Below are positions 1 through 64,000 of a stretch of 64,000 nucleotides of DNA, piece after piece (the first letter of the stretch is position 1; each line of letters starts with the position of its first letter). The position numbers and the translations under genes are program-made. The stretch spans positions 124,001 to 188,000 of the forward strand of contig NZ_JAQZAM010000003.1 in the NCBI RefSeq assembly GCF_028737215.1, given 5' to 3'. Source of the DNA: Actinomycetospora chibensis (GTDB lineage Bacteria; Actinomycetota; Actinomycetes; Mycobacteriales; Pseudonocardiaceae). Under the pieces are notes generated by a model that saw only the letters and a program-made list of their open reading frames with translations, had not been told where the DNA came from and did not search any database.

Positions 1-408
1 GAGCTGTGTCACGGGGCAGCGGCGGGCGGTCTCGGAGATCAGCGTGGCGAACTGCTCCTCGCTGGCGTCGGTCTCCACCGTGGCGCGGACCTCGACCCTG
101 TCGAAGTTCGCGTTGCCCTCGGCCCCGCCGACGAGCACGGCGGTGTCGAGGTCGCCCTGGATGTCGAAGGTCCACTTCCCGAGCTGGATGCCCAGGTCCT
201 TGGCGACGAGGGCGGCCGTGACCTGGTTGCACGAGGTCAGCGAGCCGAGGGCGTAGAAGAGCGGGCTGGGGGCCTCGTCGGCGCCGCCGAAGGCGGGGTA
301 GGCGTCGGTGGTGAAGACGTGACCGCCGGCGGTCAGCTCCTGCGCGACGCCGGTGCCCTCGCCGTGCACGGCGAACGGGACGACGGATTCCTTGGGGCGA
401 ACGGCCAT
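1..408 (-). CDS. OsmC-like family protein (3' end cut by window edge)
   Basis: The 136 visible residues read as an OsmC/Ohr-fold protein and run off the left edge. OsmC-type proteins use two cysteines to reduce organic peroxides. Here Cys60 (in SLTSCNQ) and Cys131 (in RRCPV) sit where the family's peroxidatic and resolving cysteines do. The ATG start is preceded by GAGAGG at a good distance. A 24-residue HVDL leader peptide and a stem-loop lie directly upstream, which suggests the gene is read under sulfur control rather than with the upstream C-S lyase operon. The exact subfamily cannot be fixed without the C-terminus; a role in thiol or peroxide handling during sulfur starvation is inference. 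Confidence 0.8.
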   Translation of the reverse strand, partial: MAVRPKESVVPFAVHGEGTGVAQELTAGGHVFTTDAYPAFGGADEAPSPLFYALGSLTSCNQVTAALVAKDLGIQLGKWTFDIQGDLDTAVLVGGAEGNANFDRVEVRATVETDASEEQFATLISETARRCPVTQL

Positions 409-437
409 CGGGAGACCTCTCTGGAGGCGTGTGGGAG

Positions 438-464
438 CGCCCGGACGCGCGAGACGGCCGGGCG
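438..464 (-). terminator. stem-loop between HVDL leader and OsmC gene
   Basis: Arms CGCCCGG and CCGGGCG pair perfectly (7 bp) around a 13-nt GC-rich loop, with no T-tract. It lies between the leader stop and the OsmC start, where an attenuator hairpin would be expected. The regulatory role is inferred from position only. Confidence 0.35.
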
Positions 465-490
465 TGAGAAGGGGGGAGACAGCGAGCAGA

Positions 491-565
491 TCAGCCGCGA
501 CGACAGGTGCACGTCGCGAGGCGGCAGAGGTCGACGTGCAGACGTCGAACCAGGCCGGAGCTCAC
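491..565 (-). CDS. HVDL cysteine-rich leader peptide upstream of OsmC gene
   Basis: A GTG-started 24-codon ORF whose core reads RRLHVDLCRLATCTCRR, ending in TGA. A purine-rich site (AGGAAGG) precedes the start. Actinobacteria carry a family of short 'putative leader peptides' with this R-R-x-HVDL core in front of sulfur and cysteine genes. This copy has three Cys codons in its last 11 residues, suited to sensing charged tRNA-Cys by ribosome stalling. It would control the OsmC gene about 80 nt downstream. Too short for ordinary gene finders, it is supported by four similar ORFs elsewhere in this window. Confidence 0.75.
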   Translation of the reverse strand: MSSGLVRRLHVDLCRLATCTCRRG

Positions 566-618
566 ACCCACCTTCCTACCCGATCGCGCACAACCGGACC
601 AGTACCCTGCGGGCTCGA

Positions 619-1857
619 TCACCCACGGACCGTGGCCAGGGCGGCGTCGAGATCGGCGATCAGGTCGGCGGGGTCCTCGAGGCCCACGGAGAACCGCAGG
701 TGCCCGTGGCGCCGGAACTCGTCGGGCCAGCGTGCGGCCCGCGCCCCGGTCGTCCCGACGTGCACGATCAGGCTCTCGTCGTGGCCGAGGGAGACCGCCG
801 AGGTGATGACGCGCAGGTCGGCGACGAAGCGGTTCTGCAGGTCGGCGTCCCCGTCGAGGGCGAAGGCGAGCATCCAGCCGTACCCGCGCCCGCCGAGCAC
901 CCGGGTCGCGAGCTCGTGCTGCGGATGACCGGCGAGCCCCGGGTACGCGACGTAGGCGACGTCCGGGTGGCCGGCGAGGAACTCCGCGACGCGCTGGGCC
1001 GAGGCGAGGTGCTGGCGCAGCCGCAGCGGCAGGGTGATCGCCCCGCGGGCGATGAGCCACGCGTTGAACGGCGACACCACGCCGCCGACGTCGACCATCG
1101 CCTCGGCACGGATCGCGTCGATGTGCTCGCGGGCCCCGATCACCGCCCCGCCCATGGCGTCGCCGTGCCCGTTGATCACCTTGGTCAGCGAGTGCACGAC
1201 GAGGTCCGCGCCGTCGGCGAGCGGGCGGTAGAGCGGGGGCGGGGTGAATGTCGAGTCGACCGACAGCAGCGCGCCGCCTTCGTGTGCGATCTCCGCGATC
1301 GCGGCGACGTCGCACACCCGCGTCGTCGGGTTGGCGATCACCTCGGTGTGCACCAGCCGCGTCGTCGGCCGCATCGCCGCGCGCACGGCGTCCGGGTCGC
1401 TGGTGTCGACGAACGTCGCCTCGATGCCGTAGCGCGCCGGGAGGATGTCGGCGAAGAGCCGCCACGACGCCTCGTAGGTGACGTCGGAGACCACCGCGTG
1501 GTCACCGGTGCGCAGGAACGTGAAGAACACCCCGTGCAGCGCGGCGACCCCCGACGCGAGCACGACCGCGTCCTCGCCCTGCTCGAGGTGGGCGAGCTTC
1601 TGCTGCAGCGCGCGCTGGTTGGCGCCCGTGTTGCGGGTGTAGAGGGGCACGTCGAACCCCGACCACGACAGCTCCGAGGGGTCCTCGGGCAGCGCGTAGG
1701 AGTTCGCCATCACCAGCGGCGTGCGGATGGCGCCGCTGCCGGCGTCGACGGCGTTGCCGGCGTGCACGGCCTGGGTCGCGAAGCCGAGCGACTCGGGGCG
1801 TTCCTTGTCCGGACGGGGGTCGGCCACGCCGCGGATCGTCTCACCCACTCCAGCCAC
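619..1857 (-). CDS. PLP-dependent Cys/Met metabolism enzyme (C-S lyase or cystathionine synthase type)
   Basis: A 412-residue member of the Cys/Met-metabolism PLP family (cystathionine gamma-synthase, beta- and gamma-lyases). The Schiff-base lysine is Lys226 in VVHSLTKVINGHGD, and the PLP-phosphate region LYTRNTGAN and the motif ANPTTR near residue 175 are in place. Length is normal. The GTG start lies 3 bases after the stop of the upstream flavin monooxygenase, so it is the last gene of a four-gene operon (GNAT, LLM, LLM, this gene). In that setting cleavage of a C-S bond in a salvaged S-substituted cysteine is more likely than de novo methionine synthesis, but sequence alone does not separate beta-lyase from gamma-synthase. 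Confidence 0.85.
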   Translation of the reverse strand: MAGVGETIRGVADPRPDKERPESLGFATQAVHAGNAVDAGSGAIRTPLVMANSYALPEDPSELSWSGFDVPLYTRNTGANQRALQQKLAHLEQGEDAVVLASGVAALHGVFFTFLRTGDHAVVSDVTYEASWRLFADILPARYGIEATFVDTSDPDAVRAAMRPTTRLVHTEVIANPTTRVCDVAAIAEIAHEGGALLSVDSTFTPPPLYRPLADGADLVVHSLTKVINGHGDAMGGAVIGAREHIDAIRAEAMVDVGGVVSPFNAWLIARGAITLPLRLRQHLASAQRVAEFLAGHPDVAYVAYPGLAGHPQHELATRVLGGRGYGWMLAFALDGDADLQNRFVADLRVITSAVSLGHDESLIVHVGTTGARAARWPDEFRRHGHLRFSVGLEDPADLIADLDAALATVRG

Positions 1858-1860
1858 GCA

Positions 1861-3243
1861 TCAGGCGCGCGCCTCCGCCGGGCCGACGGTGGTGGGCGAG
1901 GGCTTCAGGCCGAGGTGCTCGCGCAGCGTCGTCCCCTCGTACTCGGTGCGGAACGAGCCCTTCTCCTGCAGCAGGGGCACCACCTGGTCGGCGAAGACGT
2001 CCAGCCCGCCCGGGGTGACGTGTGGGACGAGGACGAAGCCGTCGCTGGCGTCGGACTGCACGAACTCGTCGATGGTGTCGGCCACCCGCTGCGGCGTGCC
2101 GACGAACGTGTGGCGCCCGTTCTTGCGGATCACGACCTCACGCAGCGACAGGCCCTCGCGCTCGCCCAGCTCGCGCCACTCGTGCGCGATGGCGACCGGG
2201 TCCTTGTACATGCGCACGCTCGCGCGGCCCTTCGAGATGTGAGCGCCGCTGTCGACGTCGTCGGAGGTCTTCGGGTCGAACGACGGCACCGGGCCGTCGG
2301 GGTCGACGTCGGAGAGGTCGCGGTTCCAGATCTGCTCGGCGAAGGCGATCGCGGTCTGCGGCCCGACCTGCTGGTACTGCACCTGGCGCGCGTTCTCCGC
2401 CGCCTCCTCCTCGGTGTCGCCGAGGACGAACGTCGCAGCCGGCAGGATCTTGAGGTCCTCGTGGCGGCGCCCGAACTTCGCCAGGCGCGCCTTCACGTCG
2501 GCGTAGAACTCCTTGCCCGCCTCCAGCTCGGCGTGACGGGTGAAGATCGCGTCGGCGCTCGCGGCGGCGAACTCGCGCCCCTCCTCGGAGTCGCCCGCCT
2601 GGATGATCACCGGGTGGCCCTGCGGGCTGCGCGGGGTCGCGAACCGTCCCGAGATGTCGAACTGGTCGGAGTGCACCTCGAACCGGCCGGCGTCGCCGTG
2701 GCGCAGGTACCGCCCGGACGCGGCGTCGGCGACGACCTCGTCGACGTCCCATGCGTCCCACAGCGTCTTCGCGGTGGCCAGGAACTCCTGCGCGCGCAGG
2801 TAGCGCTTGTCCTTGGGCAGGTAGCCGCCGCGCCGGAAGTTCTCGCCGGTGAACTCGTCCCAGCTGGTCACGACGTTCCACGCCGCGCGGCCGCCGGAGA
2901 GGTGGTCGAGCGAGGCGAGCTTGCGGGCGACGTCGAGCGGCTCGTTGAACGTGGAGTTCACCGTGCCCGCGAGGCCGATCCGCTCGGTGACCGCGGCCAT
3001 CGCCATGAGGATCGAGACGTTGTCGGGGCGCCCGACGACATCGAGGTCGTAGATCTTGCCGCCCTGTTCACGCAGGCGCAGGCCCTCGGCGAGGAAGAGG
3101 AAGTCGAACTTCGCGCGCTCCGCGGTCTGCGCGAAGTGCCGGAAGGACTCGAACGCGATGTGGCTGCCGGCCGCCGGGTCGCTCCAGACGGTCGTGTTGT
3201 TGACGCCGGGGAAGTGGGCGGCGAGGTGGATCTGCTTGGGCAC
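1861..3243 (-). CDS. NtaA/SnaA/DszA-type FMN-dependent monooxygenase
   Basis: A 460-residue luciferase-like (LLM) flavin monooxygenase of the NtaA/SnaA/DszA group, which oxidises sulfones, sulfonates and aminocarboxylates with FMNH2 supplied by a separate reductase. It shows the long form with the typical LDHLSGGRAAWNVVTS and DEF.GENFRRGGYLPKDKRY segments and VIIQAGDSEEGREFAA. An open frame extends upstream of position 3243, but the GTG there is preceded by GGAGGAC at 7 nt and begins PKQIHLAAHFPGV, the family's normal N-terminus. It starts 10 bases after the upstream LLM gene. The substrate is unknown; operon context points to organosulfur scavenging. Confidence 0.88.
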   Translation of the reverse strand: MPKQIHLAAHFPGVNNTTVWSDPAAGSHIAFESFRHFAQTAERAKFDFLFLAEGLRLREQGGKIYDLDVVGRPDNVSILMAMAAVTERIGLAGTVNSTFNEPLDVARKLASLDHLSGGRAAWNVVTSWDEFTGENFRRGGYLPKDKRYLRAQEFLATAKTLWDAWDVDEVVADAASGRYLRHGDAGRFEVHSDQFDISGRFATPRSPQGHPVIIQAGDSEEGREFAAASADAIFTRHAELEAGKEFYADVKARLAKFGRRHEDLKILPAATFVLGDTEEEAAENARQVQYQQVGPQTAIAFAEQIWNRDLSDVDPDGPVPSFDPKTSDDVDSGAHISKGRASVRMYKDPVAIAHEWRELGEREGLSLREVVIRKNGRHTFVGTPQRVADTIDEFVQSDASDGFVLVPHVTPGGLDVFADQVVPLLQEKGSFRTEYEGTTLREHLGLKPSPTTVGPAEARA

Positions 3244-3253
3244 GGGGTCCTCC

Positions 3254-4399
3254 TCAGGCCGTGGCGTAACGGTCGGCGGGGTGCTCGAGACCGAGCAGAC
3301 CCCGCAGCGTGTCGGCGTGGTAGGCGGTGCGGTGGAGGCCGCGGCGCTGCAGCTCGGGCACGAGCTCGCGGGTGATGCGCGGCAGGTCGTGGGCGGCGAC
3401 GGCGGGACGCAGCCGGGCACCGGTCAGGCCGGCGTCCTGCCACGACGCGAGGACGTCGGCGACGTCGGCGGCCGTGCCGGCGAGGATGCGGGCGTCGCTG
3501 CGCAGCTCCGTGCCGTCGACGGCGTCGAGGCGGCGCAGGCGCTCGCGGGCGGCGTCGGCGGTGTCGTCGAGGAACACCAGCAGATCGCCGAAGACGTGCA
3601 GCGGGGTCGTGCGGTCGGTCGCGCCCTCGGCCGCCCGGACCTCGGCGAGGATCGAGGCCGCGTCTCCGGTCGGGCCGTCGCGGCCGGTGCCGTCCGGGGT
3701 CACGAAGACGACGTCGGCGCCGCGGGCGGCGAGCCGGTACGCGGTGTCGACGTGCGCGAGAGCCGTGACCACCGGCTGGCCCTGCGGCGGGCGCGGCGTG
3801 ATCGACGGGCCGCGCACCGAGAAGTGCGTGCCCTCGAAGTCGATGTAGTGCAGCTTCTCGCGGTCGATGAACCGGCCGGTCGCGGCGTCGCGGATCTCGG
3901 CGTCGTCCTCCCACGAGTCCCACAGCCGGCGCTGGACCTCGACGTGGTCGGCCGCCTCGCCGAAGAGCGACTCGCGGTCCTCCGGCTCGCGCCGTCCGAA
4001 CAGTGCGTACTCGGCCGGGTCGGACGAGACCTTGATCCGCTGCCCGGCGCGCCCGGAGGTGACCCAGTCCAGCGTCGCGATCTGGGTGGAGACGTGGAAC
4101 GGCTCGGTGTGGGTCGCGATGACCGTCGGCACCAGACCGATGTGCGACGTCACGGGGCCGACCCGCAGCGCGGTCAGCACCGCGTCGACGCGCCCCTGCA
4201 CCCGATCGGGGCGCTCGCTGCCCGGGAGGGCGAAGGCGTCCTCGAACGTGACGAGGTCGGCGAGCCCGGCCTCGGCCTCGCGCACCTGGTCGACCCAGAA
4301 GCCCGCGGTCAGCAGCTCGTCGGCGCGGGCGCCGGGTTCACGCCAGGACGCGGGGTGCCAGCCGGTGCCGTCGAGGGCGACCGCGAGGTGGAAGGTCAT
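3254..4399 (-). CDS. LLM class flavin-dependent monooxygenase (second in operon)
   Basis: A 381-residue luciferase-like protein, more divergent than its downstream neighbour but of the same group: DWVTSGRAGQRIKVSSDP corresponds to the SGGR.AWNVVTS region, and GPSITPRPPQGQPVV to the substrate-loop segment. Such proteins often come as unequal pairs in sulfur-scavenging operons. It lies 12 bases after the GNAT gene and 10 bases before the next LLM gene, so all four genes are probably one transcript. No reductase is encoded nearby, so FMNH2 would come from elsewhere. The substrate is not deducible. Confidence 0.82.
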   Translation of the reverse strand: MTFHLAVALDGTGWHPASWREPGARADELLTAGFWVDQVREAEAGLADLVTFEDAFALPGSERPDRVQGRVDAVLTALRVGPVTSHIGLVPTVIATHTEPFHVSTQIATLDWVTSGRAGQRIKVSSDPAEYALFGRREPEDRESLFGEAADHVEVQRRLWDSWEDDAEIRDAATGRFIDREKLHYIDFEGTHFSVRGPSITPRPPQGQPVVTALAHVDTAYRLAARGADVVFVTPDGTGRDGPTGDAASILAEVRAAEGATDRTTPLHVFGDLLVFLDDTADAARERLRRLDAVDGTELRSDARILAGTAADVADVLASWQDAGLTGARLRPAVAAHDLPRITRELVPELQRRGLHRTAYHADTLRGLLGLEHPADRYATA

Positions 4400-4411
4400 G
4401 GTCCTCCTGTC

Positions 4412-5122
4412 TCAGGCCCGGGCGGTGACGTCGCTCGGGACGGTGAGCGCCACGAAGTCCGGCCGGGCGCGCAGCCGGAACCCGAGGTGCTCGTAGAGCC
4501 GGATCGCGGTGGTGTTGTCCGCCGCGGCGTGCAGGAACGGGACCTCGCCGCGGGCACGGATGCCGGCCGCGACCGCGAGGACGAGCCGGGTCGCGAGCCC
4601 CCGCCCGCGGTGGTCCGCGTCGGTGCACACCGCGCTGATCTCGGTGTACCCCGGCGGGTGGAGGCGCTCACCCGCCATGGCGACGAGCACGCCGTCGACG
4701 ATGAGGCCCAGGTAGGTGCCCATCTCGACGGTGCGGCTGCCGAACGGCCCGGGGCGGGTGCGCGCGACGAGGTCGAGCATCGCGGGGACGTCGTCGGGGC
4801 CGAGGCGGACGGCCTCGGGGTCCGGGCGCCCGACGACACCATCGCCCACCATCTGCACGCCGGGCAGGAACATCCCGATCTCGAGGGGATCGGGCGGGTC
4901 GAGGGGCGCGAACGCCGGGATCACCGAGCGACCGTCGCCGACGAGGGCGGCGACGTCGTCCCACTCCGCGACGCCGTGCGGCTCCGCGAGGAACGGGGAG
5001 ACGTCGGGCTCGTAGCGGATCGCGAGCCCGTGGCGCTGCGCGAGGTGCGTGTGCGGACCGAGCAGGGCGGCCCGGACCGGGTCGTCGAGCGGTCCTGTCG
5101 CTGCGGATGCCACCTCCGGCAC
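4412..5122 (-). CDS. GNAT family N-acetyltransferase
   Basis: A 236-residue protein whose C-terminal half is a GNAT fold. The acetyl-CoA pyrophosphate loop is at about residues 165-181 (VCTDADHRGRGLATRLV) and the following NTTAIRLYEHLGF is the usual motif B. The first 100 residues are a divergent domain, perhaps a degenerate second GNAT. It is the first gene of the operon with two LLM monooxygenases and a C-S lyase. GNATs that N-acetylate S-alkylcysteines occur beside LLM monooxygenases in known salvage operons (Bacillus ytm/sna type), so that is a reasonable but unproven role. Confidence 0.83.
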   Translation of the reverse strand: MPEVASAATGPLDDPVRAALLGPHTHLAQRHGLAIRYEPDVSPFLAEPHGVAEWDDVAALVGDGRSVIPAFAPLDPPDPLEIGMFLPGVQMVGDGVVGRPDPEAVRLGPDDVPAMLDLVARTRPGPFGSRTVEMGTYLGLIVDGVLVAMAGERLHPPGYTEISAVCTDADHRGRGLATRLVLAVAAGIRARGEVPFLHAAADNTTAIRLYEHLGFRLRARPDFVALTVPSDVTARA

Positions 5123-5400
5123 AACCGCCCCGTCCCGGACGTCATTCCGAGGTGCGGGAGCGCCTACATCCGAGCCCGTGCGATGTCGTGGCGCGGCCGA
5201 GGCCGCACCTACCGGCGAATTGCTTCAGTTTCGGAAGCACTGAGGCGTGCCGGCTCCGACGAGGGCGCGGACCCGGGATCCGGGACCGCCGCCTCCTGTC
5301 CCCGCGACGCGAACGCTGGGCCGATAGGCGCAAAGTTCGCTCACGGGGGCTCGGAGCAGCGAGCATGGTCGTCCACCACCGAAGCAGGACGAGGACGACC

Positions 5401-5739
5401 ATGCTGAAGCTCTCGCTCGACGCCATGGCACGCCAGCAGCTCGCGGGGGCGCGCGCGAGCACCGCGGGCCGTGCCGCCCACACCGTCGTCGGCGGCCACT
5501 CGAACGTCATGCGGCAGACGGTGATCGCGCTGACCGAGGGTCGCCAGCTCGGCGAGCACGAGAACCCCGGCGAGGCCACCCTCGTCGTGCTGCAGGGGCG
5601 CGTGCGGCTGGTGTCGGACACGGACTCCTGGGACGGGCGGCGCGGCGACCTGCTCGTCATGCCCGACTCCCGCCACCGCCTCGAGGCCGTGGAGGACGCG
5701 GTCGTCCTGCTGACGGTGGCGAAGGTGGGTCAGAAGTAG
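5401..5739 (+). CDS. small cupin-domain protein
   Basis: A 112-residue single-domain cupin. The first cupin motif is the LGEHENPGEATLVVLQGRVRL stretch (residues about 52-71) and the second is around GDLLVMPDSRHRLEA. The metal-binding set is incomplete compared with enzymes, so a small-molecule-binding or stress role is as likely as catalysis. The ATG at 5401 was chosen because AGGACGAGGACG precedes it; the frame stays open further upstream without a better start. It is transcribed away from the GNAT operon, and its 3' end overlaps the oppositely oriented SfnB-like gene by 10 bases. Confidence 0.75.
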   Translation: MLKLSLDAMARQQLAGARASTAGRAAHTVVGGHSNVMRQTVIALTEGRQLGEHENPGEATLVVLQGRVRLVSDTDSWDGRRGDLLVMPDSRHRLEAVEDAVVLLTVAKVGQK

Positions 5740-6938
5740 CCGTTCACCGGCAGCGGCTCGCCGGTGACGAGGTGCCGCCCGACCGCGGCGGCCTTGTACG
5801 ACGCCGGGTTGTGCAGGGTGAGCGTGCGCAGGTTGCGCCAGTGCCGGTCGAGGTTGCGCGTGCGGCTCGACGCCGACGCGCCGCCGACGTCGAAGAGGTC
5901 CGAGGCGGCCGCCAGCGACGCCGGGTCCAGGTGGATCTTCACGGAGCAGTGGGCCAGCGCCGCGGCGGTGCGCAGCTCGTCGGTCGGCTCGCCGCGCGCC
6001 GCCGCGTCCATCGCGGCCGCGACGGCGTCCGCCGCCGCGAGCACCGCCGACTCGGCGACCCACGCCGTGGCGGCCAGGGTGCCGACCTTCTCGTGCAGGA
6101 TCGGGTCGTCGACGGCCCGGGGCGCGGGCGCGTGCTCGAACGTGCGGCTGCGCGAGCGCACCACCCCGGTCGCGTCGGTGACCACCGAGCGCAGGATTCC
6201 CGCGACCAGCGCGTGCAGGTAGAGCTGCAGGAACGCCACGTCGCCGGGGGCCCGCGGCTCGAGGCGCGGGCGCCGCGAGAGGACGTCGTCGGGGTCGACC
6301 ACGACATCGGTGAACGTCGTCGTCCCCGTGCCGGTGCGGCTCTGCCCCATGCCGTCCCAGTCGTCGACCACCGAGACGCCCGTACGGTCGGCCGGGACCA
6401 TCACGGTCGCCACGAGGTCGCCCTCGACGCGGGCGGCGACGGCGATCCAGTCCGCGTAGAGGGTGCCCGTGCTGTAGTACTTCGTGCCGTTGAGCACGAG
6501 GCGGCCGTCGACCTCGTCGAGGCGGGTGTCGTACTCGTGGCCGCCCGCCGCGGACGGGCCGGTCTCCGAGATCGCGTTGCCCAGCACCGTCCCGGCGCGG
6601 ATCCGATCGAGCCAGCGACGCCGCACGTCGGGGTCCGGGCTGCGCAGGAACCCGAGCACCTGGCTGTAGTGGGTGCGCAGGACGTGGGCGACGATCGGGT
6701 CGGCCTCGGCGAGGTCGATGACGAAGGCCAGGAGCTCGCGCACCGACGCGCCCTGCCCGCCCTCGTCGACGGGCGGCGACAACGCACCCAGCCCTGCCTT
6801 CGCCACCGCCGCGACCTGCGCGACCGGGCTCTCGTCGCGGCGCTCGCGCTCCGCGGCGCCCTCGGCGATGCCGGCCAGGAGCGCGCGGACGTCGGGGGAG
6901 CGGGCCGCGGCGCTCACGGGGGTGGAGGGCGTCGTCAC
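5730..6938 (-). CDS. SfnB/DszC-like acyl-CoA-dehydrogenase-fold monooxygenase
   Basis: A 402-residue flavoprotein of the acyl-CoA dehydrogenase superfamily, in the branch with SfnB and DszC, which oxygenate sulfones or dibenzothiophene rather than dehydrogenate acyl-CoA. Seen: GNAISETGP (flavin-adjacent motif), the LNGTKYYSTGTLYADWI block and the ending LHNPASYKAAAVGRH...GYF characteristic of this branch. The GTG start overlaps the TGA of the upstream LLM gene (GTGA), so the two are translationally coupled, and both would share reduced flavin. The substrate is probably an organosulfur compound; which one is unknown. Confidence 0.82.
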   Translation of the reverse strand: MTTPSTPVSAAARSPDVRALLAGIAEGAAERERRDESPVAQVAAVAKAGLGALSPPVDEGGQGASVRELLAFVIDLAEADPIVAHVLRTHYSQVLGFLRSPDPDVRRRWLDRIRAGTVLGNAISETGPSAAGGHEYDTRLDEVDGRLVLNGTKYYSTGTLYADWIAVAARVEGDLVATVMVPADRTGVSVVDDWDGMGQSRTGTGTTTFTDVVVDPDDVLSRRPRLEPRAPGDVAFLQLYLHALVAGILRSVVTDATGVVRSRSRTFEHAPAPRAVDDPILHEKVGTLAATAWVAESAVLAAADAVAAAMDAAARGEPTDELRTAAALAHCSVKIHLDPASLAAASDLFDVGGASASSRTRNLDRHWRNLRTLTLHNPASYKAAAVGRHLVTGEPLPVNGYF

Positions 6939-8047
6939 GCCGGGACCCTCTCGCGCCGGGCCATCTCCTCGCGCACGAGGGGGAGCAGCCGCCGGCCGTA
7001 GTCGGCGACGTCGTCCAGCGGGTCGTAGCCCCGCAGCAGGAACGTGGTGGCGCCGATGTCGACATAGTCCAGCAGGGCCGCCGCGACGGTCTCCGGCGTG
7101 CCCACGAGCGCCGTCGAGTTCCCGGCGGCGCCCGAGGCGGCCGCCGTCGGGGTCCACAGCGCGCGGTCGTGCAGCTCGCCCCGCTCGGCCGCGGCGAGGA
7201 GGCGCTGGGAGCCGGCGTTGGTGCGGGTGGTCTCGTGGCCCTGCCGGTGGGCGGTCCGCCCGGTGAAGGACCCGCCGCCTCCGTCGGCGGCGACGATGCG
7301 GTCGAGGACGTCGTGGGCGCGTTCCCAGGCCTGCTCCTCCGTGGTGCCGAGGATCGGGCGGAAGGAGACGCTGATCCGGGGCATCGTCGACCGGCCGGCG
7401 GCGCGCGCGGCCTGGTGCACCGCGGCGATCTGCTCGGCGGTCTCGGCCAGCGGCTCGCCCCACAGGGCGAAGACGTCGGCGTGCTTGCCGCCGACGCGGT
7501 AGGCCGCCTCCGACGAGCCGCCGAAGTAGATCGGGATGTGCGGTTGCTGCACCGGGCGCGCGATCGCGTGGACGTCGGCGACGTCGTAGAACTCGCCCCG
7601 GTGGCCGAAGGGCTCCTCCTCTGTCCAGGTGCGCTCCATGACCTCGAGGTACTCGTCGGTGCGCCGGTAGCGCCCCTCCTTGTCGAGGTGGTCGCCGTCG
7701 CGGGCCTGGTCGGCCTCGCTGCCCCCGGAGACCGTGTGCACGGCGACGCGCCCGCCGGAGAACCGGTCGAGCGTCGCGAAGGCGCGCGCGGCCATCGTCG
7801 GGGCCATGAAGCCGGGCCGGTGCGCGACGAGATACCCGAGACGCTCGGAGTGCGCCGCGGCGAAGGCCGCGACCTGCAAGCCGTCGGCGGACGACGCGCT
7901 GTGCCCGACCAGCACCTTGTCGAACCCGGCGTCCTCGTGGGCGGCGACGAACCGGCGGACGAAGTCCGGGTCGATCGCCGGGCCGGACGACGGGTGGATC
8001 TCCGAGGCGAACTGGGTGCTGATCTGGCCGATGAACTCGACGCCCAT
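6935..8047 (-). CDS. SsuD-like LLM flavin-dependent monooxygenase
   Basis: A 370-residue luciferase-like monooxygenase of the alkanesulfonate monooxygenase group: VAHRPGFMAPTMAARAFATLDRFSGGR-type core, HTVSGGSEADQARDGD, and IPIYFGGSSEAAYRV. The frame is open for another 450 bases upstream, but ATG 8047 has a strong GAGGAGGAG ribosome site and starts the family-typical MGVEFIGQI. It is co-translated with the SfnB/DszC-like gene. A scarred ssuD remnant and an HVDL leader lie upstream, so the operon is probably sulfur-regulated. Confidence 0.87.
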   Translation of the reverse strand: MGVEFIGQISTQFASEIHPSSGPAIDPDFVRRFVAAHEDAGFDKVLVGHSASSADGLQVAAFAAAHSERLGYLVAHRPGFMAPTMAARAFATLDRFSGGRVAVHTVSGGSEADQARDGDHLDKEGRYRRTDEYLEVMERTWTEEEPFGHRGEFYDVADVHAIARPVQQPHIPIYFGGSSEAAYRVGGKHADVFALWGEPLAETAEQIAAVHQAARAAGRSTMPRISVSFRPILGTTEEQAWERAHDVLDRIVAADGGGGSFTGRTAHRQGHETTRTNAGSQRLLAAAERGELHDRALWTPTAAASGAAGNSTALVGTPETVAAALLDYVDIGATTFLLRGYDPLDDVADYGRRLLPLVREEMARRERVPA

Positions 8048-8207
8048 GCGGGCTCCTCCTCGAACGCGGGGCTGGCGCACCGGGCTACCCCGCGACGCGC
8101 GGGTCGAGCAGTCCACGGCCCGCAGCAGGGGTGTGACGCCGTCGACGATGTCCTCGGCCCCGCTCACGACGGAGCCGTCGGTGCCCTGGCGGGTCGGGGG
8201 TTCCGCG

Positions 8208-8252
8208 CGAAGGGCACCTTCGGCCGAATAGAGCGGTGAGGGGCGCCCTTCG
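8208..8252 (-). promoter_or_regulatory. inverted repeat flanking a possible -10, upstream of SsuD-like gene
   Basis: Arms CGAAGGGCACC (8208-8218) and GGCGCCCTTCG (8242-8252) match at 10 of 11 positions with 23 nt between. On the minus strand a TATTCG lies inside the spacer and could serve as a -10 element. It may be an operator or a stem-loop; neither is proven. Confidence 0.35.
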
Positions 8253-8285
8253 TCGGAACCCCGGGACGTGGAGGCGCGGTGCTCG

Positions 8286-8353
8286 CGGAGATCACGGGCG
8301 CTCCATCCACTCGTCGGGGCCCGCGCACGGGCACCAGGTGCCCGTGATCTCCG
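8286..8353. promoter_or_regulatory. two mutually exclusive hairpins (possible attenuator/terminator)
   Basis: CGGAGATCACGGGC (8286-8299) is a perfect 14-bp inverted repeat of GCCCGTGATCTCCG (8340-8353). Inside it, CACGGGCAC (8326-8334) pairs perfectly with GTGCCCGTG (8338-8346). Both left arms contain CACGGGC and compete for the same right arm, so only one hairpin can form at a time, as in terminator/antiterminator pairs. There is no T-tract. Confidence 0.4.
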
Positions 8354-8366
8354 GCGCGAGCCCTGT

Positions 8367-8498
8367 TCACGGCCACGGGGCGAGCGCGCCACGACGCGCG
8401 AGCTCGGGCAGGACGCCCTCGCCGACCTGGTAGGCCTCCTCGAGGTGCGGATGGCCCGACGGCGCGCGCGCGGGCGCGCTCGACTCGAGAGTGGACAC
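8367..8498 (-). pseudogene. ssuD deletion scar (C-terminal remnant, 43 codons)
   Basis: A GTG-started 43-codon frame. The first 14 residues are low-complexity. From there GHPHLEEAYQVGEGVLPELA and a short tail match the C-terminus of the intact SsuD encoded at 17068-18219 (GHPHLEEAYWVGEGVLPELG), in frame and with the stop a few residues after the match. About 340 codons are missing, so an ssuD gene was removed internally. The HVDL leader at 8541-8615 still sits in front, in the place expected for an intact sulfonate gene. It is unlikely to encode a working protein. Confidence 0.7.
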
Positions 8499-8540
8499 AC
8501 GTGCTCCCGGGACAGGAGTGGATGGGGTGGGAGGCGTGTG

Positions 8541-8615
8541 TCAGCGACAGGTGCCGTGGGCGGTGCGCATGAGGTCGACGTGGCGACGCCGCGTCAGATC
8601 CCGCCCCCGGCTCAT
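8541..8615 (-). CDS. HVDL leader peptide upstream of ssuD scar
   Basis: A 24-codon ATG-started ORF with core LTRRRHVDLMRTAHGTCR before TGA. It has a single Cys codon, third from the end counting the stop, as in the other copies. It belongs to the same leader family as the ORFs at 491-565, 16915-16974 and 19587-19646. It now leads only to a deleted ssuD, so it is either vestigial or has been recruited for the SsuD-like/SfnB-like pair further downstream. Confidence 0.7.
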   Translation of the reverse strand: MSRGRDLTRRRHVDLMRTAHGTCR

Positions 8616-8675
8616 CGCTCGATCGTGAGCGACGGTCCGTGACGACGCAACTGCGGTGTAGCGCGGGTTATCTCC

Positions 8676-8715
8676 GTGCGTGATCTTCCCGGCGATCGCC
8701 GGGAAGATCACGCAC
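8676..8715. repeat. 40-bp perfect palindrome
   Basis: GTGCGTGATCTTCCCGGC (8676-8693), the centre GATC, and the exact reverse complement of the arm (8698-8715): 40 bases with no mismatch. It lies between the divergent leader peptide (8615, minus) and the carbonic anhydrase (8947, plus), so it is not simply a 3' terminator. The arm starts GTGCG like several other hairpins in the window. It could be a cruciform-forming element, an operator or a stray member of the hairpin family. Confidence 0.7.
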
Positions 8716-8774
8716 TAGTGCAGGACGGACCACCCTCGTTGCGGCCGGACGGATGCCTGCGGTGAGATGTGCGC

Positions 8775-8855
8775 ATGAGTCCCCGCGCCCTCGAGCCGTT
8801 CTGGCCGAGCCGGCGCGTGCAGGAGTTCGATCAATGGTGTCGACGGGCCGCGTGA
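8775..8855 (+). CDS. possible small ORF, 26 residues, unknown
   Basis: An ATG-started 26-codon ORF (MSPRALEPFWPSRRVQ... ending CRRAA) after a GGTGAG. Codon third positions are GC-rich, but less uniformly than in real genes here. I recognise no family. It may be a real small protein, a gene remnant, or chance. Confidence 0.2.
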   Translation: MSPRALEPFWPSRRVQEFDQWCRRAA

Positions 8856-8946
8856 GCGCCCGTACCCGGTAGGGATCGAGCCGCTCCGCGGCCGCACCGC
8901 GCTGCCCGTGTGTCGTCAGAATCGATCCAGCCTGCGGAGGACCCCG

Positions 8947-9435
8947 GTGTCCGTCACCGACGAGTACGTGAAGAACAACGAGACCTACGTCCAGAACTTC
9001 CCGGGCGAGCTACCCCTGCCGCCGGCGCGCAAGACCGCCGTCGTGGCCTGCATGGACGCGCGCGTGAACCCCTACGGCGCGCTGGGCCTGTCCGAGGGCG
9101 ACTCGCACGTCATCCGCAACGCCGGCGGCGTCGTCACCGACGACACGATCCGCTCGCTCGCGATCAGCCAGCACCTCCTCGGCACCGAGGAGATCGTGCT
9201 GATCCACCACACCGACTGCGGCATGGTGACCTTCACCGACGAGCAGTTCGCGGGAATCCTCGAGCAGGAGGCCGGCGAGCGCCCGACGTGGACGGCCAAC
9301 GCCTTTCCCGACGTCGAGGGCGACGTCCGCGACTCGATCAAGCGCATCACCGACAGCCCGTTCGTCAAGAACAAGGGCTCGGTGCGCGGCTTCGTCCTCG
9401 ACGTCGCGACCGGGAAGCTCAACGAGGTCAGCTAG
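8947..9435 (+). CDS. beta-class carbonic anhydrase
   Basis: A 162-residue small beta-carbonic anhydrase interconverting CO2 and bicarbonate, close in size to mycobacterial Rv1284. The zinc ligands are Cys35 (in ACMDARV, with the Asp37/Arg39 dyad), His88 and Cys91 (in IHHTDCG). The GTG at 8947 was chosen because GGAGGAC lies 6 nt upstream; an in-frame start exists further upstream at 8908. In mycobacteria this protein is linked to sulfur and redox conditions, which fits its place among sulfur genes here. The active-site set is complete, so it should be functional. Confidence 0.92.
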   Translation: MSVTDEYVKNNETYVQNFPGELPLPPARKTAVVACMDARVNPYGALGLSEGDSHVIRNAGGVVTDDTIRSLAISQHLLGTEEIVLIHHTDCGMVTFTDEQFAGILEQEAGERPTWTANAFPDVEGDVRDSIKRITDSPFVKNKGSVRGFVLDVATGKLNEVS

Positions 9436-9440
9436 CGATC

Positions 9441-9507
9441 GGGTGTGAGAGCGAGGGACGCCCCGACTGCGTGGGGCGCAGTCAGGGCGTCCCTCGCTCC
9501 CACACCC
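9441..9507. terminator. long bidirectional hairpin between carbonic anhydrase and sulfotransferase
   Basis: Arms of 31 nt (9441-9471 and 9477-9507) with two wobble-type mismatches and a 5-nt loop. It begins 6 bases after the carbonic anhydrase stop and ends 7 bases before the convergent sulfotransferase stop, so it would terminate both. The arm contains GTGTGAGAGCGAGGGACGCC, a word partly repeated at 38711-38725. Confidence 0.85.
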
Positions 9508-9513
9508 CGGGCC

Positions 9514-10302
9514 TCAGCGGCGCCAGTCCGCGAGGTCCCAGCCGGTGTGGGCCGCGACGCGCGCGACGTCGTCGGCGAAGGCCGGCAGCAGCGCCGCCCG
9601 CTCCGCCGCCGACGGGCCGCCGCCCGAGCGCCCGGAGACGTCGGGGCGCACGTGGTGGCGCGGGACCTCGGTGATCCGCCCCGTCTCGACGCCCAGGAAC
9701 GCGCAGACGCGGTCGGCGGTGGCCACGGGCTCGTCGCGCAGGTCGCGGTAGCGCAGCAGGAGGATCCGCGCGGGGTCGACCAGCCCGGTGAGGTGGTCGA
9801 GCTGCTCGCCGTAGCGGCCCTGGGCCACGTAGTGCCAGAAGTGCGCCCAGCCGGAGTCCCGGCGCGCGCCCTCCGCCCGGCAGGCCGCGAGGAAGTCGGC
9901 CTCGGGCTCGAGCCCGGCCTGGCGCAGGTGCGACCAGTTCGAGTGGGTGCGCTCCACCGGGTCACGCAGGACGGCGATCAGCCGCACCGCGGGCAGCAGG
10001 TCGGCGATACGTTCCTGCGCGTCCCGGTCGTAGAGGTAGAACACCGTGCCCTCGCCGCGCAGCGTCCCCGGCGGGGCGGGGTCGAAGAGCGCCTCGTAGT
10101 CCGCCCGGCGCCACACGTGCTCGCCCCAGGTCTCGACGTCCCCGGGGCCGCCCCCGGACGACGGCGGCGGACCGTCGGTGAGGAAGAACTTCGGCTCCTT
10201 GACCGACGGCAGGAACAGCTCCGGGTGCTCGGCGAGGGCGCGGTGCAGCGCGGAGGTCCCGGTCTTCGGCGCCCCGATGATCAGGAAGTCGGGCAGGCTC
10301 AT
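9514..10302 (-). CDS. PAPS-dependent sulfotransferase
   Basis: A 262-residue sulfotransferase of the bacterial Sulfotransfer family, transferring sulfate from PAPS to a hydroxyl group of a glycan, lipid or small molecule. The 5'-phosphosulfate loop is PKTGTSALHRAL (residues 12-23), and the 3'-phosphate site is RDPVERTHSNW with Arg113 and Ser121. It is the last gene of the sulfate-assimilation operon, with its ATG overlapping the stop of the beta-propeller gene. PAPS would come from cysC two genes upstream. The acceptor is unknown; an exported polysaccharide or glycolipid is a guess from context. Confidence 0.88.
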   Translation of the reverse strand: MSLPDFLIIGAPKTGTSALHRALAEHPELFLPSVKEPKFFLTDGPPPSSGGGPGDVETWGEHVWRRADYEALFDPAPPGTLRGEGTVFYLYDRDAQERIADLLPAVRLIAVLRDPVERTHSNWSHLRQAGLEPEADFLAACRAEGARRDSGWAHFWHYVAQGRYGEQLDHLTGLVDPARILLLRYRDLRDEPVATADRVCAFLGVETGRITEVPRHHVRPDVSGRSGGGPSAAERAALLPAFADDVARVAAHTGWDLADWRR

Positions 10303-11213
10303 GCCGCGTCCGGCAGGCCCGCCTCGAGGAGCACCTCGGTGCGCAGCTCGTGGGCGCCGTCGGCGCGGGTGGCCTCCCAGTAGAGGCGGCGCACGCCGGC
10401 GACGTCCGCGACGGCGACGTAGCGCAGGCCGCGGCCCGCGTGGGGCGACTCGGCGGCCGGGGCGTCGCCCTCGGCCACGAAGCGCCCGTGACCGGTCGCG
10501 CGGGCCAGGCCCGTGCGCTCCTCCCAGTTCTCGGCCGCGGTGGCGCGCCCGTCGTACGTCGCGACGATCTCGTCGCCGACCGGCACCACGGCGCTGATCC
10601 GGACGCCGCGGGAGTCCCAGGTGCCGGGCCGGGGCGCGAGCGCCGTGCCCTGCCACGTCCACGCCAGCCCGTCCGGGCTCGTCGCGTACTCGGTGGTCAT
10701 GCGGTCGGTGGCGTCCGGGTCGTCGAGCGGGTGCACCGACGCCCAGAGGTGCCAGCCCGCCGCGTCCCGCAGCACCACCGGGTCCTTGACGGCGTGCAGG
10801 GCGTCGCCGGGCAACACCGTCCGCCGCGGCGCCAGGGCGAGCCCCTCGGGGGTGTCGGCCTCGAGGACGTCGACCCACCAGTGCTTGGTGCCCGGCGTCG
10901 CGCAGCTGACGTAGAGCCGCCAGCGGCCGTCGTCGGCCCGCACGAGCGCGGGACGCTCCAGCGACTCGGCGCCGAACGCGTCCTTCTCCACCACCGCGAG
11001 CGTCTCGAACGCGACCCCGTCGGCCGAGCGGGCGACGACGTTGGCGTAGCCGCGCCCGACACCCTCGGGCTGGCGCAGCCGGTAGGACAGGTACACGGCG
11101 TCGTCGACGACGAGCACGGTGGGCGCCCCCGCCCAGTACCCCGGTGCGTCGACGGGCGGCGCGACGACGACCGTGCCTTCGCCCAGGGGGACCGGGATGC
11201 TCGTGACGCTCAT
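10299..11213 (-). CDS. beta-propeller protein of GH43/GH32/GH68-like fold
   Basis: A 304-residue protein with the repeated pattern of five-bladed glycosidase-type propellers: GAPTVLVVDDAVYLSYR, RPALVRADDGRWRLYVSC, KDPVVLRDAAGWHLWAS, and MTTEYATSPDGLAWTWQG. No signal peptide is visible, so it appears cytoplasmic. It is coupled by ATGA overlaps to cysC upstream and the sulfotransferase downstream, which ties it to sulfation. It could act on, or bind, the glycan that is sulfated. Catalytic acids cannot be assigned with confidence, and activity is not claimed. Confidence 0.7.
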   Translation of the reverse strand: MSVTSIPVPLGEGTVVVAPPVDAPGYWAGAPTVLVVDDAVYLSYRLRQPEGVGRGYANVVARSADGVAFETLAVVEKDAFGAESLERPALVRADDGRWRLYVSCATPGTKHWWVDVLEADTPEGLALAPRRTVLPGDALHAVKDPVVLRDAAGWHLWASVHPLDDPDATDRMTTEYATSPDGLAWTWQGTALAPRPGTWDSRGVRISAVVPVGDEIVATYDGRATAAENWEERTGLARATGHGRFVAEGDAPAAESPHAGRGLRYVAVADVAGVRRLYWEATRADGAHELRTEVLLEAGLPDAA

Positions 11214-11833
11214 GGTGCCGTCCTCGCCGACGTCGGTGTCGCGGGCTGCTGCGTGAGACCCCGCCGGTACAGATGATCCACGAGCAGGTCCACCGACTCG
11301 TCGACGGACTGCGCGTGGCTGGGGATCTCGAGGTCCGGGGACTCGGGCACCTCGTAGGGGTCGTCGACGCCGGTCAGCCCCTGCACCTCGCCGGTGCGCT
11401 GGCGGGCGTAGAGGCCCTTGACGTCGCGCTCACCCGCGACCTCCACGGGGGTGGACACGTAGACCTCGAGGAAGGGCGTCCCGCCGCCGACGTGGCTGGC
11501 GCGGACCTGTTCCCGCACGTCGGCGTGCGGAGCGATCGCCGCGACCAGCACGATCACGCCGTTGCGCGCGAGCATCTCGGCGACGAAGCCGATCCGGCGG
11601 ATGTTGATCGCGCGGTCCTCGCGGGAGAAGCCGAGACCCCGCGAGAGGTTCTCGCGGATGATGTCGCCGTCCAGCACCTCGACCCCGCAGCGTTCGAGGC
11701 GCAGGCGGGCGGCGACGCCGCCCGCGATCGTCGACTTGCCCGCGCTGGGCAGGCCGGTCAGCCAGATCGTGGCGCCACCGGCGCAGGGGTGTTCGTGCGG
11801 TGGCTGGAAGTGGTGTGCGTTCTCGTCCGGCAT
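11210..11833 (-). CDS. cysC: adenylylsulfate (APS) kinase
   Basis: A 207-residue APS kinase making PAPS from APS and ATP. The P-loop is GLPSAGKST (residues 27-35), followed by the family's DGDIIRENLSRGLGFSREDR and the RVxE-equivalent FLEVYVSTP and GLYARQRTGEVQGLTGVDDPYE stretches. ATG 11833 was preferred over a GTG at 11941, because the extra N-terminus is low-complexity and is explained by an HVDL-coding stretch in another frame. Because the CysH here has the APS-reductase iron-sulfur cysteines, PAPS is probably not needed for assimilation and instead feeds the sulfotransferase encoded two genes on. Confidence 0.92.
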   Translation of the reverse strand: MPDENAHHFQPPHEHPCAGGATIWLTGLPSAGKSTIAGGVAARLRLERCGVEVLDGDIIRENLSRGLGFSREDRAINIRRIGFVAEMLARNGVIVLVAAIAPHADVREQVRASHVGGGTPFLEVYVSTPVEVAGERDVKGLYARQRTGEVQGLTGVDDPYEVPESPDLEIPSHAQSVDESVDLLVDHLYRRGLTQQPATPTSARTAP

Positions 11834-11958
11834 GGCGGGTCGCTCCGGGGCGGCTCGGGGTCGGGTGTCGGGGAGCTCGCCCGACAGCCGCTCGCCCCGG
11901 TGCGCCGCAGGTCGACGTGGCGGCGCCGGGTGAGCCGCCACCCCGGCCCGGCCCTCAC
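11758..11958 (-). CDS. HVDL leader-like ORF between cysN and cysC
   Basis: A GTG that overlaps the cysN stop codon (GTGA) opens a 66-codon frame whose residues 9-20 read LTRRRHVDLRRT, followed by GASGCRAS. This is the same RR-x-HVDL...CRAS pattern as the free-standing leaders, although it then reads on into the cysC start region in a different frame. Ribosomes finishing cysN could re-initiate here, so it may be an internal attenuator setting cysC expression. It may also be a decayed leader from a former cysC promoter. Confidence 0.4.
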   Translation of the reverse strand: MRAGPGWRLTRRRHVDLRRTGASGCRASSPTPDPEPPRSDPPCRTRTHTTSSHRTNTPAPVAPRSG

Positions 11959-13244
11959 TGGTCGTCCGTCTCCGGCAGGTCCAGGGGCCGGGTGACGAGC
12001 GGCCGCCCGACGAGACCGGCGCCCAGGGTGTCGCCGGCCTGCGGGTCGACGAGCAGGAACGACCCGGTGGCGGCGACGACGTCGTAGTCGTCGAGCGGCA
12101 GGGGCTCGGACACCGTCAGCGACACCTGGCCCATGTCGTTGATCGCCAGCTCGCCGGGGTCCTCGTCGAGGGTGAGGGTCTCGGTGTCGAGCCGGTGCGT
12201 CACCGCGCCCACGATCGCCTGCACCGTGCGCGTCCCGTGCTTGAGCAGCAGGCGCGCGCCGGGCTTGAGCGGCTTCTCGTGCAGCCAGGCGAGCGTCGCG
12301 TCGAACTCGGTGACCGGCTCCGGAGCGCCCGGCGCGGCGATGACGGCGCCGCGGGCGATCCCGAGGTCGTCGGCGAGGCGCAGCACGACGCTCTGCCCGT
12401 CGTGGGCGGCGTCGAGCTCGCCGTCGAAGGTGTCGATGCCCTCGACCCGGGTCCGCTGCCCGTCGGGCAGGACCGTGACCTCGTCGCCGGCGCGCACCGT
12501 GCCCGCGGCGATGAGGCCGGCGTAGCCGCGATAGTCGGGGTGGGACTCGGTGCGGGGGCGCACGACGTACTGCACCGGGAAGCGGAGCGGCGCGGAGTGG
12601 TCGGCGCCGGCGACCGGCACCGACTCGAGGTGCTCGAGCAGCGTCGGGCCCTCGTACCAGGGCGTGTTCTCCGACGGCAGGACGACGTTGTCGCCCTTCT
12701 TCGCCGACAGCGGGATCGCCACGACGTCCTCGTCGGCGTAGCCGAGGGCCTCGGTGAGCCCGAAGAACTCCTTGGCGATGCGCCAGTAGGTGTTCTCGTC
12801 GTGGTCGACCAGGTCCATCTTGTTGACCGCGAGCACCAGGCGCGGGACGCGCAGCAGGCCCATCACCGCGACGTGCCGGCGGGTCTGCTCGACGATCCCG
12901 GCGCGGGCGTCCACCAGCAGCACGGCCAGCGCCGCGGTGGACGCGCCGGTGACCGTGTTGCGCGTGTACTGGACGTGCCCGGGGGTGTCGGCCAGGACGA
13001 ACGAGCGGTTCGGCGTGGCGAAGTAGCGGTAGGCCACGTCGATCGTGATGCCCTGCTCGCGCTCCGAGCGCAGGCCGTCGACCAGCAGCGACAGGTCCGG
13101 GTCGCCACCGCCCTGCGTGGCGCGCTCGACGGCCTCCATCTGGTCGGCGAGCACCGACTTGGTGTCGTAGAGCAGACGCCCGACGAGGGTGGACTTCCCG
13201 TCGTCGACGGACCCGGCCGTGGCAAGACGCAGCAGATCGGTCAT
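11955..13244 (-). CDS. cysN: sulfate adenylyltransferase large subunit (GTPase)
   Basis: A 429-residue CysN, the EF-Tu-like GTPase that drives ATP sulfurylase. GTPase motifs: GSVDDGKST (11-19), DTPGHVQYTRN and NKMDL, then the domain II/III barrels. It is a stand-alone CysN without a fused APS kinase; cysC is a separate gene downstream. The ATG lies 2 bases after the cysD stop. The reading frame is open upstream, but MTDLLRLATAGSVDDGKS is the usual start. Confidence 0.95.
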   Translation of the reverse strand: MTDLLRLATAGSVDDGKSTLVGRLLYDTKSVLADQMEAVERATQGGGDPDLSLLVDGLRSEREQGITIDVAYRYFATPNRSFVLADTPGHVQYTRNTVTGASTAALAVLLVDARAGIVEQTRRHVAVMGLLRVPRLVLAVNKMDLVDHDENTYWRIAKEFFGLTEALGYADEDVVAIPLSAKKGDNVVLPSENTPWYEGPTLLEHLESVPVAGADHSAPLRFPVQYVVRPRTESHPDYRGYAGLIAAGTVRAGDEVTVLPDGQRTRVEGIDTFDGELDAAHDGQSVVLRLADDLGIARGAVIAAPGAPEPVTEFDATLAWLHEKPLKPGARLLLKHGTRTVQAIVGAVTHRLDTETLTLDEDPGELAINDMGQVSLTVSEPLPLDDYDVVAATGSFLLVDPQAGDTLGAGLVGRPLVTRPLDLPETDDQ

Positions 13245-13246
13245 CG

Positions 13247-14161
13247 CTAGAAATAGCCCTCTCGCTTGCGGTCCTCCATGGCGGCCTCCGACAGGCGGTC
13301 GTCGGCCCGGGTCGCACCACGTTCGGTGAGGCGGCTCTCGCGCACCTCGTCGAGCACCTCGTCGAGCGTCAGGGCGTCCGACTCGACCGCGCCCGTGCAG
13401 GAGCCGTCGCCGACCGTGCGGTAGCGCACGGTCTTGGTGACGACCTCCTCGTCGTCCTTCGGTCCGCCCCACGGACCGCTGGTCAGCCACATCCCGTCGC
13501 GGGAGAACACCTCGCGCGTGTGCGCGTAGTAGATCGACGGGAGCTCGACGCCCTCGCGCTGGATGTAGCGCCAGACGTCGAGCTCGGTGAAGTTCGACAG
13601 CGGGAACACGCGCACGTGCTCAGCGGGCTTGTGACGTCCGTTGTAGAGGTTCCACAGCTCGGGCCGCTGGCGCGACGGCTCCCACTGGCCGAAGGCGTTG
13701 CGCAGGCTGAACACGCGCTCCTTGGCGCGCGCCCGCTCCTCGTCGCGGCGTCCGCCGCCGAAGACCGCGTCGTGGCGGTGCTCGGCGATGGCGTCGAGCA
13801 GCGGCGTCGTCTGCAGCGGGTTGCGGGTGCCGTCCGCGCGCTCCTCGAGGCGACCGTCGTCGATGTAGTCCTGGACGCGCGCGACCTCGAGCTCGAGCCC
13901 GTAGCGCTCGACGACGGCGTCCCGGAACTCGATCACCTCGTCGAAGTTGTGCCCGGTGTCGACGTGCAGCACCGGGAACGGGATCGGCGCGGGCCAGAAC
14001 GCCTTGCGCGCGAGGTGCACCAGCAGCATCGAGTCCTTGCCGCCGGAGAAGAGGATCACCGGGCGGTCGAACTCGCCCGCGACCTCGCGCATGATGTGGA
14101 TCGCCTCGGACTCGAGGGCGCTGAGTTGATCCGTGCTGGTCGCCGGCTCCGTGGCGGTCAT
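13247..14161 (-). CDS. cysD: sulfate adenylyltransferase small subunit
   Basis: A 304-residue CysD, the PP-loop ATPase half of ATP sulfurylase that forms APS with CysN. The PP motif is SGGKDS at residues 39-44, and the C-terminus has the conserved RYRTVGDGSCTGAVES, RLTERGATRADDR and the final KREGYF. The ATG overlaps the cysH stop (ATGA), so translation is coupled. Operon order: sulfite reductase, zinc ribbon, cysH, cysD, cysN, cysC. Confidence 0.96.
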   Translation of the reverse strand: MTATEPATSTDQLSALESEAIHIMREVAGEFDRPVILFSGGKDSMLLVHLARKAFWPAPIPFPVLHVDTGHNFDEVIEFRDAVVERYGLELEVARVQDYIDDGRLEERADGTRNPLQTTPLLDAIAEHRHDAVFGGGRRDEERARAKERVFSLRNAFGQWEPSRQRPELWNLYNGRHKPAEHVRVFPLSNFTELDVWRYIQREGVELPSIYYAHTREVFSRDGMWLTSGPWGGPKDDEEVVTKTVRYRTVGDGSCTGAVESDALTLDEVLDEVRESRLTERGATRADDRLSEAAMEDRKREGYF

Positions 14162-14883
14162 CCGTGCAGCCCGCACTCGGTCTTGGAGAAGCCCGCCCAG
14201 CGCCCGCTGCGCGGGTCGGCGCCCGGGGCCGGCTTGGCGGTGCAGGGTGCGCAGCCGATCGAGGGGTAGCCCGCCTCGACCAGCGGGTTCACGAGCACCG
14301 CGTGCTCGCGGATGTAGGCGTCCATCTGCTCGTCGGTCCAGTGGGCGATCGGGTTGATCTTGACGAGGTCGTGGCGCTCGTCCCAGGTGACCAGGGGCGT
14401 CGCCGCGCGGGTCGGGGCCTCGACGCGGCGGACGCCGGTGACCCAGGCGTCGTAGCGCGCGAGCGTCTTCTTCAGCGGCTCGACCTTCCGCATGTTGCAG
14501 CACTGGCCGGGGTCGACGGCGAAGAGGTCCGTGCCGAACGCCGCGTCCTGCTCGGCGACGGTGAGCTCGGGCTCGGCCTGGACGATGGTGACGCCGTAGG
14601 TCTGGGCCACGGCGTCGCGGGTCCCGAGGGTCTCGGCGAAGTGGTAGCCGGTCTCGAGGAACAGGACGTCGACTGCCGGACGGGCGGCGGCACCCAGCTC
14701 GACGAGCACGGCGTCCTGCATGTTCGAGGCGACGATGAGGCCCTCGCCGAACGTCTCCGCAGCCCAGGCGAGGATCTCGCGGGTCAGCTCCTCGTGGCTC
14801 ACCGTGCCTTCGCGCGCCGCGAACCGCGCACCGGCCTCCAGGGCGGCGGTGCGGAGGTCTTCTCGGGTGTCCGTGGTGGTCAT
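14158..14883 (-). CDS. cysH: adenylylsulfate reductase, iron-sulfur type
   Basis: A 241-residue phosphoadenylyl/adenylyl-sulfate reductase family protein. It has the four iron-sulfur cysteines of the APS-reductase subgroup, Cys128-Cys129 (GQCCNMRK) and Cys211/Cys214 (GCAPC), plus the catalytic ECGLHG at the C-terminus (Cys237). Enzymes with this set reduce APS directly with thioredoxin, bypassing PAPS. GAGGACC precedes the ATG, and the start overlaps the stop of the small zinc-ribbon gene. This assignment makes the PAPS-forming CysC downstream available for sulfation. Confidence 0.94.
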   Translation of the reverse strand: MTTTDTREDLRTAALEAGARFAAREGTVSHEELTREILAWAAETFGEGLIVASNMQDAVLVELGAAARPAVDVLFLETGYHFAETLGTRDAVAQTYGVTIVQAEPELTVAEQDAAFGTDLFAVDPGQCCNMRKVEPLKKTLARYDAWVTGVRRVEAPTRAATPLVTWDERHDLVKINPIAHWTDEQMDAYIREHAVLVNPLVEAGYPSIGCAPCTAKPAPGADPRSGRWAGFSKTECGLHG

Positions 14884-15035
14884 GCTGGTCCTCTCACCGG
14901 CTCTGTCCTCGCGGACGCCGGGGTGACGACGAAGGTGCTGCGGCAGTCGGAGCACTCCCACGCGCCGTCCGGTTCTTCACGAGGACGCAGGTCCTGCTCC
15001 CCGCAGTACGGGCAGTACTGCAGTGCCAACCTCAT
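14880..15035 (-). CDS. 51-residue zinc-ribbon protein in sulfate-reduction operon
   Basis: A tiny protein with two CxxC pairs, YCPYCGEQDL (near residue 8) and WECSDCRSTF (near residue 28), so probably a single zinc ribbon. Both ends overlap their neighbours by ATGA (sulfite reductase upstream, cysH downstream), so it is translated in step with them. Actinobacterial sulfite-reductase/cysH operons commonly carry a small ORF here. Its function is not established; a metal-binding or redox helper of sulfite reductase or CysH is a guess. Confidence 0.8.
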   Translation of the reverse strand: MRLALQYCPYCGEQDLRPREEPDGAWECSDCRSTFVVTPASARTEPVRGPA

Positions 15036-16804
15036 GTCAGCTGTCCTTCTTCCGCCCGGACGACCCACTGGGCGAAGCGCTCGCCGGCCTCGTGCTGCTC
15101 GGCGTAGGCGCGCACGACGCGCTCGACGTAGTCGCCGAGGTCGTCGGAGAGCACCTTGTGGCCGCGCAGCTTGCGCCCGAAGCCGGCGTCGAGGCCGAGG
15201 CCGCCGCCGAGGTGCACCTGGAAGCCTGCGGCCGGGTTGCCCTCGGCGTCGTTGACGATCTGGCCCTTGAGCCCGATGTCGGCGACCTGGACACGCGCGC
15301 AGGAGTTCGGGCAGCCGTTGAGGTGGATCGACACCGGGTGCTCGAGGGAGTCCTGGACGTCGGCGAGGCGCCGGTCGAGCTCCTCGACCAGCTCGCCGGC
15401 GCGATTCTTGGTGTCGACGAACGCGAGCTTGCAGAACTCCAGGCCGGTGCACGCCATCGTCGCCCGGCGCCACGGCGTCGGGCGGGCCGGGAGGCCGAGG
15501 TGGTCGAGCGCGGCGGTGAGCCCGTCGAGCTTCTCGCCGGGCACGTCCAGCACGAGGATCTTCTGGTACGGCGTGAGCCGGACGCGGCCCGACCCCGCCT
15601 CCTCGGCGGCCTTCGCGACGCCCACGAGCGTCGAGCCGCTGGTGCGGCCGGCCGGCGGCGCCACCCCGACGTAGTGATTGCCGTCGATCTGGTCGTGGAT
15701 GCCGATGTGGTCGATGGTGCCGGCGATCGCCTCCGGCGCCGGCCCGTCGAGCATCTTCCGGCCCAGGTACTCGTCCTCCATGACCTGGCGGAACTTCTCG
15801 GGGCCCCAATCGGCGATGAGGAACTTGATGCGCGCGCGGGTGCGCAGGCGCCGGTAGCCGTAGTCGCGGAAGACCTGCACCACGGCGTGCCAGACGTCGG
15901 CGACCTCGTCCAGCGGCACCCAGGCGCCGAGACGCACGGCGAGCTTCGGGTTGGTGGAGAGCCCGCCGCCGACGTGCACGTCGAAGCCCGGGCCGTGCTC
16001 GGGGTGGTCCACCCCGACGAACGAGACGTCGTTGACCTCGTGCGCGACGTCCTGCTGGCCGGAGATCGCCGTCTTGAACTTGCGCGGCAGGTTGGCCAGC
16101 GAGCGGTCGCCGATGAAGCGCTCGACGATCTGGTCGATGGCCGGCGTGCCGTCGATGATCTCGTCGGCGCTGATCCCGGCCACGGGCGAGCCGAGGACGA
16201 CGCGGGGGCAGTCGCCGCACGCCTCGGTGGTGTAGAGGTCCACCGCCTCGAGCCGGCGCCAGATCTCCGGCATGTCCTCGACGCGGATCCAGTGCAGCTG
16301 GATGTTCTCGCGGTCGGTGACGTCGGCGGTGTCGCGGGCGAAGGTCTGGGAGATCTCGCCGATGACGCGCAGCTGCTCGGTGGAGAGCGCCCCGCCGTCG
16401 ACGCGCACCCGGAGCATGAAGTGCGACGCGTCGAGCTCCTCCTCCTCGACGTGGCCGGTGGCGGTGCCGGGGAAGCCCTCGGCGCGCTGGGTGTAGAGGC
16501 CCATCCAGCGGAAACGGCCGCGGAGGTCGGCCGGGTCGATCGAGTCGAAGCCGCGGTGGGCGTAGATGTTCTCGATGCGCGCCCGCACGTTGAGCGGGTG
16601 GTCGTCCTTCTTGGACTGCTCGTTCTTGTTCAGCGGCTCGCGGTAGCCCAGCGCCCACTGGCCCTCGGCCTTACCCTTGCGCGCCCGGGCGGGCTTGGGC
16701 TTCGGCGGGGCGTCCTCGGTGGCCCCGGGGTGACGGAGCGGAGTGGTCTCCGCGTACGACTCCTCCGAGGTCGTGGCGTTCTCGGACGAGGGGGCGTCAG
16801 CCAT
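15032..16804 (-). CDS. sir: ferredoxin-dependent sulfite (nitrite/sulfite) reductase
   Basis: A 590-residue siroheme/4Fe-4S reductase converting sulfite to sulfide. It has two ferredoxin-like half domains and two siroheme domains. The cluster-bridging cysteines are in CTGLEFCKLAF and HLNGCPNSCARVQVADIG, and GDCPRVVLG marks the first half repeat. The N-terminal 40 residues are a variable tail. It is the first gene of the assimilatory operon; an HVDL leader peptide ends 110 nt upstream, and a GTGGAAA-N14-ATGGCACG element lies further up. In actinobacteria this family is the assimilatory sulfite reductase (NirA/Sir); nitrite as substrate is the alternative. Confidence 0.93.
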   Translation of the reverse strand: MADAPSSENATTSEESYAETTPLRHPGATEDAPPKPKPARARKGKAEGQWALGYREPLNKNEQSKKDDHPLNVRARIENIYAHRGFDSIDPADLRGRFRWMGLYTQRAEGFPGTATGHVEEEELDASHFMLRVRVDGGALSTEQLRVIGEISQTFARDTADVTDRENIQLHWIRVEDMPEIWRRLEAVDLYTTEACGDCPRVVLGSPVAGISADEIIDGTPAIDQIVERFIGDRSLANLPRKFKTAISGQQDVAHEVNDVSFVGVDHPEHGPGFDVHVGGGLSTNPKLAVRLGAWVPLDEVADVWHAVVQVFRDYGYRRLRTRARIKFLIADWGPEKFRQVMEDEYLGRKMLDGPAPEAIAGTIDHIGIHDQIDGNHYVGVAPPAGRTSGSTLVGVAKAAEEAGSGRVRLTPYQKILVLDVPGEKLDGLTAALDHLGLPARPTPWRRATMACTGLEFCKLAFVDTKNRAGELVEELDRRLADVQDSLEHPVSIHLNGCPNSCARVQVADIGLKGQIVNDAEGNPAAGFQVHLGGGLGLDAGFGRKLRGHKVLSDDLGDYVERVVRAYAEQHEAGERFAQWVVRAEEGQLT

Positions 16805-16914
16805 GGGTCGGGGTTCCTCCGGGGTGGTGCACGGGCGCGCACGGGCATGACGAGGTGGCCCTCGATGCGGTGGTGCGCGGGTCCCGCTGGGATGTGGTGG
16901 CGGTGCGGGCGCGC

Positions 16915-16974
16915 TCAGGAAGCCCGGCAGAGGGCGCTGGCCTGGCGCGCGAGGTCGACGTGACGTCGGCTCAC
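16915..16974 (-). CDS. HVDL leader peptide of the sulfate-assimilation operon
   Basis: A 19-residue peptide, GTG start, reading MSRRHVDLARQASALCRAS. It precedes the sulfite reductase gene by 110 nt. One Cys codon lies 4 codons before the stop, as in the paralogous leader at 19587-19646. Stalling at this Cys codon when tRNA-Cys is uncharged is the inferred switch for the whole assimilation operon. The element GTGGAAA-N14-ATGGCACG lies 33 nt upstream of its start. Confidence 0.78.
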   Translation of the reverse strand: MSRRHVDLARQASALCRAS

Positions 16975-17007
16975 GAGGAGCTCACCCGGCGCGCACATAC
17001 CCACGAG

Positions 17008-17036
17008 CGTGCCATGAGCAGGGCATCCTTTTCCAC
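17008..17036 (-). promoter_or_regulatory. GTGGAAA-N14-ATGGCACG element upstream of sir leader
   Basis: On the minus strand GTGGAAA (17036-17030), 14 nt, then ATGGCACG (17015-17008), 33 nt before the leader start codon. The same two boxes with the same spacer occur before the leader of the MFS/ssuD operon. The layout is that of a promoter with -35 and -10 boxes, or a bipartite operator. It is inferred from two sites only. Confidence 0.5.
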
Positions 17037-17067
17037 GTGACCTTTGGCCTAGGGGGTTGCCTGTCGG

Positions 17068-18219
17068 CTACTGGGCGAAGGGGATCGCGGCCGGGGCCTT
17101 CTCCTGCTCACCGGCGGGGTGGCTCCACAGCCCGCGACGACCGAGCTCGGGCAGGACGCCCTCGCCGACCCAGTACGCCTCCTCCAGGTGGGGGTGCCCC
17201 GAGAGGACGAACTCGGTGATGCCGAGGTCGTAGTACTCCTGGATCCGGTCGGCGACCTCGGTGTGGCTGCCGACCAGCGCCGTTCCCGCGCCCCCACGCA
17301 CCAGGCCCACGCCCGCCCACAGGTTGGGGGAGACCTCGAGGTCCGCGGCGGTCGTCGAGCCCCCGGAGTGCAGCGCCCGCATGCGCTTCTGGCCCTCGGA
17401 CTCGCTCCGCGACAGGCCCGCCTGTACCTCCTCGATCATCGAGTCGGGGATACCGGCCAGGTACTGCTCGGCCTGCGCCCAGGCGGCGTCGGACGTGTCG
17501 CGCGCGATGACGTGCAGGCGGATGCCGAAGCGGACCTCACGGCCCTGCGCGGTCGCCAGCCCACGGATCCACTCGACCTTCTCGCGCACCTGCTCAGGGG
17601 GCTCGCCCCAGGTCAGGTAGACGTCGACGTGCTGTGCGGCGACCTCGCCGGCCTTGGGCGAGGAGCCGCCGAAGTAGAGCGGCGGCACCGGGTCGGGCAC
17701 GCGGGTCAGCGCCGCGGAGTCGACGTGGATCTGCTCGCCGTGCAGCGTCACCGTCTCGCCGGCCCACAGCCGGCGCACGACGTCGAGGAACTCCCCGGTG
17801 CGGGTGTAGCGGTCGTCCTTGCCGAGGTAGTCGCCGTACGCGCGCTGCTCGGACGGCTCCCCGCCGGTGACGACGTTGAGCAGCAGTCGGCCCTGCGAGT
17901 GCCGCTGGAACGTGGCCGCCTGCTGCGCGGCGAGCGTGGGGGACAGGACGCCGGGCCGGAACGCGACGAGGAACTTCAGCCGCTCGGACTCGGCGACGAG
18001 CATCGCCGTGGTGAGCCAGGCGTCCTCGCACCAGGCGCCGGTCGGCGTCAGGGCGCCCTCGAAGCCGACGGTTTCGGCGGCGCGGGCGATCTGCGCGAGG
18101 TAGCCGATCTCGGCGGGCCGGACGGCGTCGGCCGCCCGCGTGGCGACGCCATGACCGCCGCCGACGAGGCCGCGCGAGTCGCCGTAGGTGGGCAGGAACC
18201 AGTGGGCGGTGAGGCTCAT
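17068..18219 (-). CDS. ssuD: FMNH2-dependent alkanesulfonate monooxygenase
   Basis: A 383-residue SsuD, releasing sulfite and an aldehyde from alkanesulfonates with FMNH2 and O2. Typical features: HWFLPTYGDSRGL at the N-terminus, GALTPTGAWCEDAW, RLLLNVVTGGEPSEQRAYGD, and RYTRTGEFLDVVRRLW. It starts 7 bases after the MHS-transporter stop, so the two are one operon under an HVDL leader. No ssuABC ABC importer is linked; the MFS carrier is the likely partner for uptake. The C-terminal GHPHLEEAYWVGEGVLPELG is the segment surviving in the scar at 8367-8498. Confidence 0.92.
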   Translation of the reverse strand: MSLTAHWFLPTYGDSRGLVGGGHGVATRAADAVRPAEIGYLAQIARAAETVGFEGALTPTGAWCEDAWLTTAMLVAESERLKFLVAFRPGVLSPTLAAQQAATFQRHSQGRLLLNVVTGGEPSEQRAYGDYLGKDDRYTRTGEFLDVVRRLWAGETVTLHGEQIHVDSAALTRVPDPVPPLYFGGSSPKAGEVAAQHVDVYLTWGEPPEQVREKVEWIRGLATAQGREVRFGIRLHVIARDTSDAAWAQAEQYLAGIPDSMIEEVQAGLSRSESEGQKRMRALHSGGSTTAADLEVSPNLWAGVGLVRGGAGTALVGSHTEVADRIQEYYDLGITEFVLSGHPHLEEAYWVGEGVLPELGRRGLWSHPAGEQEKAPAAIPFAQ

Positions 18220-18226
18220 GAATCTC

Positions 18227-19555
18227 CTAGAGCGTCTCGAGGGGCGTCGCCCGCAGGGCGGCGACCGCGCTGACGACCCCGGCGAGCGCGAGGTAGCCGG
18301 CGGCGAGCCACGGCGTGCCGCCGGCGGCGGCGAGCAGCGAGGTCAGGATCAGCGGGGTCAGGCCGGAGGCGTAGATCCCGCCGCTCTGGAAGGCCAGGGA
18401 CATGCCCGTGTAACGGGTGCGGGTGGGGAAGACCTCGGCGAAGAGCGTCGACTCCGCGCCGCTGGCCAGGCCGTAGGACAGGCCGAGCATCACGATCAGC
18501 ACGGCCGTGACGGCGACGATCGACCTCGTCCCGAGCAGGGCGAACGCGGGGAAGACGCCGACGACGAGGATCACGCACCCGACGGCGAAGACCTTCCCGC
18601 GCCCGATCCGATCACCCCACGCCCCGGCCAGCGGGACGACCATCGCGCTGACCACCGCAGCGATGGTCACCGCCACGAGCACGTCGGTGCGCGGCATCTT
18701 CAGCGTCGCCACCGTGTAGGTCAGGACGAAGACGCCCCACGTGTTGAACGACGCGCCCTCGGCCCAGCGGGCGAGCAGCGTCCAGCCGAGGTTGCGCCGC
18801 GACGGCGGGTCGCGCAGGACGTCGACGGCCGGGACGCGCGAGACCTCGGCGGCGGCCTGCATGCGTCGGAACGCGGGGGTCTCCATCACCGCGAGGCGCA
18901 CGACGAGCCCGACGGCGACGAGCACGAGGCTCGCGATGAACGCCACGCGCCAGCCCCACGAGAGGAACGCGGCGTCGTCCATCACGAGGCCGAGCAGGGC
19001 GAACACGCCGGTGCCCAGCGCGAGGCCGAGCCCCAGACCGATCTGCGGGGTGGCGCCGTAGAGGCCCCGCTTGCCGGGCGGGGCGTACTCGACGGCCATG
19101 AGCACCGCGCCGCCCCACTCGCCGCCGATCGCGATGCCCTGGATCACCCGGAGCACCACGAGCAGGATCGGCGCCGCCACCCCGATCGCCGCGTAGGTCG
19201 GCAGGAAGCCGATCGCGGCCGTGGCGATCCCGGTCAGCGCCATCGTCACGATCAGCGTCTCGCGACGGCCGACGCGGTCGCCGATGTGCCCGAAGATCAG
19301 GCCGCCGATCGGCCGGGCGACGAAGCCGATCGCGAAGGTGGCGAAGGAGAGCAGGGTCGCGACCGTCGGGTCGCTCTGTCCGCCTCCTTCTTGGCTCCCG
19401 TAGAACAGCTGCGGGAAGACGATCCCCGCGGCCGTGGCGAACAGGAAGAAGTCGTACCACTCGATCGTGGTGCCGATCAGCGACGCGATCAGGACGGTGC
19501 GCGGGCTGGTGTCGGGACCGTCGACGGGACGCGTGGCAGCGGCGGACGTGGTCAT
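18227..19555 (-). CDS. MFS transporter, metabolite:H+ symporter (MHS) type
   Basis: A 442-residue, 12-helix carrier. It has the MHS-family hallmarks: SLIGTTIEWYDFFLFATAAG at the start, FGHIGDRVGRRETL after helix 2, and GGEWGGAVLMAVEYAPPGKRG in helices 4-5. MHS carriers import carboxylates, betaine-like compounds or shikimate with protons. Its position between an HVDL leader (31 nt upstream) and ssuD argues that it imports a sulfonate or another organosulfur source. The ATG is preceded by GAGGACCCCC. Confidence 0.88.
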   Translation of the reverse strand: MTTSAAATRPVDGPDTSPRTVLIASLIGTTIEWYDFFLFATAAGIVFPQLFYGSQEGGGQSDPTVATLLSFATFAIGFVARPIGGLIFGHIGDRVGRRETLIVTMALTGIATAAIGFLPTYAAIGVAAPILLVVLRVIQGIAIGGEWGGAVLMAVEYAPPGKRGLYGATPQIGLGLGLALGTGVFALLGLVMDDAAFLSWGWRVAFIASLVLVAVGLVVRLAVMETPAFRRMQAAAEVSRVPAVDVLRDPPSRRNLGWTLLARWAEGASFNTWGVFVLTYTVATLKMPRTDVLVAVTIAAVVSAMVVPLAGAWGDRIGRGKVFAVGCVILVVGVFPAFALLGTRSIVAVTAVLIVMLGLSYGLASGAESTLFAEVFPTRTRYTGMSLAFQSGGIYASGLTPLILTSLLAAAGGTPWLAAGYLALAGVVSAVAALRATPLETL

Positions 19556-19586
19556 GGGGGTCCTCTGCTCGGTGGGCGGGCGGGGG

Positions 19587-19646
19587 TCAGCCCGCGCGGC
19601 AGAGGGCGCTCGCGAGCCGGCCGAGGTCGACGTGGCGACGGGCCAC
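19587..19646 (-). CDS. HVDL leader peptide of the MHS-transporter/ssuD operon
   Basis: A GTG-started 19-residue peptide, MARRHVDLGRLASALCRAG. It is nearly identical in plan to the leader of the sulfite reductase operon, including the LASALCRA end with one Cys codon. It stops only 31 nt before the transporter start, so translation of the leader can directly affect the transporter ribosome site. The GTGGAAA-N14-ATGGCACG element sits 32 nt upstream. Confidence 0.78.
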   Translation of the reverse strand: MARRHVDLGRLASALCRAG

Positions 19647-19678
19647 GAGGAACGGGCGGAAGGCGGGCACGCGAAAAC

Positions 19679-19707
19679 CGTGCCATCCCGGGGGCGGGCG
19701 TTTCCAC
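19679..19707 (-). promoter_or_regulatory. GTGGAAA-N14-ATGGCACG element upstream of MFS/ssuD leader
   Basis: On the minus strand GTGGAAA (19707-19701), 14 nt, ATGGCACG (19686-19679), then 32 nt to the leader start. It matches the element before the sulfite reductase leader in both boxes and spacer length, while the spacer sequences differ. That pattern indicates selection on the boxes. Confidence 0.5.
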
Positions 19708-19760
19708 CGCGGACGCGCGTCGGGTGAGCTTCACCGCAGAGGCGTTTGGCCTGCGGCCTC

Positions 19761-19801
19761 GTGAGTGTCGTCCGTGCCGGGGCACGGGCAATCGCTCACG
19801 G
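19761..19801 (-). terminator. imperfect hairpin after lipoprotein gene
   Basis: Arms CGTGAGTG...TCCGTGCC and GGCACGGGC...CGCTCACG close to a short loop, with mismatches in mid-arm. It starts 6 bases beyond the stop of the lipoprotein gene on the minus strand. It has the GTGAG ends and the CCGTGCC/GGCACGG core shared with hairpins at 45436 and 52404. Confidence 0.7.
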
Positions 19802-19806
19802 GCCCG

Positions 19807-20844
19807 CTACGGCACACGGGCGCACTCGTAGGTCACGGGCACCTCGGGCCCGTGGTCGATCACCTCGAACGCGTCGACCGGCACGCCCGCGAAGCTCTGC
19901 GCGTCGATGCCCAGGTCGGCCCACTTCGCGGTGCTCGTGCGGTCGTCGGCGAAGGTCAGCGCGATCTCGCCGCCGTCGGCGAGGTACATGCCGTGGGTCC
20001 GGAGCGCGGTGATCACCACGCGCTGCGCGGGCGAGTACGAGGAGACGTCGACGTCGGGGCGCAGGCGCAGGTGGACGCCGTAGGGCGGGGCGTCGGGGTT
20101 CGTGCTCTCCGGACCGCCGGCGTGGGTGGCGGGCGGGACGTAGACGTCGGCCTTCATCCGGTCGTTGGGCAGGATGAAGCGCAATGCGTGGTCGATCCGC
20201 CCGGCCGCCACCTCGTCGGCGGTGGGGGTGAGCGCGGCGATCGGGAAGCCCGCCGCGTCGGCGCTGGTGCACTGGGGGCCGCGGAGCTCGTCGGTGTAGG
20301 TCCGGTCGAGGTCCCAGACGAAGAAGCCGCCGGCGGTCAGACCCTCGCCGGCCTGCGTGCCCTGGTAGATCTCGTAGAGACGGCGCGCGCCGGGGTCCGC
20401 GACCAGCAGGTGGCAGTCCTCGGTGGTCGCGTCGCAGGTCAGGTCCTGCGAACCCTCCAGGTGGGCGCCGGGCGGCACCGGAATCTCGGCGGGCACCGGG
20501 TCGCAGTCCACCCCGCCGGAGCAGTAGTCGGCGTTCCCGGTGACGGTCATGCGCGGGGCGTCCGGGCCCGCGGTGAGCACCGGCATCGCGAAGTCGATCT
20601 GCAGGACGTTGCCGTTGCCCCAGCCGCCCGCGTCGTTCAGCGCGGCGAGGATCGCGGCGCTGCGCTCCGAGGCCGGCGCCCCCGAGACGTCCTCGGTCCA
20701 CGGCTGCACACCGCGGAACAGGCCCCCGCCCTCGGCCGGCATCGTCGCCGACGGTCGCGGCGGGCCGGCCGCCGGTGCGCCGCACGCCACGAGGGCGACG
20801 ACGGCGACGGTGCAGCTCAGAGCCATGCGGAGCCCAGTCGGCAT
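19807..20844 (-). CDS. secreted lipoprotein of unknown function
   Basis: A 345-residue protein with a short N-terminal signal peptide ending in a lipobox (VVALVACG, Cys21 lipidated). The mature part has several cysteines in a CSGGVDCDPVP...CDATTEDCHL pattern, suggesting disulfides, and reads FFVWDLDRTYTDELRGPQC, GVHLRLRPDVDVSSYSPAQRV and THGMYLADGGEIALTF. Such HGMYLAD/DGG segments resemble actinobacterial secreted proteins of unknown role, and I do not recognise an enzyme. It is a single-gene unit with its own terminator, divergent from hemW. It lies on the boundary between the sulfur region and the housekeeping region. Confidence 0.75.
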   Translation of the reverse strand: MPTGLRMALSCTVAVVALVACGAPAAGPPRPSATMPAEGGGLFRGVQPWTEDVSGAPASERSAAILAALNDAGGWGNGNVLQIDFAMPVLTAGPDAPRMTVTGNADYCSGGVDCDPVPAEIPVPPGAHLEGSQDLTCDATTEDCHLLVADPGARRLYEIYQGTQAGEGLTAGGFFVWDLDRTYTDELRGPQCTSADAAGFPIAALTPTADEVAAGRIDHALRFILPNDRMKADVYVPPATHAGGPESTNPDAPPYGVHLRLRPDVDVSSYSPAQRVVITALRTHGMYLADGGEIALTFADDRTSTAKWADLGIDAQSFAGVPVDAFEVIDHGPEVPVTYECARVP

Positions 20845-20940
20845 GCCGTTCGACGCTAGTGCCGTGATCGTCGGGGTGGACTACGGCACGCGTCCGGCGG
20901 GACTACTGATTGCGCCGGACTGTCCTGTCGGGAGCAGGGG

Positions 20941-20946
20941 CACACT
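20941..20946 (+). promoter_or_regulatory. -10 element CACACT, leaderless-type, for hemW
   Basis: CACACT ends 7 nt before the GTG of hemW, the spacing at which transcription would begin at the start codon. There is no good ribosome site in between, as expected for a leaderless mRNA. Confidence 0.45.
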
Positions 20947-20953
20947 GGGGTGC

Positions 20954-22189
20954 GTGTCTTCCGTCCCCCCGTCCGGAGAGCCGGCGCCCCCCGACGGCGC
21001 GCTCCCGGCGTCGTCGCTGACGGGTCTCGGCACGCGGCCGTTCGGGATCTATGTGCACGTCCCGTTCTGCGCGACCCGGTGCGGGTACTGCGACTTCAAC
21101 ACGTACACGGCGTCGGACCTCGGCCTGACCGGCAGCGACGACCCCGCCTCGCCCGCCTCGTGGCTCGAGGGCCTGCGCCGCGAGCTCGACCTCGCCGCCG
21201 GGGTGCTCGGGATGCCGCCGTCGGCCGACACCGTCTTCCTCGGCGGCGGCACCCCCTCGCTGCTCGGCGCGGAGGGCCTGGTCGCGGTGCTCGACGCCGT
21301 CCGGGGCTCGTTCGGCCTGCGCCCCGGCGCGGAGGTGACCACCGAGGCCAACCCCGAGTCGACGACCCCCGAGCTCCTCGCCGCGATCACCGACGCCGGC
21401 TACACCCGCCTGAGCCTCGGCATGCAGTCCGACGTCGACCACGTCCTCGCCGTCCTCGACCGCCGGCACACGCCCGGCGCGGCGGCGCGGGTCGTGGGGG
21501 AGGCCCTCGACGCGGGGATCGGGCACGTCAACCTCGACCTCATCTACGGCACCCCGACCGAGACCGACGCCGACCTGCGGCGCTCCCTGGACGCCGTGCT
21601 GGCCTCCGGCGCCGACCACGTGTCGGCGTACTCCCTCATCGTGGAGGAGGGCACCGCGCTGGCCCGCCGGGTGGCGCGCGGCGAGCTGCCGATGCCCGAC
21701 GACGACGTGCTCGCCGACCGCTACGAGATTGTCGACGACACGCTCGGTGCCGCCGGGTTCGGGTGGTACGAGGTGTCGAACTGGGCGCGCTCGACCGACG
21801 CCCGCTGCCACCACAACCGGATCTACTGGGGCGGCGGCGACTGGTGGGGTGCCGGACCGGGCGCCCACTCCCACGTCGGCGGCACGCGCTGGTGGAACGT
21901 GCGCCATCCCGCGCGCTACTCGGCCGCGCTCGCCGAGGGACGCTCGCCCGCCGAGGCCCGTGAGCGCGTCACGCCGGAGGAGGCCCACCTCGAGCAGGTG
22001 CTGCTCGAGCTCCGCACGGTGGACGGCCTCGCCGCGGAAGCCCTCGACGGGCCGGGCCGGGCCGCCGGTGAGCAGGCCGCGCGCGAGGGTCTGCTCGCCC
22101 CCGACGCCTGGGCAGATGGGCGGGCGGTGCTCACGCGTCGGGGGCGCCTGCTCGCGGACGGCATCGCGATCTCGCTCGCGGGGGCGTGA
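20954..22189 (+). CDS. hemW: radical SAM heme chaperone HemW (HemN-like)
   Basis: A 411-residue radical-SAM protein. The cluster cysteines are Cys39, Cys43 and Cys46 (CATRCGYC), followed by the family's TVFLGGGTPSLL, LSLGMQSD and HVNLDLIYGTPTET. The HemW-type C-terminal HemN domain is present (GAGPGAHSHVGGTRWWN). HemW transfers heme; true coproporphyrinogen dehydrogenase activity is less likely because the protein is short and has the HemW-type cysteine motif. The GTG at 20954 fits the leaderless -10. hemW next to hrcA-dnaJ is the usual actinobacterial order. Confidence 0.92.
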   Translation: MSSVPPSGEPAPPDGALPASSLTGLGTRPFGIYVHVPFCATRCGYCDFNTYTASDLGLTGSDDPASPASWLEGLRRELDLAAGVLGMPPSADTVFLGGGTPSLLGAEGLVAVLDAVRGSFGLRPGAEVTTEANPESTTPELLAAITDAGYTRLSLGMQSDVDHVLAVLDRRHTPGAAARVVGEALDAGIGHVNLDLIYGTPTETDADLRRSLDAVLASGADHVSAYSLIVEEGTALARRVARGELPMPDDDVLADRYEIVDDTLGAAGFGWYEVSNWARSTDARCHHNRIYWGGGDWWGAGPGAHSHVGGTRWWNVRHPARYSAALAEGRSPAEARERVTPEEAHLEQVLLELRTVDGLAAEALDGPGRAAGEQAAREGLLAPDAWADGRAVLTRRGRLLADGIAISLAGA

Positions 22190-22358
22190 GGCCTCGAATA
22201 CTCGCCAGGTCCTCGTCGCCGCAGCGGGAACGCTTCGGTTTCCGAAGGGTTTCCCGTGAGTCGACGACCCGCCCGGCCCGGCGCGGCCTTGAGCCCCGGC
22301 GACGCCAGTTTGCTGACAGAGGCCCCGGCACTCCACGGCCGTACCGGCGCGGCTCGCT

Positions 22359-22364
22359 TACCAT
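22359..22364 (+). promoter_or_regulatory. -10 element TACCAT for hrcA
   Basis: TACCAT lies about 46 nt before the hrcA start, leaving a 5' UTR with a GGCGAGGAGG ribosome site. No CIRCE-like inverted repeat (TTAGCACTC-N9-GAGTGCTAA) is visible in this gap. Confidence 0.35.
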
Positions 22365-22410
22365 GGAGGGTCGGAAGCGGACATGAGGCCAGGGCGAGGA
22401 GGTGGACGCG

Positions 22411-23430
22411 GTGAACGCCGAGGAGCGCCGCGTCGCCGTCCTGCGCGCGATCGTCGCCGACTTCGTGGCCACCAACGAGCCGGTCGGGTCGAAGGCCCTC
22501 GTCGACCGTCACAACCTGGGCGTCTCGAGCGCGACGGTGCGCAACGACATGGCGGCGCTGGAGGAGGAGGGCTACATCGCCCAGCCCCACACCAGCGCCG
22601 GGCGCATCCCCACCGACAAGGGCTACCGGCTCTTCGTCGACCGCCTGCACCAGGTCAAGCCGCTCTCGGGGGCCGAGCGCCGGGCGATCACCCAGTTCCT
22701 CGAAGGCGCGGTCGACCTCGACGACGTGCTCAAGCGCAGCGTGCGGCTGCTCGCCCAGCTGACGCGCCAGGTGGCCGTCGTCCAGTACCCGACGCTGTCC
22801 CGCTCGACCGTGCGCCACCTCGAGGTCGTCCGGCTGACCCCGGCCCGTCTGATGCTGGTGCTCATCACCGACACCGGTCGGGTCGACCAGCGCGTCGTCG
22901 ACCTCGGCGACGTGCTCGACGAGGAGGACGTCGCACGGCTGCGGGCCCTGCTCAACAACTCGCTGGTCGGCGAGCCCCTGGCGACGGCCTCGACGAGGAT
23001 GTCCGAGCTGCCCGAGGACGCCCCCGACGGCCTCCGCTCCCCGCTGCTCAGCGTGGCCGCGGTGCTCGTCGAGGCCCTGCTCGAGCGGCCCGAGGAGCGC
23101 CTGGTGCTCGGCGGCACGGCGAACCTCACCCGGGCGGGCACCGACGCCGGAGCGCTGCGGGGGATGCTGGAGGCGCTCGAGGAGCAGGTGGTGGTGCTCC
23201 GTCTGCTCACCTCGGCGAGCGACCCGGGCACCGTGACGGTGCGCATCGGCGAGGAGAACGAGTCCGAGGACCTGTGGAGCGCCGCCACGGTGTCGATCGG
23301 CTATGGAGCGGGGAGTACTGCCCTCGGCGGCATGGGCGTCGTCGGGCCGACGCGGATGGACTACCCCAGTGCGATCGCGGCGGTGCGTGCGGTGGCCCGC
23401 TACGTCGGTGAGATCGTCGGGGGACGCTGA
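22411..23430 (+). CDS. hrcA: heat-inducible transcription repressor HrcA
   Basis: A 339-residue HrcA, which binds CIRCE operators and is released on heat stress. The N-terminal winged helix contains [20 protein letters not shown]-like residues ([11 protein letters not shown]) and [16 protein letters not shown], and the C-terminus has the conserved [11 protein letters not shown]. Two GTG codons compete for the start. The one at 22411 was chosen because GAGGAGG lies 8 nt upstream; the GTG at 22402 would overlap that site. It is followed at 57 bp by dnaJ. Confidence 0.94.
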
Positions 23431-23486
23431 ACGCTCGCCTCGCAGGGCGGCGACAGCACGTAACGACAGGACGGACGAGGACCAGC

Positions 23487-24644
23487 GTGGCGAAGGACTA
23501 CTACGGAATCCTGGGCGTGTCCCGGGACGCTGACGACGGCGAGATCAAGCGGGCGTACCGCAAGCTCGTCCGGGAACTGCACCCCGACGTCAATCCGGAC
23601 GACGAGACCCAGGCGAAGTTCCACGACGTCAAGAGCGCCTACGAGGTCCTCACCGACCCGCAGAAGCGGCGGATCGTCGACCTCGGCGGGGACCCGCTCG
23701 AGACCGCGCGCGGTGGTGGCGGCGGTGGCGGCGGTTTCTCCTCGGCCGGCTTCGGCGGGCTCGGCGACATCATGGACGCGTTCTTCGGCGCGGCGGGCGC
23801 GACAGGTGGCCGCGGCCCGCGCAGCCGGGTCCAGCCCGGCGAGGACGCGCTGATCCGCATCGACCTCACGCTCGAGGAGTGCGCGACGGGCGTCGCACGC
23901 GACCTCACCGTCGACACCGCCGTGCTCTGCGAGAAGTGCCATGGCGGCGGCGCCGAGCCGGGCACGCACACCGAGACCTGCGACACCTGCGACGGCCGTG
24001 GCGAGATCCAGAACGTGCAGCGCTCGTTCATCGGCCAGGTCGTCACGGCGCGGGCCTGCCCGGTCTGCCGCGGCACCGGCGAGATCATCCCGAGCCCCTG
24101 CAACCAGTGTGGTGGCGACGGGCGCGTGCGGTCGCGGCGGACGGTCACCGTGCAGGTGCCGGCCGGCGTGGGCGACGGCATGCGCATCCGGATGGCCAGC
24201 CAGGGCGAGGTCGGCCCCGGCGGCGGGCCGGCGGGCGACCTTTACATCGAGGTCTCCGAGGAGCGCCACGAGTACTTCACCCGCGACGGCGTCGACCTGC
24301 ACTGCCACGTCAGCCTGCCGATGACTGCGGCGGCGCTGGGCACCACGCTCCCGCAGCGCACCCTCGAGGGCGACGAGGAGATCTCGATCGAGCCCGGCAC
24401 GCAGGCGAACACGACGATGACGCTGCGCGGCAAGGGGATGCCGCGCCTGCGGTCCACCGGGCGTACCGACGGGCGGGGCGACCTGCTCGTGCACCTGGAC
24501 GTCCAGGTCCCCGACCGGCTCGACGCCCGCCAGACCGAGCTGCTCCGCGAGCTCGCCGAGCTCCGCGGTGAGGAGCGCCCCGACCTCGCCGCGCACCGCA
24601 ACGGCCTCTTCGGCCGGCGGCGGTCGGGTGGCCGCGCTCGGTGA
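23487..24644 (+). CDS. dnaJ: chaperone DnaJ (DnaJ2 type, downstream of hrcA)
   Basis: A 385-residue DnaJ co-chaperone. The J domain has HPD at residues 32-34, followed by a Gly/Phe-rich linker containing a run of 8 glycines, four zinc repeats ([32 protein letters not shown]) and the C-terminal substrate domain. This is the hrcA-linked second DnaJ of actinobacteria rather than the one in the dnaK operon. The GTG start fits [11 protein letters not shown]. The stop overlaps the GTG of rsmE. Confidence 0.95.
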
Positions 24645-25447
24645 GCCCGGCCGATCGAGCGGGGGGATTCCCTGACCTTGGACGTCAGCGTGGCCCCCAG
24701 GCGCAGACGGCGGCCGCCTGGACCCGCCCGGCGCTGTTCTGGGTCGACGACGTGCCGGCCGGGGGCGAGGTCGTCCTCGACGGGCCGGAGGGGCGGCACG
24801 CCGCGGACGTCCGCCGAGCGCGCCCCGGCGAGGTCGTGCTGCTCGGCGACGGCGCCGGCACGCGGGCGCGCGCCGAGGTCGTCGACGTCGCCAAGGGCCG
24901 GGTGACCGCGACGGTGCTCGAGCGGCGCCACGACGAGGAGCCGGCCCTGCGCGTCGTCCTCGCCCAGGCGCTGGTCAAGGGCGACCGCGGGGAGCTCGCG
25001 GTCGAGACGGCCACCGAGGCCGGGGTCGACGCGGTGCTGCCCTGGCGCGCCGAGCGCAGCGTCGCCCGCTGGGACGAGGGCCCGCGCGGGGAGAAGGCCC
25101 TCGCGCGCTGGCGCACGACCGCTCGCGAGGCTGCCAAGCAGGCCCGGCGGGCGCGCGTGCCCGAGGTGGCCGCCCCCGTGACGACCCGCCAGCTGGCCGA
25201 CCGCGGCGCGGCGATGCTCGTCCTCGAGGCCACCGCGGCCGAGACGCTGGCCGGCGTCCCGCTCCCGGGCGAGGGCGAGCTGGTGCTCGTCGTCGGCCCC
25301 GAGGGCGGGGTGACCGACGACGAGCGCGCGGTCCTCGCCGGCGCCGGGGCCCGCGAGGTGCGGATGGGCCCGGACGTGGTGCGCACCTCCACCGCGGCCG
25401 CGGTCGCGCTCGGTGCCCTGGGTGCCCGGACGGCGCGGTGGGGGTGA
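24641..25447 (+). CDS. rsmE: 16S rRNA m3U1498 methyltransferase RsmE
   Basis: A 268-residue SPOUT-class methyltransferase for U1498 of 16S rRNA. The knot domain has [15 protein letters not shown] and [21 protein letters not shown], and the N-terminal PUA-like part has FWVDDV...[14 protein letters not shown]. The only in-frame start before the conserved region is the GTG overlapping the dnaJ stop, giving about 30 extra N-terminal residues of low complexity. The hrcA-dnaJ-rsmE order is standard. Confidence 0.93.
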
Positions 25448-25449
25448 GC

Positions 25450-26355
25450 ATGCCGCGACGGACCCTGCTCGGTGGGCTCGGGCTCGGGGGTCTCGGCGCG
25501 GCGCTCGGCCCGGCGGCGTGCTCGACCGTCCCGACGCCCGGCGGCGGCGTGCAGATCCCCGCCACCCAGCCCGGCACCCCGACGCCCGGCCGGCTGACCT
25601 ACGGCACCGACCCCGCCCAGTACGGGGTGCTGCACCTCCCGCCCGGTGACGGCAAGTCCCTGCCCGTCGTCGTCGTCGTGCACGGCGGCTACTGGCGGGC
25701 GGCGTACGGGCTCGAGCTCGGCACCCCGCTCGCGGTCGACCTCACCAACCGCGGGATCGCGGCCTGGAACATCGAGTACCGCAGAGTCGGATCCGGCGGG
25801 GGCTGGCCAGCGACGTTCACCGACGTCGCCGCCGCGATCGACCTGCTGCCCCAGGCGGTCCAGGAGGCGGCGGTGGGCCGCCTGGACCTCGACCGGGTCG
25901 TGTTCCTCGGGCACTCCGCGGGCGGGCACCTGGCCACGTGGGCCGCGAGCCGCGACCGGCTGCGCGACGGCTCGGTGGCGGCCGCACCCCGCGTCCGGCC
26001 GGTCGGCACGGTCGCCCAGGCCGGGGTGCTCGACCTCGTCGCCGGCGCTGACCAGGGCCTGGGCGGTGGCGCGGTGGTCGACCTGCTCGGGGGCACGCCC
26101 GCGACGGTGGCCGACCGCTACGCGCTCGCCTCGCCCGCGGCGCTCGTGCCGGCCGCGGGCCCGGTGGTCTGCGTGCACGGCGACGCGGACACGACCGTGC
26201 CGCTGGACCAGTCGCAGCGGTACGTCGCCGCCGCGACCGCGGCCCGGGGCGACGCCCGCCTGCGGGTGGTGCCCGGCGCCGACCACTTCGCCGTGATCGA
26301 CCCCGCGCAGCCGGCGTGGACCGCCGTGCGCGCGGAGGTCGAGAGCCTGCTGTGA
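25450..26355 (+). CDS. secreted alpha/beta-hydrolase (BD-FAE-like esterase)
   Basis: A 301-residue alpha/beta hydrolase. The N-terminus MPRRTLLGGLGLGGLGA is a Tat-like signal (twin Arg) ending near PAACS, so it may be an exported, possibly lipidated protein. The fold shows HGGYW (oxyanion hole, as in carboxylesterase/feruloyl-esterase relatives), nucleophile Ser in GHSAGGH, and late Asp/His in HGDADTTVP and GADHFAVI. Alternative starts at 25438 and 25444 overlap the rsmE stop. The substrate is unknown. It is placed between rsmE and phoH. Confidence 0.82.
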   Translation: MPRRTLLGGLGLGGLGAALGPAACSTVPTPGGGVQIPATQPGTPTPGRLTYGTDPAQYGVLHLPPGDGKSLPVVVVVHGGYWRAAYGLELGTPLAVDLTNRGIAAWNIEYRRVGSGGGWPATFTDVAAAIDLLPQAVQEAAVGRLDLDRVVFLGHSAGGHLATWAASRDRLRDGSVAAAPRVRPVGTVAQAGVLDLVAGADQGLGGGAVVDLLGGTPATVADRYALASPAALVPAAGPVVCVHGDADTTVPLDQSQRYVAAATAARGDARLRVVPGADHFAVIDPAQPAWTAVRAEVESLL

Positions 26356-26385
26356 GCGGCGGTCCGGAGCCCGGGGCCCGGGCGG

Positions 26386-26391
26386 TACGAT
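26386..26391 (+). promoter_or_regulatory. -10 element TACGAT upstream of phoH
   Basis: TACGAT overlaps the first in-frame ATG of the phoH reading frame (26390), which therefore cannot be the start if this is the promoter. The next start, GTG 26435, gives a protein of the expected length. Confidence 0.4.
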
Positions 26392-26434
26392 GACGGGGTA
26401 CGGACGACGGCGAGGAAGCGGGACTGTTCAGCAC

Positions 26435-27492
<1,058 letters not shown>

Positions 27493-27496
<4 letters not shown>

Positions 27497-28080
27497 CCGC
27501 ACCCGAGCACGACGGGACCGACATGAGCATCGAGATCGCTAACGAGTCCGGCGTGGCCGTGGCCGAGGGCCCGATCGTCGAGGTCGCCCGCTACGCCCTC
27601 GACCGCATGGGCGTGAGCCCGCTCGCCGAGCTCTCGATCATGCTGATCGAGCTCGAGCCGATGGCCGAGCTGCACGAGCGGTGGCTCGACGAGCCCGGGC
27701 CCACCGACGTCATGTCGTTCCCGATGGACGAGTACGACTCGGCGCGCCGTCCCGACGCGCCCTCGTCGGGCCCGGCGTTGCTCGGCGACATCGTGCTCTG
27801 CCCGGCGTTCGCCGCCGACCAGGCCGCCACGGCCGGCCACGGCCTCGACGACGAGCTGCACCTGCTCACCGTCCACGGCGTGCTCCACCTGCTCGGCTAC
27901 GACCACGCCGAGCCCGACGAGGAGCGCACGATGTTCGGCCTGCAGGCCGAGCTGCTCGCCGACTGGCGCACCCAGCGTGCGGCCGCGGCGCGCTCCGCCC
28001 GTGAGCGGGCCGCGGACGACCGTCTGCTGGGCACCGTGGGCCTCGGGGACGACGCCGCCGCCGGCGGCGCGTCGCGGTGA
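27493..28080 (+). CDS. ybeY: endoribonuclease YbeY
   Basis: A 195-residue single-strand endoribonuclease for rRNA maturation. The zinc site is the His triad in [11 protein letters not shown], and [12 protein letters not shown] is the other signature. The ATG at 27493 overlaps the phoH stop; ATG 27523 ([10 protein letters not shown]) is an equally family-like start. The C-terminus carries about 35 extra Ala/Arg/Asp-rich residues. Confidence 0.93.
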
Positions 28081-29546
28081 CGGGGTCGCTGGTCGGCCAG
28101 CTCGTCGCGGCGATCCTGCTGGTGCCCCTGGCCGGGGTGTTCGCGGCGGCCGACGCGGCCCTGTCGACGGTGTCCCGCGCCCGGGTCGACGCCCTGGTCC
28201 GCGAGGGGGCGACGGGCTCGAAGGCGCTGGCCGCGATCGTCGCCGACCGTCCGCGCCACCTCAACCTGCTCCTGCTGCTGCGCGTGGCCTGTGAGGCGAC
28301 CGCCGCGGTGCTCGGGGCGTTCGTCTCGCTGCAGCTGATCGGGCCCGACGGGCTCGCGCTGCTGGTCGCGGCCCTGATCGTGGTGCTCGTGTCCTACGTG
28401 CTGATCGGCGTCGGGCCGCGCACCCTGGGCCGTCAGCACCCCTACGGGCTCGCGCTCGCCGTCGCCGGGCCCGTGCGGATGCTCGCGCGCCTGCTCGGCC
28501 CGCTGGCGACGCTGCTGATCCTCCTCGGCAACGCGATCACGCCCGGGCGCGGCTTCCGCGAGGGGCCGTTCTCCTCCGAGGTCGAGCTCCGCGAGATGGT
28601 CGACATGGCCGAGGCCGGCGGGCTCGTCGACGACGGCGAGCGGGCGATGATCCAGTCGGTGTTCGACCTCGGGGACACCCGCGTACGCGAGGTGATGGTG
28701 CCCCGCACCGAGATGGTGTGGATCGAGCGCGAGAAGAGCGTGCGGCAGGCGCTGGCGCTGGCGCTGCGCAGCGGGTACTCCCGCATCCCCGTCATCGGGG
28801 AGAACGTCGACGACACCGTCGGCGTGGTCTACCTCAAGGACCTGGTGCGGCGCACCGTCGACCACGGGGAGACCCCCCGCGGCGGGGGCGCGGGGGCCGG
28901 CTCGGTCGGCGAGGTCATGCGCCCCGCGAACTTCGTCCCCGACTCCAAGCGCGCCGACGCCCTGCTGCGCGACATGCAGCGCGACCGCAACCACATGGCG
29001 CTCGTCGTCGACGAGTACGGCGGCACCGCAGGCCTGGTGACCATCGAGGACCTGATCGAGGAGATCGTCGGGGAGATCACCGACGAGTACGACTCCGCCG
29101 AGCACCGCCCGCTGGAGCACCTCGACTCCTCGACGTGGCGGGTCGCGGCGCGCCTGCCCGTCGAGGACCTCGAGGAGGCCTGCGGCGTCGAGTTCGACGT
29201 CGAGGACGTCGACACCGTCGGTGGCCTGCTCGCCCAGCGCCTGGGCCGCGTCCCGCTGCCCGGCGCCGAGGCCGAGATCGCCGGCCTGCGCCTGCGCGCC
29301 GAGGGTGGCGAGGACGCCCGCGGCCGGATGCGGATCCGCAGCCTGCTCGTCTGGCGTCCCGCGCCGGACGAGGAGCCGGTGCCCACCGACGACGCCCCGG
29401 CGCGTCCCGCCGACGAAGCCGCCACGAACGGTGCCCACCGGGACGGCGACGATGGGGACGACGCGGAACGCCCCGACACCGCTGACCCCACCCCGGGCGA
29501 CCTGGCCCAGACCGGCGCCCGCGACGGAAAGGACGACCGTGGCTGA
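28077..29546 (+). CDS. CorC/HlyC-family membrane protein with CBS pair
   Basis: A 489-residue protein. It has an N-terminal CNNM-type transmembrane domain (three to four helices, residues 1-150), then a CBS pair ([11 protein letters not shown]...; [21 protein letters not shown]) and a CorC/HlyC C-terminal domain. An acidic, disordered tail of about 60 residues follows. This is the Rv2366c-equivalent of the phoH-ybeY-era operon, a presumed magnesium/cation transport protein. The GTG overlaps the ybeY stop. Confidence 0.9.
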
Positions 29547-29931
29547 CGCCGCTGCGACCCTCACCGAGCCCGTCGCCCCCGACGCGCTCGACGCCGAGGA
29601 CGCCAAGATCGTCACGCTGGCGCGCTCCGCCCGCGCGCGCACCGGCGCGGCCCACGGCGCCGCGGTGCGCGACCTCGACGGCCGCACCTACGCCGCCTGC
29701 ACCGTCGCGCTGCCCTCGCTGTCGCTGACCGCGCTGCAGGCCGCGGTCGCGGCCGCCGTCGCCGCCGGGGCGCCGGGGCTCGAGGCCGCCGCGGTGGTCG
29801 GCGTCGCGGACCTCGGGAACGGCTTCGACGACCCGGGGCTCGCCGCCGTCGCCGACGTCACGGCCGGGGCGACGGTGCTGGTCGCGGGCCCGGACGCGTC
29901 GGCGGTCCACCGCGTGGAGGGCTCCGCGTGA
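29539..29931 (+). CDS. cytidine-deaminase-fold protein lacking catalytic residues
   Basis: A 130-residue protein at the position of mycobacterial Rv2365c. Its fold resembles cytidine deaminase ([43 protein letters not shown]), but the zinc/catalytic motifs C/H-A-E and P-C-x-x-C are absent: the segment where CAE should be reads LSLTALQ. It should therefore be non-catalytic. The GTG overlaps the upstream stop by 8 bases, and its own stop overlaps the oxidase start. Its role in the era operon is unknown. Confidence 0.82.
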
Positions 29932-31211
29932 CCGGGCCGACGACCCTCCCGGTGACGGGGAGTCCGCGTCACGACGTCGTCGTCGTGGGCGGCGGGATCG
30001 TCGGGTTCGCGGTGCTGCACGAGCTGCTCGCGGCCGGGCACATGTCGGTCGCGCTGGTCGAGCGCGAGGACACCCCCGGGACGCACCAGACCGGCCGGAA
30101 CTCCAACGTGATCCACTCTGGGCTGTACTACGCGCCCGGGTCGCTCAAGGCGCGCCTCGCGGTCGCGGGCTGCGCGGAGACGAAGGCGTTCTGCGCCGAG
30201 CACGATCTGCCCTGGTCGGAGTGCGGCAAGGTCGTCGTCGCCACCGACTCCGCGGAGCTGCCGCGGATGGCCGAGCTCGTGCGCCGCGGGCGCGCGAACG
30301 GCGTCGAGGTCACCGAGCTCGACGAGGCCGGGGTCCGCGAGCGCGAGCCCGCCGTCGCCGCGCTCGCCGGGCTCTGGGTGCCGTCCACCGGCATCTGCGA
30401 CTACGGCGCGATCACCTGCACGCTCGCGCGCCTCGCCGTCGACCGCGGTGCCACCGTGCACACGGGGCGGGCGGTGACGTCGGTGACCCGGCGGCGCCGC
30501 GACGCCGTCGTCCACACCGACCGCGGCGACCTGCTCGCCGGCCAGGTCGTGGTGTGCGCGGGCCTGCGCTCCGACGAGATCGCGCGCGCCTCGGGCTTCG
30601 ACCCCGGCGTGCGCATCGTGCCGTTCCGCGGCGAGTACTCCGACCTCGTCGGGCCGCTGGCCGACCAGGTCCGTGGGCTCGTCTACCCCGTGCCCGATCC
30701 GGCCTTCCCGTTCCTCGGTGTGCACGCCACGCGCGGGGTCGACGGGTCGGTCCACGTGGGCCCGAACGCCGTGCTCGCCCTGGCCCGCGAGGGCTACGAC
30801 TGGCGGACGCTGCGGGTGCGCGAGCTCGCCGGGACGCTGGTCGACCCCGGGTTCGTGAAGCTCGCCGGGAAGCAGTGGCGCTACGGACTGGGGGAGATGC
30901 ACCGCTCGCTGTCCAGGAGCGCGATGGCCGCCGCGGTCGCCCGGATGCTGCCCGGCGTCACCGCCGACGACCTGCGGCCCCCGCACGACGTCGCCCGCCG
31001 CGCCGGGGTGCGCGCGCAGGCCGTTCGGCCCGACGGGTCGCTGGTCGACGACTTCCTGTTCGTGCAGGACGGGGACACGGACTCCGGAACGGGCGAGGGG
31101 CCGGCTGTCCTGCACGTGCTCAATGCCCCCTCGCCGGCGGCGACCGCGGCGCTGCCCATCGGGCGCGAGATCGTCGCGCGGCTCGAGGGGAAGTCTGTTG
31201 ACGCAGCCTGA
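29928..31211 (+). CDS. lhgO: L-2-hydroxyglutarate oxidase-like FAD oxidoreductase
   Basis: A 427-residue FAD-dependent oxidoreductase of the DAO/LhgO family. FAD is held by VVVVGGGIVGFAVLHEL at the N-terminus, and the family block GTHQTGRNSNVIHSGLYYAPGS (residues 47-68) is intact. LhgO returns L-2-hydroxyglutarate to 2-oxoglutarate. It sits between the deaminase-like gene and era, overlapping both by a few bases, so it is co-expressed with ribosome-maturation genes although mycobacteria lack a gene here. Oxidation of another 2-hydroxyacid is possible. Confidence 0.85.
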   Translation: MTGPTTLPVTGSPRHDVVVVGGGIVGFAVLHELLAAGHMSVALVEREDTPGTHQTGRNSNVIHSGLYYAPGSLKARLAVAGCAETKAFCAEHDLPWSECGKVVVATDSAELPRMAELVRRGRANGVEVTELDEAGVREREPAVAALAGLWVPSTGICDYGAITCTLARLAVDRGATVHTGRAVTSVTRRRRDAVVHTDRGDLLAGQVVVCAGLRSDEIARASGFDPGVRIVPFRGEYSDLVGPLADQVRGLVYPVPDPAFPFLGVHATRGVDGSVHVGPNAVLALAREGYDWRTLRVRELAGTLVDPGFVKLAGKQWRYGLGEMHRSLSRSAMAAAVARMLPGVTADDLRPPHDVARRAGVRAQAVRPDGSLVDDFLFVQDGDTDSGTGEGPAVLHVLNAPSPAATAALPIGREIVARLEGKSVDAA

Positions 31212-32088
31212 GTTCAGGTCCGGGTTCGCCTGTTTCGTCGGCCGGCCCAACGTCGGCAAGTCGACGCTGACGAACGCGCTGGTGGGGTCGAAGGTCGCGA
31301 TCACGTCGTCGCGCCCGCAGACCACGCGGCACGCGATCCGGGGGATCGTGCACCGGGAGGACGGCCAGCTGATCCTGGTCGACACCCCCGGCCTGCACCG
31401 CCCGCGCACGCTGCTGGGGGAGCGCCTCAACGACGTCGTACGCACCACGTGGGCCGAGGTCGACGCCATCGGCTTCTGCGTCCCGGCCGACCAGACGATC
31501 GGGCCCGGCGACAAGTTCATCGCCGGCGAGCTGCGCGAGATCGCGGGCCGCACCCCGGTCCTCGGCGTGCTCACCAAGACCGACCTCGTGAAGCCCGAGG
31601 TGATCGCCGAGCGCCTGCTCGCCCTGCAGGAGCTGGCGGAGTTCGCCGAGATCGTCCCCGTCTCGGCCGCCGGGAACGTGCGGATCGACCTGCTCACCGA
31701 CCTGCTGCTCGCGCAGATGCCGCCCGGCCCGCCGCTCTACCCCGACGGCGACCTCTCCGACGAGCCCGAGACGACGATGATCGCCGAGTTCGTCCGCGAG
31801 GCCGCGCTCGAGGGCGTGCGCGACGAGCTCCCACACTCGCTGGCCGTGGTCGTCGAGGAGATGACCCCCGGCAAGGTCCTCACCGTCCGCGCCGAGATCT
31901 TCGTGGAGCGCGACAGCCAGAAGTCGATCGTGATCGGCAAGGGCGGCTCGCGACTCAAGCACGTCGGGACCGAGGCCCGGCGCCAGATCGAGGCGCTGCT
32001 GGGCGAGAAGGTGCACCTCGACCTGTTCGTCAAGGTCGCGAAGGACTGGCAGCGCGACCCCCGCCAGCTCCGCCGCCTGGGCTTCTAG
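31198..32088 (+). CDS. era: GTPase Era
   Basis: A 296-residue Era, the 16S rRNA/30S maturation GTPase. G motifs: GRPNVGKST, DTPG, TKTD. The C-terminal KH domain has SIVIGKGGSRLKHVGTEAR. The TTG at 31198 was chosen: GAGGGGAAG lies 7 nt upstream and LTQPEFRSGFACFVGRPN is the usual actinobacterial start. It overlaps the lhgO end by 14 bases. Confidence 0.95.
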   Translation: MTQPEFRSGFACFVGRPNVGKSTLTNALVGSKVAITSSRPQTTRHAIRGIVHREDGQLILVDTPGLHRPRTLLGERLNDVVRTTWAEVDAIGFCVPADQTIGPGDKFIAGELREIAGRTPVLGVLTKTDLVKPEVIAERLLALQELAEFAEIVPVSAAGNVRIDLLTDLLLAQMPPGPPLYPDGDLSDEPETTMIAEFVREAALEGVRDELPHSLAVVVEEMTPGKVLTVRAEIFVERDSQKSIVIGKGGSRLKHVGTEARRQIEALLGEKVHLDLFVKVAKDWQRDPRQLRRLGF

Positions 32089-32142
32089 GGCGGTGCCAGC
32101 CCGGGGGGCATGCTGACGTTGATCATCAGAAAAGCCCCACGG

Positions 32143-32508
32143 TCACGCCAGCAGTGCGAACAGCGGCGCGAGCTGGCCGGTGTCGACGTACTCCTCGATC
32201 CTCGTGACCATCCCGCCGTCGACGTGGACGACCAGCGCCGCCGGCGCCCGTAGCGTCGACCCGTCGGGCAGCGTCCCCGTGACGACGTACTGCGCGTAGC
32301 CGTCGCCGGTACGCAGCTCGGTCATCGTGAAGTCGGGGACCACCGCCCGGATCGCGACCAGCGACGCGAAGGTGTCCGGCACCGTCGGGGCCTCGACCTC
32401 GTCGAACGAGTGCCAGGTGACCGCCCCGGGGGCGAACAGGCCCTCCGGTGGCGTCGACGACGGATCGGCCAGGGCCTCGACGACCTGCCGCGCGATCGTT
32501 CCGCTCAT
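32143..32508 (-). CDS. SnoaL-like (NTF2-fold) protein
   Basis: A 121-residue NTF2/SnoaL-like alpha+beta protein: ATG start, VVEALADPSSTPPEGLFAPGAVTWHSF, then a sheet with QYVVTGTLPDGSTLRAPAALVVHVDGGMVTRIEEYVDT, where the last motif is typical of the family. These domains serve as small isomerases/hydrolases or as binding proteins. It is a single gene on the opposite strand between era and recO, where mycobacteria carry an unrelated gene. The substrate is unknown. Confidence 0.75.
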   Translation of the reverse strand: MSGTIARQVVEALADPSSTPPEGLFAPGAVTWHSFDEVEAPTVPDTFASLVAIRAVVPDFTMTELRTGDGYAQYVVTGTLPDGSTLRAPAALVVHVDGGMVTRIEEYVDTGQLAPLFALLA

Positions 32509-32564
32509 CCCCCGGAGCCTCCTACAGGACGTGATCGCGAACCACCCCGTGCGACGATGACCGC

Positions 32565-33404
32565 GTGGGCTTCTATCGCGACACCGGCGTGGTGCTGCGG
32601 CTGCAGAAGCTCGGCGAGGCCGACCGGATCGTCACGCTCCTGACCCACCGTCACGGCAAGGTCCGCGCGGTCGCGAAGGGCGTGCGGCGCACCAGCTCGC
32701 GGTTCGGCGCCCGGCTCGAGCCGTTCGGTCACGTGGACCTCCAGCTGCACACCGGCCGCAGCCTCGACATCGTCACCCAGGTGCAGACCCTCGACGCCTT
32801 CGGCGGGGGGCTCACCGGCGACTACCCGCGCTACACGGCGGGGTGCGCGCTGCTCGAGACCGCCGACCGGCTCGCGTCCGAGGAGGGCGAGCCCGCCCGC
32901 GAGCTGTTCCTGCTGCTCGTCGGGGGTCTGCGCGGGCTCGCCGGCGGCGTCCGCGACCCCTACCTCGTGCTCGACGCCTTCCTCCTGCGCGCGATGGTCA
33001 TCGCCGGCTGGGCGCCCGCGATCACCGAATGCGCCCGTTGCGGGATCGAGGGCGAGCCGTACCACCGGCGCTTCTCGGTGCCCGCGGGCGGCGCGGTGTG
33101 CGAGGGCTGCCGCCCGTCCGGCGCCGTCGTCCCGTCCGAGGAGACGTGGCGGCTGCTCGAGGCGCTGCGCGACGGCGACTGGGGCACCGCGGAGGGCACT
33201 GACCCCGCCGCCCGCCGCGACTCCGCGGGCCTCGTCGCCGCCCACCTGCAGTGGCACCTCGAGCGGACCCTGCGCTCCCTCCCGCTCGTCGACCGCCGCG
33301 GGGGCATCCCCCGCGTCGACCTGGCCGGGGGCATCCCGGCGACGGTGGAGGGTGCGCACGACGACGAGCCGGCCCTCCGAGACGAACCGGGAGTGACCCT
33401 GTGA
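32565..33404 (+). CDS. recO: DNA repair protein RecO
   Basis: A 279-residue RecO, which loads RecA with RecFR. An N-terminal OB fold ([45 protein letters not shown]) is followed by a helical domain with a zinc-ribbon-like CARCG...CEGC. The GTG start is preceded at about 6 nt by GACGAT, suggesting a leaderless or nearly leaderless message. The stop overlaps the uppS GTG. Confidence 0.94.
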
Positions 33405-34255
33405 GCCCCCGCCTGCGCCCCGAGCGCGGACGCTCGACCGGCCGCGCGCTGCGCGGACGCGACGACCCGACGGTGATGGCGCCGACGCCGCACCCGAGCG
33501 GCGCCACCCCGCCCGACATCCCGGCCGAGCTGGTGCCGAACCACGTCGCGCTCGTCATGGACGGCAACGGCCGGTGGGCCAACCAGCGGGGCCTGCCACG
33601 GATCGAGGGCCACCGCCACGGCGAGGCGCAGCTGCTCGACGTCGTCCGCGGGTGCATCGACATCGGCGTCAAGTGGATCTCCGCCTACGCGTTCAGCACC
33701 GAGAACTGGCGGCGCAGCCCGGACGAGGTGCGCTTCCTGCTCGGGTTCAACCGCGACGTGATCCGCCGGCGGCGCGACGAGATGCACGCCATGGGGGTGC
33801 GGGTGCGCTGGTCGGGCCAGCGGCCGCGGCTGTGGCGCAGCGTCGTCAAGGAGCTCGAGATCGCCGAGGAGCTGACCCGCGACAACGACGTCGTCACCCT
33901 GACGATGTGCGTCAACTACGGCGGGCGCCAGGAGATCGTCGGCGCCGCGAAGGAGCTCGCCCGGCGGGCCGCGCGCGGCGAGATCGACCCCGAAAGGATC
34001 GACGAGAAGGCCCTCGCCCGGCACCTCGACGAGCCGGACATGCCCGACGTCGACCTGTTCCTGCGCAGCTCGGGGGAGCAGCGCACCTCGAACTTCCTGC
34101 TCTGGCAGTCGGCGTACGCCGAGATGGTCTTCCTGGACACGCTGTTCCCGGACTTCGACCGCCGGCACCTGTGGGAGGCGTGCGAGATCTACGCCGGCCG
34201 CGACCGCCGCTACGGCGGCGCCCTCGACCGCACCGACACGAACGGGACGTCGTGA
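33401..34255 (+). CDS. uppS: isoprenyl (decaprenyl) diphosphate synthase
   Basis: A 284-residue cis-prenyltransferase making the polyprenyl diphosphate carrier for cell-wall synthesis. The signature [20 protein letters not shown], the [12 protein letters not shown] block and [19 protein letters not shown] are complete. The GTG overlaps the recO stop. The first 45 residues are a basic, proline-rich tail. Product chain length cannot be read from sequence; the neighbourhood matches mycobacterial uppS (Rv2361c). Confidence 0.94.
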
Positions 34256-34662
34256 GCCGCGAGGCGGCGACCACCGCCGGCCTGCTCATCACCGCGCGGG
34301 AGTCGCTGGAGCAGTTCGTCGAGGTGCACGTCGACGACGACGGCGCCCTGTCGTTCCGGTCCGGCACCGTGCCGTGCGCGGTGCAGGGGGTCGAGCTCGT
34401 CGAGGGCCTCGCCGTCCTGAGCCTGACCTGCGTGGTCGCCTGGGATCTCGAGGACGCCGACACCCCGCGCCGGGTCGCCGAACGCGCGGGTCAGGGGTTG
34501 TTCGGGACCCTCGGCGCCGTCGCGACCGACCGCGGGTGGGACGTGACGCTGCGCTACGCGTTCCCCGCGGAGGGCCTCGCGGCGGGCCCCCTCGGGACGC
34601 TGCTCATGCTCGTCGTGTCCACGGCGGAGCGGGTGCGGGACGACCTGCTGGCGGAGACCTGA
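34252..34662 (+). CDS. YbjN-like small protein (unknown)
   Basis: A 136-residue acidic protein, GTG start overlapping the uppS stop. The pattern [25 protein letters not shown]...[26 protein letters not shown] resembles the YbjN/type-III-chaperone-like fold. No catalytic residues are recognisable. It is the last gene of the recO-uppS unit; a hairpin follows within 21 bases. Confidence 0.65.
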
Positions 34663-34682
34663 TCCGCTGAACGGTCCCGTGC

Positions 34683-34700
34683 CGGTCCCGGCGGGGACCG
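34683..34700 (+). terminator. short hairpin after recO-uppS unit
   Basis: CGGTCCC and GGGACCG pair perfectly around a 4-nt loop, 20 bases after the last stop. There is no T-tract; it is a weak terminator candidate. Confidence 0.4.
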
Positions 34701-34785
34701 CGACCGTCCACACCCACCCCGGCCGTCCACAGGCCGCTCGGCGGGGTGCGGTCGGGTCCGGTGCCGGCTGGCAGCATCGCCGTCC

Positions 34786-35793
34786 GTGAGCGCTCCCGGC
34801 CCGGCCACGACGACGTCCCGTGGGACCGCGTCTCTCGTGGCGCTCTGCGCGACGCTGCTGCTGGCGACGCTCCTGCAGGGCCCGCTCGTCGGCCTGCTCG
34901 ACGCCTCCACCGTGCGCACCGGGGCCACCGTGTTCGTCGCGATCTGCGTCCAGGCGCTGCCGTTCCTCGTGCTCGGGACGCTCCTGTCCGGGGCGCTCGC
35001 GGCGTGGGTGTCGCCGGCCGTGCTCCGCCGGGTCCTGCCCGCGCGCCCGGCGCTCGCGGTACCGGTCGCCGGCGCCGCGGGGCTGGTCCTTCCCGGGTGC
35101 GAGTGCGCGTCGGTGCCGGTGGCCCGACGGCTCATCGGCCAGGGTGTGCCCGAGGCAGCGGCACTGGCGTTCCTGCTCGCGGCCCCGGCGATCAACCCCG
35201 TGGTGCTGGTGGCCACCGCCGTCGCGTTCCCCGACCACCCCGAGATGGTCGGCGCCCGGCTGCTCGGGTCCGCCGCCACGGCCGTGGGTGTCGGGTGGAT
35301 CTGGACGCGGGTCGGGCGCCCGGGCTGGATCGCCGCCCGGGCGCGTCGCCCGCCGCCGGACGACGGCACGCCGCGGTGGGCCGTGTTCTCCGAGACCGTG
35401 CGCCACGACGTCGTCGACGCCGGCGGGTTCCTCGTGCTCGGCGGTCTCGCGGCGGCGGCGTTCACGGTGCTCGTGCCCCGCTCCTGGGTCGACGGCCTCG
35501 CCGGGCACGTCGTCCTCGCCGTCGCCGTGATGGCGCTGCTCGCGGTGCTGCTCGCCCTGTGCAGCGAGGCCGACGCCTTCGTCGCGGCGTCGCTCTCCGC
35601 GCTGCCGCTGCTGCCGCGCCTGGTGTTCCTGGTGGTCGGGCCGGCGGTCGACGTCAAGCTGATCGCGCTGCAGGCGGGCACCTTCGGGCGCGCGTTCGCG
35701 CTGCGCTTCGCGCCCCTGACCGTCGTCGTGGCCGTGTCCTGCGCCGTGCTGGCGGGCCTGCTGGTGTTCGGGGGCCAGGGGGCGACGGGATGA
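34786..35793 (+). CDS. permease (UPF0718/DUF318 family)
   Basis: A 335-residue membrane protein of the YraQ-type permease family, about eight helices in two repeats. The family motif is PGCECASVPVARRLI with AAPAINPVVLVAT; the second repeat has CSEADAFVAASL. These permeases are found with TIGR03943 proteins, as here (ATGA overlap). The substrate is unknown; metal or small-molecule export is suggested for some relatives. No clear ribosome site precedes the GTG, and a CAGCAT 8 nt upstream suggests a leaderless message. Confidence 0.85.
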   Translation: MSAPGPATTTSRGTASLVALCATLLLATLLQGPLVGLLDASTVRTGATVFVAICVQALPFLVLGTLLSGALAAWVSPAVLRRVLPARPALAVPVAGAAGLVLPGCECASVPVARRLIGQGVPEAAALAFLLAAPAINPVVLVATAVAFPDHPEMVGARLLGSAATAVGVGWIWTRVGRPGWIAARARRPPPDDGTPRWAVFSETVRHDVVDAGGFLVLGGLAAAAFTVLVPRSWVDGLAGHVVLAVAVMALLAVLLALCSEADAFVAASLSALPLLPRLVFLVVGPAVDVKLIALQAGTFGRAFALRFAPLTVVVAVSCAVLAGLLVFGGQGATG

Positions 35794-36545
35794 CGCGCGA
35801 CACCCAGCACGTCCTGCTCGTCCTCGTCGGCGGCGTGCTGATCAAGATCGTGCTCGACGGCTCGTACCTGCGCTACGTGCGGTCCTGGTCGGCGACGCCC
35901 GTGCTCGTCGCCGGTGTCGTCCTCGTCACGGTGGCCCTCGTGGCGCTGGTGCGCGACCTGCGAGGCCCGCCTCCGTCGGGCGACCACGGGCACGACCTCT
36001 CCCACGGGCGTGCCGGTCCCGCCGCCTGGCTGCTGGTGCTCCCGGTCCTCGCGCTGCTGCTGGTCGTGCCCCCGGCGCTGGGGTCGGGGGCGCTCGCCGG
36101 GTTCGGAGCGCGCGCGGCCCCGGCGGTCGTCACGCCCGCCGACGACCCGCTGCCGCCGGGGGAGGCGCCCGCGCTCGGCCTGCTCGACGTCGTCTCGCGG
36201 ACCGCGGCGAACCCTCACGGGCCGGTCACCGAGCGCGACATCACGGTGGCGGGCTTCGTCGCTCCGTCCGCCGCGACCCCGCCCGCCGGCGCCACCGGCC
36301 TCGACCTCGCGCGCCTGGTGATCTCGTGCTGCGCGGCCGACGCCTCGGCGGTCCGTCTGCACCTCGCCGACCCCACCGGGCGGCTCAGCGGCGTCACACC
36401 GGGCGGTGCGGAGGGCGATCGCTGGATCACGATCCGGGGTCGGATCGTCGGCGGGACGGGGACGGCGGCCGACGGCCATGTGCCGACACTGTCGGTCACG
36501 ACGTGGTGGCCTATTGCGACGCCTGATCCGGTGTACGAATACTGA
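35790..36545 (+). CDS. TIGR03943-like putative permease partner protein
   Basis: A 251-residue protein, ATG overlapping the upstream permease stop. Three N-terminal helices (residues about 8-28, 40-55 and 78-95) with a His-rich loop (GDHGHDLSHGRA) between, then a soluble domain with RDITVAGFV, RLVISCCAADASAVRLHL and WITIRGRIVGG. The CCAADA motif and partner gene are typical of the family. The His and Cys residues suggest metal contact. Confidence 0.83.
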   Translation: MTRDTQHVLLVLVGGVLIKIVLDGSYLRYVRSWSATPVLVAGVVLVTVALVALVRDLRGPPPSGDHGHDLSHGRAGPAAWLLVLPVLALLLVVPPALGSGALAGFGARAAPAVVTPADDPLPPGEAPALGLLDVVSRTAANPHGPVTERDITVAGFVAPSAATPPAGATGLDLARLVISCCAADASAVRLHLADPTGRLSGVTPGGAEGDRWITIRGRIVGGTGTAADGHVPTLSVTTWWPIATPDPVYEY

Positions 36546-36608
36546 CCCGAAACGACGCGCGGGGTTCGTGAACGTCCGAAAGCGGGACGAACCCGTCCGA
36601 ATGACCCG

Positions 36609-36614
36609 TAGACT
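36609..36614 (+). promoter_or_regulatory. -10 element TAGACT upstream of BCCT transporter
   Basis: TAGACT lies about 72 nt before the transporter start. Just upstream are an 8-bp inverted repeat, GGGTTCGT...ACGAACCC (36562-36569/36587-36594), and a direct repeat CGTCCGAA (36573 and 36594), which could form an operator for osmotic control. Confidence 0.4.
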
Positions 36615-36644
36615 CCGCATCTGCCGTCCATCCGGAGAGGAGGG

Positions 36645-36677
36645 GCGCCTCTCGTCGGGAGCCCGACGGGGAGGCGC
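36645..36677 (+). promoter_or_regulatory. hairpin covering the ribosome site of the BCCT gene
   Basis: GCGCCTC and GAGGCGC, with inner CGTCGGG/CCCGACG, fold into a stem with one bulge. Its right arm includes the GGGGAGG ribosome site of the transporter gene, 8-15 nt before the ATG. It could mask translation until unfolded. Confidence 0.4.
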
Positions 36678-36685
36678 GACTCGCG

Positions 36686-38620
36686 ATGACACAGGATCTC
36701 TCATCACCGCCGGGCCCCCCGGCCGGTGATCCCGGGGCCGCCCCCGGAGACGTCCCGGCCGAATCCGCGGCCGACCGCAAGCACGGCACCGACTGGGTCG
36801 TGTTCGGCGTCGGTGCGGGGCTCGCGGTCATCTTCGTCGCCTGGGGGGTCATCGGCACCGAGAGCCTGAGCGCCGCCTCGAGCGCCATGCTCAGCGGCGT
36901 CATCCGCGGCGGTGGCTGGGGCTTCATCCTCGCGGCCACCGGCTTCGTGGTGTTCGCGCTGTGGCTGGCCTTCAGCCGCTTCGGCCGGATCCGGCTGGGG
37001 CGCGACGACGAGCAGCCCGAGTTCAGGACCGTCTCCTGGATCGCGATGATGTTCAGCGCCGGCATGGGCATCGGACTGATGTTCTACGGCGTGGCCGAGC
37101 CGCTGTCGTTCTTCACGGAGCCCCCGCCCGGCTCGGTGGTGCCGGGGGACCAGGTCGGCGCCCTGAACACGGCGATGGCGACGTCGCTGTTCCACTGGAC
37201 GCTGCACCCCTGGGCGATCTACGCCGTGGTCGGCCTCGCGATCGCGTACTCGACGTTCCGCAAGGGCCGTCGCCAGCTCATCAGCTCCGCGTTCATCCCG
37301 CTCATCGGTGAGAAGGCGGCCAACGGGGTCGTCGGCCGGGTCATCGACATCATCGCGATCTTCGCGACGATCTTCGGCTCGGCGGCGTCCCTGGGCCTCG
37401 GCGCCCTGCAGATCGGCGGCGGCCTCGACGCGACCGGCTTCCTGCCCGGCGCCGGCAACGAGGTCCTGGTCCCGCTGATCATCGTGCTCACCGCGGCCTT
37501 CGTGCTGTCGGCCGTGTCCGGCGTGGCCAAGGGCATCCAGTGGCTGTCGAACATCAACATGGTGCTCGCCGGCATCCTGGCGCTGTTCGTGTTCGTCGTC
37601 GGCCCGACGGTGATCATCCTCGACCTCCTGCCCACCGCGGTCGGCGCCTACTTCGGCGACTTCGCGGAGATGGTCGGGCGTACCGAGGCCACCGGCGGCG
37701 CCGCGATGCTCGACTGGCTGAGCAGCTGGACGGTCTTCTACTGGGCCTGGTGGATCTCCTGGACGCCCTTCGTCGGCATGTTCCTGGCCAAGATCAGCCG
37801 GGGCCGCACGATCCGCCAGTTCGTCGGCGGCGTGATCCTCGTGCCCAGCCTCGTGAGCCTCGTCTGGTTCTCGATCTTCGGCGGCACCGCGATCACCCAG
37901 CAGCAGGCGGGCCTCGACCCCGCGGCGGCGGACACCGAGACCCAGCTGTTCGCGGTGCTCCAGGCCTACCCGTGGGCGACCTTCACCGGGCTGCTCGTCA
38001 TGATCCTCGTGGCGATCTTCTTCGTGTCCGGCGCGGACGCCGCGTCGATCGTCACGGGCACGCTCTCGCAGCGCGGGACGGACGAGCCGTCCAAGTGGGT
38101 CGTGATCTTCTGGGGCTCCGTGATGGGCGCCGTCGCGATCATCATGCTGCTGGTCGGCGGCGAGGACGCCCTGTCCGGCCTGCAGAGCCTCACCATCCTG
38201 GTCGCGGCCCCGTTCGTCGTGATCATGGTGTTCCTCTGCATCGCGTTCATGCGCGACCTCAACCACGACCCCGTGATCCTGCGCGAGCGCAAGGGCCTCG
38301 AGGTCATGGAGCAGGCGATCGACCACGGCACCGACAAGCACGGCGAGGACTTCTACCTGAACGTGAAGGCCTACCCGACGACGAGGGCCCGGCAGCGGGC
38401 CACCGGCGAGACCACCGGGCCGACGTACGCCGAGGTCTACGGCGTGCAGGACCCGTTCTCGACGGGGGAGACCCCGGCGGTGCCCTCGGACCCGGAGGAG
38501 GCGCGGGCCCGGGCCCGCTCCGTGCCCAAGGACGACGACCCGAGCGGTACCGAGATCGTCGACACCGGGCCGGGGTCCCGGGCCGAGACCGCGGGCCGGC
38601 CCAGCGCCGACCGGGAGTAG
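36686..38620 (+). CDS. BCCT-family betaine/choline/carnitine transporter
   Basis: A 644-residue sodium- or proton-coupled osmolyte transporter with 12 helices. The glycine-rich helix MMFSAGMGIGLMFYGVAEPL and the aromatic box WTVFYWAWWISWTPFVGMF are those of the family. The long C-terminal cytosolic tail (about 120 residues, acidic/Pro-rich) is the osmosensing part in BetP relatives. ATG start. A strong terminator follows. Confidence 0.93.
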   Translation: MTQDLSSPPGPPAGDPGAAPGDVPAESAADRKHGTDWVVFGVGAGLAVIFVAWGVIGTESLSAASSAMLSGVIRGGGWGFILAATGFVVFALWLAFSRFGRIRLGRDDEQPEFRTVSWIAMMFSAGMGIGLMFYGVAEPLSFFTEPPPGSVVPGDQVGALNTAMATSLFHWTLHPWAIYAVVGLAIAYSTFRKGRRQLISSAFIPLIGEKAANGVVGRVIDIIAIFATIFGSAASLGLGALQIGGGLDATGFLPGAGNEVLVPLIIVLTAAFVLSAVSGVAKGIQWLSNINMVLAGILALFVFVVGPTVIILDLLPTAVGAYFGDFAEMVGRTEATGGAAMLDWLSSWTVFYWAWWISWTPFVGMFLAKISRGRTIRQFVGGVILVPSLVSLVWFSIFGGTAITQQQAGLDPAAADTETQLFAVLQAYPWATFTGLLVMILVAIFFVSGADAASIVTGTLSQRGTDEPSKWVVIFWGSVMGAVAIIMLLVGGEDALSGLQSLTILVAAPFVVIMVFLCIAFMRDLNHDPVILRERKGLEVMEQAIDHGTDKHGEDFYLNVKAYPTTRARQRATGETTGPTYAEVYGVQDPFSTGETPAVPSDPEEARARARSVPKDDDPSGTEIVDTGPGSRAETAGRPSADRE

Positions 38621-38638
38621 GCGCGCACCACGGCAGAC

Positions 38639-38670
38639 GGAGCCGGGTCCCCTCGCGGGGGCCCGGCTCC
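38639..38670 (+). terminator. strong hairpin terminator after BCCT gene
   Basis: GGAGCCGGGTCCCC and GGGGGCCCGGCTCC pair over 14 bp with one wobble and a 4-nt loop, starting 18 bases after the stop. Confidence 0.8.
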
Positions 38671-38739
38671 CGTCGTGTCCGGGGTCAGCCCGCGCGCGGG
38701 TCCGGTGGAGGAGCGAGGGACGCCCTGGCTGCGTGGGAG

Positions 38740-38762
38740 GCAGCGAGGGACGCCCTCGCTGC
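38740..38762. terminator. hairpin upstream of zur stop, with repeated word
   Basis: GCAGCGAGGG and CCCTCGCTGC pair perfectly around ACG. The word AGCGAGGGACGCCCT also occurs at 38711-38725 and, in part, in the hairpin at 9441-9507. It lies 15 bases past the end of zur on the minus strand. Confidence 0.55.
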
Positions 38763-38777
38763 TCGTGGCCGGCCCGG

Positions 38778-39200
38778 TCAGCCCGTCGCGCGGCAGCCCG
38801 CGCAGACGCCGAGGATCTCCACGGTGTGGGAGATCTCGGCGAAGCCGTGCAGGGTCGCGACGCGGTCGGCCCAGTGCTCGACGGCCGGGCCCTCGACCTC
38901 GACGGTCTTGCCGCAGACGCGGCACACGAGGTGGTGGTGATGGTGCTCGGAGCAGCGCCGGTAGGACGCCTCGCCGGTGCCCGTGCGCAGGACGTCGATC
39001 TCGTCGGCGTCGGCGAGGGCCTGCAGCGTGCGGTACACCGTGGTCAGCCCGATGCCCTCGCCGCGGCGGCGCAGCTCCTCGTGGATCTCCTGGGCGGAGC
39101 GGAAGTCGGCGAGCTCGTCGAGGAGCCCGGCGACGGCCGCGCGCTGGCGGGTGGCCCGCAGGCCGGGCACCGAGGGCGTGCGCGAGCTCGAGGTCGTCAC
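38778..39200 (-). CDS. zur: zinc uptake regulator Zur (Fur family)
   Basis: A 140-residue Fur-family repressor. Winged helix: LRATRQRAAVAGLLDE...IGLTTVYRTLQALADADEIDVL. The dimerisation domain has HHHHHLVCRVCGKTVEVEG with CxxC, and the C-terminus GVCAGC supplies the second CxxC structural zinc site. The GTG overlaps the smtB stop. smtB-zur next to glyS is the mycobacterial Rv2358-Rv2359 arrangement, supporting Zur over Fur. Confidence 0.9.
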   Translation of the reverse strand: MTTSSSRTPSVPGLRATRQRAAVAGLLDELADFRSAQEIHEELRRRGEGIGLTTVYRTLQALADADEIDVLRTGTGEASYRRCSEHHHHHLVCRVCGKTVEVEGPAVEHWADRVATLHGFAEISHTVEILGVCAGCRATG

Positions 39201-39562
39201 GACTCCTCCTCCACGTGCGCGACGGCGTCGATGACGATGTGGGCGAGGTGGTCGTCGACGAGGCGGTAGACCACCTCGCGCCCCCGGCGGTCGCCGCGCA
39301 CCACGCCGGCGGCCTTGAGCACCCGCAGGTGCTGGCTGATCAGCGGCTGGGTCACGGCGAGAGCGTCGACCAGCTCGTGGACGCAGCGCGGCGAGGTGCG
39401 CAGCTGCAGCACGATCGCGATGCGGACCGGGGCGGCCAGGGCGCGCAGGAGGTCGCCGGCGGCGACGAGCGCGTCGGAGCCGGGGGGATCGGGTGCCTCG
39501 GACGGCGGCTCCACGACGTGGTCGTCGTGCAGTCCCACCGCGGACGGGCCGGCGGCGGTCAC
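39197..39562 (-). CDS. smtB: ArsR/SmtB-family zinc-sensing repressor
   Basis: A 121-residue ArsR-family regulator. DNA-binding helices: [29 protein letters not shown]. The last helix, [18 protein letters not shown], has the D-x-H-x10-H-x2-E spacing of the SmtB alpha5 zinc site exactly. Zinc-bound SmtB releases DNA while zinc-bound Zur binds, so co-transcription couples efflux and uptake control. The GTG overlaps the stop of the small membrane protein gene upstream. Confidence 0.9.
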
Positions 39563-39870
39563 CGGAACACCAGGCCCACGGCGATGGCCACGAGCACCAC
39601 GAGCACCAGCACGCGCACGGCCCGCGCACCCGGCGTCAGTCGCGGCCACGTCGCGGCCAGCAGCCCGGCCACCCCGAGCGCGAGCAGCCCGAGCAGGAGC
39701 GCCCCGACGACGCCGCCGAGGATCACGGCCGCGGTGAACACCACGACCACGCTCAGGAACACGACCACCGGGGGTACGCGCGCCAGCGGGCCCTCGCCGG
39801 GGACCATGGGCCCGCGCCGGGCGAACGGCGTCCGGACGCGGCCCGGGCGGGGTGTCCTCCCGTCGCTCAC
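39559..39870 (-). CDS. small three-helix membrane protein (DUF6703-like)
   Basis: A 103-residue protein. A basic N-terminus of about 30 residues is followed by three predicted helices (residues about 34-52, 53-75 and 85-103). It heads the smtB-zur transcript with a GTGA overlap. I do not recognise a biochemical function; the link to zinc control is by position. Confidence 0.65.
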
Positions 39871-39908
39871 GGGTGCCTCCCGATGCTGCTCGTCGGTGTG
39901 TCACTCCC

Positions 39909-39927
39909 GATAATGGCACTCGTTGTC
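39909..39927. promoter_or_regulatory. candidate zinc-regulator operator in divergent promoter
   Basis: GATAATG-GCACT-CGTTGTC is an imperfect 7-5-7 inverted repeat (5 of 7 pairs plus two C/T exchanges) in the otherwise GC-rich 97-base gap between the smtB-zur unit and the ABM-domain gene. It is the most A/T-rich spot there, as are Zur and SmtB boxes. It is not a close match to the Zur consensus I know. Confidence 0.3.
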
Positions 39928-39967
39928 GATGCCGTCTCGACCGTGGGGGAAGCGAGGAGGGTCCGCG

Positions 39968-40300
39968 ATGCTGCTGGTCTGTCGCTTCGTGCCCGCGGAG
40001 GCGGAGCGCGAGGCGTTCCTCGCGCGTGCCCGGCGCGCCGTCGCCCTGCTCGCGGCGCAGCCGGGGTGCGAGGGCGTCGACCTGGGCCGCGCGGTCGAGG
40101 AACCGGGTCACTGGGTGCTCGTCGCCCGCTTCACGACGGTCACCGCCTACCGTCGCGCGCTGCAGCCGTTCGACGTGCGCGAGCACGTGGTGCCGCTGCT
40201 CTCCGAGGCGCTGACCGACGAGCCCGCCGCCCACGAACGCGCCCTCGTCGCCGACGCCGACGGCGTCACCGAGCACCCGAGCCTGCTCACCGACCGCTGA
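39968..40300 (+). CDS. antibiotic-biosynthesis-monooxygenase (ABM) domain protein
   Basis: A 110-residue dimeric alpha+beta barrel of the ABM family: [73 protein letters not shown] precedes ATG 39968; an in-frame ATG at 39923 lacks a site. Many ABM proteins are heme-degrading or quinol oxygenases, but the heme-degrading signature is not obvious here. It is divergent from smtB-zur. Confidence 0.75.
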
Positions 40301-40343
40301 CGCGGCGCACGAGCCGCGCCACGGAGCAGGGCGGGGCGCTCGC

Positions 40344-40393
40344 TACGCTGGGTGCACCCGCTTCACCCAGCGATCCCTTCACCCAGCGATCCC
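40344..40393 (+). promoter_or_regulatory. glyS promoter -10 (TACGCT) and tandem 16-bp repeat in 5' UTR
   Basis: TACGCT at 40344-40349 would start transcription near 40356. The short leader then contains TTCACCCAGCGATCCC twice in direct tandem (40362-40377, 40378-40393). No T-box structure is seen. Confidence 0.4.
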
Positions 40394-40404
40394 GGAGTAC
40401 CACC

Positions 40405-41832
40405 GTGCCCACCCCCACCGGCAGCGCCCGCATCGAGACCGTGGTCAACCTCTGCAAGCGCCGCGGTTTCGTCTTCCCGTCCGGGGAGATCTACGGCGGA
40501 ACGCGCTCGGCCTGGGACTACGGCCCGCTCGGCGTGGAGCTCAAGGACAACATCAAGCGCCAGTGGTGGAAGACGATGGTCACAGGCCGCGAGGACGTCG
40601 TGGGCCTGGACTCCAGCGTGATCCTCCCGCGCCAGGTGTGGGTCGCCTCCGGGCACGTCGACGTGTTCACCGACCCGCTCGTCGAGTGCACGAACTGCCA
40701 CCGCCGTTTCCGCGCCGACCAGCTCGCCGAGGACTTCAGCGAGCGCACCGGCGGCCCGTCGCTGGAGTCGGTCGACGCCGAGGGCAAGGTCGGCTACGAC
40801 CTGTCGACCGTGCCCTGCCCGAACTGCGGCGTGCGCGGGCAGTACACCGCGCCGCGCGAGTTCAACATGATGCTCAAGACCTACCTGGGCCCGGTGGAGT
40901 CCGAGGAGGGGCTGCACTACCTGCGCCCCGAGACCGCCCAGGGCATCTTCGTCAACTTCGCCAACGTCATGTCCGCGGCGCGCAAGAAGCCGCCCTTCGG
41001 CATCGGCCAGATCGGCAAGAGCTTCCGCAACGAGATCACGCCCGGCAACTTCATCTTCCGCACGCGCGAGTTCGAGCAGATGGAGATGGAGTTCTTCGTC
41101 GAGCCGGGCTCCGACGAGCAGTGGCACCAGTACTGGATCGACGAGCGCACCCGCTGGTACACCGACCTGGGCATCGCGCCGGAGAACCTGCGGCACTACG
41201 AGCACCCCAAGGAGAAGCTCTCGCACTACTCCAAGCGCACGGTGGACGTGGAGTACAAGTTCCAGTTCAACGCCGGCCAGGAGTGGGGCGAGCTCGAGGG
41301 CGTCGCCAACCGCACCGACTTCGACCTGACGACCCACTCGAACCACAGCGGCGTCGACCTGAGCTACTACGACCAGGCCACCGACTCGCGCTACAAGCCC
41401 TACGTCATCGAGCCGGCCGCCGGTGTCGGGCGCCCGATGATGGCGTTCCTGCTCGAGGCCTACACCGAGGACGAGGCGCCGAACGCCAAGGGCGGCGTCG
41501 ACAAGCGCACGGTGCTGCGCCTCGACCCGCGCCTCGCCCCGGTCAAGGCCGCGGTGCTGCCGCTGAGCCGCAACGCCGACCTCTCGCCCGTCGCCCGCGA
41601 TCTCGCGACCACCCTGCGCAAGCACTGGAACGTCGAGTTCGACGACGCCGGCGCCATCGGCCGTCGCTACCGGCGCCAGGACGAGATCGGCACCCCGTTC
41701 TGCGTCACCGTCGACTTCGACTCGCTGCAGGACCAGGCCGCCACCGTCCGCCACCGGGACGCCATGACCCAGGAGCGCGTGGCCCTCGACCAGCTGGAGT
41801 CCTACCTCGCCGCCCGCCTCATCGGCTGCTGA
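40405..41832 (+). CDS. glyS: glycyl-tRNA synthetase (eukaryotic/archaeal-type alpha2)
   Basis: A 475-residue class II enzyme charging tRNA-Gly. Motif 2 is [26 protein letters not shown], motif 3 is in [20 protein letters not shown], and zinc-like [13 protein letters not shown] pairs lie in the insertion. GTG start after CCGGAG. The frame is open far upstream, but the homologous protein starts at [31 protein letters not shown]. Downstream of smtB-zur as in mycobacteria, though here on the divergent strand. Confidence 0.96.
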
Positions 41833-41844
41833 GGCACGCTCGCC

Positions 41845-41850
41845 TACCCT
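41845..41850 (+). promoter_or_regulatory. -10 element TACCCT, leaderless-type, for XdhC-like gene
   Basis: TACCCT ends exactly 7 nt before the GTG at 41858. The intervening GGGAGG is too close to the start to act as a ribosome site. Confidence 0.45.
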
Positions 41851-41857
41851 GGGAGGC

Positions 41858-42856
41858 GTGAGCGACCTGAGCGAGGTAGCCGACGTCCTCGCCCGCGGCG
41901 ACGAGGCCCGGGCCGTGGTGCGCGTGCTCGACCGGCACGGGTTCGGCACCGTCGAACCCGGCCAGCTGCTGGTCGCGGGCGCCGACGGGACGCTCGGCGG
42001 GGTGCTGCTGCGCGGGGCGCTCGACGACCGCGCCGCGGCCCTCGTCCGTGACGCCCGGCGTGCTCCGTCGGTGATCGAGGCGCACGTCGCCGAGGACGAC
42101 GCCGTGGCCGCCGGCCTCGCCTGCGCCGGCGGCGCGACGCTGCTCGGTCACCCCCTGGACGCCGCCCCGGCCCGCGCGCTCGCGCAGGCCTTCGCGGCCG
42201 GGGTGCCGGCGGCGCTCGTGACGCGCGCCGACGGCTCGGCGTCGCTCGCGATCACCGGCGGCGACCTCGACGACGTCGAGGGCTCGCTGGGCTTCGCCAC
42301 GGTCGACGCCGAGGCGGCGTCCCGCGTGCGGCACCTGCTGCGGCGCGGCGCCACGGTCACCGAGCGTGTGACGCTCGAGGCGGGCGCCGACGTGCTCGTC
42401 GACCTCTGGGTGCCGGTGCCGACGATGGTGATCGTCGGCCCCGGGGCGATCGCCGACGCGCTGATCGCGCAGGCCGCACTGCTCGGCTGGGTCGCAGGCC
42501 GCGCCGACACCGTCGCCGAGGCCGACGCCGCGGTCGCCGCGTTCACCGACGCCGACGTGCTGGTGCTGCTCGACCACGACCCCGCGTTCGACGCCGTCCT
42601 GCGCACCGGCCTGGAGGGTCGCGGGTTCCTCGGCGCGCTCGGCTCGCGGCGCACCCAGGCCGCCCGCCGCGAGCGCCTGCTCGCCGCCGGCGTCACGGAG
42701 GAGCGGCTCGCCCGCATCCACGGCCCCGTCGGGCTCGACCTCGGCGCGCGCACGCCGGCCGAGACGGCGGTGTCGATCGTCGGCGAGGTGCTCGCCGTCC
42801 GCAGCGGACGCGACCCCTCGGCGCTCGGCGTGGCGGCGGGGCCGATCGGCGCGTGA
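41858..42856 (+). CDS. XdhC/CoxI-family protein
   Basis: A 332-residue member of the XdhC/CoxI family, which binds and inserts molybdenum cofactor into xanthine dehydrogenase-type enzymes. The N-terminal XdhC domain (ADVLARGDEARAVVRVL...) is joined to a Rossmann C-terminal domain ending HGPVGLDLGARTPAETAVSIVGEVLA. No molybdoenzyme is encoded in the window, so it must serve one elsewhere. The frame runs into the YdcF-like gene by GTGA overlap. Confidence 0.85.
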   Translation: MSDLSEVADVLARGDEARAVVRVLDRHGFGTVEPGQLLVAGADGTLGGVLLRGALDDRAAALVRDARRAPSVIEAHVAEDDAVAAGLACAGGATLLGHPLDAAPARALAQAFAAGVPAALVTRADGSASLAITGGDLDDVEGSLGFATVDAEAASRVRHLLRRGATVTERVTLEAGADVLVDLWVPVPTMVIVGPGAIADALIAQAALLGWVAGRADTVAEADAAVAAFTDADVLVLLDHDPAFDAVLRTGLEGRGFLGALGSRRTQAARRERLLAAGVTEERLARIHGPVGLDLGARTPAETAVSIVGEVLAVRSGRDPSALGVAAGPIGA

Positions 42857-43530
42857 GTCGCATGCCGGGTCCCCGCCCCGCTCCCACCCCGTCCGGGTCC
42901 GCGATCAAGGCCGTCGCCTGGGCGCCCCGGATCGTCCTCGGCGCCCTCGTCGTCGCGCTGCTGCTCGTCGGCGGCACGGCGTTCCGGGTGTGGCAGCTGG
43001 GCCGGGTCGACGAGCGCGAGCCCGTCGACATGATCGTCGTCCTCGGGGCCGCGCAGTACGACGGCGAGCCCTCGCCGGTGTTCCGGGCCCGGCTCCAGCA
43101 CGCCCTCGAGCTCTACGAACAGGGTGTCGCGCCCCGCATCGTCACCGTGGGCGGGGCCGCCGCCGGCGACGCCTTCACCGAGGCCCAGGCCGGCGAGCAG
43201 TGGCTCGTCGAGAACGGCGTGCCGGGTCAGGCGCTGATGCCCGTCGACGAGGGCAGTGACACCTACGGCAGCTTCGAGGCCGTCGCCGCCGTCGCCGAGG
43301 AACGGGGCTGGCGCTCCGCGGTGCTGGTCAGCGACCCGTGGCACTCGCTGCGGTCGCGCACCATGGCCGACGATGTCGGGCTGGAGGCCACGACCTCGCC
43401 GACCAAGCGCGGCCCGGTGGTGCAGACCCGCGAGACCCAGCTCCGCTACATCGTCCGCGAGACCGGAGCGTTGATCTACTACCACCTCACGCACGGTTCG
43501 TCGGACTTCTCCGACCCCGGGCTGGGATGA
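42853..43530 (+). CDS. YdcF/SanA-like DUF218 membrane protein
   Basis: A 225-residue protein with one N-terminal transmembrane helix (residues about 25-45) and a DUF218 domain: DMIVVLGAAQYDGEPSPVFRARLQHALELYEQG, GSDTYGSFEAVA, and VLVSDPWHSLRSRTMA. The family is linked to envelope integrity and vancomycin sensitivity in enterics. The role here is unknown. It is coupled to both neighbours. Confidence 0.85.
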   Translation: MSRMPGPRPAPTPSGSAIKAVAWAPRIVLGALVVALLLVGGTAFRVWQLGRVDEREPVDMIVVLGAAQYDGEPSPVFRARLQHALELYEQGVAPRIVTVGGAAAGDAFTEAQAGEQWLVENGVPGQALMPVDEGSDTYGSFEAVAAVAEERGWRSAVLVSDPWHSLRSRTMADDVGLEATTSPTKRGPVVQTRETQLRYIVRETGALIYYHLTHGSSDFSDPGLG

Positions 43531-44840
43531 GCACCTTCTCCCACCGCGCCGCGCGCCTGTTCGACGAGGCGCCCAAGCCGGGCCGCGACCGTCGCTCGCC
43601 CTTCGCCCGCGACCGGGGACGTGTCCTGCACTCGGCAGCGCTGCGCCGTCTCGCCGGCAAGACGCAGGTCGTCGGTCCCGACGAGGACGCCGAGGTCACC
43701 GGCGTGCCCCGTACCCGGCTGACGCACTCGCTGGAGGTCGCCCAGATCGGGCGGGGGATGGCCGAGGACCTGGGGGCCGACCCCGACGTCGTCGACACCG
43801 CGGGCCTCGCCCACGACATCGGCCACCCCCCGTTCGGCCACAACGGCGAGCGGGCCCTGCACGCGATCACCGCCGACGCCGGCGGCTTCGAGGGCAACGC
43901 GCAGACGCTGCGCATCCTCACGCGGCTCGAGCCCAAGATGCTCGACGACGAGCGCTGCCGCGGGCTGAACCTCACCCGCGGGGTCCTCGACGCATGCCTC
44001 AAGTACCCGTGGCCCCGGCGCCCGGGCCTCCGCAAGTTCGGCGTCTACGCCGACGACCTGCCGGTCTTCACCTGGGTGCGCGAGGGGGCGCCGGCGGACC
44101 GCAGGTGTGTCGAGGCGCAGATCATGGACTGGGCCGACGACGTCGCCTACTCCGTCCACGACCTCGAGGACGGCATCCTCGCCGGCCGTATCGTCCTCGG
44201 CTGGCTCGCGCGCCCGGCCGAGCGCGCCGAGCTCGCGGCCCTCGCCGCGGAGGCCTTCTCGAGCGCGTCGCTCCGGGACCTCGAGGACGCCGCGGGCACC
44301 CTCGCCGAGCTCCCGTCCGTGCGGGCCGCCGCGGCGCACGGCGCGCACGACGGCTCGCTCGAGGCCACCGCGTCGCTCAAGCGGCTGACCAGCGAGCTCG
44401 TCGGGCGGTTCGTCACCGGCACCGTCGAGGCCACCCGGTCCGAGCTCGGCGACGACGTGGTGCCCGCCGGCTACGACGCCGACCTCGTGGTCCCGGCCCC
44501 GCTGCGCGCGGAGGTGGCGGTGCTCAAGGCCGCGGCGCTGCGCTGGGTCATGCGCGATCCCGCCCGGCTCGCCGTGCAGGCGCGGCAGCGTGACGTCGTC
44601 ACCGAGCTGGTCGAACGGCTGCTGGCGGGCGCCCCGCACACCCTCGACCCCGCGTTCGTGCCCGCGTGGGAGGGCGCCGACGACGACGCCGGCCGTCTGC
44701 GGGCCGTCGTCGACCAGGTCTCGGTGCTCACCGACGCCGGCGCCGAGCGGTGGTGGGCCCGTCTGCGAGATCAGTCGAGCAGGAACTCCCCGCCTGCGGC
44801 GACGGCGAGCTCGGGCCCGAACGCCTCGGCCGGCGTCTAG
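43527..44840 (+). CDS. dgt: deoxyguanosinetriphosphate triphosphohydrolase
   Basis: A 437-residue HD-domain dNTP triphosphohydrolase, splitting dGTP to deoxyguanosine and triphosphate. Metal site: RTRLTHSLEVAQIGRGMAE and GLAHDIGHPPFGHNGE, later MDWADDVAYSVHDLEDG. The ATG overlaps the YdcF stop. The last 20 or so residues (RNSPPAATASSGPNASAGV) look unlike the usual C-terminus and may be an added tail. dgt upstream of dnaG is the usual order; here other genes lie between. Confidence 0.93.
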   Translation: MSTFSHRAARLFDEAPKPGRDRRSPFARDRGRVLHSAALRRLAGKTQVVGPDEDAEVTGVPRTRLTHSLEVAQIGRGMAEDLGADPDVVDTAGLAHDIGHPPFGHNGERALHAITADAGGFEGNAQTLRILTRLEPKMLDDERCRGLNLTRGVLDACLKYPWPRRPGLRKFGVYADDLPVFTWVREGAPADRRCVEAQIMDWADDVAYSVHDLEDGILAGRIVLGWLARPAERAELAALAAEAFSSASLRDLEDAAGTLAELPSVRAAAAHGAHDGSLEATASLKRLTSELVGRFVTGTVEATRSELGDDVVPAGYDADLVVPAPLRAEVAVLKAAALRWVMRDPARLAVQARQRDVVTELVERLLAGAPHTLDPAFVPAWEGADDDAGRLRAVVDQVSVLTDAGAERWWARLRDQSSRNSPPAATASSGPNASAGV

Positions 44841-44901
44841 GACGTGCTTCGACGACGCGGTCGGCGAGGTCACGGCCGGCCGCGCCGCGGCCTCGTGAAG
44901 C

Positions 44902-44907
44902 TAGGCT
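44902..44907 (+). promoter_or_regulatory. -10 element TAGGCT, leaderless-type, for gamma-CA gene
   Basis: TAGGCT ends 7 nt before the GTG at 44915; no ribosome site lies between. Confidence 0.45.
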
Positions 44908-44914
44908 GCCGCGC

Positions 44915-45427
44915 GTGCAGCTGATCACCGTCGACGGCCACACCCCCGAGATCGACGAGGCCGCGTGGGTCGCGCCCGGCGCGGTCGTCGCGGGCCGCGT
45001 GCGCCTCGGGCCGGACACGGGCGTCTGGTACACCACCGTCGTCCGCGCCGACATGGAGTCGGTGACCGTGGGGGCCGGCACGAGCGTGCAGGACGGCACG
45101 GTCGTGCACGCCGACCCGGGGTTCCCGGCGACGATCGGCGACAACGTGACCGTCGGGCACCGCGCCGTCGTGCACGGCTGCACGGTGGAGGACGACTGCC
45201 TGATCGGGATGGGCGCGGTGATCCTCAACGGCGCGACGATCGGCCGCGGCTCGATCGTCGCCGCGGGTGCGGTGGTGTCCCAGGGCGTCGTGATCCCGCC
45301 CGGCTCCCTCGTCGCCGGCGTGCCGGGCAAGATCCGTCGCGAGGTCACCGACGACGAGCGCGCCATGATCGCCGCCAGCGCCGCGACGTACCGCCACCTG
45401 CTCGGAGTGCACCGCTCGGCGCTTTGA
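44915..45427 (+). CDS. gamma-carbonic-anhydrase-family hexapeptide protein
   Basis: A 170-residue left-handed beta-helix protein of the YrdA/PaaY/CaiE group. The repeat runs from GAVVAGRVRLG to AGVPGKIRREV, with histidines in VVHADPG, NVTVGHRAVVHGC placed like the zinc ligands. It may be a carbonic anhydrase or a thioesterase/acyltransferase relative; activity is not certain. GTG start at 44915. Confidence 0.85.
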   Translation: MQLITVDGHTPEIDEAAWVAPGAVVAGRVRLGPDTGVWYTTVVRADMESVTVGAGTSVQDGTVVHADPGFPATIGDNVTVGHRAVVHGCTVEDDCLIGMGAVILNGATIGRGSIVAAGAVVSQGVVIPPGSLVAGVPGKIRREVTDDERAMIAASAATYRHLLGVHRSAL

Positions 45428-45435
45428 GCTCCGCT

Positions 45436-45481
45436 CTCGTGAGTGCTTGTCCGTGCCCTGGCCCGGACAAGCGCTCACGAG
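45436..45481. terminator. bidirectional 18-bp hairpin, GTGAG type
   Basis: CTCGTGAGTGCTTGTCCG pairs with CGGACAAGCGCTCACGAG (one wobble), 10-nt loop. It begins 9 bases after the gamma-CA stop and covers the stop of the convergent DUF1772 gene. Confidence 0.85.
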
Positions 45482-45957
45482 GCCGCAGGCCACAGCGCCG
45501 CGACGACGAACAGCGCCAGCGCCGTCCACGTGGCCGCGCCGCGGATCCAGTTCAGGCGCAGGTAGCGCGCCCGGACCTCGCGCCAGTCCGACGGCGGCGC
45601 CTCCGGGTCCCACGCGAGGATCACCGCGTAGTTCGGTTCCGCACCGAAGCGGGAGGTCAACAGCGGGCCGGCGACGATGAGGGCCAGGCCCAGGGCGGTC
45701 AGGACGAACGGGACCCCGGGCGGCGGCGGCCACAGTCCCACGAGGGCCACGACCGGGGCGACGATCATCGCGACGACGAGCAGGTAGTTGGTGGGTGAGC
45801 GCCGGGCGATCGGCAGGAAGCGGTGCATGTCCCGCGCGAAGCCCACGGCGTCCCGCCGGGCGTAGAGCGGGTGCAGGACGGTCGTGAGCATCAGGAGCAG
45901 GCCCGACCACAGGGCGGTGGCGACGACGGAGGCGATCAGGCCGTAGGTGGCGAGCAC
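45475..45957 (-). CDS. DUF1772-like integral membrane protein
   Basis: A 160-residue protein with four predicted helices (residues about 5-28, 58-75, 82-98 and 137-157). Its DUF1772/anthrone-oxygenase-like pattern is LHPLYARRD...MHRFLPIARRSPTN in the first loop and RYLRLNWIRGAATWTALALF at the end. The function is not known. It is one base from the CPBP gene upstream. Confidence 0.7.
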   Translation of the reverse strand: MLATYGLIASVVATALWSGLLLMLTTVLHPLYARRDAVGFARDMHRFLPIARRSPTNYLLVVAMIVAPVVALVGLWPPPPGVPFVLTALGLALIVAGPLLTSRFGAEPNYAVILAWDPEAPPSDWREVRARYLRLNWIRGAATWTALALFVVAALWPAAS

Positions 45958-45958
45958 G

Positions 45959-46717
45959 TCAACGAGCCAGCACGCGTCGGGGGACGGCGAGCGCCAGCAG
46001 GGGCACGAGGAGCGAGACGGCCACCAGCAGCAGCGAGAAGGTCGTGAGGGCCGCGACCGGGATGACCACGAGCTTGAACGAGTCGATCGCGGTGTGGACG
46101 ATCGCGGGTGCCCAGAGCGTGCCGCGCCCGGTCTCGAACAGGTAGGCCAGCGGCACCGCGGTGGTGGCGGCGACGGCCATGGCGCCGAGGCCGATCACGG
46201 GGCCCGACGCCACGGCGATCGGGACGTGCGTGACGGCGATCAGGGGCATCGACAGGGCGGCCGCCGCCGGGAACGAGCGGCCGACGCGCAGCCGGCGGAA
46301 GACGTAGCCCCGCCAGACCAGCTCCTCCGCCAGGCCGTGCAGGGCGAAGACGCCGACGAGCAGCCACAGCCACCCGGGACGCAGCGCGATCGGGGCGCCG
46401 GTCAGCGCGATGGTGAGCGGGTAGACGAGCAGGACCCCGGCGGACACGCCCGCGGCGAGCCAGAGGCCGCGGGTCGTCGGGCGCCCGAACCCGAGGCGGC
46501 GCAGCGCGTGCCCGGGGCCGTGGAGCACCCGTTCGACGACGACGCCGACCACCAGGACCGCGGCGAGGACCGCGACGCCCCACGCCGCCGTCGGGTCGAG
46601 CTGCGCGGCGCCCGCGAGCACCGTCCAGAGCACCGCGAACCCGACGAGGAACCGGACCCACGCCGGCCCGCCGCGCACCGCACCGTCCCGCACCGGTGGG
46701 GCGCCCGCGGTGACCAT
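45959..46717 (-). CDS. CPBP-family intramembrane metalloprotease
   Basis: A 252-residue, seven-to-eight-helix CAAX/bacteriocin-processing (CPBP) protein. The EExxxR metal motif is AEELVWRGYVFR, and the later FxxxH/HxxxN/D motifs are in VTHVPIA and PAIVHTAIDSFK. Family members process peptides or act in bacteriocin immunity; here the substrate is unknown. It forms a short unit with the DUF1772 gene. Confidence 0.85.
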   Translation of the reverse strand: MVTAGAPPVRDGAVRGGPAWVRFLVGFAVLWTVLAGAAQLDPTAAWGVAVLAAVLVVGVVVERVLHGPGHALRRLGFGRPTTRGLWLAAGVSAGVLLVYPLTIALTGAPIALRPGWLWLLVGVFALHGLAEELVWRGYVFRRLRVGRSFPAAAALSMPLIAVTHVPIAVASGPVIGLGAMAVAATTAVPLAYLFETGRGTLWAPAIVHTAIDSFKLVVIPVAALTTFSLLLVAVSLLVPLLALAVPRRVLAR

Positions 46718-46808
46718 CCCGACCTCCCGGAGCCGTGCGAACGGGAAGGACGGAGACGATCGCGGCCTCCGGGGCGCGCCGCATCACCCCGGGAGGATGA
46801 CCGTCGGG

Positions 46809-47474
46809 TCAGGCCTCGGGCGCCGGCCCCATGGCGTCGAGGATGAGCTGCTCGCCGTGGGCGGCGTGGCGGCGGGCGAGGTACTCGGCCCGGACCGGGT
46901 CGCCGGCCTCGATCGCCTCGAGGATGGCCGCGTGGTCCTCCCACACCCAGGCCGGTGAGCCGCCCTGGAGCAGCACCTCGCCCATGACCCGCTGGACGTT
47001 CCGCCACATCACGCCGGTGCTCTCCGTGAGCAGCGGGTTGCCCGCCGCCTCGACGACGGTGCGGTGGAACTCGACGTCGGCGGAGATCATCCGGGCGAAG
47101 GCGCTCTCGGCGAACGCCCGCTCGCCGGAGCGCACGACCTCGGCGGCGTCCTTCAGCCACGCGTCGGTGCGTCGTTCGGCCGCGAGCCGCGCCGCGTACC
47201 CGTCGAGCAGCTCCCGCAGGTCGTAGAGGTGGCTGACGAACTCCCTGTCGAGCGGCGCGACCTCGAGCCCGCGTCGGCCGAACTCCCGCACCAGGCCCTG
47301 GTTGCGCAGGAGGAGCAGTGCCTGTTGCACCGGTTGGCGAGACACGTTGAAGCGTTCGGCGAGCTGCTCCTGGCGCAGAGGGGTGCCGGGGGTGAGTCGT
47401 CCGGTGCAGATGTCGTCGATGATCGCGTCGAAGACCTGCTCGGTCCGCGAGGGCGGCGTCGGCAACGCGGTCAT
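46809..47474 (-). CDS. GntR-family (FCD domain) transcriptional regulator
   Basis: A 221-residue repressor: N-terminal winged helix ([30 protein letters not shown]) and C-terminal all-helical FCD ligand domain with metal/acid-binding histidines ([40 protein letters not shown]). It is divergent from the thiamine-diphosphate enzyme gene with a 205-base gap containing a perfect palindrome. It is probably the local regulator of the catabolic cluster, responding to a hydroxy- or keto-acid. Confidence 0.88.
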
Positions 47475-47598
47475 CGTCGCCCTCGTCGGCCCCGTCGCGG
47501 TGCCGGGAGCTCACGCGGCACGACCAACCCCCTCGGCGTCTGTCGAACGAACGTTCCGGACACCCAGCGTAGCGCGCCAACCGATTGTCCTCGAACCC

Positions 47599-47617
47599 TT
47601 GACTTCTGAATTCAGAA
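47599..47617 (+). promoter_or_regulatory. GntR operator TTCTGAATTCAGAA overlapping a -35 box
   Basis: TTCTGAATTCAGAA (47604-47617) is a perfect 14-bp palindrome, strikingly A/T-rich for this genome. The -35-like TTGACT (47599-47604) immediately precedes it, so a bound repressor would block polymerase. It lies 63 bases before the ATG of the TPP enzyme gene. Confidence 0.65.
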
Positions 47618-47679
47618 TCCGTCACGGTGTGAGTGCGCTGCATCACGTGCTGTGGATCACTCATCGAGGAGGGGATCGG

Positions 47680-49416
47680 ATGCCGGAGCAGACAGCCCGG
47701 GGTGGGTCCGTCGTTGCCGACCTGGTCGCGCGCTTCCTGCGCGACCACGGCGTGGACCGCGTGTTCGGCCTCCAGGGCGGCCACATCCAGCCGGTCTGGG
47801 ACCAGCTCGCCCGGCTCGGCGTGCGCATCGTCGACGTCCGGGACGAGGGCTCGGCGGTGCACATGGCGCACGCCCACTGCGAGCTGACGGGGGAGACCGG
47901 GGTCGCGCTCGTGACCGCCGGCCCCGGCGTCACGAACACCGTCACCGCCGTCGCGAACGCCTCGATCAGCCGCATCCCGCTGCTCGTCTTCGGCGGCTGC
48001 CCACCCCGCCAGCAGTCGAACATGGGCCCGCTCCAGGACATCCCGCACACGGAGATCCTCGCCCCGGTCACCCGCCTGTCCCGCACGCTGCGCGTCGCCG
48101 ACCAGGTGCTGCGCGAGCTCGACGAGGCCTGGGCGCGCGCCGCCGGCGACCGCGGCGAGCCCGGACCGGTGTACGTCGAGATCCCCACCGACGTGCTGCG
48201 CGAGGAGGTGCCGCCGGCGCTCGTCACCGACGAGCACCTGCGGGCCAAGCCCCGCCGCCGCCCGCAGCCGCACCCCGACGACGTCGCCTCGGTCGCCGAC
48301 CTGGTGCGCGGCGCGCGGAAGCCCGCCGTGATCTCCGGTCGCGGCGCCCGCGTCACCGACGGCACCGAGCTGGTGCGCTTCCTCGACGCCTCCGGCGCGG
48401 CGTACCTGGACACCCAGGAGAGCCGGGGTCTCGTCCCCGCCGACCACCCCGCGGGCGTCGGCTCGGCGCGCTCGGCGGTGATGCGCGACTGCGACCTCCT
48501 GATCACCGTCGGCCGCCAGCTCGACTACCAGCTCGGCTTCGGCTCGCCGGCGGTCTTCAGGAACGCGACGGTCGTCCGGATCGCCGACACCGCGAGCGAG
48601 CTCATCGACAACCGCCGCGGCGAGGTCGAGATCCTCGCCGACCCGGCGGCCGCGATGGACGCCCTCGCGCAGGCGCTCCGCGGCTTCGAGCCCGACACGA
48701 GCTGGCGCGACGAGCTGCGCGCCAAGCACGAGAAGCGCTCCGCGGAGTACAAGACCGCGCTGGCCGAGTCGCCCACGCACGCCGACGGCATGCACCCCAA
48801 TCAGATCTTCGCGGCGCTCGACGCCCTGGACGGGTCGGCACTCGACCTCGGCGAGACGGTCGTGATCGCCGACGGCGGCGACCTGCTGTCGTTCGCGCGG
48901 CTCGGGATCACCCGGTGCGCGCGCTACCTCGACCCCGGCGCCTTCGGCTGTCTCGGCGTCGCGACCCCGTTCGCGATCGCGGCGTCGCTGGCGTTCCCGG
49001 ACCGGCCCGTCGTGGCGGTCACCGGCGACGGCGCGTTCGGCATCACCGCGACCGACATCGACACCGCGGTGCGCCACGGCGCGAAGATCGTCGTGATCGT
49101 CTCCAACAACCGCGCGTGGAACATCGAGCGCTACGACCAGGCCGAGAACTACGGCCTCGTCGTCGGCACCGAGCTCGCCGACTCCGACTACGCGGCGCTC
49201 GGCCGCAGCCTCGGTGCCCACGGCGAGCGGGTCACCGACCCGGCGGATCTCCCGGCCGCGATCGAGCGGGCCCTGGAGAACGCGCCCGCCGTGGTGGACG
49301 TCGTCACGACGCAGGAGGCGCCGTCCCCCGACGCCGACAAGGGCCTGGGCTTCGTGCCCGACTACCAGGCCCTCACGCCCTGGAACGACGCCGAGATCGA
49401 GCGGAGGAAGGCCTGA
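47680..49416 (+). CDS. thiamine-diphosphate enzyme, probable 2-hydroxyacyl-CoA lyase
   Basis: A 578-residue TPP-dependent enzyme of the acetolactate synthase/2-hydroxyacyl-CoA lyase/oxalyl-CoA decarboxylase family. The catalytic Glu is in [20 protein letters not shown], and the TPP-Mg motif is [21 protein letters not shown]...NN. Overlap of substrate preferences prevents naming it from motifs. The adjacent CoA ligase, aldehyde dehydrogenase and GMC dehydrogenase match the 2-hydroxyisobutyrate pathway, in which the lyase yields acetone and formyl-CoA. Such a lyase is known from Actinomycetospora chiangmaiensis (recalled, not checked). ATG with a GAGGAGGGG site; the upstream palindrome is the control. 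Confidence 0.72.
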
Positions 49417-49417
49417 G

Positions 49418-50818
49418 ATGGGTGCACAGATGGAGAACTGGCACTTCCCGGCCCGGTACGACCAGAGCTATCTGCCCGACCCGGACTCGCCGTACTGGTT
49501 CCCGCACCGCGAGACGATGGACCCGCAGGAGCGCGACGCCGCCGTCCTCGTGCGGCTGCGCGAGGTCATGGAGTACGCGTACTCGACCTCGACGTTCTAC
49601 CGGACCAAGTGGGACGCGGCGGGTGTGAAGCCCGCCGACATCACGTCGTTCGAGGCGTTCGAGCAGGTCCCGGTCGTGACGAAGGCCGAGATGCGGGAGT
49701 CCCAGGCGAACCACCCGCCGTTCGGCGACTACCTGTGCTGCGACTCCTCCGAGATCCACCACATCCACGGCACGTCGGGCACCACCGGGGCGCCCACGGC
49801 CTTCGCGATCGGCCGTCGCGACTGGGAGGTCATCGCCGACAACCACGCCCGCATCCTGTGGGGGATGGGCGTGCGGCCCGGCGACACCGTGTTCGTCGCC
49901 GCGCTGTTCAGCCTCTACCTCGGCTCGTGGGGTGCGCTGGCCGGCGCCGAGCGCCTGCACTGCCGCGTGCTGCCGTTCGGGGCCGGCGCGCAGGGCATGA
50001 CCGCCCGCGCGGTCACCTGGCTGGCCCGCACGAAGCCCAAGGCGTTCTATGCGACGCCGTCGTACGCGCTGCGCCTCGCGGAGGTGGCCGAGTCCGAGGG
50101 TATCGACCCGCGCGAGTTCGGCCTGCAGGTCATGTTCTTCTCCGGCGAGCCCGGCGCGTCCGTACCCGCGGTCCGCAAGGCGATCGAGGACGCGTTCGGC
50201 GCCACGGTGATCGACTGCGGGACGATGGCGGAGATGACGCCGTTCATGTCGGCGTCGGCCACCGCCGGGACGCCCGACGGCATGCTGCTCTGGCAGGACA
50301 TCGTCTGGCACGAGGTCTGCGACCCCGACAGCTTCCGCACCGTCCCGTACGGCTCCGAGGGCACGCCGGTCTACACCCACCTCGAGCGCACGTCGCAGCC
50401 GATGATCCGGCTCGCCTCCAACGACCTCACGCGCTGGGTCCTGGAGGACAACCCCTGCGGGCGCACCTATCCCAAGCTGCCCGACGGCGTGTACGGCCGG
50501 ATCGACGACATGATCCACATCCGGGGCGAGAACGTGTACCCGACCGAGGTCGACAACTACCTGCGCGGGGTCTCCGGCTACGGCGGCGAGCACCAGATCG
50601 TCGTGCGTCGCACGGGGTCGATGGACGAGATGATCGTCCGCGCCGAGACCACCCACCCCGCAGGCCAGCGCGACGCCTTCGAGCGCGATACCGGGTCGGG
50701 GCTCCAGTCCCTGCTCGGCGTGCGCGTGACCTTCGAGTCGGTCGACGCCAACACCCTCGAGCGCGCCGAGCACAAGTCCCGGCGCGTGGTCGACGAACGC
50801 GAGCACACGAAGCGCTGA
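49418..50818 (+). CDS. AMP-forming CoA ligase (PaaK-like)
   Basis: A 466-residue phenylacetate-CoA-ligase-like AMP-forming ligase. P-loop HGTSGTTGAPT, later YATPSYALRLAE, CGTMAEMTP, RLASNDLTRW, and the C-terminal hinge with DMIHIRGENVYPTEVDNYL. It begins one base after the TPP-enzyme stop, so the two are translated together. In the proposed pathway it activates a 2-hydroxyacid to its CoA ester, the substrate of the neighbouring lyase. The acid is not determined by sequence. Confidence 0.82.
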   Translation: MGAQMENWHFPARYDQSYLPDPDSPYWFPHRETMDPQERDAAVLVRLREVMEYAYSTSTFYRTKWDAAGVKPADITSFEAFEQVPVVTKAEMRESQANHPPFGDYLCCDSSEIHHIHGTSGTTGAPTAFAIGRRDWEVIADNHARILWGMGVRPGDTVFVAALFSLYLGSWGALAGAERLHCRVLPFGAGAQGMTARAVTWLARTKPKAFYATPSYALRLAEVAESEGIDPREFGLQVMFFSGEPGASVPAVRKAIEDAFGATVIDCGTMAEMTPFMSASATAGTPDGMLLWQDIVWHEVCDPDSFRTVPYGSEGTPVYTHLERTSQPMIRLASNDLTRWVLEDNPCGRTYPKLPDGVYGRIDDMIHIRGENVYPTEVDNYLRGVSGYGGEHQIVVRRTGSMDEMIVRAETTHPAGQRDAFERDTGSGLQSLLGVRVTFESVDANTLERAEHKSRRVVDEREHTKR

Positions 50819-50824
50819 CCCCTA

Positions 50825-50866
50825 CGTGAGCGAAGTTCGGGCCTATGGGCCCGAACTTCGCTCACG
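50825..50866. terminator. 19-bp perfect hairpin between CoA ligase and aldehyde dehydrogenase
   Basis: CGTGAGCGAAGTTCGGGCC and its exact complement around TATG. It starts 7 bases after the ligase stop. It belongs to the GTGAG hairpin family and would split the cluster into separate or attenuated transcripts. Confidence 0.8.
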
Positions 50867-50886
50867 ACCGAGCAGAGAGGTGACCC

Positions 50887-52392
50887 ATGACCCTGGCCTT
50901 CGATGCGACCGCACGGAAGGTCGACGACGCCCGGATGTTCATCGACGGCGGATGGACGGCGGCCGGTGCCGGCGCCAGGTTCCCGACCGTCGACCCGAAC
51001 ACCGGGACGACCATCGCCGAGGTGCCCCGCGGTGACTCCGCGGACGTCGACAGGGCGGTGGCCGCGGCCAAGCGCGTCGCCGTCGAGTGGCAGTTCACCG
51101 ACGCGATCGCCCGGGCGGGCCTGCTGCGCGCGCTCGCCGCGAAGGTCACCGAGCACGCCGACGAGCTCGCCCGGCTCGAGGCGCTCGACTCCGGGCACTA
51201 CCTGGCCAAGGCCCAGGAGCTGGTCGGCGCGATCCCGCTGTGGCTCGACTACTGGGCGAGCGCCGCGGACAAGGTCGGCGGGCGCACCATCGAGGTGCCC
51301 GGCAACAAGCTGTCGTTCACGATCCTCGAGCCGCTCGGGGTCACCGCGCACATCGTGCCGTGGAACTACCCGCTGCTCATCCTCGTGCGGTCCTGCGCCC
51401 CCGCGCTGGCCCTGGGCAACACGTGCGTGGTCAAGCCCGCCGAGGACACGTCGCTCTCGGCCCTGAAGTTCGCCGAGCTGGTCAAGGAGGCGGGCTTCCC
51501 CGACGGCGTGTTCAACGTCGTCACCGGCTACGGCGGCGAGGCGGGCGCCGCGCTGGCCGCGCACCCCGACGTCGCCGGCATCACCTTCACCGGCTCGACG
51601 GAGACCGGCAAGCAGGTGGCGAAGCTCGGCGCCGACCACATCGCCCAGGTCAACCTGGAGCTCGGCGGCAAGAGCCCGACGATCGTGTTCCCCGACGCCG
51701 ACCTCGACGAGGCCGTCGAGGCCGCGGTCCAGGGCTTCTGCTCGCACACCGGGCAGGTCTGCGTCGCCGGGACGCGGCTGTTCGTGCACGCCGACGTCGA
51801 GAAGGACTTCCTGGCGAAGCTGTCCGCCCGCCTGGAGCAGACGCAGGTCGGCGACGGGTTCGCCGAGGGCACCCAGATGGGACCCCTCGTGTCGCAGAAG
51901 CAGTTCGACCGTGTCAACTCCTACATCGAGATCGGCAAGTCCGAGGCGACGCTGTTCTACGGCGGCGGACGGCCGGAGGGCACGCCCGAGGGCGGGTACT
52001 TCGTCCAGCCGACGGTGTTCACCGGCGTCGACAACTCCTCGCGCATCGCCCAGGAGGAGATCTTCGGACCGGTCGCTTCGGTGCTCTCCTGGTCGACCGA
52101 GGACGAGCTCGTCGAGAAGGTCAACGACTCGATCTACGGGCTGTTCGCGGTGCTGCTCGGCAAGGACGTCACCCGGCTGCTCTCCACCGCCCGCCGCCTG
52201 CAGGTCGGCGGCGTGATGATCAACGACTGGTTCGGCGAGCTCCCGATGACCCCGCACGGCGGCCACAAGCAGAGCGGGACCGGCCGCGAGGAGGGGCTGG
52301 AGGCCATCCACGGCTACACGCAGGTCAAGCACGTGGCGATCAACCTCGACCCGCTGCGCGCGGCGACCGACTGGGCCGGCGCGCCGCTCTGA
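50887..52392 (+). CDS. NAD(P)-dependent aldehyde dehydrogenase
   Basis: A 501-residue aldehyde dehydrogenase. Nucleophile Cys in GFCSHTGQVCVAG, general base Glu in VNLELGGKSPTIVF, coenzyme-site GSTETGKQVAK, and the EEIFGPVASV ending. Length and all active residues are normal. In the proposed pathway it oxidises the hydroxyaldehyde from the GMC dehydrogenase (as MpdC does in tert-butanol catabolism) to the acid used by the ligase. Hairpins isolate it on both sides. Confidence 0.9.
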   Translation: MTLAFDATARKVDDARMFIDGGWTAAGAGARFPTVDPNTGTTIAEVPRGDSADVDRAVAAAKRVAVEWQFTDAIARAGLLRALAAKVTEHADELARLEALDSGHYLAKAQELVGAIPLWLDYWASAADKVGGRTIEVPGNKLSFTILEPLGVTAHIVPWNYPLLILVRSCAPALALGNTCVVKPAEDTSLSALKFAELVKEAGFPDGVFNVVTGYGGEAGAALAAHPDVAGITFTGSTETGKQVAKLGADHIAQVNLELGGKSPTIVFPDADLDEAVEAAVQGFCSHTGQVCVAGTRLFVHADVEKDFLAKLSARLEQTQVGDGFAEGTQMGPLVSQKQFDRVNSYIEIGKSEATLFYGGGRPEGTPEGGYFVQPTVFTGVDNSSRIAQEEIFGPVASVLSWSTEDELVEKVNDSIYGLFAVLLGKDVTRLLSTARRLQVGGVMINDWFGELPMTPHGGHKQSGTGREEGLEAIHGYTQVKHVAINLDPLRAATDWAGAPL

Positions 52393-52403
52393 CCGTCGGT
52401 CCC

Positions 52404-52443
52404 GTGCGCTCTCGCCCGTGCCCTGGCACGGGCACGCGCGCAC
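52404..52443. terminator. hairpin after aldehyde dehydrogenase
   Basis: GTGCGCTCTCGCCCGTGCC and GGCACGGGCACGCGCGCAC, 3 mismatches in the middle but a perfect 9-bp inner stem with a 2-nt loop. The core CCCGTGCC/GGCACGGG recurs at 8326 and 19761. Confidence 0.7.
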
Positions 52444-52465
52444 ACGTCACAGGAGAGGAGACACC

Positions 52466-53107
52466 GTGAACAACGCCCTGGGAGAGAAGGCCGCACCGTT
52501 CGGCGCCCCGGAGACGACCGCGGCGCCGGGGGAGGCGGGGGGCTACTTCGAGACCGGCCGCCCGCGCCTGGGCGGGCTGCAGAACCCGATCCGCTTCGAC
52601 GACACGCAGGCTGCGGTGATCAACGCGGCCGCGGACACGATCATCCCGCCACACCCGGACTGGCCGACGGCGAGCGAGGTCGATCTCGTGACCTTCGTCG
52701 GCCGCTACGTCACGCCGAGCGGCTACCAGAACAAGCACTTCCCGTTCGCGACCGAGGACCAGTTCAAGGCCGGGCTCGACGGGCTCGGGCAGTCGTTCGT
52801 GGACGGGTCGGCCGCCGACAGGACGGCGGCGATCGCAGCGCTCGAGAAAGCAGAGGACCCGCTCTTCGAGCAGCTGCGGGCGCTCGTCTACTACGGCTAC
52901 TACTCGCGCCCGGTGGTCACGCTGGCGATCAACAAGAACCTCCCCGCCGGGCGCGACTACCACGGTCCGCCCCTTCCCTACGGCTACCTGCAGACCACGG
53001 AGCCCTGGGACGAGGAACTGCTGACGCAGGCCCAGGAGAACGGCTCCTACCTCGAGACCGACGAGGTCACCCGCGTCGACCTGTCCCAGCTCTCCTGGAC
53101 CAAGTGA
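52466..53107 (+). CDS. gluconate 2-dehydrogenase subunit 3-like protein
   Basis: A 213-residue protein of the gluconate-2-dehydrogenase small-subunit family, which pairs with membrane-attached GMC dehydrogenases. Pattern: AAVINAAADTIIPPHPDWPTASEVDLVTFVGRYV, later YYGYYSRPVVTLAINKNLPAGRDYHGPPLPYGYLQTTEPWDEE. No Tat or Sec signal is seen at the N-terminus, unlike many relatives, so the complex may be cytoplasmic. It starts at a GTG with AGGAGAGGAG upstream and lies 10 bases before the GMC gene. Confidence 0.8.
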   Translation: MNNALGEKAAPFGAPETTAAPGEAGGYFETGRPRLGGLQNPIRFDDTQAAVINAAADTIIPPHPDWPTASEVDLVTFVGRYVTPSGYQNKHFPFATEDQFKAGLDGLGQSFVDGSAADRTAAIAALEKAEDPLFEQLRALVYYGYYSRPVVTLAINKNLPAGRDYHGPPLPYGYLQTTEPWDEELLTQAQENGSYLETDEVTRVDLSQLSWTK

Positions 53108-53117
53108 GGAGTACCCG

Positions 53118-54770
53118 ATGGCTTCGTACGAGGAGACCGACCTCCTGATCGTCGGCTCGGGCCCCGGAGGGGCCGGCATCGCGCTCAAGGCCGCGAAGGC
53201 CGGCATGAACGTCGTGTGCCTGGAACAGGGTCCGTGGGTCAAGCCGACCGACCACCCGCACTACCACGACGAGTGGGAGCTGGAGAAGCAGCGCGGCTGG
53301 GCCTACGACCCGAACGTCCGCCAACTGCCGGAGGACTATCCGGTCACCGGCACCACGACGCCTTACCTCATGAACAACGTCGGTGGCTCGACGATCCACT
53401 ACGCGGGTCACTGGCCGCGCTACAAGCCGGTCGACTTCCGCAAGGGCACCGAGCACGGTCTCGAGGGCACGATCGACTGGCCGATCTCCTACGAGGACCT
53501 CGCCCCGTTCTACGACGAGAACGACGAGATCTACGGCATCTCCGGCCGCATCGGTGACCCGTCCTATCCCGACCGCAAGCAGGCCGTCCGCGACCCGGAG
53601 GTCCTGCCCGGGAAGCTCGGCCTCAAGTACGCCAAGGCGTCGCGCGACCTCGGCTGGCACTGGTGGCCGTCCGACAACGCCGTCATCACGGTGCCGCGCG
53701 AGAACCGCGAGGCCGACCAGGCGATGGGCAACGAGCTCTCCGGCAGCCCGACGGGGTCGCTGTCGACGCCGGCGAACGCGCACTGGCCCTACGCCATCCG
53801 GTACGGGGCGGACCTGCGCACGATGTCGCGCGTCGAGACGATCAACGCCGACGGCGGGAAGGCCACCGGCGCGACCTACGTCGACCGCACCACCGGCGAG
53901 CGGCACGAGATCCGGGCGAAGATCGTGGTGCTCGCGGCGAACGGCATCGGCTCGCCGCGCCTGCTGCTGCAGAGCGCGCAGAAGGGCCATCCCGACGGGC
54001 TGGCGAACTCGAACGGCATCGTCGGCAAGTACCTGATGCACCACGTGTTCGCGTTCTGCGACTCGTGGTTCGACGAGCCCATCGAGGGCTTCAAGGGCTC
54101 GTTCGGGGCCCCGCTCTACTCGCACGAGTTCTACCACACCGACGTCAGCCGAGGATTCGTCAACGGTTTCGGCATGCAGGTCGCGCGCAGTTTCGGACCG
54201 GGCTACGCCGCGATGGGCACGCACACCGGGTACACGGCACCCTGGGGCGAGAAGCACCGCGAGTTCTTCGACGGACACTTCGCCAACCACCTCATGGTCT
54301 TCATGTTCGGTGAGGACCTGCCGGTGGCGACGAACCGGGTCACGCTCGACACGGACGTGACGGACTCGTCGGGCCTGCCGGCCGCGCACGTGAACTACGA
54401 GCTCCACCAGAACGACGTGGCGCTCGCGGAGTACGGCATCGAGAAGATCTTCGAGGCCACCCGCGCGGTGGGTGCGGTGGAGACCAACGACACCGGCGTG
54501 CTCTACCCGCCGCCGGGCTGGCACCTCATGGGCACCTGCCGGATGGGCAACACGCCCGACGACTCGGTGCTCAACAAGTGGTGTCAGACCTGGGACCTGC
54601 CGAACCTGTTCGTGGTCGACGGCAGCACGCTCACCACCGGCGCGGCGGTCAATCCGACCTCCACGATCGGCGCGCTCTCGCAGCGCACCGGTGAGTACAT
54701 CCTGCGCAACTACGACCACATCACCTCGCAGAAGACGACGCCGAGCAACGCGGACGCGCCGACGATGTGA
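53118..54770 (+). CDS. GMC-family FAD alcohol dehydrogenase
   Basis: A 550-residue GMC flavoprotein. FAD site LLIVGSGPGGAGIALKAA, PYLMNNVGGSTIHYAGHWPR, and catalytic His/Asn in PPPGWHLMGTCRMG and GAAVNPTSTIGALSQR. Gluconate-dehydrogenase-like large subunit. With the small subunit upstream it would oxidise a primary alcohol such as 2-methyl-1,2-propanediol (the MpdB step) and pass electrons to an unknown acceptor. Substrate is inferred. Confidence 0.88.
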   Translation: MASYEETDLLIVGSGPGGAGIALKAAKAGMNVVCLEQGPWVKPTDHPHYHDEWELEKQRGWAYDPNVRQLPEDYPVTGTTTPYLMNNVGGSTIHYAGHWPRYKPVDFRKGTEHGLEGTIDWPISYEDLAPFYDENDEIYGISGRIGDPSYPDRKQAVRDPEVLPGKLGLKYAKASRDLGWHWWPSDNAVITVPRENREADQAMGNELSGSPTGSLSTPANAHWPYAIRYGADLRTMSRVETINADGGKATGATYVDRTTGERHEIRAKIVVLAANGIGSPRLLLQSAQKGHPDGLANSNGIVGKYLMHHVFAFCDSWFDEPIEGFKGSFGAPLYSHEFYHTDVSRGFVNGFGMQVARSFGPGYAAMGTHTGYTAPWGEKHREFFDGHFANHLMVFMFGEDLPVATNRVTLDTDVTDSSGLPAAHVNYELHQNDVALAEYGIEKIFEATRAVGAVETNDTGVLYPPPGWHLMGTCRMGNTPDDSVLNKWCQTWDLPNLFVVDGSTLTTGAAVNPTSTIGALSQRTGEYILRNYDHITSQKTTPSNADAPTM

Positions 54771-54785
54771 GGGCCTGACGGCCAC

Positions 54786-54825
54786 GTGAGTGATGTGGGT
54801 CGTTCCGACGACCCACATCACTCAC
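54786..54825. terminator. 18-bp perfect hairpin after GMC gene
   Basis: GTGAGTGATGTGGGTCGT and its exact complement around TCCG, 15 bases after the stop. GTGAG-type. Confidence 0.82.
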
Positions 54826-54856
54826 CTGGGCCGCAGGCCCCTCCCGGGAGGACCCC

Positions 54857-56170
54857 ATGAACGCGGACGCCGTTTACCGCCGGATCACGCGACGCCTCGT
54901 GCCGTTCCTGTTCGTCTGTTACGCCGCGGCCTATCTGGACCGCGTGAACGTCGGCTTCGCGAAACTGCAGCTGCAGGACGACCTGCAGTTCTCCGACACC
55001 GTCTACGGCCTCGGCGCCGGCATCTTCTTCGTCGGCTACATCCTCTTCGAGGTCCCCAGCAACGTGGTGCTCCACCGCATCGGCGCGAAATGGTGGATCG
55101 CGCGGATCATGGTCACCTGGGCCCTGATCTCCGGCGCCATGGCTTTCATCAACTCCGCGACGATGTTCTACATCCTGCGGTTCCTGCTGGGCGTCGCCGA
55201 GGCCGGCTTCATCCCCGGCATCCTGCTCTACCTCACCTACTGGTTCCCGGCCCAGCGCCGCGGCCGGGTGACGGCGATCTTCCTCGCTGCGATCCCCGTC
55301 GCCACCATCGTCGGGGGACCGCTCTCGGGCTGGATCCTCACGGCGTTCGACGAGGTCGGGGGTCTCGGCGGCTGGCAGTGGATGTTCCTCATCGAGGCCG
55401 TGCCCTCGCTGGTCCTCGGCCTGCTGGTGCTGCGCTACCTCGACAACTCCGTCGACGCCGCCCGCTGGCTCTCGAACGCGGAGAAGGACGTCGTGCGCGC
55501 CGATCTCGCGGCCGAGGAGGCCTCCCGGGAGGGCGGGCACGGCAGCATCCGCGCGGCGATGACCAGCGGGCGCGTCTGGCTGCTCTGCGGCATCTACTTC
55601 ACGATCGCCCTCGGCATCTACCTGGTCAGCTTCTGGCTGCCGACGATCATCAAGGGCAGCGGCGTCGCCGACCCGCTGACGATCGGGCTGCTGACGGCCG
55701 TGCCGTACGTCGTCGCCGTGATCGCGATGATCACGTGGTCGGCGCACGGCGACCGCACCGGCGAGCGCCGCTGGCACACGACGGTGCCGTGCCTGATCAC
55801 CGGCCTGGGTCTCGTCCTCACCGCGGTGTTCCTGCAGAGCACGGCCCTCGCGGTCGGCGCGATGGTGCTCGTCGCCGCCGGCGTCTCCACCGCCCAGGCC
55901 GCGTTCTGGAGCATCCCGTCCGCGCTGCTCACCGGCGCCGGCGCGGCGGCGGGCATCGCGCTGGTCAACTCGATCGGCAACATCGGCGGGGCGGTGGCGA
56001 CGTCGCTGGTCGGCTGGCTCTCGGACCTCACCGGCTCCCCGGCCTCGAGCCTCTACACGTTCGGCGTCGTGCTGGTGGTCGGCGGCGTGCTCGTGCTGGC
56101 GCTGCCGCGCTCGGTCGACGACAGGCCGATGGTCGTCGACGAGGGTGCCGATCTAGGGTCCGGCCGATGA
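54857..56170 (+). CDS. MFS transporter, anion:cation symporter (ACS) type
   Basis: A 437-residue, 12-helix carrier. The N-terminus RRLVPFLFVCYAAAYLDRVNVGFAKLQL, GIFFVGYILFEVPSNVVLHRIGAKWWIARIM and LRFLLGVAEAGFIPGILLYLTYWFP are those of ACS-family uptake carriers for carboxylates. It is the likely importer of the hydroxyacid or diol-derived acid of the cluster. Its stop overlaps the thioesterase start. Confidence 0.88.
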   Translation: MNADAVYRRITRRLVPFLFVCYAAAYLDRVNVGFAKLQLQDDLQFSDTVYGLGAGIFFVGYILFEVPSNVVLHRIGAKWWIARIMVTWALISGAMAFINSATMFYILRFLLGVAEAGFIPGILLYLTYWFPAQRRGRVTAIFLAAIPVATIVGGPLSGWILTAFDEVGGLGGWQWMFLIEAVPSLVLGLLVLRYLDNSVDAARWLSNAEKDVVRADLAAEEASREGGHGSIRAAMTSGRVWLLCGIYFTIALGIYLVSFWLPTIIKGSGVADPLTIGLLTAVPYVVAVIAMITWSAHGDRTGERRWHTTVPCLITGLGLVLTAVFLQSTALAVGAMVLVAAGVSTAQAAFWSIPSALLTGAGAAAGIALVNSIGNIGGAVATSLVGWLSDLTGSPASSLYTFGVVLVVGGVLVLALPRSVDDRPMVVDEGADLGSGR

Positions 56171-56508
56171 GACACGAGGTCACCGACGACGACACCGCCC
56201 GGGCGCTGGGCAGCGGCGAGATCGAGGTGCTCGGCACCCCGCGGCTGCTCGCCTGGCTCGAGGCCGCCACCGTCGAGGCCGCCAAGCCCCTGCTCGCCGA
56301 CGGCGAGACGACCGTCGGCACCGGCGTCCGCATCCGCCACCGCCGTCCGACGCGCGTGGGCGGGCGGATCGAGGTCACCGCGGACCTGCGCGAGCGCGAG
56401 GGCGCGAAGCTCTCCTTCACCGTGAAGGCCGAGGACGGCGACGGCCAGGTCGTCGGCGACGGCGAGATCGACCGGGCGGTCGTCGACGCGGCATCGTTCG
56501 GACAGTGA
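56167..56508 (+). CDS. FlK-like hotdog thioesterase
   Basis: A 113-residue single hotdog domain related to fluoroacetyl-CoA thioesterase. Thr24, Glu32 and His58 are spaced 8 and 26 residues apart, as the FlK triad Thr42/Glu50/His76. A short acyl-CoA is the expected substrate. Since the cluster should produce formyl-CoA, this enzyme may dispose of it or protect the CoA pool; that is a hypothesis. ATG overlapping the MFS stop. Confidence 0.78.
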   Translation: MRHEVTDDDTARALGSGEIEVLGTPRLLAWLEAATVEAAKPLLADGETTVGTGVRIRHRRPTRVGGRIEVTADLREREGAKLSFTVKAEDGDGQVVGDGEIDRAVVDAASFGQ

Positions 56509-56518
56509 GCCCGATCCG

Positions 56519-57310
56519 TCAGGGGATGATCGAGTCCACGTAGCCGCCGTCGACGCGCACGGCCGCGCCGGTGGTGGCCGAGGCCAGCGGCGACGCCAGG
56601 TACGTCACCATGTGGGCGATCTCCTCGGGCTCGATCAGCCGCTGGATCAGCGACTGCGGCCGGTGCTTGATCATGAACTCTCGTTGCGCCTCGTCCCACG
56701 GCAGCTCGTCACCCACCAGCTGTCGGACGAACCCCTCGACGCCGCCGGTGTGGGTGGGCCCGGCGATCACGGAGTTGACGGTGACGCCCGTGCCCGCGGC
56801 CTCCTTCGCGAAGCCGCGCGACACCGCGAGCAGGGCGGTCTTCGACATCCCGTAGTGGATCATCTCGGCGGGGATGACGACGGCGGAGTCGCTGGCGATG
56901 TCGAGCACCCGGCCCCAGCCGCGGGCGGTCATGCCCGGCAGGTAGGTACGGATCAGCCGGGTCGCGGCCAGCACGTTGACCTCGAAGTAGCGCCGCCAGT
57001 CGTCGTCGGTGATCTCGAGGGCGGCCTGCGGGCCGAAGATGCCCAGGTTGTTGACCAGCACGTCGACGTGGGGCTCCCGCGCCGCGACCTCCTCGGCGCC
57101 CTCGGCTGTGGCCACGTCGGCGACCACCCCGACGACCTCGCCGCCGGTCTCGTCGCGCAGGTGCGTGACGGCGCCGTCCACCCGCGGCTCGGTCCGCCCG
57201 TTGACCACCACCCGGGCGCCGGCGCGGGCGAGGTCGGCGGCGATGGCCCGGCCGATGCCGCCCGTCGAGCCGGTGACCAGGGCCGTCCGCCCGGACAGGT
57301 CGAGCTGCAT
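56519..57310 (-). CDS. short-chain dehydrogenase/reductase (SDR)
   Basis: A 263-residue classical SDR. Cofactor motif VTGSTGGIGRAI, NNLGIFGP (NNAG-like), Ser in DIASDSAVVIP, and Tyr/Lys in HYGMSKTAL. GAGGAGG precedes the ATG. It points toward the catabolic cluster from the dnaG side, 10 bases tail-to-tail with the thioesterase. It may act on a hydroxy or keto intermediate. The substrate is unknown. Confidence 0.88.
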   Translation of the reverse strand: MQLDLSGRTALVTGSTGGIGRAIAADLARAGARVVVNGRTEPRVDGAVTHLRDETGGEVVGVVADVATAEGAEEVAAREPHVDVLVNNLGIFGPQAALEITDDDWRRYFEVNVLAATRLIRTYLPGMTARGWGRVLDIASDSAVVIPAEMIHYGMSKTALLAVSRGFAKEAAGTGVTVNSVIAGPTHTGGVEGFVRQLVGDELPWDEAQREFMIKHRPQSLIQRLIEPEEIAHMVTYLASPLASATTGAAVRVDGGYVDSIIP

Positions 57311-57387
57311 GGGTCCTCCTCGCGAGCGTGAGCGGTGCTGGGGCCTGCAACCGCACGGGACGCCCCACCCTTCCCGAGGTCGGTCCC

Positions 57388-57393
57388 TACACT
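57388..57393 (+). promoter_or_regulatory. -10 element TACACT, leaderless-type, for dnaG
   Basis: TACACT ends 7 nt before the ATG of dnaG with no ribosome site in between. Confidence 0.5.
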
Positions 57394-57400
57394 CGGGGCC

Positions 57401-59296
57401 ATGGCGGGACGCATCCGGGACGCGGACATCGCGGAGGTGCGGGACCGCAACCGGGTGGACGAGGTCGTCGGCGAGTACGTCGCCCTGCGGCGCGCCAGCG
57501 CGGGCTCGGTGAAGGGGCTCTGTCCGTTCCACGACGAGAAGTCGCCGTCGTTCAACGTGCGCCCCACGCACGGCACCTTCCACTGCTTCGGCTGCGGCGA
57601 GGGCGGCAGCGTCATCGACTTCATCATGAAGATCGAGCAGCTGGGCTTCGTCGAGGCCGTGGAGAAGCTCGCCGACCGCGTCGGCTTCCGGCTGACCTAC
57701 GAGGGCGGCGGGTCGAGCGTCCAGAAGGACCGCGGCACCCGCACCCGGCTGCTGGCCGCCAACAAGCTGGCCGCGGAGTTCTACGCCGCCGAGCTGCGGA
57801 CGCCGGGGGAGGCGCAGAAGGCGCGCGAGTTCCTCGCCGAGCGCGGGTTCGACCAGGCCTCGGCGGAGGACTTCGGCTGCGGGTTCGCGCCCTCGGGGTG
57901 GGACCGGCTGACCAAGCACCTGCTCGCCCAGGGCTACACGCTCGACGAGCTCGAGAAGGCGGGGCTGTCGCGCCCCGGCCAGCGCGGGCACATCGACCGC
58001 TTCCACCGCCGGCTGCTCTGGCCGATCCGCGACCTCGGGGGCGACGTCGTCGGCTTCGGCGCGCGCCGGCTGTTCGACGACGACCGCATCGAGGCCAAGT
58101 ACCTCAACACCCCCGAGACGCCCGTCTACCACAAGTCGAAGGTCCTCTTCGGGCTCGACAAGGCCAAGCGGGAGATCGCGAAGACCCGGCAGGCGGTGAT
58201 CGTCGAGGGCTACACCGACGTCATGGCGATGCACCTCGCCGGCGTCCCCACGGCCGTGGCCAGCTGCGGGACCGCGTTCGGCGACGACCACGTCGCCGTG
58301 CTGCGCCGCCTGCTCATGGACGACTCGTTCGACCGCGGCGAGGTCATCTACGTCTTCGACGGCGACGCCGCGGGGCAGGCCGCCGCGATCAAGGCCTTCG
58401 AGGGCGACCAGCAGTTCGCGGCGCAGACCTACATCGCGACGGCCGCCGACGGCATGGACCCGTGCGAGCTGCGGCAGGCCTCCGGCGACGTCGCGGTGCG
58501 CGACCTCGTGGCCCGCCGCCAACCGCTGTTCGCGTTCGCGGTGCGCACGATCCTCGCCGAGCACGACCTCACCACCGTCGAGGGCCAGACCGCGGCGCTG
58601 CAGCGCACCGTGCCGCTGGTGGCGCGGATCCGCCGCGAGGACCTACGTGACGGGTACGCCCGCCGCCTCGCGGGGTGGACGGGCTGGCCGGACGAGAACA
58701 CCGTGGTGCGCCGGGTGCGCGAGAGCGCCGGCGCGCCCGTCGACGCCCCCGCCCGCCGGACCCAGCGGCGCACCCAGGCCCAGGCCACGCGTACCGACGG
58801 CCCGGAGATGCCCGATCGCCGCGACCCGCGCCTGCGGGTGCAGCGCGAGGTGATCAAGGCCGCGCTCCAGGCCCCCGCGCTCGCCGGTCCGGTCTACGAC
58901 ACGCTGCCCGACGACGCGTTCAGTCATCCCGGCTACCTCGCGGTCCACCAGGCGGTGCTCGCCGCCGGGGGCACGGCGTCCGGGCTCTCCGGCCACAGCT
59001 GGCTGAACGCGGTGGCCGACGAGGTCCCCACCGGCTTCCGCCCGCTGGTCTCCGAGCTGGCGGTCGAGGCGCTGCAGTCGCGGGAGTCCGACGACCACCG
59101 CTACATCTCGGGAATGCTCGCGGGCCTGCAGGAGTCGTTGGTCGGCAAGCAGGTCGCCGAGATCAAGTCGCGGCTCCAGCGGCTCTCGCCGGTCACCGAC
59201 GCCGACGAGTACCACGAGCTCTTCGGCGACCTCGTCGCTCTCGAGCAGTACAAGAAGGCCCTGCGCGGCCAGGCGGCCGGGGTGGTGGCGCTGTGA
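57401..59296 (+). CDS. dnaG: DNA primase
   Basis: A 631-residue bacterial primase. CHC2 zinc finger CPFHDEKSPSF...HCFGCGEGG (residues about 40-64), DnaG core, Toprim motifs VEGYTDVMAM and VFDGDAAGQ, and a C-terminal DnaB-binding helical domain. Length is normal. ATG 57401 was chosen over upstream in-frame codons because of the leaderless -10 and the conserved GRIRDADIAEVRDR start. The stop overlaps the next gene. Confidence 0.96.
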   Translation: MAGRIRDADIAEVRDRNRVDEVVGEYVALRRASAGSVKGLCPFHDEKSPSFNVRPTHGTFHCFGCGEGGSVIDFIMKIEQLGFVEAVEKLADRVGFRLTYEGGGSSVQKDRGTRTRLLAANKLAAEFYAAELRTPGEAQKAREFLAERGFDQASAEDFGCGFAPSGWDRLTKHLLAQGYTLDELEKAGLSRPGQRGHIDRFHRRLLWPIRDLGGDVVGFGARRLFDDDRIEAKYLNTPETPVYHKSKVLFGLDKAKREIAKTRQAVIVEGYTDVMAMHLAGVPTAVASCGTAFGDDHVAVLRRLLMDDSFDRGEVIYVFDGDAAGQAAAIKAFEGDQQFAAQTYIATAADGMDPCELRQASGDVAVRDLVARRQPLFAFAVRTILAEHDLTTVEGQTAALQRTVPLVARIRREDLRDGYARRLAGWTGWPDENTVVRRVRESAGAPVDAPARRTQRRTQAQATRTDGPEMPDRRDPRLRVQREVIKAALQAPALAGPVYDTLPDDAFSHPGYLAVHQAVLAAGGTASGLSGHSWLNAVADEVPTGFRPLVSELAVEALQSRESDDHRYISGMLAGLQESLVGKQVAEIKSRLQRLSPVTDADEYHELFGDLVALEQYKKALRGQAAGVVAL

Positions 59297-59844
59297 GCGG
59301 GGTGCGCGCGCGGCTCGCCGCCCTGCTGACGGGCCGCGAGCCCGTGCCGGAGGGGTTCACGGGCACGCTCGAGCCGGACGAGCGCGTGCTCGCCGACGGC
59401 CTCGGGCCGCGCGGGTCGGTCGTGCTCGCCACCGACCTCGGGCTCTGGCTGCCGCCCGCGGCGTCGGGGGAGGGCTCGCAGCGCGTCGACTGGCACCTCG
59501 TGACGAAGGCGACGTGGTCGGGCGGCGCGCTCGAGGTGATCGAGGCCGACGAGGTCGAGGAGCTCGAGGGCGGTGTCGTCCTGCTCGCCGACCGCCCGCC
59601 CCGCCGTGTGCCGCTCGTGACGCCGGGTCGCCTGCCCGAGACCGTGCACCGCCGGGTCACCGCCGCGGTGAAGGACAGCCAGCACCACGAGCTCGGGGAC
59701 GGGGGTGCGTGGTTCGTGCAGCGGCGCGTCCCGGGCGCCGGGATCGTCCTCCACGTGCGCCCCGACCCCGGCGCCGACCCGGAGGCGGTGCGCACCGTCG
59801 CGGCAGGGGTGGGGGAGAAGCTCCGGGGCGTGGGCCGGTCGTGA
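59293..59844 (+). CDS. conserved actinobacterial protein downstream of dnaG
   Basis: A 183-residue protein, GTG overlapping the dnaG stop. Its beta-rich pattern (RVLADGLGPRGSVVLATDLGLWLP, RVDWHLVTKATWSGGALEVIEADEV, PRRVPLVTPGRLPETVHRRV) resembles the PH-like proteins found in this position in actinobacteria. No catalytic motif is seen. It is probably co-expressed with dnaG, and the next gene overlaps its stop. Confidence 0.7.
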   Translation: MSGVRARLAALLTGREPVPEGFTGTLEPDERVLADGLGPRGSVVLATDLGLWLPPAASGEGSQRVDWHLVTKATWSGGALEVIEADEVEELEGGVVLLADRPPRRVPLVTPGRLPETVHRRVTAAVKDSQHHELGDGGAWFVQRRVPGAGIVLHVRPDPGADPEAVRTVAAGVGEKLRGVGRS

Positions 59845-60614
59845 CCCACACGTGGGACCCGGCGCTCTACCGCCACCACGACGACCACCGGGCGCGCCCG
59901 TTCCTGGACCTCGTGGCCCGGGTGGGCGCCGAGGCGCCGCGCGAGGTGGTCGACCTCGGCTGCGGGCCGGGGCACCTCACCGGGCTGCTCGCGGAGCGGT
60001 GGCCCGCGGCTCGGGTGCGCGCCTCCGACGCGTCACCGGACATGGTCGCCGCCGCGCGGGAGAACGGGGTCGACGCCGAGCTCGCCGACGTCCGCGACTT
60101 CGCGCCGGGCCGTGAGACCGACGTCGTGGTGAGCAACGCGGTGCTGCACTGGGTGCCCGAGCACCGGGACCTGCTCGCCCGCTGGGCCGCGGCGCTCCCG
60201 GACGGGGGCTGGCTCGCGATCCAGGTGCCGGGCAACGAGGTCTCGCCGTCGCACACCATCGCCCGCGACCTGCTCGCGTCCCCGGAGTGGTCGGGGCTCG
60301 TCCCCGAGGGCCTGCCCGCGTACGGCGTCGGCACCCCCGAGGAGTACGCCCGGCTGCTCGCCGGCGCGCGGCCGGGCGCGCACGTGGACTGCTGGGAGAC
60401 GACCTATCTGCACCCCCTGACCGGCGACGATCCCGTCGGCCACTGGATCGCGGGGTCGACGCTGCGGCCCGTGCGCGGGGTGCTCGACGACGCGGCGTGG
60501 GACCGCCTGCGCGCCGAGCTCGCCCCGCGCCTCCGTGCCGCCTACCCCCCGGACGACGCGGGCGTCACCTGGTTCGGGTTCCGCCGCGTCTTCGCGGTGC
60601 TCGGCGCGCGCTGA
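59841..60614 (+). CDS. tam: trans-aconitate 2-methyltransferase-like SAM methyltransferase
   Basis: A 257-residue class I methyltransferase. SAM motif VVDLGCGPGHLTGLLAERWP, acidic RASDASPDM, and the Tam-typical SNAVLHWVPEHRDLLARWAAALPDGGWLAIQVPGNEVSPSHTI. Tam methylates trans-aconitate to limit its inhibition of the citric-acid cycle. The N-terminus THTWDPALYRHHDDHRARPF is family-like. GTG overlapping the previous stop. Confidence 0.88.
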   Translation: MTHTWDPALYRHHDDHRARPFLDLVARVGAEAPREVVDLGCGPGHLTGLLAERWPAARVRASDASPDMVAAARENGVDAELADVRDFAPGRETDVVVSNAVLHWVPEHRDLLARWAAALPDGGWLAIQVPGNEVSPSHTIARDLLASPEWSGLVPEGLPAYGVGTPEEYARLLAGARPGAHVDCWETTYLHPLTGDDPVGHWIAGSTLRPVRGVLDDAAWDRLRAELAPRLRAAYPPDDAGVTWFGFRRVFAVLGAR

Positions 60615-60635
60615 CTCCTGGGGGCCCTGACGTCT

Positions 60636-60652
60636 CGGGCGCTCAGCGCCCG
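60636..60652. terminator. compact hairpin between tam and YtxH-like gene
   Basis: CGGGCGCTCAGCGCCCG forms a 6-bp stem around a 5-nt loop between two convergent genes. There is no T-tract. Confidence 0.4.
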
Positions 60653-60915
60653 GGGGCGTGCGACCCGTTGGCCGCGGCGCGACCCGGCGCCGCCGGCTCG
60701 TGACCACCGGTGGGCGCGACCCGCTCGCGGGCCTTCGACACCCCCACCTGGACGGCCTCTCCGGCCTTCGCACGAGCCACACCCGCGGCTCCCTGCACGC
60801 TCGGGTGGTCGGCCACCCGGCGGTACGCGCGGGAGAGCTGCTCGTAGCGCTCACGGCCGGCCCGCGTGCCGAGGACGTACCCCACACCGGCGCCCAACAG
60901 GAACGGGATCACCAT
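60643..60915 (-). CDS. YtxH-like small protein
   Basis: A 90-residue protein with a glycine-rich N-terminal membrane helix (MVIPFLLGAGVGYVLGTRAG) followed by RERYEQLSRAYRRVADHPSVQ, the YtxH-like pattern. GGAGGAG precedes the ATG at 60915. Stress-linked in other bacteria; function not established. Confidence 0.75.
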   Translation of the reverse strand: MVIPFLLGAGVGYVLGTRAGRERYEQLSRAYRRVADHPSVQGAAGVARAKAGEAVQVGVSKARERVAPTGGHEPAAPGRAAANGSHAPGR

Positions 60916-61040
60916 CTGACGTTCTCCTCCCCGACATCGTCTCTCCGAGACCCATCCTGCCCCACCCCGAGCGGGAAGGCGGTGGGGCGGGTGTTGTAGC
61001 GTGTTTCTCGTCCGGGAGCACGACGGTCCGGACACGACGG

Positions 61041-61113
61041 TCCTCCGTAGCTCAATCGGCAGAGCATTCGACTGTTAATCGAAGGGTTACTGGTTCGAGT
61101 CCAGTCGGAGGAG
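61041..61113 (+). tRNA. tRNA-Asn (anticodon GTT)
   Basis: A 73-nt cloverleaf. Acceptor TCCTCCG pairs with CGGAGGA (61106-61112), the anticodon loop is CTGTTAA with GTT at 61074-61076, and the T loop contains TTCGAGT. CCA is not encoded. A TAGCGT at 60997 may be its -10. It is followed by a hairpin with a T-containing tail. Confidence 0.96.
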
Positions 61114-61116
61114 CCG

Positions 61117-61148
61117 AAGCCCCGGGTCAGAGCGCTGACCTGGGGCTT
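61117..61148 (+). terminator. tRNA-Asn terminator (copy A)
   Basis: AAGCCCCGGGTCAG pairs with CTGACCTGGGGCTT (one G-U), loop AGCG, followed by GTTTC. A 37-nt segment (61112-61148) is repeated at 63728-63764. Confidence 0.85.
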
Positions 61149-61209
61149 GTTTCATGATCGGCCCACCGCTCACCCACCACCCTCCGTCCGCCTCCCCCGG
61201 GCCCCGCCC

Positions 61210-63513
61210 CTAGGTCGAGTACCGGACGTTGACGCGGTCGATGCGGCCGTTGAACGGGAAGGGTGCCTTGGCGGCGTAGTCCAGGGACACGGGTCCTCCG
61301 AGGCAGGTGCCGATGTCGAGGCAGTCGTTGGCGGAGAAGAGCAGCGGGGCGCTGACCGGGACGTGTCCGACGCCGTGCTCGTCGCCGTCGACGGTCATGG
61401 CGACGTCGAGCGCTCCACCCGGTTTCGGGTCGGGCTGGGCCGTGGCGATCTGGATGGTGGCCGGCCCCACCGGCAAGCGTCGCTCGGACCGAATCCTCGT
61501 GCGGGACAGGAGGAACAGGTTGTACTCGTAGCAGAGGACGCCGTCCTCGATGTAGCAGGTCAGCCCGCCGCCGGCGCCGCCCAGCGCGTAGAGGACACCC
61601 TGCGCCTGCTCCGGGACGTCGAGGTCGATGGTCACGAGGTTGGCGCGGTTGCCGAGAGCCGGCGCACAGAACTCCGGCATGCGGGTGATGTCGCCCGTGA
61701 AGTTCCACTCCCGGTACGGCGTCGAGATCCTCATCTCCGGATGGAAGACCAGCACCCAGAGCCCGCCGCCCACCGGGTAGACGCTGTTCTTGGCGGCCTC
61801 GATGGAGAAGGTCTCCTTCATCTGCGCGAGCTTGTCCGGGTGCTCGGCGGCGAGATCGTGGGCCTGGGTCCAGTCCTCGTCCAGGTGGTAGAGCTCCCAG
61901 ACGTCCTGGTCGGGCGTCCAGGTCGCGATCCCGGGGGGTGTCCCGGGCACCCACGGGGGACGGGGTCCGAACGCCGACGCCATCCAACCCTCGTGGTAGA
62001 TCGCCCGGCTGCCCATGATCTCGAAGTACTGGGTCATCAGCCGCCCGGCGGCGGCCGGGTCGTCGAAGGTGTAGGCCATGCTCACGCCGTCGATCGGGAG
62101 CTGCGGAATGCCGTGGACCACTCGCGGCGGGGTGATGCCCACGACCTCGTAGATCGTCGGTACGAGGTCGTTGCAGTGGTGGAACTGGGCGCGCGGGGTC
62201 GGGTCGGGCGTGATCCTCGCCGGCCACCGGACGGCCATGGGATTCCGCGTCCCACCGAGGTGCGAGGCGAGCAGCTTCAAGCCCTTGTAGGGCGTGCTGC
62301 CGGCCCAGGCCCAGCCCGCGTGGTACATGTTGTCGACCTTGGGAGACCCGAGGACGTCGAGGCCCCCGAGCTCGTCCAGCGCCGCGATGTGCATGTCGAC
62401 CGTCGTCGGGATGCCGTTCTGCGCGATCAGCTCACTGATGGTGCCGCTCTGGCCCTCGCCCGAGGAACCGTTGTCGCCCCAGATGTAGAAGACCAGGGTG
62501 TTGTCCCCGTAGCCGAGGTTCTCGACCTCGTCGATCAGCCGCCCGACCTGGACGTCGACGTGTTCGGCGAAGCCCGCGGCGACCTCCATGAGCCGTCGCT
62601 GGAAGGGCCGCTCCTCCTCGGGGACCTCGTCCCACGCCGCCATCCGCGGATCGCGGGGCGTCAGCTGCGCCTCGGGCGGTATCCACCCCATCTCCTTCGC
62701 GCGGTGGTAGACCCGCTCCCGGTAGGCGTCCCAGCCGTCGTCGAACTTGCCGGCGTACTTGTCGGCCCATTCCTTCATGATGTGGTGCGGACCGTGCAGG
62801 CAGCCGCTCGCCCAGTACATGAAGAAGGGCTTGTCGGGTTCCAGCGCCTTGTGCTGGTGCAGCCAGCCGATGGCGTCGTCGGCGAGGTCCTCGCTGAGGT
62901 GGTAGCCCTCCTCGGGGGTCCTGGGCGGCGGCACGATCGTGGTGCCCCGCACCAGGTTGGGCTCGTACTGCGAGGCCTCGCCGGCGAGGAAGCCGTAGAA
63001 GTACTCGAAGCCGTTCCCGGTGGGCCAGTTGTGGAACGGCCCGGCGGCGGTGGTCTCGACGGCGGGGGTGTTGTGCCATTTCCCGAACGCGGCGGTCGAG
63101 TAGCCGTACTCCTTGAGGACCTCGGCGCAGAGTGCGCTGCTCTTGGGGATCTCGCCCGCGTAGCCGTCCCAGTCGTTCGCCAGTTCCGCGATCTGACCGT
63201 TGCCGATGCGGTGGTGGTTCCGTCCCGTCAGCAGCGATGCGCGGGTCGGGGAGCACATCGCTGTCGTGTGGAAACGGTTGTAGCCGATGCCGCCGTCGTG
63301 GACACGGCTCAGCGTGTCGGTGCGGACCTCGCCCCCGTACGTGCTCGGCAGCCCGGGGCCCGCGTCGTCGATGAGGACGATGAGGATGTTCGGCGCGTCG
63401 TCCGGCAGTCGCCTCGGGCGCACGCGCTGCGCGTACACCGACTCCTGCATCGTTCGACCCGCCGTGCTCGCTGACGGGGTCGGCGGGAAGGGCAGCACGT
63501 CTTGTGCGCTCAT
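61210..63513 (-). CDS. arylsulfatase (AtsA-type, formylglycine sulfatase)
   Basis: A 767-residue sulfatase of the long AtsA type. The formylglycine motif is CSPTRASLLTGR with Cys87, Pro89 and Arg91; metal-binding Asp49/Asp50 are in LIVLIDDAGPG. It releases sulfate from sulfate esters. No signal peptide is visible, so it is likely cytoplasmic. GAAGGACG precedes the ATG. It is inserted between two copies of the tRNA terminator, so it may be a gained gene. No HVDL leader precedes it. It may have a role in sulfur scavenging with the 1-20 kb genes. Confidence 0.93.
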   Translation of the reverse strand: MSAQDVLPFPPTPSASTAGRTMQESVYAQRVRPRRLPDDAPNILIVLIDDAGPGLPSTYGGEVRTDTLSRVHDGGIGYNRFHTTAMCSPTRASLLTGRNHHRIGNGQIAELANDWDGYAGEIPKSSALCAEVLKEYGYSTAAFGKWHNTPAVETTAAGPFHNWPTGNGFEYFYGFLAGEASQYEPNLVRGTTIVPPPRTPEEGYHLSEDLADDAIGWLHQHKALEPDKPFFMYWASGCLHGPHHIMKEWADKYAGKFDDGWDAYRERVYHRAKEMGWIPPEAQLTPRDPRMAAWDEVPEEERPFQRRLMEVAAGFAEHVDVQVGRLIDEVENLGYGDNTLVFYIWGDNGSSGEGQSGTISELIAQNGIPTTVDMHIAALDELGGLDVLGSPKVDNMYHAGWAWAGSTPYKGLKLLASHLGGTRNPMAVRWPARITPDPTPRAQFHHCNDLVPTIYEVVGITPPRVVHGIPQLPIDGVSMAYTFDDPAAAGRLMTQYFEIMGSRAIYHEGWMASAFGPRPPWVPGTPPGIATWTPDQDVWELYHLDEDWTQAHDLAAEHPDKLAQMKETFSIEAAKNSVYPVGGGLWVLVFHPEMRISTPYREWNFTGDITRMPEFCAPALGNRANLVTIDLDVPEQAQGVLYALGGAGGGLTCYIEDGVLCYEYNLFLLSRTRIRSERRLPVGPATIQIATAQPDPKPGGALDVAMTVDGDEHGVGHVPVSAPLLFSANDCLDIGTCLGGPVSLDYAAKAPFPFNGRIDRVNVRYST

Positions 63514-63732
63514 CGATCGTCCTTCGGTGGTCGGCGCTCAACGGAATCCGCCGGCCGGCTCGCGTTCGGCCCACGGAGCCGTCGTCTGCCGGGTGCTGCG
63601 GACAGCGGGATCAAGAGCCACACCGTCCCCCGGTGGGCAGGACCACTGCCTCACCCTCGATGGATGATCTGACGGCCGGCACCGTTGCTGGAGATCGTCC
63701 TCCTCGCCTGGGGGGGGCAGAGCGGGCAGCCG

Positions 63733-63764
63733 AAGCCCCAGGTCACAGCGCTGACCTGGGGCTT
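63733..63764 (-). terminator. copy B of the tRNA-Asn terminator
   Basis: AAGCCCCAGGTCA and TGACCTGGGGCTT pair perfectly over 13 bp around CAGCGC, and TCTC follows on the plus strand. 35 of 37 bases of 63728-63764 equal the tRNA terminator copy A, although no tRNA precedes it here. Confidence 0.75.
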
Positions 63765-63782
63765 TCTCGTGGTACGGGTCCC

Positions 63783-64000
63783 TCAGAACGGCGGGCGCTC
63801 GCCGGACACGTCGAACAGGCCGACCTCGACCGCGACGAACTCGTCGCCGACATCGGGTGCGTCCGCCGCGGCCCGCCACCGGTCCAGGTGCTCCTGCGAC
63901 TCCCAGCGCTCGAAGTTGTTGATCCGCCCCGGGTCGATCGAATCGGCGGTCACGGCGACGTCGAGGCAGCCCGGGGCGGCCCGGGCGCGCCGCACGAGGT
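63783..64000 (-). CDS. antibiotic-biosynthesis-monooxygenase-like protein (5' end cut off)
   Basis: The visible C-terminal 71 residues (ARAAPGCLDVAVTADSIDPGRINNFERWESQEHLDRW...) match the ABM alpha+beta barrel. The N-terminus lies beyond the right edge. Function is unknown. Confidence 0.65.
   Translation of the reverse strand, partial: LVRRARAAPGCLDVAVTADSIDPGRINNFERWESQEHLDRWRAAADAPDVGDEFVAVEVGLFDVSGERPPF

Follow-up and report, generated by a model that had tools for sequence, protein, structure and literature searches.

Short HVDL-encoding ORFs before sulfur genes of Actinomycetospora chibensis: putative cysteine-responsive leader peptides with a fixed Cys codon

The window, meaning the whole 64,000-nucleotide stretch of DNA analysed from the soil actinobacterium Actinomycetospora chibensis, contains five short open reading frames (ORFs) encoding peptides with an HVDL core, all on the minus strand. 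Codons are numbered from the His of this core, and the features concerned are as follows:

408 (start), minus strand: OsmC-family gene, behind leader 1
491 to 571, minus strand: leader 1 (ORF1), upstream of the OsmC-family gene; in-frame GTG codons at 571 and 565, another at 622; Cys codons at +4, +9 and +11 (the last TGT, 505-503)
8367 to 8498, minus strand: 43-aa fusion remnant behind ORF2
8541 to 8615, minus strand: leader 2 (ORF2); ATG at 8615; Cys +11 TGT, 8549-8547
11210 to 11833, minus strand: adenylylsulfate kinase gene cysC, ATG at 11833
11884 to 11958, minus strand, range closed at the Cys codon: leader 5, between cysN and cysC; GTG at 11958 overlapping the stop of cysN; core HVDL at 11919; Cys +11 TGT, 11886-11884, with 50 nt from the Cys codon to the cysC start
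15032 to 16804, minus strand: ferredoxin-type sulfite/nitrite reductase gene
16915 to 16998, minus strand: leader 3 (ORF3); ATG 16998 preferred to GTG 16974; Cys +11 TGC, 16929-16927; followed by the sulfite reductase gene (16804), cysH, cysD and cysN, with a stop-to-start gap of 110 nt
17068 to 18219, minus strand: alkanesulfonate monooxygenase-like gene (ssuD)
18227 to 19555, minus strand: MFS transporter gene behind leader 4
19562 to 19568, minus strand: ribosome-binding site (GCAGAGG) in front of the MFS gene; its complement CCUCUGC lies at 19605-19599
19587 to 19670, minus strand: leader 4 (ORF4); GTG 19670 preferred to GTG 19646; Cys +11 TGC, 19601-19599; followed by the MFS transporter gene (19555) and ssuD

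The initial annotation had named four of these leaders. All four are present and readable on the minus strand (the plus strand at these coordinates gives unrelated peptides), but the count was too low, with a fifth leader before cysC and twelve in the genome. The minus-strand translations, each closed by a stop codon, are VSSGLVRRLHVDLCRLATCTCRRG (ORF1), MSRGRDLTRRRHVDLMRTAHGTCR (ORF2), VSRRHVDLARQASALCRAS (ORF3) and VARRHVDLGRLASALCRAG (ORF4). Since Leu at -5 is kept in 137 of 153 unique leaders, ATG 16998 and GTG 19670 are the likelier starts, and ORF3 and ORF4 probably begin upstream of the 16974 and 19646 first assigned to them; the longer ORF3 start would add another Cys just after the start codon. 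The R-R-x-HVDL core first described is confined to ORF1 and ORF2; what all four share is R-x-HVDL, and in each of them the reported Cys codon near the C-terminus stands at +11 from His. A run of consecutive Cys codons is absent: ORF2 to ORF4, in their first assigned bounds, have one Cys each, leader 5 has one up to +11, and the three of ORF1 are not adjacent. The frame of leader 5 has no early stop and continues to 11758, within cysC.

It had also been proposed that each leader stands before a sulfur-related unit. This does not apply to ORF2, behind which lies the remnant (8498-8367), a fusion of 13 aa resembling the start of an MFS transporter with 24 aa that are 92% identical to the C-terminus of SsuD, and the first intact gene after it starts at 8047. 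The operon of ORF2 is deleted, and the leader is stranded before the deletion remnant. No Rfam leader or riboswitch reaches its gathering score in the window, the sole match being a tRNA at 61041-61113.

The leaders belong to an already annotated family of probable cysteine-responsive switches. NF042934 (NCBIfam ‘cis_reg_atten’, putative leader peptide; cut-off 27 bits, whole-protein score) has the same HVDL core and accepts ORF1 (35.7 bits), ORF3 (32.6) and ORF4 (32.8), the latter two scored with one M prepended to meet the 20-residue minimum; in their own frames the three score 33.5, 32.2 and 36.6 bits, respectively. ORF2 (23.5 bits) and leader 5 (17.5 bits) fall below the cut-off, and the family name itself says putative. 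The initial annotation had itself pointed to an annotated actinobacterial leader-peptide family; its statement that standard gene callers would miss all four ORFs is doubtful, given that NCBIfam, used by NCBI for annotation, has a model that three of them pass. ORF2 (E 4.1e-7) and leader 5 (E 9.5e-7) are recovered by a wider profile, A5, built from 69 leaders; the window leaders do not reach NF042933 and NF042936 (cut-off 45).

A search of the whole genome with A5 gave 12 places at E <= 3.5e-6 (next match 0.011), eight of them within ~25 kb, and the small regulon that had been proposed is well supported. NF042934 matches occur in 18/18 genomes of the genus (own included; 4-25 per genome), and at E <= 0.01 in 59 of 60 genomes of the family (own included) and in 0 of 14 control genomes under the same search. 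A downstream gene, picked by rule and uncurated, was obtained for 198 of 208 leaders, although some picks look spurious (e.g., L021 at 1506, L112 at 2094); 195 were run against Pfam, and 173 entered the ribosome-binding-site tests after filtering. The genes behind most of this wider leader set belong to families that fit sulfur uptake and assimilation. Identical cores were entered once, and leader counts do not equal independent events because many leaders share ancestry.

Promoter motifs suggest that, for part of the leader set, transcripts probably begin directly at the leader's start codon (leaderless transcription). TTGAC lies 36-37 nt upstream in 37 of 74 pairings with in-frame starts and in 0 of 19 with out-of-frame starts; TANNNT lies 6-8 nt upstream of in-frame starts for 28 of 57 elements (452 starts) and of out-of-frame starts for 1 of 14 (244 starts). 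This strong geometry marks a subset of leaders, with ORF3 and ORF4 in the second class, and leader 5 sits inside an operon.

Across 593 ortholog pairs, differences at the nine conserved codons amount to.062/.011/.263 at codon positions 1/2/3, whereas in the flanks each of the three positions differs by ~.6; this coding signature shows selection acting on the peptide, which looks new. The Leu(+3) codons are CTC 74 and CTG 70, against a background of.49/.48. Among ~200 relatives compared, the conserved segment lies a constant eight codons before one Cys codon. Codon +11 is Cys in 142 of 147 short RxHVDL ORFs, from loci partly selected with a model containing the Cys column; more generally, this column is partly conditioned, since the leader sets rest on loci fetched by NF042934 hits. 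Least biased is the count in congener clusters (31 regions, L099-L129, from 16 congeners; only ORFs stopping within 30 codons), because these regions were picked as hit clusters and scanned without a Cys requirement: here codon +11 is Cys in 69 of 73 unique short ORFs and a stop in 4, so that Cys or stop stands at +11 in 73/73, an observation that looks new. In 56 of the 69 Cys leaders the ORF ends 2-4 codons after Cys. Among named sulfite-reductase loci (best 80 of 514), RxH[VI]D[LFY]x7C is found upstream in 80/80.

The +11 Cys codon is TGT in 152 of 199 leaders, against 9 of 86 for the other Cys codons of the same peptides, and TGT is in the majority in 31 of 34 downstream-gene clusters. Contrary to this rule, TGC is used in 46 of the best 80 (of 514) named sulfite-reductase loci, and also in leaders 3 and 4. 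The preference for the rare TGT, ORF3 and ORF4 excepted, looks new.

Ten leaders (L100, L103, L109, L112, L115, L119, L186, L202, L229, and L230) have a stop, TGA or TAG, exactly at +11; L100, L103, and L115 have one core in common. Half of the ten are without any Cys, yet all retain RxH[VI]DLxRxxSAx, and this subclass with its kept peptide looks new. Their NF042934 alignment reaches only profile position 17 or 18 of 19. Four more leaders (L026, L191, L226, and L228) have neither Cys nor stop at +11. The non-Cys rows numbered 20, and six were dropped as chance matches with His missing from the core (L109 at 14764, L116, L124, L125, L145, and L152); three of these six have, in addition, Glu in place of Asp. 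One dropped row, L145 (VVDLRHGVPAR, then stop), also terminates at +11 and is part of the 208-leader set. Decoding of the stop-class TGA as Sec or Cys was ruled out, the similar leaders L229 and L230 having TAG and TGA, respectively. For a hairpin that follows the stop-class leaders, 85% of cells are paired, versus 40-45% when slid; none of its pairs shows two-sided changes, and RNAalifold passes it over.

For leader 4, the CCUCUGC that contains the Cys codon forms 7/7 pairs with the ribosome-binding site in 6/6 sequences (leader 4 and five orthologs), and the helix is present in the predicted fold; it has no covariation because its pairs never vary among the six sequences. With a ribosome stall simulated at +11, the ribosome-binding site opens more than in swapped controls for 23 of the 35 gene clusters tested (Wilcoxon p =.021) and more than with the mask at +4 (p =.0003). 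Opening does not differ significantly between the mask at +11 and masks at +14, +16, and +18 (p =.68,.35, and.16). In leaders 1, 3, and 4 the simulated stall hardly alters opening (.42 to.43,.63 to.59, and.52 to.52). Codons 5-11 do not generally pair with the ribosome-binding site (16/35 clusters above swapped control, p =.29). For stall-induced opening of the ribosome-binding site as a general rule, the cluster and mask results are mixed. In the consensus fold of 14 sulfite-reductase sequences, leader codons -5/-4 form a helix of five pairs with the region of the start codon; one of these pairs is changed on both sides in 6 sequences, and one is broken in 2. The fold also has an intergenic hairpin, separate from this helix, with some two-sided changes, and the Cys codon lies outside both elements. 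No pair is changed on both sides in the OsmC-group consensus fold, and that of the second MFS group is weak. Overall, the RNA evidence is good for the helix of ORF4 and uneven for other leaders.

We propose, with a probability of roughly 0.78, that these ORFs are leader peptide genes in which a Cys-tRNA-dependent pause at +11 uncovers the downstream ribosome-binding site. The ribosome would translate ...L-[VT]-x-R-x-H-V-D-L-x-R-x-x-S-x-x-Cys and thus have one Cys codon to decode at a constant place, +11 from His and mostly 2-4 codons before the stop. With Cys-tRNA scarce, it would pause at this codon, cover about codons +6 to +15 (footprint assumed), and thereby open RNA that at other times masks the ribosome-binding site of the sulfur gene behind the leader. 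The leaders, their peptide conservation, the fixed +11, the TGT preference, the leaderless geometry of a subset, the downstream genes, and the helix formed in leader 4 and in its orthologs are computed observations, from which we infer translation in the cell, pausing, the cysteine response and the direction of control; the other window leaders would use the same RNA step as leader 4. A model confined to the Cys codon, as first proposed, leaves unexplained the conserved peptide, its fixed distance to +11, and the +11 stop leaders, some without Cys.

These features, taken together, suggest, short of proof, that the nascent chain programmes the pause. With +11 in the A site, R-x-HVDL would sit in the exit tunnel, ~7-12 residues from the peptidyl-transferase centre, and slow the ribosome at +11, be it Cys or stop; cysteine sensing would then be a joint property of peptide and codon, which is compatible with the Cys-tRNA-dependent pause. 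We regard this as a tentative addition, less likely than not: it accords with conservation at the peptide level with free third positions (Leu(+3) codons at background), with the fixed distance, with the ten stop leaders, and with C33:121432, the apparent counterpart in the own genome of a stop-type leader of the genus, which has a different gene behind it and a decayed peptide. However, with about four lineages the stop class is small, four leaders have neither Cys nor stop at +11, and the exact place of the stop is to be expected because a single nonsense mutation of TGY can create it. Slightly more doubtful still is the specific version in which R-x-HVDL-x7-[Cys/stop] is a nascent-chain ruler setting the pause at +11, normally on a rare wobble-read TGT, with the stop subclass pausing at termination. 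The peptide-level conservation would also suit functional small proteins without cis action, but this is very improbable: the ORFs are multi-copy, have a gene of one of many different families close behind in 198/208 cases, and mostly end just past Cys, and the own-genome leader whose gene was seemingly lost has decayed.

It is improbable that HVDL is conserved for its RNA, be it as an anti-ribosome-binding-site strand or within a hairpin with the Cys-Arg codons. GACCUCU of ORF1 complements AGAGGUC upstream of the OsmC gene, TGT-CG can pair with the Val-Asp CGAC in 92 of 152 TGT leaders and does so in 9/9 of the A8 consensus fold, and Val and His have less freedom at their third positions than Leu and Arg do. 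Nevertheless, third positions vary far more than first and second ones, Leu codons track the background, and HVDL codons pair with the ribosome-binding site below swapped controls (9/35 clusters higher, p =.016), so that codon usage, codon-position rates, and swapped folding leave the RNA reading unsupported. The Val-Asp:Cys-Arg hairpin was likewise rejected as the cause of TGT, having no covariation (92 full pairings versus 94.6 ± 4.3 when shuffled). Transcriptional control, whereby free leader translation would let Rho or a terminator stop transcription and a pause would prevent this, is unlikely, but better placed than the RNA reading. Rho-dependent termination is among the options proposed for mycobacterial cys leaders in PMC1262725, and the largest cluster (35 sulfite-reductase leaders, including leader 3 with its 110-nt gap) has no ribosome-binding-site pairing above control (.75 versus.79); against it, the window is without an Rfam attenuator at gathering scores, and leader 5 is intra-operonic, close to cysC.

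Cysteine leaders have so far been annotated as ‘putative’ and thought to act through Cys codons, whereas here a peptide conserved at the amino-acid level keeps a constant spacing to a single, often rare Cys codon, before many different sulfur genes. If the proposed role of the peptide is true, the recognition of amino-acid attenuators would change and the sufficiency of one codon would be explained; the stop-at-+11 leaders are natural controls for peptide versus codon as programmer of the pause. If the ruler is true, a widespread family of amino-acid leaders would consist of arrest-peptide hybrids and not of simple codon counters. TnaC-type arrest peptides sense free tryptophan; the leaders here would be alike if their peptide dictates pausing at one set codon, even a stop codon, but the thing sensed would be the supply of Cys-tRNA.

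‘HVDL’ together with ‘leader peptide’ gave no match in open-licence PMC papers (figures outside the search). Actinobacterial cys leader peptides with runs of Cys codons near the stop were predicted by Seliverstov et al. (2005; PMC1262725); these, like those here, are short ORFs that contain Cys codons and precede cys operons, with no terminator found. In contrast to the present results, that paper's text on cysteine mentions neither HVDL nor a fixed spacing nor pairing with the ribosome-binding site. In mycobacteria, leaderless polycysteine short ORFs precede nirA/Msmeg_4527 and cysA2/Msmeg_5788 (PMC4633059), and cysteine-dependent attenuation by such leaders is described in PMC9031893 and PMC13236596, which, with PMC9094748, refer to Canestrari et al. 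(2020) on mycobacterial leaders. The leaders described here resemble them in the kinds of downstream genes, in shortness, and in Cys near the stop, and one of the own genome (C52:32277) precedes a protein read as cysA2 type, as in mycobacteria. Through this relation, cysteine sensing by translation would be the best reading. The mycobacterial leaders have a Cys run (members end, e.g., in ...HVDFKRVCSCCCLP and a stop), whereas leaders 2-5 have a single Cys and leader 5 lies inside an operon; named mycobacterial sulfite-reductase loci nevertheless retain HVD[FL]/HID[FL] and a TGT Cys at +11. If the ruler holds, a single Cys codon here would do the job of the mycobacterial Cys-codon run.

The four short ORFs of the initial annotation (ORF1 to ORF4, here leaders 1 to 4) are real, with corrections of strand, core, number and the unit behind leader 2. 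All four lie on the minus strand, where previously no strand had been named, and the plus-strand translations are unrelated. The R-R-x-HVDL core ascribed to all of them is present in leaders 1 and 2 only; what the four share is the core R-x-HVDL, and in each the 11th codon after its His (+11) encodes Cys. The 64 kb contain eight HVDL-coding stretches, three on the plus strand that are unlike leaders and five on the minus strand that are leaders, including a fifth that had been missed. Leader 2 is not directly followed by an intact sulfur unit; it precedes a deletion remnant.

Leaders and associated features (all on the minus strand except where no strand is given)
Leader 1, minus: OsmC family gene downstream
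8498-8367, minus: 43-aa ORF, fusion remnant, behind leader 2
Start 8047: luciferase-like monooxygenase, first intact gene after leader 2
Start 11958 (GTG), minus: leader 5, overlapping the cysN stop; cysC downstream
11886-11884, minus: Cys codon of leader 5, 50 nt upstream of the cysC start
Leader 3, minus: sulfite/nitrite reductase, then cysH, cysD and cysN downstream
Leader 4, minus: MFS transporter, then ssuD downstream
~17035, minus: TGGAA-N16/17-GGCACG block upstream of leader 3
~19706, minus: TGGAA-N16/17-GGCACG block upstream of leader 4

Residues 1-13 of the remnant are 69% like the start of the MFS gene behind similar leaders (loci L126 and L127 of relatives), and its next 24 residues match the SsuD C-terminus at 92%; leader 2 is intact but stranded, the operon behind it seemingly lost by deletion. 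The frame of leader 5 has no early stop and reaches 11758 within cysC, out of frame with it (11758-11958); an early stop is present in the similar leaders L127 and L099. A plus-strand short ORF at 8775-8855 (MSPRALEPFWPSRRVQEFDQWCRRAA*) has closely similar peptides in three congener loci (L116, L124 and L125). The gene downstream of it on that strand looks by eye like a carbonic anhydrase, and the ORF is possibly another kind of leader. A palindromic repeat of ~40 bases (8676-8715), self-matching on both strands, has many dispersed genomic copies (81-90% identity).

Leaders 1, 3 and 4 score 35.7, 32.6 and 32.8 bits against NF042934, the NCBIfam model for putative leader peptides (cut-off 27 bits), and leader 2 falls below the cut-off at 23.5. 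With the wider A5 profile, built from 69 leaders, 12 leaders were found in the own genome (E <= 3.5e-6; next match only at 0.011), eight of them between positions 118437 and 143649 of contig C33. A5 matches number 4 to 25 per genome across the 18 genus genomes. NF042934 matches 18/18 genus genomes, 59/60 sampled family genomes and 16/296 phylum genomes (E <= 1e-4, 29 candidates scored per genome), the own genome included in each count. By a sulfite-reductase search, the nearest relatives belong to Actinomycetospora, and the best segment of A. callitridis reaches 97%.

The 195 downstream proteins examined from the wider leader set (98 + 97) include 36 with a sulfite/nitrite reductase half-domain, 24 luciferase-like monooxygenases, 18 MFS and 15 OsmC proteins, 14 SDF symporters, 12 ABC permeases, 11 TauE proteins, six with an acyl-CoA dehydrogenase N-domain, and four each of APS kinase, TauD and Cys/Met enzymes; the remainder belong to other families or none. 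The transporter and oxidoreductase families probably have a sulfur role here.

In 37/74 pairings TTGAC lies 36-37 nt ahead of an in-frame start, vs 0/19 for out-of-frame starts at that distance, and TANNNT occurs 6-8 nt before in-frame starts in 28/57 elements vs 1/14 out of frame; this spacing is the geometry of predicted leaderless transcripts, in a subset of the 208 leaders. The block TGGAA-N16/17-GGCACG, starting 71-73 nt before His in 10/208 leaders (0.32 expected), precedes leaders of sulfite-reductase and MFS genes, and may serve as an unusual promoter or as a site for an activator.

Among 593 leader pairs compared inside one downstream-gene cluster, differences at codon positions 1/2/3 are.062/.011/.263 for nine conserved codons; across the whole stretch from codon -5 to codon +11 they are.154/.101/.331, against ~.6 at every position in the flanks. 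Leu(+3) is encoded by CTC (74) and CTG (70) alike, as in the background (.49/.48). Because third positions vary most and Leu(+3) codons follow background, sequence comparison indicates that HVDL is kept as a peptide under selection; since the His and Val codons vary a little less at their third positions, an extra RNA constraint may also act. In the named sulfite-reductase loci (best 80 of 514 relatives), residue +3 is Leu in 39, Phe in 28 and Tyr in 13, and RxH[VI]D[LFY]x7C is upstream in 80/80; mycobacterial loci among them have an extra Cys at +7, +9 or +10 and retain that at +11. Cys is at +11 in 142 and at +4 in 28 of 147 short ORFs with RxHVDL, a set partly selected by a model that contains the Cys column. 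A scan of 31 cluster regions of 16 congeners without a Cys requirement gave 73 unique short ORFs, with Cys at +11 in 69, a stop in four, and nothing else.

The codon at +11 is TGT in 152/199 unique leaders and is the majority choice in 31/34 downstream-gene clusters; TGT makes up 9.3% of Cys codons in the background, and other Cys codons within the same peptides are TGC (77) or TGT (9). Exceptions include leaders 3 and 4 and 46/80 of the named sulfite-reductase loci (best 80 of 514 relatives). For the leader 4 group, TGC may be used because it is part of a helix with the ribosome-binding site: in leader 4 and its five orthologs, CCUCUGC, a stretch that includes the Cys codon, can pair with the ribosome-binding site GCAGAGG (7/7 pairs in 6/6 sequences), with no covariation in this helix because the pairs never vary. 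Rare codons also occur at Arg(-2) and Asp(+2), the latter being GAT in 52/199 leaders vs 3.8% background.

In ten leaders codon +11 is itself a stop: six are from Actinomycetospora, all before the same luciferase-like gene, one is from another genus of the family, and three are from genomes of family f5. Five lack any Cys, and all ten retain RxH[VI]DLxRxxSAx. Four further leaders have neither Cys nor a stop at +11. Nonsense mutation of the Cys codon would account for the exact place of the stop, although not by itself for the retained peptide. An action of HVDL as a nascent chain, the boldest reading and a rather doubtful one, would fit the peptide conservation, the fixed spacing and the stop class. 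Read-through is unlikely, as two similar leaders differ in having TAG and TGA. The apparent own-genome counterpart (C33:121432) has a decayed peptide and a different gene behind it. A hairpin lies directly behind the stop in L112, L119, L100 and L109 (85% of cells paired vs 40-45% when slid), with no double changes in its pairs.

The codons that pair most with the ribosome-binding region in the 173 leaders are 5-11 (.06-.10 per nt vs.03-.04 in swapped controls). By cluster this pairing is not significant (16/35 above control, p =.29), its high values falling mostly in the MFS, cysC and TauD groups, and the sulfite-reductase group has none above control. Opening on a simulated stall at +11 is significant by cluster (23/35 higher, p =.021). 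Masking at +11 gives more opening than masking at +4 (p =.0003), but no more than masks at +14, +16 or +18; in leaders 1, 3 and 4 the simulated stall shifts opening by <=.04.

Searches of open-licence literature (listings and passages) found neither the fixed spacing from R-x-HVDL to +11, nor the preference for TGT, nor the leaders with a stop at +11; together these features make a clean experiment possible. The best reading, to which we give a probability of about 0.78, is that the ribosome would translate the leader and, in a shortage of Cys-tRNA, pause at codon +11, thereby releasing the downstream ribosome-binding site. We favor it because these leaders are related to mycobacterial leaders for which a cysteine response is described, in passages of PMC9031893, PMC13236596, PMC9094748, PMC4633059 and PMC1262725. 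The interpretation initially proposed is right in kind, and the kind is one already known.
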